Below are positions 1 through 27,319 of a DNA stretch of 27,319 bases, piece after piece. Numbering within the stretch: position 1 is the stretch's first letter; each line of letters starts with the position of its first letter. The notes under the pieces are model-generated. The model worked only from the letters and a program-made list of their open reading frames with translations. It was not told the origin of the DNA and made no database searches. The stretch covers positions 1-27,319 of IMG/VR virus record IMGVR_UViG_3300038701_001327; one strand, written 5' to 3'. The position numbers and the translations under genes are program-made. This DNA is from a virus.

Positions 1-1
1 A

Positions 2-126
2 ATGTTGCATTTGGTGGGTTATGTCAACATTCCCCCATATCTTCATGGGGTTGATGACCGCATCAATGACGTGTTGGCACTACTGCATGAAAACCCGTTT
101 GCACCTAACTACAAATTGGGTGATGT
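2..126. repeat. Terminal redundancy, left copy
   Basis: Bases 2-126 are identical to 27193-27317. The match breaks at base 1 (A against C at 27192) and at the last two bases of the window (CC against GT). The repeat lies inside a coding gene and joining the copies keeps the frame, so it is best read as the overlap of a circular or circularly permuted genome of about 27,191 bp. A true physical terminal repeat is less likely but not excluded. Confidence 0.95.
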
Positions 127-316
127 GTTGAATTATTCAAAAGACAATGCACCGTATCAGTTGAAAAAACTGCAACGGTTTATGAACATCACCCGCCCTG
201 CAGGTATCAACCCGTCATTATTCAAATTGATGTTTTATAGTCAAATGAACTGGTTTGATGAAGATCTGTTGCGGTTTCATGCGGAGGTTTTATCACGAAA
301 ACTGCAAAACAGGTAA
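2..316 (+). CDS. C-terminal part of a 334-aa two-unit GYIN/WFD-family protein (gene crosses the circle junction)
   Basis: This is the 3' end of the gene that begins at 26503. The ATG at base 2 is only an internal Met of the joined frame (residue 231 of 334). The part here holds the second half of family unit 2: a GYVN motif near its start, an 'LHENP' motif before a predicted helix-turn-helix-like region, and the closing 'NWFD' motif, as in the other family members. The stop is TAA at 314-316, followed by a palindrome and a terminator, so this gene probably ends the early transcript. No known function is recognised; a DNA-binding role is inferred from the repeated helical pattern. Confidence 0.85.
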   Translation: MLHLVGYVNIPPYLHGVDDRINDVLALLHENPFAPNYKLGDVLNYSKDNAPYQLKKLQRFMNITRPAGINPSLFKLMFYSQMNWFDEDLLRFHAEVLSRKLQNR

Positions 317-325
317 TAAACGCCG

Positions 326-341
326 TTGTATATATATACAA
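326..341. promoter_or_regulatory. 16-bp perfect AT palindrome
   Basis: TTGTATATATATACAA is its own reverse complement. It lies between the stop of the GYIN/WFD gene and the terminator before the Dam gene. It could be a dimer-binding operator or a weak hairpin. An alternating TA core also arises easily by chance in AT-rich spacers. Confidence 0.4.
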
Positions 342-351
342 TCATATAAAT

Positions 352-374
352 AACCCCTTTTTTCGGGGGTTTTT
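352..374 (+). terminator. Intrinsic terminator ending the early operon
   Basis: The stem AACCCC (352-357) pairs with GGGGTT (366-371) across an 8-nt loop, and a T run continues to 374. It lies 35 bases after the stop of the junction-spanning gene and ahead of the methylase gene. Confidence 0.75.
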
Positions 375-402
375 GCAATTTTACAAAAATCAGAGGTGAT
401 GA

Positions 403-1266
403 ATGCGGAGTCCGATTGCATGGTTTGGTGGTAAGGGCAACATGACATCAAAACTTATCCCCATCTTAAACAGTGTTGAACATCGTTTTTATTGTGAACC
501 GTTTGGGGGTGGGGGGTCTGTTTTGTTGGCAAAACCCCCAGCAGAGGTTGAAACCTACAATGATTTAGATAGTGCATTGTATGATTTTTTTACCGTCATT
601 GCAGACCCAGATACATTTCAACAGTTTTACCGCCGTGTTGAAGCGTTGCCATATAGCAGACAATTATATTATGAATACCGTGACAACTGGCGTGATGAAG
701 GTGATAGAATCAAACGCGTTGCAATGTGGTTTATAGTTGCGCGTCAAAATTTTGGGGGTCATTTTAGTAGTGGTTGGGGTTCAGTGGTTACAGAATCAAC
801 AAGGGGGCGGGCGCATATAGTTAACAACTGGCAACAGGCATTGCACCGCTTGCCAGAAGTTCATGCACGGTTGCAACGGGTACAGATTGAAAACAAACCC
901 GCCGTGGATTGTATAGCGCAATACGACACCCCAGACACATTATTTTATTGTGACCCGCCTTATATATTAGACACAAGAAGTGCAGGCGGTTACACGCATG
1001 AAATGACTGATGAACAACATGAAGAACTGATTGATATATTATTGCAGGTTGACGGGGCGGTTGTTCTCAGTGGTTACAATCATCCCATTTATGCACGTCT
1101 GCATGATCACGGGTTTGACCGCATTGATTATCAAACTGCATCACACGTTGCAGGTAGAACACGAAACAGCAAACTTCAAGATGAAGGGTCTGCATTAAAA
1201 CACGCCGGGCGTGTTGAATCAGTCTGGGTCAAACAATCAACACTGAGGCAAAAACGATTGTTGTAA
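403..1266 (+). CDS. DNA adenine-N6 methyltransferase, D12 (Dam-like) class
   Basis: At 287 aa it is typical for D12-class adenine methylases, which move a methyl group from S-adenosylmethionine to N6 of adenine in duplex DNA. Visible motifs are the N-terminal 'IAWFGGKG' (residues 5-12), the SAM-binding 'EPFGGGGS' (32-39) and the catalytic DPPY (184-187). The start ATG follows an AGAGGTGA ribosome site at good spacing. There is no restriction enzyme beside it, so it is an orphan, probably protecting phage DNA or marking it for regulation. GATC as target is inferred from the class. It is preceded by a terminator and so needs its own promoter or read-through. Confidence 0.9.
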   Translation: MRSPIAWFGGKGNMTSKLIPILNSVEHRFYCEPFGGGGSVLLAKPPAEVETYNDLDSALYDFFTVIADPDTFQQFYRRVEALPYSRQLYYEYRDNWRDEGDRIKRVAMWFIVARQNFGGHFSSGWGSVVTESTRGRAHIVNNWQQALHRLPEVHARLQRVQIENKPAVDCIAQYDTPDTLFYCDPPYILDTRSAGGYTHEMTDEQHEELIDILLQVDGAVVLSGYNHPIYARLHDHGFDRIDYQTASHVAGRTRNSKLQDEGSALKHAGRVESVWVKQSTLRQKRLL

Positions 1267-1271
1267 AATTA

Positions 1272-1280
1272 TGTTATAAT
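1272..1280 (+). promoter_or_regulatory. Extended -10 promoter (TGtTATAAT)
   Basis: A perfect TATAAT with the upstream TG of an extended -10 lies just after the methylase stop. No good -35 box is present, as is common for extended -10 promoters. The flanking sequence TGnTAyAATATArnTGCAT recurs at 18498. It would drive the membrane-protein and late-gene block. Confidence 0.55.
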
Positions 1281-1317
1281 ATAGTTGCATTGTGAAACCC
1301 TTCTTTTACATTTTGGG

Positions 1318-1339
1318 CGGTGCATCGTTGGGTGTACCG
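1318..1339 (+). promoter_or_regulatory. Leader hairpin upstream of the multi-TM gene
   Basis: CGGTGCA (1318-1324) can pair with TGTACCG (1333-1339) as RNA (seven pairs, one G-U) around an 8-nt loop. It sits in the leader between the promoter at 1272 and the preferred start at 1362. No T run follows, so it is not a terminator. A translational role is possible. Confidence 0.35.
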
Positions 1340-1361
1340 TCTAAAACAAACGGTGAATGAC

Positions 1362-1868
1362 ATGATTATCTTTAACAACCACTTTATAAAACAGATTGAC
1401 CGCGTGTTCAACTACTCCGCTTTAAACCAGACCCTTATGAAACATTCAAAGAAACTACAATCACAATTTGCATTGGGGGTGTTTTATATGGGGTTCTCCG
1501 CAATCAACACAACATTGATTGAACGGGGCATTGATAGTGGGGTTGGGCGTTTATCTGAATTATTACATGTTGACCCATATTTCATTGTAGGGTTTGGGTA
1601 TTTAATGTCTGTTTATTGTTTTTTACGTGATCGGTTACCTCTGCATTATGCACTGGGTACAATCCCAATTGGTTTATACGGTGTTTTTGTTGCAGTTGAA
1701 ACGTTAAACGGTCAAATACAATTGACTGGTTTGTTGGCGGCGTTGTATTTATTGACATTGCCATATCTGGCGGTTGTTGGGATTGTGAACCGTTATTTGT
1801 TGAAATCGGCAAACCGTGAATTGAATGATATAAAACAGACACTGGCAAACATGACTGATAATGGATGA
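1362..1868 (+). CDS. Multi-pass membrane protein, unknown function (holin candidate)
   Basis: From ATG 1362 the product is 168 aa. That start has GGTGA five bases upstream; a GTG at 1320 would give 182 aa but has a poor ribosome site. About four hydrophobic segments are visible, near residues 34-50, 70-85, 94-110 and 118-140. A basic amphipathic N-terminus precedes them and a polar tail follows. The next membrane-protein gene overlaps its end by 8 bases, so the two are co-translated. No family is recognised. Holin or another envelope function is inferred only from size, membrane segments and the lack of any other lysis gene. Confidence 0.65.
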   Translation: MIIFNNHFIKQIDRVFNYSALNQTLMKHSKKLQSQFALGVFYMGFSAINTTLIERGIDSGVGRLSELLHVDPYFIVGFGYLMSVYCFLRDRLPLHYALGTIPIGLYGVFVAVETLNGQIQLTGLLAALYLLTLPYLAVVGIVNRYLLKSANRELNDIKQTLANMTDNG

Positions 1869-2067
1869 ATTGTTAGACAATAAAATTGTTCTGTTTTTTG
1901 TAGGGGTTGCGTTGTTTTTAAGAATCATATTTCAACCCAATGAAGCAGATGAAGATGAAGCAGAGGATGCAGACCGCCAGAACTTAGAATATCTTGTATT
2001 GTTGCATGAAATTCAAAAGTTACGTGAAGAAGTTGAACGGTTGCAAAATGACGAAAAATCGGATTAA
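1861..2067 (+). CDS. Small single-TM protein with acidic linker and coiled coil
   Basis: The 68-aa product has one membrane segment at about residues 9-24, an acidic stretch 'DEDEAEDA' and a C-terminal heptad-like helix rich in Leu, Glu and Arg. It overlaps the upstream membrane gene by 8 bases and the downstream nuclease gene by 20. The DNA for the acidic stretch (1948-1971) is identical over 24 bases to one in another small membrane protein at 18206-18229. One-TM proteins with cytoplasmic coiled coils occur among phage accessory holins or antiholins, but nothing here proves that role. Confidence 0.65.
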   Translation: MDELLDNKIVLFFVGVALFLRIIFQPNEADEDEAEDADRQNLEYLVLLHEIQKLREEVERLQNDEKSD

Positions 2068-2455
2068 AGACAAACAGGCAATTCAACAGTTTGTGAATTT
2101 TGACGGGTTAAATTGGGGTAAAATTTACCCATCTGATGTTGACGGTATAATTGACTTCAACCGCGGAGGGTTGTTTATAATTATAGAATTTAAACAATTC
2201 AATGCAAAATTGCCACTGGGTCAACGTTTGTTGTATCAAAACCTCTGCAATGCAATATCAGATGGGGGGCGGTTGTGTTATGTCATTGTTGCAGAACATA
2301 GCGCAACAACCGGGCATGATATACCTGCAAAAGATTGTAGGGTACGTGAATATTATCATTTAAGTCAATGGCATCACCCCAGATCTGTTACAACAACCCT
2401 GATTGATGCAATTAACAGTCTGTTGACGTATCACAATATAAAATTAAAACAATAA
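2048..2455 (+). CDS. PD-(D/E)XK-type nuclease-like protein
   Basis: The frame opens upstream, but the likely start is ATG 2048, inside the end of the previous gene, giving 135 aa. A PD-(D/E)XK-like core is readable: 'PSDVDGIID' with D32, a beta strand, then 'IIIEFK' with E47 and K49, followed by a Gln-rich helix ('LGQRLLYQNL') typical of these nucleases and Holliday-junction resolvases. It lies directly before the terminase genes, where other phages often keep an HNH nuclease, so a part in packaging or genome processing is plausible. The substrate is unknown. A second nuclease of the same broad fold lies at 22268. Confidence 0.65.
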   Translation: MTKNRIKDKQAIQQFVNFDGLNWGKIYPSDVDGIIDFNRGGLFIIIEFKQFNAKLPLGQRLLYQNLCNAISDGGRLCYVIVAEHSATTGHDIPAKDCRVREYYHLSQWHHPRSVTTTLIDAINSLLTYHNIKLKQ

Positions 2456-2498
2456 AAACCCTGATGACAAATTAAACACTATAAAACAGGGGGGTATA

Positions 2499-2855
2499 AT
2501 GGCAAAAAAACGGTTTACTGCAACTGAGGTTGCAGATGCAATCAGAGAAACAAACGGGTTCATCACCTATACGGCAAAACTTCTGGGATGCAGTAGGGGC
2601 ACGGTTTACGGTTATATCAAAGAACATGACATCTGCAAAGAAGCGGTTGATGACGCGCGGGCGGGGTTTTTAGATGTTGCAGAAATGACGTTGTTGAATA
2701 AGGTTAAAGAAGGGGATGTCACGGCCGTCATCTTTGCATTAAAAACGCTGGGTAAAGACCGCGGATATTCACAACGTCATGAATACACCGGCGCGGGTAA
2801 CAATGCAATTGAAATCAAATTGACGTATGATGACAATGACAACGATTACAGTTAG
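2499..2855 (+). CDS. terS: Terminase small subunit
   Basis: The 118-aa product lies just upstream of, and overlapping, the large terminase. The N-terminus (about residues 8-42) reads as a helix-turn-helix, 'NTAKLLGCSRGTVYGYI'-like, for recognising the phage packaging site. The middle, 'LNKVKEGDVTAVIFALKTLG', is the helical segment common in small terminases. The tail is acidic. A strong AGGGGGG ribosome site precedes ATG 2499. An upstream CCCTG (2459-2463) could pair with part of that site, a weak hint of translational control. The family call rests on motif and position. Confidence 0.8.
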   Translation: MAKKRFTATEVADAIRETNGFITYTAKLLGCSRGTVYGYIKEHDICKEAVDDARAGFLDVAEMTLLNKVKEGDVTAVIFALKTLGKDRGYSQRHEYTGAGNNAIEIKLTYDDNDNDYS

Positions 2856-4017
2856 CAGACCCCACAAACTGCAACAACAAATTCTGAATGACAAAACACG
2901 GTTTAGGGTGTTGTGTATTGGTAGGCGTTGGGGCAAAACTGAAACCCTAATCATTGCATTGATTAACCGTGTGTTGCGGGGTCAACGGGTCTGGTTTTGT
3001 TCACCTACCAACCAGAATAATAATAAGGTTTTCCCTAGGGTAAAGAAATTGTTGTCAATAGTGCCAGATGTATACATAAACAATACACGGTTGCAGATTG
3101 AATTGCCTAATGGGGGGTTAGTTGAATTTGTATCATTGCATGAACCGGATAACCTCAGAGGTGCCGGGGTTGATCACATCTTCATTGATGAATTTGCATT
3201 TGTTAAACAGGGTGTATGGGATGCAGTGTTGAGACCCATGCTGGCAACAACACAAGGCGGGGCAACGATTGCGTCAACACCTAATGGCACTGGTACAGAT
3301 TTTCACGCCTTATATCTGAGGGGTTTAGACCCTGAACAACCAGACTGGGTTACATATCATTTTTCTTCAGGGTCATCACCCATGATACCCAAACATGAAT
3401 TAGATGATATCAAACGCAACACGCCAGAACGTGCATTCAAACAAGAATTTGACGCGCTGTTTTTAGAAGATGGGGGCGCGGTGTTTCGTAATCTTGAAAA
3501 CTGCATCAAAGAACCGCCGGCCAACCCGTCACGTGTTGTGTTTGGTGTTGACTGGGGTAAAACAAATGATTACACCGTCATCATTGCAATTGATGTAGAT
3601 TCAGGGTACATGCTGGCAATGGATAGGTTCAATCAGATTTCATGGACGTTGCAACGTCAACGGTTGATGACGATGTATCAGAAATATAAACCGTTTAAAA
3701 TCATTGCGGAGAAAAACAGCATAGGTGACCCCAACATTGAAGAACTGAAGAAATCAGGGTTGCCAGTGCAGGCGTTTCAAACAACAGCGCAATCAAAAGC
3801 AGAGGTTATCAATAGTTTAGCGTTGAACTTAGAACAGGAAACAATAGGGTTGTTAAATGACCCGGTGTTGATTCATGAATTGAAATCCTATTCTATCGAA
3901 ACATTGCCGTCTGGTAACTATCGTTACACTGCACCTAGTGGGTCACATGATGATTGTGTTGTTGCGTTGGCATTAGCAAATAAGGCGCGGGTGTTGCCTA
4001 GTAAGGTGTTTATATGA
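2827..4017 (+). CDS. terL: Terminase large subunit (ATPase and nuclease)
   Basis: The 396-aa protein pumps DNA into the prohead and cuts the concatemer. Visible are a Walker A 'GRRWGKTE' (32-39), a Walker B 'FIDE' (D121, E122), a coupling 'STPNGTG', and an RNase H-like nuclease centre with D242 in 'FGVDWGKTND', E295 in 'IIAEKNS' and D375/D376 in 'GSHDDCV'. The first codons offer three Met starts (residues 1, 2 and 4) and no clear ribosome site, so translation is probably coupled to the small subunit, which it overlaps by 29 bases. It ends in an ATGA overlap with the portal gene. Confidence 0.95.
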   Translation: MMTMTTITVSRPHKLQQQILNDKTRFRVLCIGRRWGKTETLIIALINRVLRGQRVWFCSPTNQNNNKVFPRVKKLLSIVPDVYINNTRLQIELPNGGLVEFVSLHEPDNLRGAGVDHIFIDEFAFVKQGVWDAVLRPMLATTQGGATIASTPNGTGTDFHALYLRGLDPEQPDWVTYHFSSGSSPMIPKHELDDIKRNTPERAFKQEFDALFLEDGGAVFRNLENCIKEPPANPSRVVFGVDWGKTNDYTVIIAIDVDSGYMLAMDRFNQISWTLQRQRLMTMYQKYKPFKIIAEKNSIGDPNIEELKKSGLPVQAFQTTAQSKAEVINSLALNLEQETIGLLNDPVLIHELKSYSIETLPSGNYRYTAPSGSHDDCVVALALANKARVLPSKVFI

Positions 4018-5873
4018 TAAAGAATACAAATTCAATACAGTTAACAACGGTTAATGGTGTGAAATCAATACCGGTCCGCAATATGCCCCCGGAGGCATGG
4101 ACATCTGTTTTCGGTCAATCAACTGAACATGATGTTTATGATCTGGCGCGTCATGTACCGTGGTTATATCGGTCAATCAATATCATTGCAGAAACTATTG
4201 TCAATTTACCCCGTGATGCAGAGGCGTTGGGGGTTTTGTCATCATTGGATTTTGCAACCCTACTAAATGAATTAGTGGGTGACTATCTGTTGACGGGGTC
4301 AATGTTTGCATGTTTGGAAACAAACCGCACCGGTAGAAAACCCAACATCAGACGGTTTCACCCCAGAACAATTAAGTTATTGACTGATTCAGACGCGGGG
4401 TTGATAGGGTTTGAACGCCGTGTTTCAGATGCAGACGTTTACACATATGACGTGCATGAAATCATGTATGCATGGATACCGTCACGCCGGTCTGAACTGG
4501 CAATAGGTGACGCCCCTGTTTACTCTGCATTACGTGCGGGCGGGTTGTTGTCATCCATTGATGAACACGCGGTCAAATATTTTGAATCAGGTGCAATCAA
4601 CCCAACCATTGCAAAGATACAAGATTTTCAGACGTACCCAGAATCAGAACAGGAACGTACAAAATCAATTCTGGCGCGTTTGTTTAGCAGAGGGATTGAC
4701 GGTTCAAACCGTGTTGCACCTGTTGGGACAAACATTGAATTTGAATCAATTGGGTCACCCATGTCTGAATTAGCAGTGCCAGAACTAACAAATGCAAAAC
4801 GTGAAGATATTGCAACGGCGTTGGGTATCCCTCAGTCATTGTTATTCAGTAATGCAACCAATTTTGCAACTGCACAACAGGATAATAGACATTTTTATGA
4901 AAAGACAATTTTACCCCTAGCACGTAAAATTGAATCAATGTTCAACACCTATTTTGAAAATCACAGACTAGAACCGCGGTTGTTCTTCAATGAACAACAA
5001 TTAGAAGTGTTTCAGAGTGATGAAGCAATGCGGTCTGGGTCATTGAAAAATCTGGTTGATGTTGGGATGCCCTTAGATATTGCATTGCAGATTTTGGGTT
5101 ATGATTTGACTGATGAACAATGGGACGCCATAACATACACATCACCTGCAGAGGATGCAACGGCCGTTGAAGAAGATGAAGAAGAAGATGTTGATGACAT
5201 GATTGCAGAGGATGAACCGGTTGTTGATGATCTGGTTGCATATGCAGACAATGAAGATGAAGATGTTGATGACATGTTCAAAGACGTGAAACCTATACCG
5301 TCACGGTATGCAGACATTGTGTTCTATCCTACTGATGAAATGGTTGATAATGCAAAACTAGGTTTAGAATTGCGGGCAAAATTTAAGCGCGGGGGTACGC
5401 GGGTGGGGTTAATGCGTGCAAACCAGATTGCAAACCGCCGTGAATTGTTGCCAGATATTGTTATCAGGATGTACAGTTATTTTAAACGTCATGAAGTTGA
5501 CAAGCGTGACAACTGGGATGACCCCGAAAACCCAACAAATGGTTACATTGCATGGTTGTTGTGGGGTGGTGATGCAGGGTATCAATGGGCAAAAACAACC
5601 CGTCAACAGATGTTAGATGCAGATGAAGATGCCCAAACGGTGAACAAATCGTTTACTGAGGATTTGCAGAAATGGCAACGTAAAGCGGTTAAGACGTTCA
5701 AACGGCGCGGTGATGCCTCTGCATCGTTTGAATCTAATGCAATCCCCCCAATTCTGAACACTGCAATTGTTGCACAATTAGAAGATGCAACATCATTAGA
5801 TGAAATCAACCTAATATTTACCGGGGCGGTTGACATCCATAAACACAACCATGATGCAGACGGGGGTGTTTAA
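4014..5873 (+). CDS. Portal protein with acidic linker and extra C-terminal domain
   Basis: The first 380 or so residues read as an HK97/SPP1-type portal, the dodecameric ring through which DNA enters the head: 'RHVPWLYRSINIIAETIVNLP', 'YLLTGSMFACLE' and 'ALGIPQSLLF'. Position right after the large terminase agrees. An acidic linker (about 375-425, rich in DED/EEE) then leads to a second domain (about 431-535) with 'RGGTRVGLMRANQIANRRELLP' and 'YIAWLLWGGDAGYQWA'. That domain resembles one I recall as an accessory module on other phage structural proteins; its role is unknown. At 619 aa the protein is long for a portal. Confidence 0.88.
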   Translation: MIKNTNSIQLTTVNGVKSIPVRNMPPEAWTSVFGQSTEHDVYDLARHVPWLYRSINIIAETIVNLPRDAEALGVLSSLDFATLLNELVGDYLLTGSMFACLETNRTGRKPNIRRFHPRTIKLLTDSDAGLIGFERRVSDADVYTYDVHEIMYAWIPSRRSELAIGDAPVYSALRAGGLLSSIDEHAVKYFESGAINPTIAKIQDFQTYPESEQERTKSILARLFSRGIDGSNRVAPVGTNIEFESIGSPMSELAVPELTNAKREDIATALGIPQSLLFSNATNFATAQQDNRHFYEKTILPLARKIESMFNTYFENHRLEPRLFFNEQQLEVFQSDEAMRSGSLKNLVDVGMPLDIALQILGYDLTDEQWDAITYTSPAEDATAVEEDEEEDVDDMIAEDEPVVDDLVAYADNEDEDVDDMFKDVKPIPSRYADIVFYPTDEMVDNAKLGLELRAKFKRGGTRVGLMRANQIANRRELLPDIVIRMYSYFKRHEVDKRDNWDDPENPTNGYIAWLLWGGDAGYQWAKTTRQQMLDADEDAQTVNKSFTEDLQKWQRKAVKTFKRRGDASASFESNAIPPILNTAIVAQLEDATSLDEINLIFTGAVDIHKHNHDADGGV

Positions 5874-7438
5874 TGCCATTACCAGAAACCCGCCGGCGTG
5901 AATTAGAATCAAAGCTGGCGCGTGAAATTTCAAAGTTTAACGGGTCAACCCGCCGGCGGTTGATTGAACTGATAGGTGACCCCCCATCATTAGACCGGTT
6001 AACCCCTGATGTGTTAACAGAAATAGGGCAAAACCTGCAGGCGGTTCTATCAACTCCGCTAGAAACAACCTTCATTGAATCTGCAAACGCATTGATGAAA
6101 ACAACGGGTTTTTATGGTGTATCAACAGACCTGATCAATGAAGGGGCGTCACGGTGGTCACGTCAATACATCCCCCCACTGGTTGACGGTATGATGAACA
6201 CGCGGTTGAACAATGCAACAAATTTAGTTTCAAGATATTATGATGGGGATTTTGACCGGGGGGGATTAATTGAACGTTTGTCACGTGATTATAGTCCGGC
6301 AAAAGCGGAACAAATTGCAATCACTGAATCAACACGTGCTGCAAATGAAGGACAACGCCCCGTTATTGATGAATTAGAACAATCTGGGGTTGTGATGCGG
6401 GGCATATGGAAAACCGTGCGTGATCGGCGGGTTTGCCCTGTTTGTGAACCGTTGAACGGCCTGCAATCTGAAACAACAGGGTTTGAAACACGGTTTGACA
6501 ACAACGGTAAATCATATGACCGCCCCCCTGCACATGTTGGGTGCAGGTGTTTAGTTTCGTTTGAATATGTTTTTGAAGAAGAAGATGAAACACCGTCACC
6601 CGTCAACGTCACCCCGCCAGATGTTGAACCTGAAACCGTTGCAGAGGATGCAGACCCCACCCGTTACCAAACACCTGCACGTTGGGTGAATCATGACGAT
6701 GTGAAACAATATTATAAAGAAAACTATAATGTTGAATTTCAAATTGCAGAGGGGGCAAATGTTGAAGCATTAAAAATTGTAACAGAAGAATTTGATGAAC
6801 TTGCTTCACAATACCCAATGGTTTCAAATGCGCTAACAACAATGAAAGTTCTAAGTGATGAACAATGGGATTTTGACCCGCGTGCAATGGCGTATGCAAG
6901 AAAATATAGTACAAATGATGATTTACAAATGGTTTATAAATTATCATATTTAAACAAATTATATTTAGAACCACAAACCCCAGAAAAAGGCGGTTGGATG
7001 ATAACAGATCACAATGCATTGAAACAATTAACAACACATGAATTTGGGCATATTTTGCATTATTGGTTAGAACGTCAATCCGCTAGTTTCACCGGTTATG
7101 TCGATAGTTCAGGGTTTGGTGTTGTAAAAGAAACAGTTGAAATGTTTTTACGTGAAAACCGTAAGAACTTAAAAGATAAAAGTTTGTCAACATATGGTTT
7201 AACAAATAAATATGAGACATTCACTGAATTGTTTGTTGCTAGTAAATTTATACCAGACAACAAAAAATCTGCAGTGATGAAGCGGTTTGATAAACTGTTG
7301 CAATTGTTAGGCATTGAAAATTTTGAACAATGGGATGATTCATCACGTGGTGAATTGTATGATCGCCGGCGTGCAATGACTGAAGAAGAATACAGTGAAA
7401 TGATTGAATTGATGAACAGTATAGGAATAAAACAATGA
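5873..7438 (+). CDS. Minor head protein (Mu F / SPP1 gp7-like) fused to a zincin-like metallopeptidase domain
   Basis: This 521-aa protein has two parts. Residues 1-230 match the Mu F/SPP1 gp7 minor head family: 'AITESTRAANEGQ', then C188-x-x-C191 and C224-x-C226 of the family's Cys motif. After an acidic, Pro-rich linker, residues about 265-521 form a second domain with H389-E-F-G-H393 in 'LTTHEFGHILHYWLE', a consensus HExxH zinc site. E448 or E452 in 'ETFTELFVASKF' is a candidate third ligand. This suggests an active gluzincin-like peptidase packaged in the virion or used in head maturation. The second-domain DNA is visibly more AT-rich than its surroundings, hinting at separate acquisition. 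Confidence 0.85.
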   Translation: MPLPETRRRELESKLAREISKFNGSTRRRLIELIGDPPSLDRLTPDVLTEIGQNLQAVLSTPLETTFIESANALMKTTGFYGVSTDLINEGASRWSRQYIPPLVDGMMNTRLNNATNLVSRYYDGDFDRGGLIERLSRDYSPAKAEQIAITESTRAANEGQRPVIDELEQSGVVMRGIWKTVRDRRVCPVCEPLNGLQSETTGFETRFDNNGKSYDRPPAHVGCRCLVSFEYVFEEEDETPSPVNVTPPDVEPETVAEDADPTRYQTPARWVNHDDVKQYYKENYNVEFQIAEGANVEALKIVTEEFDELASQYPMVSNALTTMKVLSDEQWDFDPRAMAYARKYSTNDDLQMVYKLSYLNKLYLEPQTPEKGGWMITDHNALKQLTTHEFGHILHYWLERQSASFTGYVDSSGFGVVKETVEMFLRENRKNLKDKSLSTYGLTNKYETFTELFVASKFIPDNKKSAVMKRFDKLLQLLGIENFEQWDDSSRGELYDRRRAMTEEEYSEMIELMNSIGIKQ

Positions 7439-7680
7439 CATCATACCCTGAACCGTTTTTGTGTGCATATTGCAAGCATTTAGACTGGGATGTTGAATTA
7501 GATGAATCTGGGTTCATCAGACAAACATGCAGGGCGTTTCCGTCTGGTATACCGTCACGGTTTTTGTCACCTGATGGGTTTCACACGACAACAACGGGTG
7601 ATGACAATGGGATTGTGTTTGAACCTGCAGACGATGCGGAGAACATCCCCCCCAATTTAGCAGAGGGCGCGGGTTTATGA
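7435..7680 (+). CDS. Small conserved Cys-containing phage protein
   Basis: The 81-aa protein has CxxC ('CAYCKHLDWD'), a later Cys in 'TCRAFPSGIPSRFL', an 'FHTTTTGDDNGIVF' stretch and an acidic tail. A small protein of this type (CxYCxH..., AFPxGIP, H, GDxGI.F) commonly sits in phage head operons between the minor head protein and capsid genes. Its role is unknown; three Cys and one His could bind metal. It has ATGA overlaps on both sides, so it is translationally coupled to the head genes. Confidence 0.75.
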   Translation: MTSYPEPFLCAYCKHLDWDVELDESGFIRQTCRAFPSGIPSRFLSPDGFHTTTTGDDNGIVFEPADDAENIPPNLAEGAGL

Positions 7681-8057
7681 TTTCAATTAAAATTGACGTT
7701 GACGATGTGAATAACCTGTTAGATAAGGCGAAACAGATGCAGGGCGTTAAAAATGGGGTTCTGGCATCTGCAGTGACGTTGGTTTCAAAACTGAGGGATT
7801 ACCCAACCCAACAACCAGACACTGAATACAAACGTACCGGTGATCTGGCGAAAAAGTGGGGGCATAAAACATTAAATTCAGGGTTTACTGCACAGGTGGG
7901 GAACAATCAAAAATATATGCCTTATGTGCAGGGTGACCGTCAAACTAAATACTTCAAAAAACACTGGGGCAAACATAGTGTGAAATATGTTGTGAAGCAA
8001 AATAAACCGTTAATACGTAAAATTGTTTTAGCAGAGGTGAAACGGGGGATGAAATGA
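7677..8057 (+). CDS. HK97 gp10-like head-tail joining / neck protein
   Basis: The 126-aa basic protein has the layout of gp10-like and tail-completion proteins: an N-terminal strand-helix ('IKIDVDDVNNLLDKAKQM'), a central 'YKRTGDLAKKWG' with 'TAQVGNNQKYMPYVQG', then an Arg/Lys-rich C-terminus. 'Y(V)QGxxQT' followed by aromatics is frequent in this group. ATGA overlaps link it to both neighbours. Its place upstream of the capsid gene is less usual than downstream, so 'minor capsid/neck' is an inference. Confidence 0.65.
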   Translation: MISIKIDVDDVNNLLDKAKQMQGVKNGVLASAVTLVSKLRDYPTQQPDTEYKRTGDLAKKWGHKTLNSGFTAQVGNNQKYMPYVQGDRQTKYFKKHWGKHSVKYVVKQNKPLIRKIVLAEVKRGMK

Positions 8058-9880
8058 AATTATTGCATTTAGGTTCTGAGGTTAAGATGTCATCAAACGG
8101 TGATGTGTCTGGTTATCTGGTTTTGTTTGGTGACCCTGAACATGCAGATTTTGACGGTGATTTTTTCACGCCTGAAACTGATTTTGATTTAACAGACGGG
8201 CGCGGATCTGCAACCATGTATTTTAATCACGGTTTAGACCCGGTATTAAAAACCCACAAATTGAATCAGGGCATTAAAGCAGATATCGGTGTTGATGACG
8301 TGGGGGTTTGGATTTCGGGGCGTTTGGATGAAGCAGACAAATATGATAAAATGGTAATTGAGTTAATCAAAGCACGGCAAAAACAGGGCAAATCATTGGG
8401 GTGGTCATCAGGTGTACCCAGTCATTTAGTAGAACGTGAACCCGTAGGGAACGCATTTCATGTGAAATCGTGGTCATTGGGTGCAGACGCTAGTTTGACA
8501 CATACCCCTGCAGATTATCGCAATCAGGCAACATATAAGACAATGCAGTTTTTGCCAATTGATGAAGATGTTGAACATAACCCCGTGAAGGTTGCAGAGT
8601 CAACAAAGACGGGTGACGATGTGAAAAACCTAAACATATCATTCAGAGGGAACAACATGACTGAAGAAAACAAAAAACCTGTTGAAGATGCAGGTGTCAA
8701 CAACAGTGTTGATGATTCAGTAAAAACAATGATGCAAAATCACAATGAATTGTCTGCACAAGTTAAGGGTTTAAGTGATACGCTAAACCGTTTGACCCAA
8801 TACATGCAAGATGAACCCGCAATCCGAAAATCAGGGTATTACACCGTTGACGGGGGCACTGCAGACCCTAACATCAAATCGATGGGTGACTGGGCAATGG
8901 CGGTAAAGCGTAACGATGTAAAACGCTTAAACGCTGTTTATGGTAGTTATAAGGCGCAAACCTCCGCTAGTGGTGCAGAGGGTGGGTATTTGATGCCAGA
9001 CAATTTGTATAATGAAATGGTTCAGATTGCACAACAAAACAGTGCAGTTGTTGCAGGCGTTTCACGTATGCAGGTTTCAACAACCGCCGGTAAATACCCT
9101 AGTTTGGATTATTTCAGTGTACCAACAGCGGGGTCTGGTAACTCTGCAATGGCATCTGGTATCACAACTGCAAACCGTGCGGAGGGTGGTAGTTACACTG
9201 AAACTGATGCAACGTTTGACCAGGTGACATTTAACACCAATGATGCAGTTTCTGGGTTGGTTAAAGCGTCACGCCGTATGGTTCAAACGGTTGAATCACT
9301 TGAATCATTGTTGCGGAGTTTGATCACGGTTGCATATCAAAGCAAATTGGAATATTTCATCTTGAACGGTACGGGTAACAGTCAACCGCTGGGGATTTTG
9401 AACGCCCCTGCACTGGTTGATGTCACACCTACTGCAAACGGTGAATTTGACGTTGAAGATGTTGCAAACATGGTTGCACGCATTAAATCCCTCCGGGGGC
9501 GTATTGCATGGATTATGCACCCATCAATGCACGGTGATCTTCACACGTTAGAAGTTGGAACAGGCGGGGCGGTCTGGTTGCAAAATATCGCCGGCGGTCA
9601 ACCACAAACACTATCGGGGTATCCTATCTATTTCAGTGAACACCTACCACAAGCAGACAACAGCGGTTGTGTGATTCTTGCAGATCTGGGTGCTTATGCC
9701 CTGTTTGAATACGGCGGGTTGTATGTTGACTATAGTGAACATCGTTTCTTTGATACCGGCCAAGATGCCTGGCGGTTTGGGCAAGAATTAGACGGTAAAC
9801 CATGGTTGAACGATGCAATCACATTAGCAGGGCCGGGGTCTGCTTATGAAGTGTCTGCATACGTCAATTTCAATGATTAA
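8054..9880 (+). CDS. Prohead protease-major capsid protein fusion (HK97 fold)
   Basis: The 608-aa polypeptide joins an N-terminal prohead protease-like domain (about 1-180: 'SGYLVLFGDPEHADFDGDFF', 'MYFNHG', 'SLGWSSGVP', 'SWSLGADASLT') to a scaffold-like helical delta region (about 200-255) and an HK97-type major capsid protein (about 270-608: 'GGYLMPDNLYNEMVQIAQQ', 'NGTGNSQPLGILN', 'WIMHPSM'). The presumed catalytic His is in 'NHG' and Ser in 'GWSSG'. Family knowledge: the protease trims the scaffold and itself during head maturation. An internal ATG at codon 202 has its own ribosome site and could make free capsid protein. Confidence 0.9.
   Translation: MKLLHLGSEVKMSSNGDVSGYLVLFGDPEHADFDGDFFTPETDFDLTDGRGSATMYFNHGLDPVLKTHKLNQGIKADIGVDDVGVWISGRLDEADKYDKMVIELIKARQKQGKSLGWSSGVPSHLVEREPVGNAFHVKSWSLGADASLTHTPADYRNQATYKTMQFLPIDEDVEHNPVKVAESTKTGDDVKNLNISFRGNNMTEENKKPVEDAGVNNSVDDSVKTMMQNHNELSAQVKGLSDTLNRLTQYMQDEPAIRKSGYYTVDGGTADPNIKSMGDWAMAVKRNDVKRLNAVYGSYKAQTSASGAEGGYLMPDNLYNEMVQIAQQNSAVVAGVSRMQVSTTAGKYPSLDYFSVPTAGSGNSAMASGITTANRAEGGSYTETDATFDQVTFNTNDAVSGLVKASRRMVQTVESLESLLRSLITVAYQSKLEYFILNGTGNSQPLGILNAPALVDVTPTANGEFDVEDVANMVARIKSLRGRIAWIMHPSMHGDLHTLEVGTGGAVWLQNIAGGQPQTLSGYPIYFSEHLPQADNSGCVILADLGAYALFEYGGLYVDYSEHRFFDTGQDAWRFGQELDGKPWLNDAITLAGPGSAYEVSAYVNFND
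8645..8659 (+). promoter_or_regulatory. Internal ribosome site and in-frame ATG within the protease-capsid gene
   Basis: AGAGGG (8645-8650) lies six bases before ATG 8657, which is codon 202 of the fusion and begins 'MTEENKKP'. Initiation here would give a 407-aa protein of delta region plus capsid domain without the protease. This could adjust the protease-to-capsid ratio. Confidence 0.5.
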
Positions 9881-9891
9881 GGGGTGATCAT

Positions 9892-10341
9892 ATGAGTATT
9901 TCACAATTAACAGAACGTTTGTCACTAATCGGTACGATTGACCCAGATGCATATAGTGCAGACACATATCAAACAGATGAAATTGATATGAAGAATTTTA
10001 AACGTGTCATTTTCATTCTCAGTGTTGGCACGCTGGGTTCATCTGCAACAGTAGATTTTGAAATCAACGGCGGTGCATCTTCAAACGCCGGTAGTCACGC
10101 AACATTGATCACCGGTAAAGATGCAACGCAATTGACACAAGCTGGCGGTGATTCTGATAAACAGGTCATCATTGAAGTTAGCAGTGAAGAAGTTGCACAA
10201 CAGGGATTGCGTTACATTGAAGCAGAAATGATTGTAGGCACTGCATCATGTGACGCGGGTGTTGTTGTTTTAGGTGAATTAGCACACTATAGCAACGCAA
10301 CTGATATTGACTTATCAACCGTTGCAGAGGTCATTGCATAA
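9892..10341 (+). CDS. Conserved head-module protein, probable accessory/decoration protein
   Basis: The 149-aa protein directly follows the capsid gene with an AAGGGGTGA ribosome site. It is strand-rich with 'VGTLGSSATVDFEI', 'LITGKDATQLTQAGGDSDKQVIIEV' and 'AEMIVGTASCDAGVVVLGE'. I recall similar proteins directly downstream of HK97-type capsid genes in many siphophages. Their function is not established to my knowledge; a decoration or accessory head role is inferred from position, size and predicted beta content. Confidence 0.65.
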   Translation: MSISQLTERLSLIGTIDPDAYSADTYQTDEIDMKNFKRVIFILSVGTLGSSATVDFEINGGASSNAGSHATLITGKDATQLTQAGGDSDKQVIIEVSSEEVAQQGLRYIEAEMIVGTASCDAGVVVLGELAHYSNATDIDLSTVAEVIA

Positions 10342-10342
10342 A

Positions 10343-10897
10343 ATGGCATATGTCACATTATCAGAGGTAAAACAGGCGGGCGGGTATGATGTATCTGATA
10401 CGTTTCATGACGGGTTGATTTCATCATTAATCCCCCGCGCGTCAAACACAATTGAACAACTGACAAACAACGTGTTTGAAGTTGCGGAGGTATCAACACG
10501 GCGGTTTGATTATCTGTTGCAAACAGACGGGTTTAAACTGTTTTTTGATGAATACCTAGCAACCACTGATGATTTGACAATAACAAATGGCACGGGGGAT
10601 GTGATAGACGGTTCATTGTTTGTCACGTTACCCCGCAATCACGCCCCGTTTTATGGGGTGCAGTTAAAAACAGAAACGTCTGTTGTTTGGGATTATGTAG
10701 ATTCACCTGAAAATGCAATTGCAGTGTCTGGTTATTGGGGTTATAGCGTAACGCCCCCAGATGCAATCAAACAGGTTGCAATACAGATGATTTTGCACTG
10801 GGTCAAACAGAATGACCAGGAAACACCCAAACCCATCCCAGATGACATTTTAATGAATCTGCAACCCTTCAAACGTGCAAGCGGGTTAGTCATATGA
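10343..10897 (+). CDS. Head-tail connector (HK97 gp6-like)
   Basis: The start is put at ATG 10343, just after the upstream stop, where the product begins 'MAYVTLSEVKQAGGYD'; the open frame extends 12 codons into the previous gene. The 184-aa protein shows the typical connector opening (short strand, then 'SLIPRASNTIEQLTNNVFE'), a 'YWGYSVTPPDAIKQVAIQMILHWVKQ' helix late in the sequence and a short tail. This matches the gp6/gp15-type adaptor family that binds beneath the portal. It ends in an ATGA overlap with the next gene. Confidence 0.8.
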   Translation: MAYVTLSEVKQAGGYDVSDTFHDGLISSLIPRASNTIEQLTNNVFEVAEVSTRRFDYLLQTDGFKLFFDEYLATTDDLTITNGTGDVIDGSLFVTLPRNHAPFYGVQLKTETSVVWDYVDSPENAIAVSGYWGYSVTPPDAIKQVAIQMILHWVKQNDQETPKPIPDDILMNLQPFKRASGLVI

Positions 10898-11352
10898 GTA
10901 ACATAGAAGATGCATTGACCGCCTTAACTGAGTTAACGATAAACACCAAAACAAAAACGCCGGTTGTATACGGTATTAAAAACGGTGTTCATTCAGTGCG
11001 GGGCACACCGGCGCGGGTGGTTTTCCCTATGCAGGTTTCAACCCCTAATGGTCAAACAATGCAACGTGTAACCCTAGGGGGGCGCGGGTCTGCATTGATT
11101 ACATGGGTTGTTGCAGATCTGTTGTTGTTTGATAGTGTGAAACAGGGAACAACCCTACAGTCTGCACTACCTGAATTGTTGCAATATGTTGTCAATTACA
11201 TTGATGTGATACGTGACAACATGTCAATCACTGAGAACATCAAAATTGAATCAATTGATTATGACTGGGATGTTTTCACGTTCCCAGAAAATAGTAATAA
11301 TCAATTCTACGGGTGTTTGATGACCCTATCATTGAAGGAAATAATGCAATGA
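10894..11352 (+). CDS. Probable tail-terminator / tail-completion protein
   Basis: The 152-aa alpha/beta protein lies between the connector and the tail tube, where tail-terminator proteins are encoded. It has an N-terminal amphipathic helix ('IEDALTALTELTI'), strands in the middle and a long helix 'LPELLQYVVNYIDVIRDNM', ending in 'MTLSLKEIM'. No diagnostic motif is visible, so position is the main evidence. ATGA overlaps on both sides show tight coupling. Confidence 0.55.
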   Translation: MSNIEDALTALTELTINTKTKTPVVYGIKNGVHSVRGTPARVVFPMQVSTPNGQTMQRVTLGGRGSALITWVVADLLLFDSVKQGTTLQSALPELLQYVVNYIDVIRDNMSITENIKIESIDYDWDVFTFPENSNNQFYGCLMTLSLKEIMQ

Positions 11353-11636
11353 CGATATATAAGGCGTTGAAAAACTTATCACACATCAGAACCGGTGAAC
11401 TACTGAAAACGGGTTCATTTTGCAGTGATAACAATGAAGCAGAAGATGCAACGGCCGTTGATGTTAATGGTGTAATCTGGCGTGATGGGTATCTATCACG
11501 GCGGTCACAAAATGACATCAATGTTTTGTTGGGTTACGCATTAGATATTGTTGATGAACAACATGATGATTATGACCGGTTGATTGACGCTGGGATCATC
11601 ACACATGATGAAGATGAAGCAGAGGACAAATTATAA
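11349..11636 (+). CDS. Small tail-module protein of unknown function
   Basis: The start is taken as ATG 11349 in an ATGA overlap, giving 95 aa. It contains 'EAEDATAVDVNG', 'YLSRRSQNDINVLLG' and an acidic C-terminus ending 'DEDEAEDKL'. The DNA for that end (from 11607) matches 20 bases of the repeated acidic word at 1948 and 18206. The segment coding 'DATAV' shares 17 bases with the portal linker near 5155. The next gene begins in a TAATG overlap. No family is recognised; position suggests neck or tail assembly. Confidence 0.6.
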   Translation: MTIYKALKNLSHIRTGELLKTGSFCSDNNEAEDATAVDVNGVIWRDGYLSRRSQNDINVLLGYALDIVDEQHDDYDRLIDAGIITHDEDEAEDKL

Positions 11637-12082
11637 TGGCAAAATTTGCACAACATGACGCAGTTATCAAATTTGACAACGCATCTGATACACTTCAAGA
11701 TGTATCAACATCTATTCAATCGGTCACGTTAGATGTCACGGTAAACGGCGGGCAATTTCACACATTGGGTGACCGTTGGGCCGATTCATTAGAAGGTGGC
11801 ATCATGGGAACAGTCACTATCAATTTTTATGATGATGACTCTGCAACATCGTTTGCAGGTTACATGCGTGAATGGTTGTTGCACGCGTCAAATAAAGCGG
11901 GCGGGCGTTCAATGCAGATTCAAAAACCAGACGGGTCATCAGGGTCAACCCAGTTAGATTTTGAAGTGCGGGCGGGTGGTTCTGTACAGTTTGCAAATAT
12001 CACCGCCGGTGCAGGTGACCCCCAGACGTTATCAGTTACATTGAACGTTGACGGCGCAATCACTGAAACAACAATTGCATAA
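11636..12082 (+). CDS. Major tail tube protein
   Basis: The 148-aa protein is strand-rich and Gly/Thr-rich: 'VSTSIQSVTLDVTVNGG', 'DSLEGGIMGTVTINFYDD', 'SSGSTQLDFEVRAGGS', 'DPQTLSVTLNVDGAI'. This is the pattern and size of small siphophage tail tube proteins, whose hexamers stack to form the tail. It sits between the tail-completion genes and the chaperone/tape-measure genes. The call rests on size, beta character and synteny. Confidence 0.75.
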   Translation: MAKFAQHDAVIKFDNASDTLQDVSTSIQSVTLDVTVNGGQFHTLGDRWADSLEGGIMGTVTINFYDDDSATSFAGYMREWLLHASNKAGGRSMQIQKPDGSSGSTQLDFEVRAGGSVQFANITAGAGDPQTLSVTLNVDGAITETTIA

Positions 12083-12095
12083 TTAGGGGGTTAAA

Positions 12096-12503
12096 ATGGC
12101 AAATGTAACATTTACGGGTGTTGCAATACCTGATAACAAATCAAACATGTCATGTCGTGTTGCAGGTGGTACGATTGCAAAACATGATGTTGTATACATT
12201 GACACTTCAGATTCAAACAGCGTGAAACCTGCAGACGCGTCTGCATCTGCATCTGCGTATGCATACGGTTTGGCATTGCACGGCGCATCTGATGGTGAAT
12301 ATGTGTTAGTGGCAACAAACGGTGCAACCGTCACGGTAGGGGGCGGTTTAACAGCAAATACACGGTATGTTGTGGGTGGTGACGCCGGTAAAATTGAACC
12401 TCAGTCTGGTTTGTCTGGCGGTGAATATATCTGTGAACTGGGATATGCAAACAGCACAACAGAACTGTACATAGACATATATTACACGGGTAACACTGCA
12501 TAA
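12096..12503 (+). CDS. Capsid-cement-like beta protein
   Basis: The 135-aa protein follows a TTAGGGGG ribosome site. Its order of elements ('AGGTIAKHDVVYIDTSD', 'AYGLALHGASDGEYVLVATNGATVTVGGG', 'TRYVVGGDAGKIEPQSG', 'ICELGYANSTTELYI') resembles small capsid stabilising or cement proteins that bind outside the head shell. Such genes normally sit beside the capsid gene, but here it lies between the tail tube and the tail chaperone. It may decorate the head or the tail tube. An Ala/Ser run ('ASASASAYAYG') is encoded by a short GCATCT-type repeat near 12239-12255. Confidence 0.6.
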   Translation: MANVTFTGVAIPDNKSNMSCRVAGGTIAKHDVVYIDTSDSNSVKPADASASASAYAYGLALHGASDGEYVLVATNGATVTVGGGLTANTRYVVGGDAGKIEPQSGLSGGEYICELGYANSTTELYIDIYYTGNTA

Positions 12504-12526
12504 GATCTGCTGATGAAGGGTTTGAC

Positions 12527-12964
12527 ATGTTACGAATATCTGAACACACAAAAAAGATGATAAACGTTGAATTGAAATCTGCATCCGGTGATGTCATTGA
12601 TACATTTGAACTGGCGGGGATTTCATATCACAAGTGGCAAGAATTGGGGTTAATGGTTAATGCAGAAGTTGCACCCAAAATCAAAGACCCCAATGACCCC
12701 AAAAAATATATCAAAGACGAAAAACAACAGTCTGCAAATGATGCAGATGCAGAGGTATTACGCAACGCCCTTAGAATTGTTTGGTGTTTAGAAAACGGGG
12801 GCGGTATTGACTGGGGTGATGAAGAACCTGCAACGCTGTTAGATAAAGCGGAGGCGTTCAAACTGATTGATGCAGACACATTCACCGCACTATTAAATGC
12901 CCTGCAGGTTTGGGTGTTTGGGAAACGTGTTTCAACACATGACGCGGTGCAACGATTTCAATAA
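12527..12964 (+). CDS. Tail assembly chaperone, upstream frame (lambda gpG-like)
   Basis: The 145-aa mostly helical protein comes immediately before a short shifted frame and the tape measure, the usual place of the G/GT pair. It starts with a beta-rich stretch ('INVELKSASGDVIDTFELAGISY') and continues with helices, including 'ALRIVWCLENGGGIDWGDEE'. The ribosome site GAAGGG is six bases before ATG. Chaperones of this kind coat the tape measure while the tail is built. The downstream frame is reached by +1 or -2 slippage, described separately. Confidence 0.7.
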   Translation: MLRISEHTKKMINVELKSASGDVIDTFELAGISYHKWQELGLMVNAEVAPKIKDPNDPKKYIKDEKQQSANDADAEVLRNALRIVWCLENGGGIDWGDEEPATLLDKAEAFKLIDADTFTALLNALQVWVFGKRVSTHDAVQRFQ

Positions 12965-13175
12965 TTATGCTGAAACCGTCATGCGGTTATGCAAACGGTT
13001 ATCAATCACCGTTTCTGCATGGGTTGAATTACCAGACTGGGAAAAACAACGGTTCATCTATGATGAATATGAACGCATTGAATTTATCAATGAATTGTTG
13101 CAAAAGGCGCGTGATGATGACGGTAAAATACCGATTGATGCCTATCTATCAATTATGCAGATTCTTTATGATTAG
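12897..13175 (+). CDS. Tail assembly chaperone, downstream frame (T part, probably made by frameshift)
   Basis: This frame is open from about 12897 to 13175 and overlaps the end of the upstream chaperone in the +1 (equivalently -2) phase. The convincing part begins near 12960 ('DFNNYAETVMRLCKRLSITVSAWVELPDWEKQRFIYDEY' region) and reads as a helical domain. No ribosome site precedes the internal ATGs (12939, 12981), so fusion through a programmed frameshift is preferred. Candidate slip sites are TTT GGG A (12917-12923) and the terminal CAA TAA T (12959-12965). The given start marks only the open frame. Confidence 0.6.
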   Translation: MPCRFGCLGNVFQHMTRCNDFNNYAETVMRLCKRLSITVSAWVELPDWEKQRFIYDEYERIEFINELLQKARDDDGKIPIDAYLSIMQILYD

Positions 13176-13184
13176 GGGGGCGTA

Positions 13185-15437
13185 ATGGTTCAAGAAACAA
13201 TATCAATTGTGATTGAAGGTAAAGATAACGCCTCTGATGACATCAAACGTGTTCAATCTAACATGCAACAGATGAACCAAACAACCCAAACAAGTGAAAC
13301 CAGAATGCAACGGGCCAGTTCTGGGATGCGGTCATTTGCAATGGCGGCCGGTGGTGCAACCGTTGCAGTGGGTGCAGCTGCTGCAGTTGTCGTAAAAGTT
13401 GGTAGTGAATACCAACAATTAGGGCAACGGTTGACAAGTACAACCGCAATATTTGAAGCAATGGCGGGCGGGGTTGAAGAAGCAGATTCATTGTTGAACC
13501 GTTTGCAAAGAACAACAAAAAACGTTGTTTCAGATGTTGATTTGATGACCGGTGCAAACCAGTTAATGCGGATGGGGATTGCAAACAATGCAGATGAAGT
13601 GAACCGGTTCATTGATCTGGCGGTAAAACTAAAACAACCTACTGAATCTGCATCTGAAGCGATTGACAATATGGCATTGATGATTGCAAATCAGAGTTAT
13701 GAACGGTTGGATAGTTTTGGTATATCCTCTGCAAAAGTTAGACAAGAAATGAAGTTGTTGCGTGAAGCTGGGATGTCTGTTGAAGAAGCATTTTCTACTG
13801 CATTTCTTAAAGGTGGTGAAGATGCAGTTTTGGCATTAGGTGATTCTGTTGAAACTGCAACAACCCGTGTGATGGAATTACAAACAGCAATGGCAAATTT
13901 TCAGGGTGAAATGGGGGTCACAACAAATTATTTTGCTGAGTCTTTAGCGGGTGCAATGCTGTTAATGGGTTTTGATGAACGTAATAGTGCTGAATATAGG
14001 GAACTATATGATGACGTGCGTGAAAACACCCGCGCATTTTTTGAACGTTGGGGTGTTCAATTTGAGAACCCGCCACCATTGCCAACACAAGATTATGCCC
14101 CCGTTGACCAGGCGTTAATTGATGCACAACGTGCCATTTTTGGTTATTCAGGCGGTTCAACAATGGCGTCTGATTATGGTTTTGTACCAACACCGGCAAC
14201 CGTTCCATCAACCACCTTCACATTAGACCAACAGTTGCAAACGGTTAATGACCGTTTACGCCTCAGTTCACAAGAATATATCAACTATTTAAAAGCAATT
14301 GCAACCGCCCCAAACACCTTTTTAAATCAAATGGCGCGGGGTGATTATCTGCAATCTTCAACAATATCAATTCAAAACTTCATCAACCATTTTGAAGAAT
14401 TAGAAGAAGCAATCATTGATGACCGTGATATTTTAGAATCATTTGGTGAATCTGCAAGGTCTGCATATGACGCGTTGAATTTTGGGCGTATCAAAACAGA
14501 TGACTGGTATACCATTTTAGAAATATTTGAACGTGCAAATGTTGAACTGCAAAAGATTGCAAAGATTAAATTACAACCATTAGATGAATTGTTGAACCGT
14601 GAACCACCTGCAACAAATCAACAAACGGGTTTGGTTCAAATGATGTTAGGGTTTGTTGATGACGGTGATTTAAGATCACAAATTCAACGTGAAATGGATT
14701 TATTAACCGGGGTTGAATCATCATTAGGTGATTATGTTGAAACTGAGGTTGCAGAGTACATTGCAGGCATTGCAGAAACATTAGGGTCTGATGTTGCGTT
14801 TGGGGTTATTGAATCAGTACAGAATGCCCTTCAACGCGGTGAATATTTAGCATTAGATGATGAAGAAATCATTTCAATGATTAAACAGGCAACCCTACAA
14901 GCAACCCCCCGTGCCCAATTGATGCAACCTAGCGGAGGGGGTTATACTGTTCAACCCGGTGATACACCGTGGGGGATTTTAGCGTCAATGGGCATCCCTA
15001 CTGCACAATTGCCTGCAATGTCACAACAGATGTTGCAGATGTACGGTATGTTGCAACCAGGGATGCAAGTGGGGATACCAGGGATGACTGGGGGCGGGTT
15101 TTTACCCTCCGATGCAATTTTAGTGTCAAACCAACTAAACCAACAACCCGGCGCGCCTGTTGATAAAATTGTTTCAGATCAGGCGCGTGAAGAAATTGAC
15201 GCATTGAAAACCGATTTTGATGAAATCAATGAAAAAATCAGGATTATTCAGGGGCGCGTGAATCAAACATTTTCAGATGTATCAATGACGGCAACGGTTT
15301 ATATACGGGCAAGATTTGACCCAGCAGATAAAAAATATATTGATTATGTTTTAGCGGGCGGGCGCGGTGAAAACCTGTTCAATGATAGACAAGAAATACC
15401 AGGCGGTTCACCACCCCCAGAACAAACGATAGGTTAA
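13185..15437 (+). CDS. Tape measure protein with a LysM-like segment
   Basis: At 750 aa this is the longest gene, directly after the chaperone pair. By the usual rule of about 0.15 nm per residue it implies a tail near 110 nm. Visible are an N-terminal coiled coil (about 15-45), a Gly/Ala-rich hydrophobic segment ('MAAGGATVAVGAAAAVVVKV', about 52-72), and a phage tail tape-measure core ('TNQLMRMG'-like repeats). Near residue 587 comes 'YTVQPGDTPWGILASMGIP', ending 'LQPGMQVGIPG', a good LysM consensus. LysM binds peptidoglycan, so the released protein could meet the cell wall during DNA injection. A strong AGGGGGG site precedes the ATG. Confidence 0.9.
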   Translation: MVQETISIVIEGKDNASDDIKRVQSNMQQMNQTTQTSETRMQRASSGMRSFAMAAGGATVAVGAAAAVVVKVGSEYQQLGQRLTSTTAIFEAMAGGVEEADSLLNRLQRTTKNVVSDVDLMTGANQLMRMGIANNADEVNRFIDLAVKLKQPTESASEAIDNMALMIANQSYERLDSFGISSAKVRQEMKLLREAGMSVEEAFSTAFLKGGEDAVLALGDSVETATTRVMELQTAMANFQGEMGVTTNYFAESLAGAMLLMGFDERNSAEYRELYDDVRENTRAFFERWGVQFENPPPLPTQDYAPVDQALIDAQRAIFGYSGGSTMASDYGFVPTPATVPSTTFTLDQQLQTVNDRLRLSSQEYINYLKAIATAPNTFLNQMARGDYLQSSTISIQNFINHFEELEEAIIDDRDILESFGESARSAYDALNFGRIKTDDWYTILEIFERANVELQKIAKIKLQPLDELLNREPPATNQQTGLVQMMLGFVDDGDLRSQIQREMDLLTGVESSLGDYVETEVAEYIAGIAETLGSDVAFGVIESVQNALQRGEYLALDDEEIISMIKQATLQATPRAQLMQPSGGGYTVQPGDTPWGILASMGIPTAQLPAMSQQMLQMYGMLQPGMQVGIPGMTGGGFLPSDAILVSNQLNQQPGAPVDKIVSDQAREEIDALKTDFDEINEKIRIIQGRVNQTFSDVSMTATVYIRARFDPADKKYIDYVLAGGRGENLFNDRQEIPGGSPPPEQTIG

Positions 15438-15440
15438 ACC

Positions 15441-17060
15441 ATGGTTGAATATTCTATCAAAATAGATTTAAACCGTGACGGTCAATTCAATCATCCCTTA
15501 TCAGATATCACCCGCCGTGTTAGGGATTCAGTTTCATTTACAACAGGATTTCAAAACCCCAATGATTTACCCCACAATGCAACGTCACTAGTTTCACCGT
15601 CAAACATGATGACCTTAACATTAGATAACCGTGACGGGGCGTTTTTCTATGATGAAGCGGGTTCTGGGGATGGGTCAACCTATGCAGATTTTTACGGGTT
15701 GATGTCAAAATCTTTGATGATACGGTTTTCAATGACATCTGGCGGGGTTACACATAGTTACACGTTTTACACCGTGGGGTTGCGTTTGACTGTTGGTCAA
15801 TTTAATGAACAGATTGCAGTGTTGACGTGTCGTGATGCAATTCACCGGTTGCAAACCGTCAAATATGAACCCCGTGTCAAACGTGATAAATTATCCTCAG
15901 ATGCAATTACAGATTTCTTTAATGAATCAGATATTGCATTGCCTTATGCCTCTGATTTTATTATTTTGAATGTATCAGAATTAGACGGTGACCGGTTGTT
16001 ATATGATGCAGATACAGAAACCGCTAAAATCACCGATATTGAAACAGGTTTCAGCATATTAGAATATGTTGGGGATGTTTTACGAAAATCTGCAGATGAT
16101 ACGGTTTTGCTACAAAACGGGTTAGGGTTTGTCTATGATGTCTGCATGGGTGAAGCGTTTGGGCGGTTGTTTTTCAACCCACGTGATAACAAATATCACT
16201 GGTTTAACAGACATCATGACGCTAACGAAAACCCAAAATTGACGGTGACAGAACATGATTTGACCCAACTGCAAACCCGTCAATCAGATGTTGCAAATGA
16301 CATCCGGATTTTTTACACCCCGCGTGAAATTGGTGACCCTGATACAATTCTATTTGAAGCGCGCGGGTTACCATTGCGGGTTGCATCTGAAACCAGTGCA
16401 ACGGTAGGGGTTCAATTCAAAGACCCTAACAATGAATCAGATTATGTTGTGGCACTTAGTACTCGCAGACCGGTTAAAGATGTTGATATTGTTGCAACAC
16501 TAGAATCTGGGGGGGATGTGTCTGGGTCAATCCTCAGTGGCGTTTCACTAAATTCAACCGGCGGTGAATTGCGGTTTTATAATGGGTTTAGTGAAAACGT
16601 GAATATCACTAAAATACAAGTACGGGGTACACCGATATACCAGTATGATAGACAATATGCACGTGCGGTTGATGCCCTCAGTATTTACAACCACAACCCC
16701 ACGCAACTACCAGATCTGCAAATCAATTACATCTTTGATGAAAATTTTGCACAATCGGTTGCAGATTTTTTGTTGCGGAGGTATTCAACAAAACGGCGTG
16801 TTGCAGATACTGCAACGGTGATGTTGCGTGAAGAAAACTTCATAGATGTTATGTCTGTTGATATTGGGGATTGTATCACCATTTCACTATCAAATTCTAA
16901 TCATGTAAATGATTATATAGTTATAGGTGAACAACATAATATCGACATATCTGGCGGTACACATCAGTTGACATGGGTGTTACATGCTAAAACAGAAACG
17001 CCGTTCTTTATTTTAGACCGTGATACATTAGACGATGAAACAGTAATCATAGCATATTAA
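15441..17060 (+). CDS. Tail hub / distal tail-like protein
   Basis: The 539-aa protein follows the tape measure, the position of distal-tail and baseplate-hub proteins. Its opening, 'SIKIDLNRDGQFNHPLSDITRRVR', and the following 'LTLDNRDGAFF' and 'RDAIHRLQTVKYEP' are features I associate with siphophage tail proteins of this position. The C-terminal part ('FLLRRYSTKRRV', 'VDIGDCITISLSN', 'IGEQHNIDISGGTHQLTWVLH') resembles hub-type domains. No peptidoglycan hydrolase motif is seen. It starts four bases after the tape-measure stop without a strong ribosome site, so translational coupling is likely. Confidence 0.65.
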   Translation: MVEYSIKIDLNRDGQFNHPLSDITRRVRDSVSFTTGFQNPNDLPHNATSLVSPSNMMTLTLDNRDGAFFYDEAGSGDGSTYADFYGLMSKSLMIRFSMTSGGVTHSYTFYTVGLRLTVGQFNEQIAVLTCRDAIHRLQTVKYEPRVKRDKLSSDAITDFFNESDIALPYASDFIILNVSELDGDRLLYDADTETAKITDIETGFSILEYVGDVLRKSADDTVLLQNGLGFVYDVCMGEAFGRLFFNPRDNKYHWFNRHHDANENPKLTVTEHDLTQLQTRQSDVANDIRIFYTPREIGDPDTILFEARGLPLRVASETSATVGVQFKDPNNESDYVVALSTRRPVKDVDIVATLESGGDVSGSILSGVSLNSTGGELRFYNGFSENVNITKIQVRGTPIYQYDRQYARAVDALSIYNHNPTQLPDLQINYIFDENFAQSVADFLLRRYSTKRRVADTATVMLREENFIDVMSVDIGDCITISLSNSNHVNDYIVIGEQHNIDISGGTHQLTWVLHAKTETPFFILDRDTLDDETVIIAY

Positions 17061-17070
17061 GGGGCAAAAA

Positions 17071-17568
17071 ATGGCATGGACAACACCCAAAACATGGACA
17101 TCTGAAATATTGACGTCAAATGATATGAATACATATCTATCAGATAACACCCAATGGTTATATGATGAAGTGACATATTCACCTGCAGAATATACATACA
17201 CGCGGGCGGGCGCGGTTAACTATTCAACAACTAGCGAGACACTCGTAGACATTGACGACCCGAACATGGTTGCAACGATAACAACCGACGGGGGCGACGT
17301 GCGCGTAACATTTGCAGCGACTGCCTACCGAACCAGCGGAACAGCAATGAATGCTTTTTTCGCCGTGTTATATGACGGCGTCCCGTATATACCCATACAA
17401 GTGAATCTCGACATGACAGATAACGTGTCATTCTCGTATGTATTCAATAACGTATCAGCAGGATCACACACGTTCCGAATGCGCTGGCGGCGACAGATTG
17501 GCGCAACTGGCACCCTTAACCTATTTGGACAATATGCACATTTTAGCGTTCGGGAGTTGAAGAAATAA
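17071..17568 (+). CDS. Small tail fibre / receptor-binding candidate, hybrid composition
   Basis: The 165-aa protein begins 'MAWTTPKTWTSEILTSNDMNTYLSDN', an N-terminal pattern common to small phage tail-tip proteins, presumably for attachment to the tail. The rest is strand-rich, with 'SAGSHTFRMRWRR' near the end, like C1q/TNF-type jelly rolls. From about 17216 the codon use changes sharply: CGA, CTC and ACC-type codons and GAC/AAC become frequent, unlike the rest of the genome. The head of the gene is 'native' and the body 'foreign', the pattern expected when a receptor-binding domain is swapped. The ribosome site is AAGGGG; the next gene starts in TAATG. Confidence 0.6.
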   Translation: MAWTTPKTWTSEILTSNDMNTYLSDNTQWLYDEVTYSPAEYTYTRAGAVNYSTTSETLVDIDDPNMVATITTDGGDVRVTFAATAYRTSGTAMNAFFAVLYDGVPYIPIQVNLDMTDNVSFSYVFNNVSAGSHTFRMRWRRQIGATGTLNLFGQYAHFSVRELKK

Positions 17569-18032
17569 TGACAGAACCGACGATTGTAACCAGCCCTATC
17601 ATATGGGACGCGACAGCATTAGACACGATCGCGCGCGCAATCCTAACAGATAATACCGCCGGAGTATCAGTTGGGGACTATAGCGCCATTGTTTTATTAG
17701 ATGAAACAGATGCAATGATTGCAACCGCCTCTGCAATTTTAGCGGGTGAAAACAAAATCACGTCAATAACAACATCCCCTGAACAACCAGACGATGAAAC
17801 GGCCGTCATGATCACGTGCAATGACACGTCAATTGCATCTGATGACATGATAGGGTTTGCAGTTTTTGTTGACGGTGAATTGTATGATGAAGGTGTTGTT
17901 GATGTTGTTGATGGGGTTGCAACACTAAATGACCCCACCCCAGACGCTGGGTTATATGACATTGTTTTTTATCGTCTGGTTGATGATTACGGTTCAGGGT
18001 CTGCACAAATGATGGTTACTGAGGTGATTTGA
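17568..18032 (+). CDS. Tail-tip accessory protein with Ig-like beta pattern
   Basis: The 154-aa acidic protein starts in a TAATG overlap with the fibre gene. Its first 40 or so codons share the unusual composition of the preceding gene (to about 17690), after which native codon use returns. The C-terminal half ('FAVFVDGELYDEGVVDVVDGVATLND', 'GLYDIVFYRLVDDYGSGSAQMMVTEV') has the alternating strands of a bacterial Ig-like domain, a module common on phage tails and heads that aids surface attachment. Function inferred from position and fold pattern only. Confidence 0.6.
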   Translation: MTEPTIVTSPIIWDATALDTIARAILTDNTAGVSVGDYSAIVLLDETDAMIATASAILAGENKITSITTSPEQPDDETAVMITCNDTSIASDDMIGFAVFVDGELYDEGVVDVVDGVATLNDPTPDAGLYDIVFYRLVDDYGSGSAQMMVTEVI

Positions 18033-18244
18033 TGAAAACAATAGGTGCAAACAATAGCGCGTCAAAAGAACGCCGGTTCAAACAACGGTTAAAAAAATCA
18101 TTGCGTAAAATCCGAAAAAATTGGGATACCATGCCAGCGGGTCAAAAGTGGGATTTAACAAAAGATGTTTTGATTGCAGTGATTGTGTTGCAATTACAAT
18201 TGATTGATGAAGATGAAGCAGAGGATGCAAACAATGGAAAATAA
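18032..18244 (+). CDS. Small basic/hydrophobic protein, unknown
   Basis: ATG 18032 overlaps the previous stop by one base (TGATG). The 70-aa product is strongly basic at the N-terminus ('RRFKQRLKKSLRKIRKNW'), has one short hydrophobic stretch ('DVLIAVIVLQLQLI', about 45-58) and ends in the acidic 'DEDEAEDA'. The DNA for that end (18206-18229) is identical to 24 bases in the small membrane gene at 1861. A cationic amphipathic helix plus a hydrophobic segment would suit a membrane-active lysis factor, but this is speculation. Confidence 0.6.
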   Translation: MKTIGANNSASKERRFKQRLKKSLRKIRKNWDTMPAGQKWDLTKDVLIAVIVLQLQLIDEDEAEDANNGK

Positions 18245-18497
18245 TTTCACTGATGTTTTGATTTTGGTTCAATTAGTGGTCATTGTGATCATGTCAGTTT
18301 TTGTTTATCGGTCATACCCAGTGGGTAAAATTGAAGAACTGTTTGATAAAGCGGAGAAACTGGCAAATGCAACAAACACAAATGTTGATGACATCACATT
18401 GACGGTTGCACGGTATTTACACAACTTAGTGTTAACAACCCAGATTGAAGAAGAAGATGCAGATGAAAATGCAGAGGGTTCAAAACCGTCTGAATAG
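18234..18497 (+). CDS. Small single-TM protein, holin candidate
   Basis: The preferred start is ATG 18234, overlapping the previous gene by 11 bases; an in-frame upstream Met run is less likely. The 87-aa product has one strong membrane helix (about residues 6-26, 'VLILVQLVVIVIMSVFVY'), a helical middle and an acidic, polar tail. It is the last gene of the late plus-strand block, after the tail-tip genes, a common place for holins. No endolysin follows. Function inferred from position and topology. Confidence 0.6.
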   Translation: MENNFTDVLILVQLVVIVIMSVFVYRSYPVGKIEELFDKAEKLANATNTNVDDITLTVARYLHNLVLTTQIEEEDADENAEGSKPSE

Positions 18498-18506
18498 TGG
18501 TACAAT
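18498..18506 (+). promoter_or_regulatory. Extended -10 promoter-like site (TGgTACAAT)
   Basis: The site matches 15 of 19 bases with the promoter-like site at 1272-1290 (TGnTAyAATATArnTGCAT). It overlaps the end of the last late gene and is followed by no open frame, only a terminator at 18550-18577. Transcription would give an RNA of about 65 nt. Confidence 0.4.
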
Positions 18507-18549
18507 ATAACTGCATATCCTTTTTGTGGCTTACATGTTGCGATAAAGC

Positions 18550-18577
18550 AAAAACCCCTGCAGACGCCGGGGTTTTT
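18550..18577. terminator. Bidirectional intrinsic terminator between convergent operons
   Basis: AAAAACCCC (18550-18558) pairs with GGGGTTTTT (18569-18577) across a 10-nt loop. The T run on each strand lets it stop both the rightward late transcript and the leftward minus-strand transcript, which converge here. Confidence 0.85.
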
Positions 18578-18607
18578 GTGTTTTTATGCAATGTGTTGTT
18601 CTAAGGG

Positions 18608-19210
18608 TTATTGACCACGCCCCCAGTCTGCAATAATCGGCAAAATTTGACGTAATAAGGGCGTATTAACGCCGTCAAACTCCGCGCCGGTATAAACAGA
18701 CATGATGTTGAAATAATTTGCCCCTATCATCACCCAAACGGTCTGGGGGTGTTTAACTGCATACAATGTGACCCCATTGACATGCAATGATGGGATGTAT
18801 AAGGACATCAACCCCTTCACGCCGTCAATACATGCACGGTTGAAATTTGCATCACGTATTGTTGCACCGGTCAAATCTGCATCATGCACGTCTGCACATT
18901 CAAAATTAACACCGGTTAAATCTGCATCACGCATGTCTGCAAACGCCAGATTTGTATAACGCATGTTTGCACCTGCAACCTCTGCACTCCGCATCTTCAC
19001 ATTACGCATGTCTGAACCGTTGAAATTGCATTGTTGCATCTTTGCACGTTCAAAGTTTGCAAAGCGTGCAAATGAATCTGAAATATCAGAACCCGCTAGG
19101 TTTGCATCATGCAGATCTGCAAACGTCAATTTTGATTCATGCAGATCTGAACCCTGAAGAAACGCCCACGGTTTAATTTCATATTTAAAACCATTAATTG
19201 TTGATTGCAT
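18608..19210 (-). CDS. Pentapeptide-repeat protein
   Basis: The 200-aa protein has a run of A(D/N)LxX-type repeats over about residues 18-135 ('FADLHDANLAGSD', 'FADMRDADLTGVNF', 'VHDADLTGATIRDANF'), which fold as a right-handed beta helix. The C-terminus is a different, non-repeat domain ending 'IADWGRGQ'. Some pentapeptide proteins mimic DNA and bind gyrase (Qnr, MfpA family), so interaction with host topoisomerase or other DNA enzymes is possible. The ribosome site AAAGGG lies nine bases before the ATG. It is the last gene of the minus operon. The DNA shows matching short direct repeats (AAATCTGCATCA-like). Confidence 0.88.
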   Translation of the reverse strand: MQSTINGFKYEIKPWAFLQGSDLHESKLTFADLHDANLAGSDISDSFARFANFERAKMQQCNFNGSDMRNVKMRSAEVAGANMRYTNLAFADMRDADLTGVNFECADVHDADLTGATIRDANFNRACIDGVKGLMSLYIPSLHVNGVTLYAVKHPQTVWVMIGANYFNIMSVYTGAEFDGVNTPLLRQILPIIADWGRGQ

Positions 19211-19215
19211 TGCAT

Positions 19216-19713
19216 TTATCCCTTTATATATGTTTGTTGACTTATGTGTTTGTACTGGGTTTCTGCATCCTCTGCTAACTGTTTGTAATCAAACCACCCC
19301 CGCCCTGCATAAAACCCCAAACGTGTTGTATATAACACGCCGTTCACCTGATGACCCAGATCACGGTACATGTCACCTAGATATGTCCCTGTTGTATAAT
19401 AGGTGTAACCCAATGCAGAGGATATCTCAGAAATTGTTGCAACTGGGTTTTCTTGAAGATAGGGCAAAATATTGTTATATGGTTCTCTGATAGCATATGG
19501 CATGACACGGGGCATGTTGATATATCCTAATTCATAAAACATTTTGTCACGCCGTGTTGTCCCTGAAACTTTATTCATTGCGCTTGTAATTGCTGAAATA
19601 GTACAAAACAACGGTGAAATTACTGTTTTATACGATTGCAACGGGTTGTTATATAACGCCCTCAGTGCAGTCAATTGTAAAGAAGTTAAACGGTCATTGT
19701 ATAATTCTGGCAT
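19216..19713 (-). CDS. GYIN/WFD-family protein (single unit)
   Basis: The 165-aa protein shares the layout of the genes at 26042 and 26503: 'LTSLQLTALRALYNNP' near the start, 'MFYELGYINMPRV', 'ILPYLQENPVATISEISSALGY', a following helix with 'YRDLG', and a closing 'GRGWFDYKQLAEDAE'. The segment from 'NPVAT' on reads as a winged or tetra-helical helix-turn-helix ('TISEISSALGYTYYTTGTYL'). DNA-binding regulation is therefore a reasonable inference; no known family is recognised. A hairpin at 19731-19747 and a GAAGGG site precede its start. It is the only family member on the minus strand. Confidence 0.8.
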   Translation of the reverse strand: MPELYNDRLTSLQLTALRALYNNPLQSYKTVISPLFCTISAITSAMNKVSGTTRRDKMFYELGYINMPRVMPYAIREPYNNILPYLQENPVATISEISSALGYTYYTTGTYLGDMYRDLGHQVNGVLYTTRLGFYAGRGWFDYKQLAEDAETQYKHISQQTYIKG

Positions 19714-19730
19714 TGTGAACCCTTCATCTG

Positions 19731-19747
19731 GGGGGCGTGATGCCCCC
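19731..19747 (-). promoter_or_regulatory. GC-rich intergenic hairpin
   Basis: GGGGGC (19731-19736) and GCCCCC (19742-19747) form a 6-bp stem with a 5-nt loop. It lies between the SSB gene and the next minus-strand gene. No T run follows on the minus strand, so it is more likely an mRNA-stability or translation element than a terminator. Confidence 0.5.
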
Positions 19748-19754
19748 GCTGTTC

Positions 19755-20093
19755 TTAAAATGGCAAATGTTCTAGTGGGTCAAAATCATCTTCATCTTCA
19801 ATGACGTGATCACCTGCAACCAATGGTGTGCTATACCATGATGTGACATCAACACACAATGCCCCATGATCTGCATAAGCAACACCAAACACGGTGACCA
19901 TATCCCCAACGTTGGTTTTAATCTTCATAACGTCTGCTTGCAATCCATGCAGATTACAATGCCATGTTGTGAATTTGGCAACGCCGGCGTGAATTGTTCG
20001 CACTTCAACATCAAATTCAATGAATGTCACCCCGCGGTTTTGTGCTGGCGGTGTGATGTGTCTAATAATCCCTGCAAATGATGTGTTATTCAT
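19755..20093 (-). CDS. ssb: Single-stranded DNA-binding protein
   Basis: The frame is open further upstream, but ATG 20093 has a GGGG ribosome site and avoids a long overlap; this gives 112 aa. The body fits an OB fold ('FAGIIRHITPP', 'VTFIEFDVEVRTI', 'FTTWHCNLHGLQADVM', 'NVGDMVTVFGVAY'). The end, 'DEDDFDPLEHLPF', copies the acidic tip of bacterial SSB (DDDIPF-like) that recruits host DNA repair and replication proteins. It would coat phage ssDNA and attract host polymerase partners. It overlaps the upstream RHH gene by 8 bases. Confidence 0.8.
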   Translation of the reverse strand: MNNTSFAGIIRHITPPAQNRGVTFIEFDVEVRTIHAGVAKFTTWHCNLHGLQADVMKIKTNVGDMVTVFGVAYADHGALCVDVTSWYSTPLVAGDHVIEDEDDFDPLEHLPF

Positions 20094-20280
20094 TTTTACC
20101 CCCTGAACGTTTACCACCCCAATTTGAAACGGTGACCGGAAACAATACCCCGTGATCATCACAAAACGCGTGCAATGCATCACGTGTGACATCACTGAGG
20201 GTTTTATAACCTGCAGATTTGTAAACGGTCTGCAACGCGTCAAATTGTTCATCAGTCAATTTCACAATGTGTGATTTCAT
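20086..20280 (-). CDS. Ribbon-helix-helix-like transcription regulator
   Basis: The 64-aa protein begins 'MKSHIVKLTDEQFDALQTVYKSAGYKTLSDVTRDAL', a good match to the RHH pattern: N-terminal strand, helix, turn with Gly, then 'SDVxRDAL'. RHH dimers bind short palindromes, so it could act on the operators in the divergent promoter region at 21519-21630. The C-terminus is basic and Gly-rich ('WGGKRSGGK'). It starts in an ATGA overlap with the upstream gene and overlaps SSB by 8 bases. Confidence 0.75.
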   Translation of the reverse strand: MKSHIVKLTDEQFDALQTVYKSAGYKTLSDVTRDALHAFCDDHGVLFPVTVSNWGGKRSGGKNE

Positions 20281-20597
20281 GAAAACAACCCCGCCAGCTT
20301 CATCTTATCCCAAACTTCAAACCATGTTTTGACATCACCGCGCATCAATGCGTTTTTGAACTCCGCAACAAACCCGTCATCAGATAGTTCACCAACTAAC
20401 CAACGGTCAAAAAACACATAGTAGGTATAAGATGAAAAAACCGGTTCAGGTTTAGCAACGGCCGTTGTTGAATTTGAAAAACTGTTGAAAAACCCGTCAA
20501 CATCCCCAGATTCAATTGCATGTTGCAATGCAGAGGCGTAACCCTCTGCAGACAATGCCCCCTTCAAAAAATTAATGTGAACATTAGATTGATTCAT
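20277..20597 (-). CDS. Unknown protein with two internal repeats
   Basis: The 106-aa protein contains two similar helical units: 'GALSAEGYASALQHAIESGD' (then VDGFF) and 'GELSDDGFVAEFKNALMRGD' (then VKTWF). The consensus is G-x-L-S-x-x-G-(Y/F)...A-(I/L)-x-x-G-D-V. A Ser/Thr/Pro-rich segment links them. No family is recognised; internal duplication suggests a two-lobed scaffold or binding protein. Its leader, including the start codon, is identical over 24 bases to that of the gene at 25491. Confidence 0.7.
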   Translation of the reverse strand: MNQSNVHINFLKGALSAEGYASALQHAIESGDVDGFFNSFSNSTTAVAKPEPVFSSYTYYVFFDRWLVGELSDDGFVAEFKNALMRGDVKTWFEVWDKMKLAGLFS

Positions 20598-20604
20598 TGT
20601 GGTT

Positions 20605-21504
20605 TTATCCCTTCAATAGATTCATAGATGTAAACAAATTAGTTGCCATTGCAAACGGTATCATTGCAGTTGCATAAACCCGGTTTGCATCGTTTTCAAA
20701 TGTAATCAAATGACGTGGTGCAATCACAACCCCAATTTGCCCGCCGTCAACATCTTTAACATATGCTGTTGTTGTGTTGTCATCACTGGGGATGATCACA
20801 ATTGCAGTTTTACCGTTCCAGTTATGGGATTCAACAACCGTCATTTTAGTGGTCATCAATTGTTGTGTTTCATTTGTGAACACATGCGGGGGGATATCCC
20901 CCCCATCTTCAACCGTTGTGTCTGTACCCTCTGCATTGTCTGCATAATCACCGTCTGCATCTTCAGATGTTGGATACCCCGGGGGGATTGTGTGAACACG
21001 TGTTGCAATGGTTGTGAAAAACTTATCTGAATGAACATCAACCCAAACAACCCCATCATCTTCATGTGTTGGTTCATCATCTGTTGAATCATAACGTGTT
21101 GCATACAAACGAATATCATCACCAAACGTTTCACAACTGATGTTCCATCCGGGAAGTTTCACATTTTGCAATGTATAGTTTTTAATTTCTGCAAACGTGT
21201 AAACCCCCAGTTCTTCATCTAAACCCGGCACATCTGAATCTAACACATAACAATGAAGCGGAGAAATTGCAACGATTTCATAAAACCCGTTACCACCTGA
21301 ACACATGCGGATTTGATACAAAACATTATCAGACCCCGTAAATGTTGCATTGTCATCAATAGACAACACCAAACCATAACCAACCTGCAAAACATCACAT
21401 TGAATTGCATCATTAATGATCACCTCTGCATGATGACCCCATGCACCAACATTGTTGACCGGTGACCCCAAACGTGACAAAAGAACCTGATGACTAACTG
21501 GCAT
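20605..21504 (-). CDS. Unknown 299-aa protein, first gene of the minus operon
   Basis: ATG 21504 is preferred over an in-frame GTG at 21519, because AAAGGG lies six bases before the ATG. The sequence is strand-rich ('QVGYGLVLSIDDNATF', 'NVLYQIRMCSGGNGFYEIV'), then has a very acidic, Asp/Glu/Thr-rich, probably disordered middle (about 170-220), then further strands ('GKTAIVIIPSDDNTTTAYV', 'GQIGVVIAPRHLI'). No membrane helix, signal peptide or catalytic motif is seen. As the promoter-proximal early gene it may act on the host, but no function can be assigned. Confidence 0.7.
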   Translation of the reverse strand: MPVSHQVLLSRLGSPVNNVGAWGHHAEVIINDAIQCDVLQVGYGLVLSIDDNATFTGSDNVLYQIRMCSGGNGFYEIVAISPLHCYVLDSDVPGLDEELGVYTFAEIKNYTLQNVKLPGWNISCETFGDDIRLYATRYDSTDDEPTHEDDGVVWVDVHSDKFFTTIATRVHTIPPGYPTSEDADGDYADNAEGTDTTVEDGGDIPPHVFTNETQQLMTTKMTVVESHNWNGKTAIVIIPSDDNTTTAYVKDVDGGQIGVVIAPRHLITFENDANRVYATAMIPFAMATNLFTSMNLLKG

Positions 21505-21518
21505 TGAAAACCCTTTCA

Positions 21519-21533
21519 CCTCTGAATCAGAGG
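21519..21533. promoter_or_regulatory. Palindrome CCTCTGAATCAGAGG (operator candidate)
   Basis: Seven-base arms around one central base. It lies between the minus-strand promoter and the ribosome site of the first minus-strand gene, so a bound dimer would block that transcript early. The words CCTCTG/CAGAGG are common in this genome, which lowers certainty. Confidence 0.5.
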
Positions 21534-21553
21534 AATAAAAATAAGATATTTAT

Positions 21554-21582
21554 AGAATAATTCAAGTTTTATATCTTGTCAA
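21554..21582 (-). promoter_or_regulatory. Promoter for the minus operon
   Basis: On the minus strand TTGACA (21577-21582) is followed by a 17-bp spacer and TATTCT (21554-21559). The -35 is a perfect consensus and the -10 matches 4 of 6. The start point should be near 21547, giving a leader of about 43 nt. Confidence 0.65.
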
Positions 21583-21604
21583 TAGTTTATGATTATAGTA
21601 TTCT
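21576..21604 (+). promoter_or_regulatory. Promoter for the replication operon
   Basis: TTGTCA (21576-21581), a 17-bp spacer and TATTCT (21599-21604). Its -35 overlaps the minus-strand -35 over five bases, and both -10 boxes have the same sequence, so the pair is nearly symmetric. Confidence 0.6.
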
Positions 21605-21606
21605 AA

Positions 21607-21630
21607 AATTGTACTGGAACAGGTACAATT
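21607..21630. promoter_or_regulatory. Inverted repeat AATTGTAC-N8-GTACAATT (operator candidate)
   Basis: Perfect 8-bp arms with an 8-nt spacer, placed just downstream of the plus -10 box, over the expected start of transcription. This is a classic position for a repressor dimer. The half-site spacing of 16 bp suits a helix-turn-helix or RHH dimer pair. Confidence 0.6.
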
Positions 21631-21662
21631 GAATTGTTTAATTAATTGAAGGGATGAATGCA

Positions 21663-22214
21663 ATGTCTAATAAGATTTACATGAAACCGCCATATTTAAT
21701 CAAATTGCGGGGTTCAGATTATATGACGGTTCAAGGGCGGTTGATGTGGTTTCGTGATGATCACCCTACCGGTCAAATTCAGACAGATCTGCATGATGTC
21801 GGGGGCGTTTTGGTTTGCAAAACTACCGTGTTTAATGAAGATAAAGAACTTCTGGCAACCGGTTTGTCAACCGTGCGGTCTGGGGAAAAAACCCAATGGT
21901 CAGGGCGTGACATTGAAAAAGCTGAAACCGCCAGCATTGGGAGGGCGTTGGCACATTGTGGATATGGCACACAATTTGCAACTGACGAATTGAATGACCG
22001 TGACTATTTAGCAGATTCACCGGTCAACCGGCCTGCATCCTCTGCACAACCTGCAACCCGAAAATCTGTTTTGTGGGATGCACTACGATACAACAAAACA
22101 TTGCTGGGGAAATTTGGTGATGAACAATCCATTGCAGAGGCGTTGAACAAATATGACGGTGATGTTGTTGCAGACGGTCATGATGTTGTGTTGCAGTGGT
22201 TGATGAAACGATAA
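21663..22214 (+). CDS. Phage recombination / ssDNA-annealing protein candidate (ERF/Rad52-like)
   Basis: The frame opens at 21654, but GAAGGG touches that ATG; ATG 21663 has proper spacing and gives 183 aa. The protein has 'MTVQGRLMWFRDDHP', 'LVCKTTVFNEDKELLATGLSTV' and 'AETASIGRALAHCGYGTQF'. The pattern 'KAETxxIGRALxxxGYG' is seen in phage ERF/Rad52-like single-strand annealing proteins, and the gene leads a replication operon with SSB nearby, which agrees. After a linker of about residues 125-140 comes a short helical C-terminal domain. It could also be a related uncharacterised early protein; no decisive catalytic residue exists in this class. Confidence 0.5.
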   Translation: MSNKIYMKPPYLIKLRGSDYMTVQGRLMWFRDDHPTGQIQTDLHDVGGVLVCKTTVFNEDKELLATGLSTVRSGEKTQWSGRDIEKAETASIGRALAHCGYGTQFATDELNDRDYLADSPVNRPASSAQPATRKSVLWDALRYNKTLLGKFGDEQSIAEALNKYDGDVVADGHDVVLQWLMKR

Positions 22215-22222
22215 CACAAAAT

Positions 22223-22253
22223 AACCCCGGCGCGTTTTGTGCTGGGGTTTTTT
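22223..22253 (+). terminator. Intrinsic terminator / attenuator inside the replication operon
   Basis: AACCCCGGC (22223-22231) pairs with GCTGGGGTT (22241-22249) with one G-U, followed by a T run to 22253. It would separate the first gene from the remaining replication genes and set their ratio. An alternative stem CACAAAA/TTTTGTG (22215-22221 with 22235-22241) overlaps it. Confidence 0.75.
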
Positions 22254-22267
22254 AGCGGAGGTCAACA

Positions 22268-22549
22268 ATGGCGCGATATGCAAACAAACGTGATGCAAAT
22301 GAACGTGAAATCATTGAAGCGTTGCAATGTGCAGGGTGTTTTGTACTGCAGGAACAAAACGTTGATTTGTGGGTTTTACCGCCCAATAATAAACAGTGGA
22401 TACCTATAGAAGTGAAAACAAAAACGGGGCGTTTAACATCGTATCAAATTAAACTGCACAACACGCTAAATGACATCTATAATTATAGAATAGCAGTTGT
22501 TACAACGATAGAAGAAGCATTTGATGCAGTGGGGATAAAATATGAATGA
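22268..22549 (+). CDS. PD-(D/E)XK nuclease-like protein (VRR-NUC / resolvase-like)
   Basis: The 93-aa protein has the compact core of VRR-NUC and archaeal-type resolvase nucleases: an N-terminal helix with conserved Glu ('DANEREIIEALQCAGCFV'), D in 'QNVDLWVL', then 'IPIEVKTKTGRLTSYQ' with E-x-K and the trailing Gln. It probably cuts branched or flap DNA during replication or recombination. A GCGGAGGT ribosome site precedes the ATG, after the terminator. Its end overlaps the next gene by 8 bases. Confidence 0.75.
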   Translation: MARYANKRDANEREIIEALQCAGCFVLQEQNVDLWVLPPNNKQWIPIEVKTKTGRLTSYQIKLHNTLNDIYNYRIAVVTTIEEAFDAVGIKYE

Positions 22550-23117
22550 TTATCAACAGGGGATGACCGCATTTGTAAATGCAGTACAGAATGAAGATGA
22601 CGCTTCTGATGTTGTGCGGTCAATTTTAGAATCTGCAGTGAACGCCGGTGATCTGTATAAGTTTTTGGTGGGTGACGTGATGACAATGTATCTGGAAACA
22701 GTGCAACACGGTCATAAACGTGAAATGAAACAATGGTTTGCAAATGTGTCTGGGTTGAATTACAACACGCTAGAATCATACATCACGGTTTGCAGGTTCT
22801 GGCGTCCATCAACCAGATTCAGGATTTTAGAACGTTACCCGAACATCACGTTTTCATATCTTAAAGAAGCGGTGTCCTACGGCCGTGAATATAGTGCAGT
22901 GTCTGCATTTCTGTTGATGCGTGAAGCGCAATCAGTGCCAGATCTGAAACGGTTGTTTGCATCCAAACGCGGGGTTAAACCGCCAGCAACTGAGGGTGAA
23001 CCCATTTTAGAAACTGAATTGTGGATTGAAGGGGGTGCAAACGCGCGGGTTTATTTGGGTGATTACAATGGGTTAATTCAGGGAAAACGGTACAATGTTT
23101 CAATATCTGAGAATTAA
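22542..23117 (+). CDS. Unknown replication-operon protein, helical, HTH-like
   Basis: The 191-aa protein starts inside the end of the nuclease gene after a GGGGATAAAAT leader. The middle, 'FANVSGLNYNTLESYITVCRFW' followed by 'YPNITFSYLKEAVSYG', resembles a ParB/KorB-type helix-turn-helix in which a protein scans DNA ('ITFSHLxEA' pattern). The C-terminus ('IEGGANARVYLGDYNGLIQGKRYNVSI') is a small beta domain. A DNA-binding role in replication or its control is inferred. Confidence 0.6.
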   Translation: MNDYQQGMTAFVNAVQNEDDASDVVRSILESAVNAGDLYKFLVGDVMTMYLETVQHGHKREMKQWFANVSGLNYNTLESYITVCRFWRPSTRFRILERYPNITFSYLKEAVSYGREYSAVSAFLLMREAQSVPDLKRLFASKRGVKPPATEGEPILETELWIEGGANARVYLGDYNGLIQGKRYNVSISEN

Positions 23118-23119
23118 AA

Positions 23120-23149
23120 AGGGGTTGAACCCGCAACGGTTTTTCCCCT
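23120..23149 (+). promoter_or_regulatory. Two-tier leader hairpin upstream of the initiator gene
   Basis: Outer stem AGGGG/CCCCT (23120-23124 with 23145-23149), a 3x3 internal loop and inner stem AACC/GGTT around CGCAAC. It lies between the unknown gene and the initiator start (23185). No T run follows, so an attenuation or translation role is more likely than termination. Confidence 0.4.
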
Positions 23150-23184
23150 GTTAAGTGTAACAGTTAGATTATAAGGCAAAAGTT

Positions 23185-24102
23185 ATGAGTGTAAAACATC
23201 TGGTTTACGTGTTTGAAGATGAAGAATTGAAGGGTGCAGACCGTTTGATGATGTTGGCAATTGCAGACTATTGTGATGAACACGGTGCATGTTACCCGTC
23301 ATATAGCAGACTAGCGAAAAAATGCAACGTCAAACGCCGGTCTGCAATTGATACGTGTAACCGGTTAATTGAAAAAGGACATCTGGGTGTCAAACTTCAT
23401 GCAGGCATTGAAACCCAGAACGGTAAAACAAACCGGTTTTATATGACAAAATGGCGTGACGAACAGGGTTTGTCAAATGACTTTTTAGATAAATATAATG
23501 CGGTGAACAACACCGGTGCGGTGGACAACACCCCCAGTAGTGCGGTGGACAACACCCCCAGTAGTGCGGTGGGCAACACCCTAACCGTAGGTAACCGTAG
23601 TTTAACCGTAGATGTACCACCTGATAAATCAGGCGGTGCAGACGCAAATGAAAAACCCTCCGCATTTTTTCGTAGTAAACGGTTTAGTGATATTGCATTA
23701 TCAGTGATTTCACCGGCCGTGTTCAACATGCCTGCAGATCTGATTAAACAGTCAAAAAACTTTGTTGCGTTTAACATGGTTAATGGGTTACGTGATGCCT
23801 ATGAAACAATTAACCCAGATGTTGATGCAGAGGCGTTGACACGTGACGTTGAAGGTTTCATTAAGTTCTGGCGGTCATCTAAACAGGGTGCAGACATCCC
23901 CCGCCAGCGTGATAAATTCACCCTGCACTTCATGACGTTTTTGAATACACGTCAAACGTCACCGGTTGCAGAGGTAAAACATCCCACTGAAACAGAACTA
24001 ATCATCAGGGCACAAATTGAATTGGGTTATGACGTTTTGAACCCCAGCAACATCACTGATGACGTGCGGATGAAGATTAAAGAATTGAAGCAGACAATAT
24101 AA
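23185..24102 (+). CDS. Replication initiator protein (winged-helix, lambda O-like layout)
   Basis: The 305-aa protein begins with a winged helix-turn-helix (about 10-90: 'GADRLMMLAIADYCDEHGACYPSYSRLAKKCNVKRRS', 'LIEKGHLGV'). A low-complexity linker (about 105-142, 'VDNTPSSAVDNTPSSAVGNT') follows, then a helical C-terminal domain (about 160-305) that probably contacts the helicase. The linker DNA holds dyad repeats suited to being the origin, as in lambda gene O. It lies directly upstream of a DnaB-type helicase. DNA-binding N-terminus, iteron linker and helicase-loading C-terminus are thus all present in order. Confidence 0.75.
   Translation: MSVKHLVYVFEDEELKGADRLMMLAIADYCDEHGACYPSYSRLAKKCNVKRRSAIDTCNRLIEKGHLGVKLHAGIETQNGKTNRFYMTKWRDEQGLSNDFLDKYNAVNNTGAVDNTPSSAVDNTPSSAVGNTLTVGNRSLTVDVPPDKSGGADANEKPSAFFRSKRFSDIALSVISPAVFNMPADLIKQSKNFVAFNMVNGLRDAYETINPDVDAEALTRDVEGFIKFWRSSKQGADIPRQRDKFTLHFMTFLNTRQTSPVAEVKHPTETELIIRAQIELGYDVLNPSNITDDVRMKIKELKQTI
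23498..23611. repeat. Iteron-like repeats, candidate replication origin
   Basis: Four copies of GCGGTGrrCAACACC begin near 23500, 23518, 23542 and 23566; copies two and three are 24-bp exact tandem units (23516-23539, 23540-23563). Each contains GGTG-N5-CACC dyad symmetry. Three copies of TAACCGTAG follow at 23582, 23592 and 23603, spaced one helical turn apart. All lie within the initiator's linker. A nearby T-rich stretch (23664-23672) could help melting. Confidence 0.6.
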
Positions 24103-24114
24103 GGGCAAAACAAA

Positions 24115-25428
24115 ATGGATATGTATTCAGAACATGCAGAAAAAAACATCCTAGGTGCGGTTTTGTTGGGTGATTATTTGACGGTACGAAACATCATTGA
24201 ACCCAGTGATTTCTTTTTGTTACGTCATGAAATCATCTTCAAAACGTGTGCAACGGTTTTCAATCAATACGGTGAAGTGACGTATCCCCTAGTTTCAGAT
24301 GCATTACGTGCCAACGGTCATCATGATGAAATTGGGGGTGATGCCTATCTAACATCATTAGTTAACACTGTTGATAGTACACAATATACTGCAATTTATA
24401 GTCACGTTGTGAAGCGGTCTGCAACGCGCCGGAGGGTTGCAGAGTTTGCACAAACGATTGATAAACGTTTACAAGATACGGAACAACCTATCAATCAAAT
24501 CATTGATGACATGATAGGTGATTTAAAAACCATGCACGCCCCAGACGTTGATGATCATGTTGTTGATTTCTCTGAATCATTGTCAACAACGTTTGAACAG
24601 GTTATTGCACACCGTGATCTGTACCAGAAGAATAAACAATACACTTTAGGCATTAAAACCGGTCTAAATGATTTAGATTATCAGTTAGACGGGTTGCGGG
24701 CGGGTGATGTCACTGTTTTTGCAGGGTACACCGGGGCGGGCAAAAGTGCGGCGGTTTTAACAATAGCGTTAAATGCATCAATTCAGGGCATTGACCATGA
24801 AACACAACGGCCTGCACGTGTTATGATTTTTAGCGGTGAAATGACCCAATTTACGATGAACAACCGTCTGGTTTCAATGACAACAGGCATCCCCATCAGA
24901 ACCATTGAACGGGGGGCGTTTACTGAAGAACAATACAGACGATACATCACCGCAATTGATAAACTGCAGGCGTTACCCCTCCGCTTCAAACGTGCAACCC
25001 GTTTGTCAGTTGAACACATTGGGACAATGATTGAACAGGAAATCACCCGGCATGGTTTAGACCTTCTAATTTTAGACGGTATATTGCAGTTAGATACAAC
25101 AGACCGGCGCGGTGATCAACCAGACTGGTTACGTATCAATGCAATTATGGAAACCCTAGAAGATGTTGCGTTGAAGTACAACGTTGCAATTCTGGCAACC
25201 CATCAAATCGGCCGTTCTGGCGCGTTTGACCGCCCCAGTTTATCAGATTTGAAACGGTCATCTGCTGTTGAAGAAAAAGCGGCGCGGGTGTTGATGTTAT
25301 GGAAACCCTCAGAAGATGAACCCACAATCAGAGAACTGGTTATTGCTAAAAACAGACACGGTGAAACCGGTGTTGTCAAACTGTTTTTTCAATCTGAAAC
25401 AACTATGTTTTACAATCTTCAACAATAA
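24115..25428 (+). CDS. dnaB: DnaB-type replicative DNA helicase
   Basis: The 437-aa protein has the two-domain DnaB layout: N-terminal helical domain ('SEHAEKNILGAVLL', 'DFFLLRHEIIFKTC', 'YLTSLVNTV') and a RecA-like ATPase core with Walker A 'GYTGAGKS' (204-211), 'IFSGEMT', Walker B 'LLILDG' (D321), 'ATHQIGRSG' and 'IAKNRHGETG'. It unwinds DNA 5' to 3' as a hexamer at the fork. No separate loader gene is obvious, so the initiator or host may load it. The ribosome site is AAGGGC, 12 bases after the initiator stop. Confidence 0.93.
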   Translation: MDMYSEHAEKNILGAVLLGDYLTVRNIIEPSDFFLLRHEIIFKTCATVFNQYGEVTYPLVSDALRANGHHDEIGGDAYLTSLVNTVDSTQYTAIYSHVVKRSATRRRVAEFAQTIDKRLQDTEQPINQIIDDMIGDLKTMHAPDVDDHVVDFSESLSTTFEQVIAHRDLYQKNKQYTLGIKTGLNDLDYQLDGLRAGDVTVFAGYTGAGKSAAVLTIALNASIQGIDHETQRPARVMIFSGEMTQFTMNNRLVSMTTGIPIRTIERGAFTEEQYRRYITAIDKLQALPLRFKRATRLSVEHIGTMIEQEITRHGLDLLILDGILQLDTTDRRGDQPDWLRINAIMETLEDVALKYNVAILATHQIGRSGAFDRPSLSDLKRSSAVEEKAARVLMLWKPSEDEPTIRELVIAKNRHGETGVVKLFFQSETTMFYNLQQ

Positions 25429-25451
25429 CCCGTGCCAACTGTTTATGATAA

Positions 25452-25460
25452 TGGTAAAAT
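25452..25460 (+). promoter_or_regulatory. Extended -10 promoter-like site (TGgTAAAAT)
   Basis: It lies in the 62-base gap after the helicase and fits the TGnTAnAATA pattern of the sites at 1272 and 18498. It would restart transcription of the small genes leading to the circle junction. No -35 box is evident. Confidence 0.4.
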
Positions 25461-25490
25461 AGATGTATACAATGAAGGGATAAAACCACA

Positions 25491-25844
25491 ATGAATGATA
25501 CATTGAACAATGCAAATCGTTTACGTGTGAAGTTGCTTCACATGATTGAAACACATAAAGACCCTAGTGATATTTTGCAGGTTGCGTTGTCATGCGCTGG
25601 GTTGTATTCAGATCTTGCAATGTATGTTGATGCAAATCACGTGTTGTGCAGTGCAGTGTCAAAGCATTTAGACTGGGATGAAAAACTAATCCTTAAAAAC
25701 GCTATCAATGACACCGTCAACCGATATGAAGAAATGTTGATGTTTCAGGATGGGGGTTTGACGTTGAAGTATATGACCCAAAACCGTGACATCACCAACC
25801 AGATCATGCGGAGTGATGACGATGTTGACGCGTTACGTGATTAA
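25491..25844 (+). CDS. Unknown small helical protein
   Basis: The 117-aa protein is almost wholly predicted helical ('LRVKLLHMIETHKDPSDILQVALSCAGLYSDLAMYV', then 'KLILKNAINDTVNRYEEML'), with an acidic end 'SDDDVDALRD'. No family is recognised. The leader and start (25473-25496) are identical over 24 bases to those of the minus-strand gene at 20597, although the proteins share only 'MN' at the start. It is the first gene after the helicase, behind a possible promoter. Confidence 0.65.
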   Translation: MNDTLNNANRLRVKLLHMIETHKDPSDILQVALSCAGLYSDLAMYVDANHVLCSAVSKHLDWDEKLILKNAINDTVNRYEEMLMFQDGGLTLKYMTQNRDITNQIMRSDDDVDALRD

Positions 25845-25854
25845 TGCGGTGAAA

Positions 25855-26040
25855 ATGGAATTGTACGCAACCACGTTTGATTATGAATGTTCTGAGGGTT
25901 TTTATACCCTCAGATTTCAAGCGGGGTTGTATACCGTCAAAATCCCTGCAATGCAAATTGATACGATGTCAACAGATGCAGAGGTTATCAACCTGATTGT
26001 TGACGTATTCAGACAACAATACAACCGTTTGGGGGTCTAA
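25855..26040 (+). CDS. Unknown 61-aa protein
   Basis: The frame is open from 25786, but ATG 25855 lies just after the previous stop with GCGGTGA upstream and gives a 61-aa product beginning 'MELYATTFDYECSEGFYTLRF'. The first half is strand-like; the end is a helix ('DAEVINLIVDVFRQQYNRLGV'). It ends one base before the next gene. No function is recognised. Confidence 0.6.
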   Translation: MELYATTFDYECSEGFYTLRFQAGLYTVKIPAMQIDTMSTDAEVINLIVDVFRQQYNRLGV

Positions 26041-26041
26041 A

Positions 26042-26509
26042 ATGATTAATTTAAATCATCAGTTGCAACCTGCACAACGGCGGGCAATCATTGGCATTTG
26101 TCGAAACCCGTTTGATACAGTTGGGCAAATTTGCACGCGTTACAAACTGCACAAAGTCACGTTTCACCAAGCTATACGCTGGCAAACACGGGTTGTGAAC
26201 CCAAAACGCTACCACCTGTTTGAACAGTTTGGTTATATCAAACCCGGTGCAGTTGATGAACCGGTGTTCTTCGGTTTATCAGAAATCAAATTGATTGAAG
26301 GACTAAAACAATCCCCTACTGCATCCTATGATGAATTGGGCCGTGTTATTGGGTTGACTCCGCAATCAACAGTCAATGTGATGTCTAATTTATACCGTGC
26401 ATTTGATGTTGACACCCACCCGGGTTTGTCACGGGTTCTGTTGTTCAGTGTCTGGGGGTGGTTTGATTCAGATGGGTTGATTGCAGATGCAGAGGGGTTA
26501 TCATGGTAA
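26042..26509 (+). CDS. GYIN/WFD-family protein (single unit)
   Basis: ATG 26042 with GGGGG upstream gives 155 aa; the open frame begins earlier. Elements in order: 'LNHQLQPAQRRAIIGICRNP', 'YHLFEQFGYIKPGAVDEP', 'IEGLKQSPTASYDELGRVIGLTPQSTVNVMSNLY' (a clear helix-turn-helix pattern), 'LLFSVWGWFDSDGLIADAE'. It overlaps the two-unit member at 26503 by 7 bases. A DNA-binding regulator is the best inference. Its HTH-like segment is the clearest of the family. Confidence 0.8.
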   Translation: MINLNHQLQPAQRRAIIGICRNPFDTVGQICTRYKLHKVTFHQAIRWQTRVVNPKRYHLFEQFGYIKPGAVDEPVFFGLSEIKLIEGLKQSPTASYDELGRVIGLTPQSTVNVMSNLYRAFDVDTHPGLSRVLLFSVWGWFDSDGLIADAEGLSW

Positions 26510-27319
26510 CATCTGCAGTTGATTTGTACCCAGATCACGTTGATGATCTGCAACGTTACGCCTTATATATGCTATATAAAAACCCCACCCGCCCCAGCAA
26601 ACAAATTGAACTACTAATCAATGCAGGTTGGGGTGTTGTTGTTGGGATTTACCCAATGATTGCAGATGATTATACATCTATGGGGCGCGTTCAATTGTTT
26701 CATCAATTAGGATACATCAACCCCAGACCGGTTGACGTTATTGACCCTCTGCATGAAAAAATCATCAACATCTTCAGTGATAACCCATGCAGTAGTGCAG
26801 AGGTTGTTGCACGGTCATTGAACGTACCGTTGAAGGTTGCACGTCAATACATTGAATCAACCTATGATGCATTAGGATTTAAACCCGGCAAAAGATATTC
26901 AGAGGTTTTGACGCGGTTGCAGTTTTACCACTTCATCAACTGGTTTGATTCAGGGCGTTTACGTGATGATGCAGTTGCAAATTATGCACCTATCCCCTCC
27001 GCACGTAAATTATACGGGTTTGGGTTGACACAACGCATGATTGATGTGTTGACTAAATTTTACACATCACCCTACATGATGATTGCCGATATTGAACGCC
27101 GTAAAATTAACCGCCGTGATTTTCAACGGGCGCGTGATCACATGTTCACTGTTTATCAACAACCATTGCCCCAGACTGAATCAACCCGTGACATGTTGCA
27201 TTTGGTGGGTTATGTCAACATTCCCCCATATCTTCATGGGGTTGATGACCGCATCAATGACGTGTTGGCACTACTGCATGAAAACCCGTTTGCACCTAAC
27301 TACAAATTGGGTGATGTCC
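26503..27319 (+). CDS. GYIN/WFD-family protein, two tandem units (5' part, continues at base 2)
   Basis: The gene starts at ATG 26503 and runs off the window end; joined through the terminal overlap it continues to 316, giving 334 aa (230 codons to 27192, then 104). Unit 1 shows 'DDLQRYALYMLYKNP', 'LFHQLGYINPRPV', 'INIFSDNPCSSAEVVARSLN', 'HFINWFDSGRL'. Unit 2 begins near residue 168 with 'LTQRMIDVLTKFYTSP' and closes in 'NWFD' before the stop. Each unit resembles a whole single-unit family member, so the gene arose by duplication and fusion. The window's last two bases (CC) disagree with the repeat and are probably assembly edge errors. Confidence 0.85.
   Translation, partial: MVTSAVDLYPDHVDDLQRYALYMLYKNPTRPSKQIELLINAGWGVVVGIYPMIADDYTSMGRVQLFHQLGYINPRPVDVIDPLHEKIINIFSDNPCSSAEVVARSLNVPLKVARQYIESTYDALGFKPGKRYSEVLTRLQFYHFINWFDSGRLRDDAVANYAPIPSARKLYGFGLTQRMIDVLTKFYTSPYMMIADIERRKINRRDFQRARDHMFTVYQQPLPQTESTRDMLHLVGYVNIPPYLHGVDDRINDVLALLHENPFAPNYKLGDV
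27193..27317. repeat. Terminal redundancy, right copy
   Basis: Identical to 2-126, offset 27,191. It lies within the two-unit GYIN/WFD gene. Trimming one copy gives the circular map. Confidence 0.95.

Follow-up and report, generated by a model that had tools for sequence, protein, structure and literature searches.

Four copies of one kind of small protein unit, encoded in three genes of a single phage genome, raise the question of what family these units belong to and what they do for the phage. The window, which is the whole stretch of 27,319 nucleotides analysed here, is a phage genome of 27 kb. Its two contig ends share an exact overlap of 125 bp (2-126 = 27193-27317), which is consistent with a circular map. 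Because of the exact overlap, the gene starting at 26503 reads on across the junction to 316 on the plus strand; its joined translation has 334 aa and holds two units, B and C, and one residue at the junction differs between the two contig ends, being D in one reading and E in the other. Units A and M have a gene each, and every unit is about 160 aa long.

26042-26509, plus strand: unit A, two helix-turn-helix (HTH) repeats; ORF of 155 aa, homology z 9-13, in alignment A7
26503-27193, plus strand: unit B and the start of unit C; first part of the fused gene, from the end overlap and profile matches
2-316, plus strand: remainder of unit C; the fused gene's second part, in which 2-126 repeats 27193-27317
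19216-19713, minus strand: unit M, two HTH repeats; ORF of 165 aa, AlphaFold2 model, z 12-22 to the other units

Homology of the units and an internal duplication

Smith-Waterman comparison with 300 shuffles gave z scores of 9.3-22.2 and was significant for all six unit pairs, although pairwise identity among the window units is 18-27%. BLAST among the same four units gave E values of 1e-5 to 1e-15, and a relaxed motif pattern applied to the six-frame translation of the window matched six places, all within units, versus a mean of 0.05 in shuffles. The original prediction of four homologous units in three genes across the circle junction is thus borne out by real ORFs, by these z scores and by the end overlap. 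It had also described a series of shared, ordered motifs, and here the homology extends to all units, but GYIN and WFD turned out not to be separate motifs and instead reflect an internal duplication.

When the N-terminal and C-terminal halves were compared profile to profile, 66-67 columns aligned with GYI placed on GWF (E ~1e-6, probability 79-91%). The family residues of the first half (R55, L/M58, F59, L62, G63, Y64 and I65) and those of the second (R131, F134, Y135, M138, G139, W140 and F141) have identical spacing, so that GYIN and GWFD are two occurrences of a single element. This element is a short helix and turn capping each HTH, with the helix consensus R-x2-[LF][FY]-x2-[LM]-G-[YW]-[IF]. 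P24 and P90, which had been noticed as 'NP', are invariant in alignment A7 and correspond to each other. Since the two motifs are homologous within each unit, the basic repeat is about 70 aa, consisting of a three-helix HTH and its capping helix, with two repeats in each unit and eight in the window.

Distribution of the family

With unit A as direct query, nothing was found in INPHARED or in 2.9 million IMG/VR contigs; INPHARED also held no match for unit u5 of phage G049 or the double unit of phage G001, and the best E value for unit M there was 0.5. Searches with profiles and neighbouring genes recovered a handful of IMG/VR relatives with at least 3-6 units each. These include G001 (28.5 kb), with two genes for its 3 units, G049 (30.3 kb), with five genes for its 6 units, the near-identical G049 relatives G039 and G040, and a further unit-bearing relative of G049, G042. 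Profile scores separated signal from noise, with whole units at E < 1e-20, edge fragments at ~1e-4 and the first noise at 0.26. Two phages with TerL 56-57% identical, G004 and G005, are without units, and a weak 'ELGYIK' match in them lies in a replication-initiator-like protein and was rejected.

Two scans of 84,980 species genomes with short conserved patterns found no cellular genome carrying a unit, and because such patterns were used distant members may have been missed. The sole cellular match, in an Elusimicrobia MAG, was discarded as chance, being 31 motif residues within a longer protein that is apparently a fatty-acid desaturase. On plasmids there were weak matches to an HTH regulator, at 18-32% coverage and E values of 0.01 or worse. 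We judge the units to be a new, phage-restricted, modular HTH family.

Predicted structure and relation to known HTH proteins

An AlphaFold2 model of unit M, run with 13 aligned units, reached a pLDDT of 90.5 and a pTM of 0.85. The model has a first series of helices at 11-22, 28-35, 39-50 and 55-61, a second series repeating the first at 77-88, 94-101, 105-119 and 131-137, and a C-terminal helix at 143-164. Two HTH cores are found in it (H28-35/H39-50 and H94-101/H105-119, pLDDT mostly > 90), as the proposal of two HTH folds per unit had anticipated. The G001 double protein was modelled as four HTHs whose mutual placement is uncertain (pLDDT 86.9, pTM 0.55). The recognition helix of the first repeat is the most variable helix, with a mean entropy of 2.75 versus 0.7 for the GYI/GWFD elements.

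Pfam HTH_24 (PF13412; gathering cut-off 21.9 bits) matched four relative proteins above the cut-off, at 29.9, 34.6, 34.9 and 25.3 bits, and the fused protein of the window just under it, at 19.6 bits. The relatives' matches occur in both halves, covering the first HTH in G001 S (11-38) and the second in G049 u3 (80-117). HTH scores of the window units are weak, unit M weakly matching the MarR/AsnC HTH, and 5 of 13 units have matches to MarR regulators in PHROG (best 2.5e-7). By the scores of the four relatives and the modelled HTH cores, the units belong to the winged/three-helix HTH superfamily (PF13412).

MarR proteins have a single wHTH with N- and C-terminal dimerisation helices, and Lrp/AsnC proteins have an HTH followed by a RAM effector domain. 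The likeness to the HTH_24/AsnC-Lrp and MarR domains (PF13412, PF13404, PF12802; phrog_1687) lies in the three-helix HTH core of each repeat, whereas the phage proteins have two to four tandem HTHs with the capping helix and, unlike Lrp, no effector domain and no full-length fold match. Membership of the MarR family is not indicated, the best whole-chain match having a TM of 0.28, an rmsd of 13 A and E > 1, and only one of the nine proteins tested with Pfam passing the MarR_2 cut-off. Nor do the units fall within Lrp/AsnC: the Foldseek matches to that HTH (42-46 residues at 1.2-2.0 A) are entirely HTH, and Pfam finds no RAM effector domain. Weak scores against sigma-70 region 4 and LuxR/GerE came from the second HTH of some units (Sigma70_r4 E 0.0014, GerE 0.067), but all these scores are below cut-off, and the unit architecture and capping element were not found in those families. 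The Pax paired domain, the mariner transposase DNA-binding domain and Myb repeats also place several HTHs on one chain and read a long bipartite site. These rank low in the fold search with the double unit (E > 0.1, not significant) and no sequence relation to them was found; the units, by contrast, are phage proteins in multi-paralog arrays.

Foldseek against the PDB and viral models gave no match to a whole unit, and a full-length match is absent in Pfam, PHROGs (where partial or weak ones were found), NCBIfam, INPHARED and the PDB, which agrees with the claim that no named family has this layout. NCBIfam and PADLOC returned weak or partial HTH matches only, and a literature search found nothing on point for these proteins.

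Genomic context of the arrays

In the window, G001 and G049 the array lies between DnaB-type helicase genes and DNA methylase/terminase genes. The window and G049 share the order helicase, two small genes, units, methylase and terminase; in G001 the units follow the helicase directly, with methylase and terminase next. In G001 the last unit gene and the D12 methylase gene share 4 nt, and in G049 only a few nt lie between the array and its downstream genes, which means that the array does not form an early-operon end of its own. The suggestion that the units sit at the ends of both early operons therefore holds partly for the window, but unit M is followed by another gene and the relatives' arrays run into methylase/terminase. 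A role in early-to-late timing, suggested on this basis, is not supported, given the same continuity.

Unit M lies in a minus-strand operon opposite the array, flanked by an SSB-like gene on one side and a pentapeptide-repeat gene on the other. We read the product of the former (19755-20252; no Pfam match) as having an SSB-like acidic tail. The pentapeptide-repeat protein (18608-19210, Pfam E 4e-23) starts 5 nt after the unit M gene; some pentapeptide-repeat proteins mimic DNA.

Divergence and exchange of units

Between genomes the units are 16-36% identical versus 55-75% for head genes. For the window versus G001 the identity is 75% for the methylase, 69% for both TerL and the portal, and 16-30% for the units. 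The units of one genome are scattered in the unit tree, on long branches with low support, and monophyly of each genome's units is unsupported. G001 D1-D2 correspond best to G049 u3-u4 (31-34% identity), the G042 fragment aside. G042 and G049 are ~95% identical over 9.9 kb starting just before u6, and upstream of this the similarity stops; the G042 unit preceding the breakpoint is 27% identical to G049 u5 and 52-55% to G001 units. The breakpoint between these two close phages is sharp and lies at a unit boundary inside the array, with 95% identity giving way to unrelated sequence (L051 ~352 versus L091 ~10505). Otherwise unlike units are linked by stretches of 23-50 nt at 86-92% identity. In our reading, units have been exchanged through recombination at conserved cores; part of the pattern could also come from constraint on the cores alone.

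Two further observations concern the head genes. Residues ~430-551 of the portal protein (4014-5873) are apparently a fused extra domain, with a 46% match to a 'coil containing protein' that is separate in Vibrio phages. The head-morphogenesis-like gene at 5873-7438 (521 aa) is extended C-terminally by a stretch containing an HEFGH motif, a possible metallopeptidase, whereas its counterparts in G001 and G049 (~235-251 aa) are without this extension.

Candidate DNA sites

Three inverted repeats, at 326, 21519 and 21607, had been named as possible binding sites. The following elements bear on this proposal.

325-354, no strand: AT-rich dyad element of 30 bp, GTTGTATATATATACAATCATATAAATAAC; single copy in each genome, candidate protein-binding site
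349-374, plus strand: hairpin resembling an intrinsic terminator; follows the fused gene and overlaps the end of the 30-bp element
21607-21630, no strand: inverted repeat AATTGTAC-N8-GTACAATT where the rightward early transcript is predicted to start (predicted promoter)

The repeat at 326 is the left part of the 30-bp AT-rich dyad GTTRTATATATATAYARYCAYATAWATAAC, a single copy of which occurs in each of the three independent unit-bearing phages (the window, G001 and G049). The repeat at 21519 looks to us like a pair of facing Shine-Dalgarno sequences, and no counterpart of that at 21607 was found in the relatives. Copies of the 30-bp element (window 325-354, L081 48-77 and L079 14220-14249) lie in intergenic DNA that is otherwise not conserved. 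A relaxed form of the pattern, run over all IMG/VR, matched only G049, G001 and one fragment (L096), which was set aside as belonging to the G049 species and no independent case. In the window the element follows the unit genes and in the other two phages a resolvase-like gene, and its position relative to units or late genes is therefore variable. An RNA reading of 325-354 was rejected, as the fold is strong in G049 only and absent in G001, and the window is without an Rfam match.

The 30-bp element is the best candidate site, and binding of the units there is a guess; an origin, recombination or partition site would also fit an element in single copy. TTGTA/TACAA operators were considered and dropped, giving no consistent set across genomes. 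A repeated operator was not found, and the conserved element is in single copy versus 3-6 paralogs. Within the O-like replication initiation gene there are three 24-bp tandem repeats (iterons, 23516-23587), a likely replication origin.

Possible functions of the units

The family is real, undescribed and HTH-based, and its function is what we infer from the comparisons above. We think that the units are probably sequence-specific DNA-binding regulators, each with two reading heads and with diversified recognition helices. A variable recognition helix on an invariant scaffold, together with the unit swaps, fits this reading. The presence of acidic units (pI 6.1 for B, 6.2 for G049 u2 and 5.1 for G049 u3) and the failure to find an operator set are grounds for caution; since some units are not basic, some may not bind DNA. 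The module would be a winged/three-helix HTH of ~70 aa, two modules making a unit and one or two units a protein. The two recognition helices of each unit would bind a bipartite site in phage (or host) DNA, and paralogs with different helices would bind different sites, with the 30-bp element as a candidate target. Made together with the replication genes, the units would act as regulators of transcription and/or replication, and by duplication, fusion and swapping of units a phage would come to read a different set of sites.

Alternatively, the units may be repressors for superinfection immunity, or directed against the host or rival phages, with one target per unit and swapping in an arms race, by analogy with the immunity regions of temperate phages. 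The abrupt replacement of a unit in near-identical phages, the failure of one genome's units to cluster and the variable recognition helices all speak for this, but the annotated window genes hold no integrase or other sign of lysogeny and the units lie in a replication-to-packaging run, not in a divergent immunity region, and we consider it unlikely. Extending the reading as DNA-binding regulators, the arrays may be modular DNA readers with a site for each unit, in which regulatory or immunity specificity is reprogrammed at a fixed locus by duplication, fusion or swapping of whole units; this we hold very tentatively, as a shade more doubtful still.

Winged helices also serve protein contacts as adaptors, for example in ScpB and MukE. 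Perhaps the tandem winged helices are likewise protein-protein adaptors of the replisome or packaging machine, as the position between helicase and terminase genes and the acidity of several units might suggest. However, the HTH_24/MarR matches include the helix-turn-helix itself, and the recognition helix is variable, unlike a fixed partner surface, which makes this reading improbable. Least likely of all is that the units activate late genes or serve as timing factors through the 325-354 element, upstream of the Dam/late operon. Although the conserved element is directly upstream of the window's late genes, it is followed there by a terminator, and in G001 and G049 it is found downstream of the resolvase gene and well away from the terminase genes.

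Tandem HTH proteins of this unnamed family, with their clear internal duplication, take up ~5-10% of small phage genomes and change faster than the genes around them. The question raised by swapped units in near-identical phages is what kind of selection favours new ones. Should the units prove to be DNA readers, they would offer a natural series of paired HTH modules for working out the link between helix and site.
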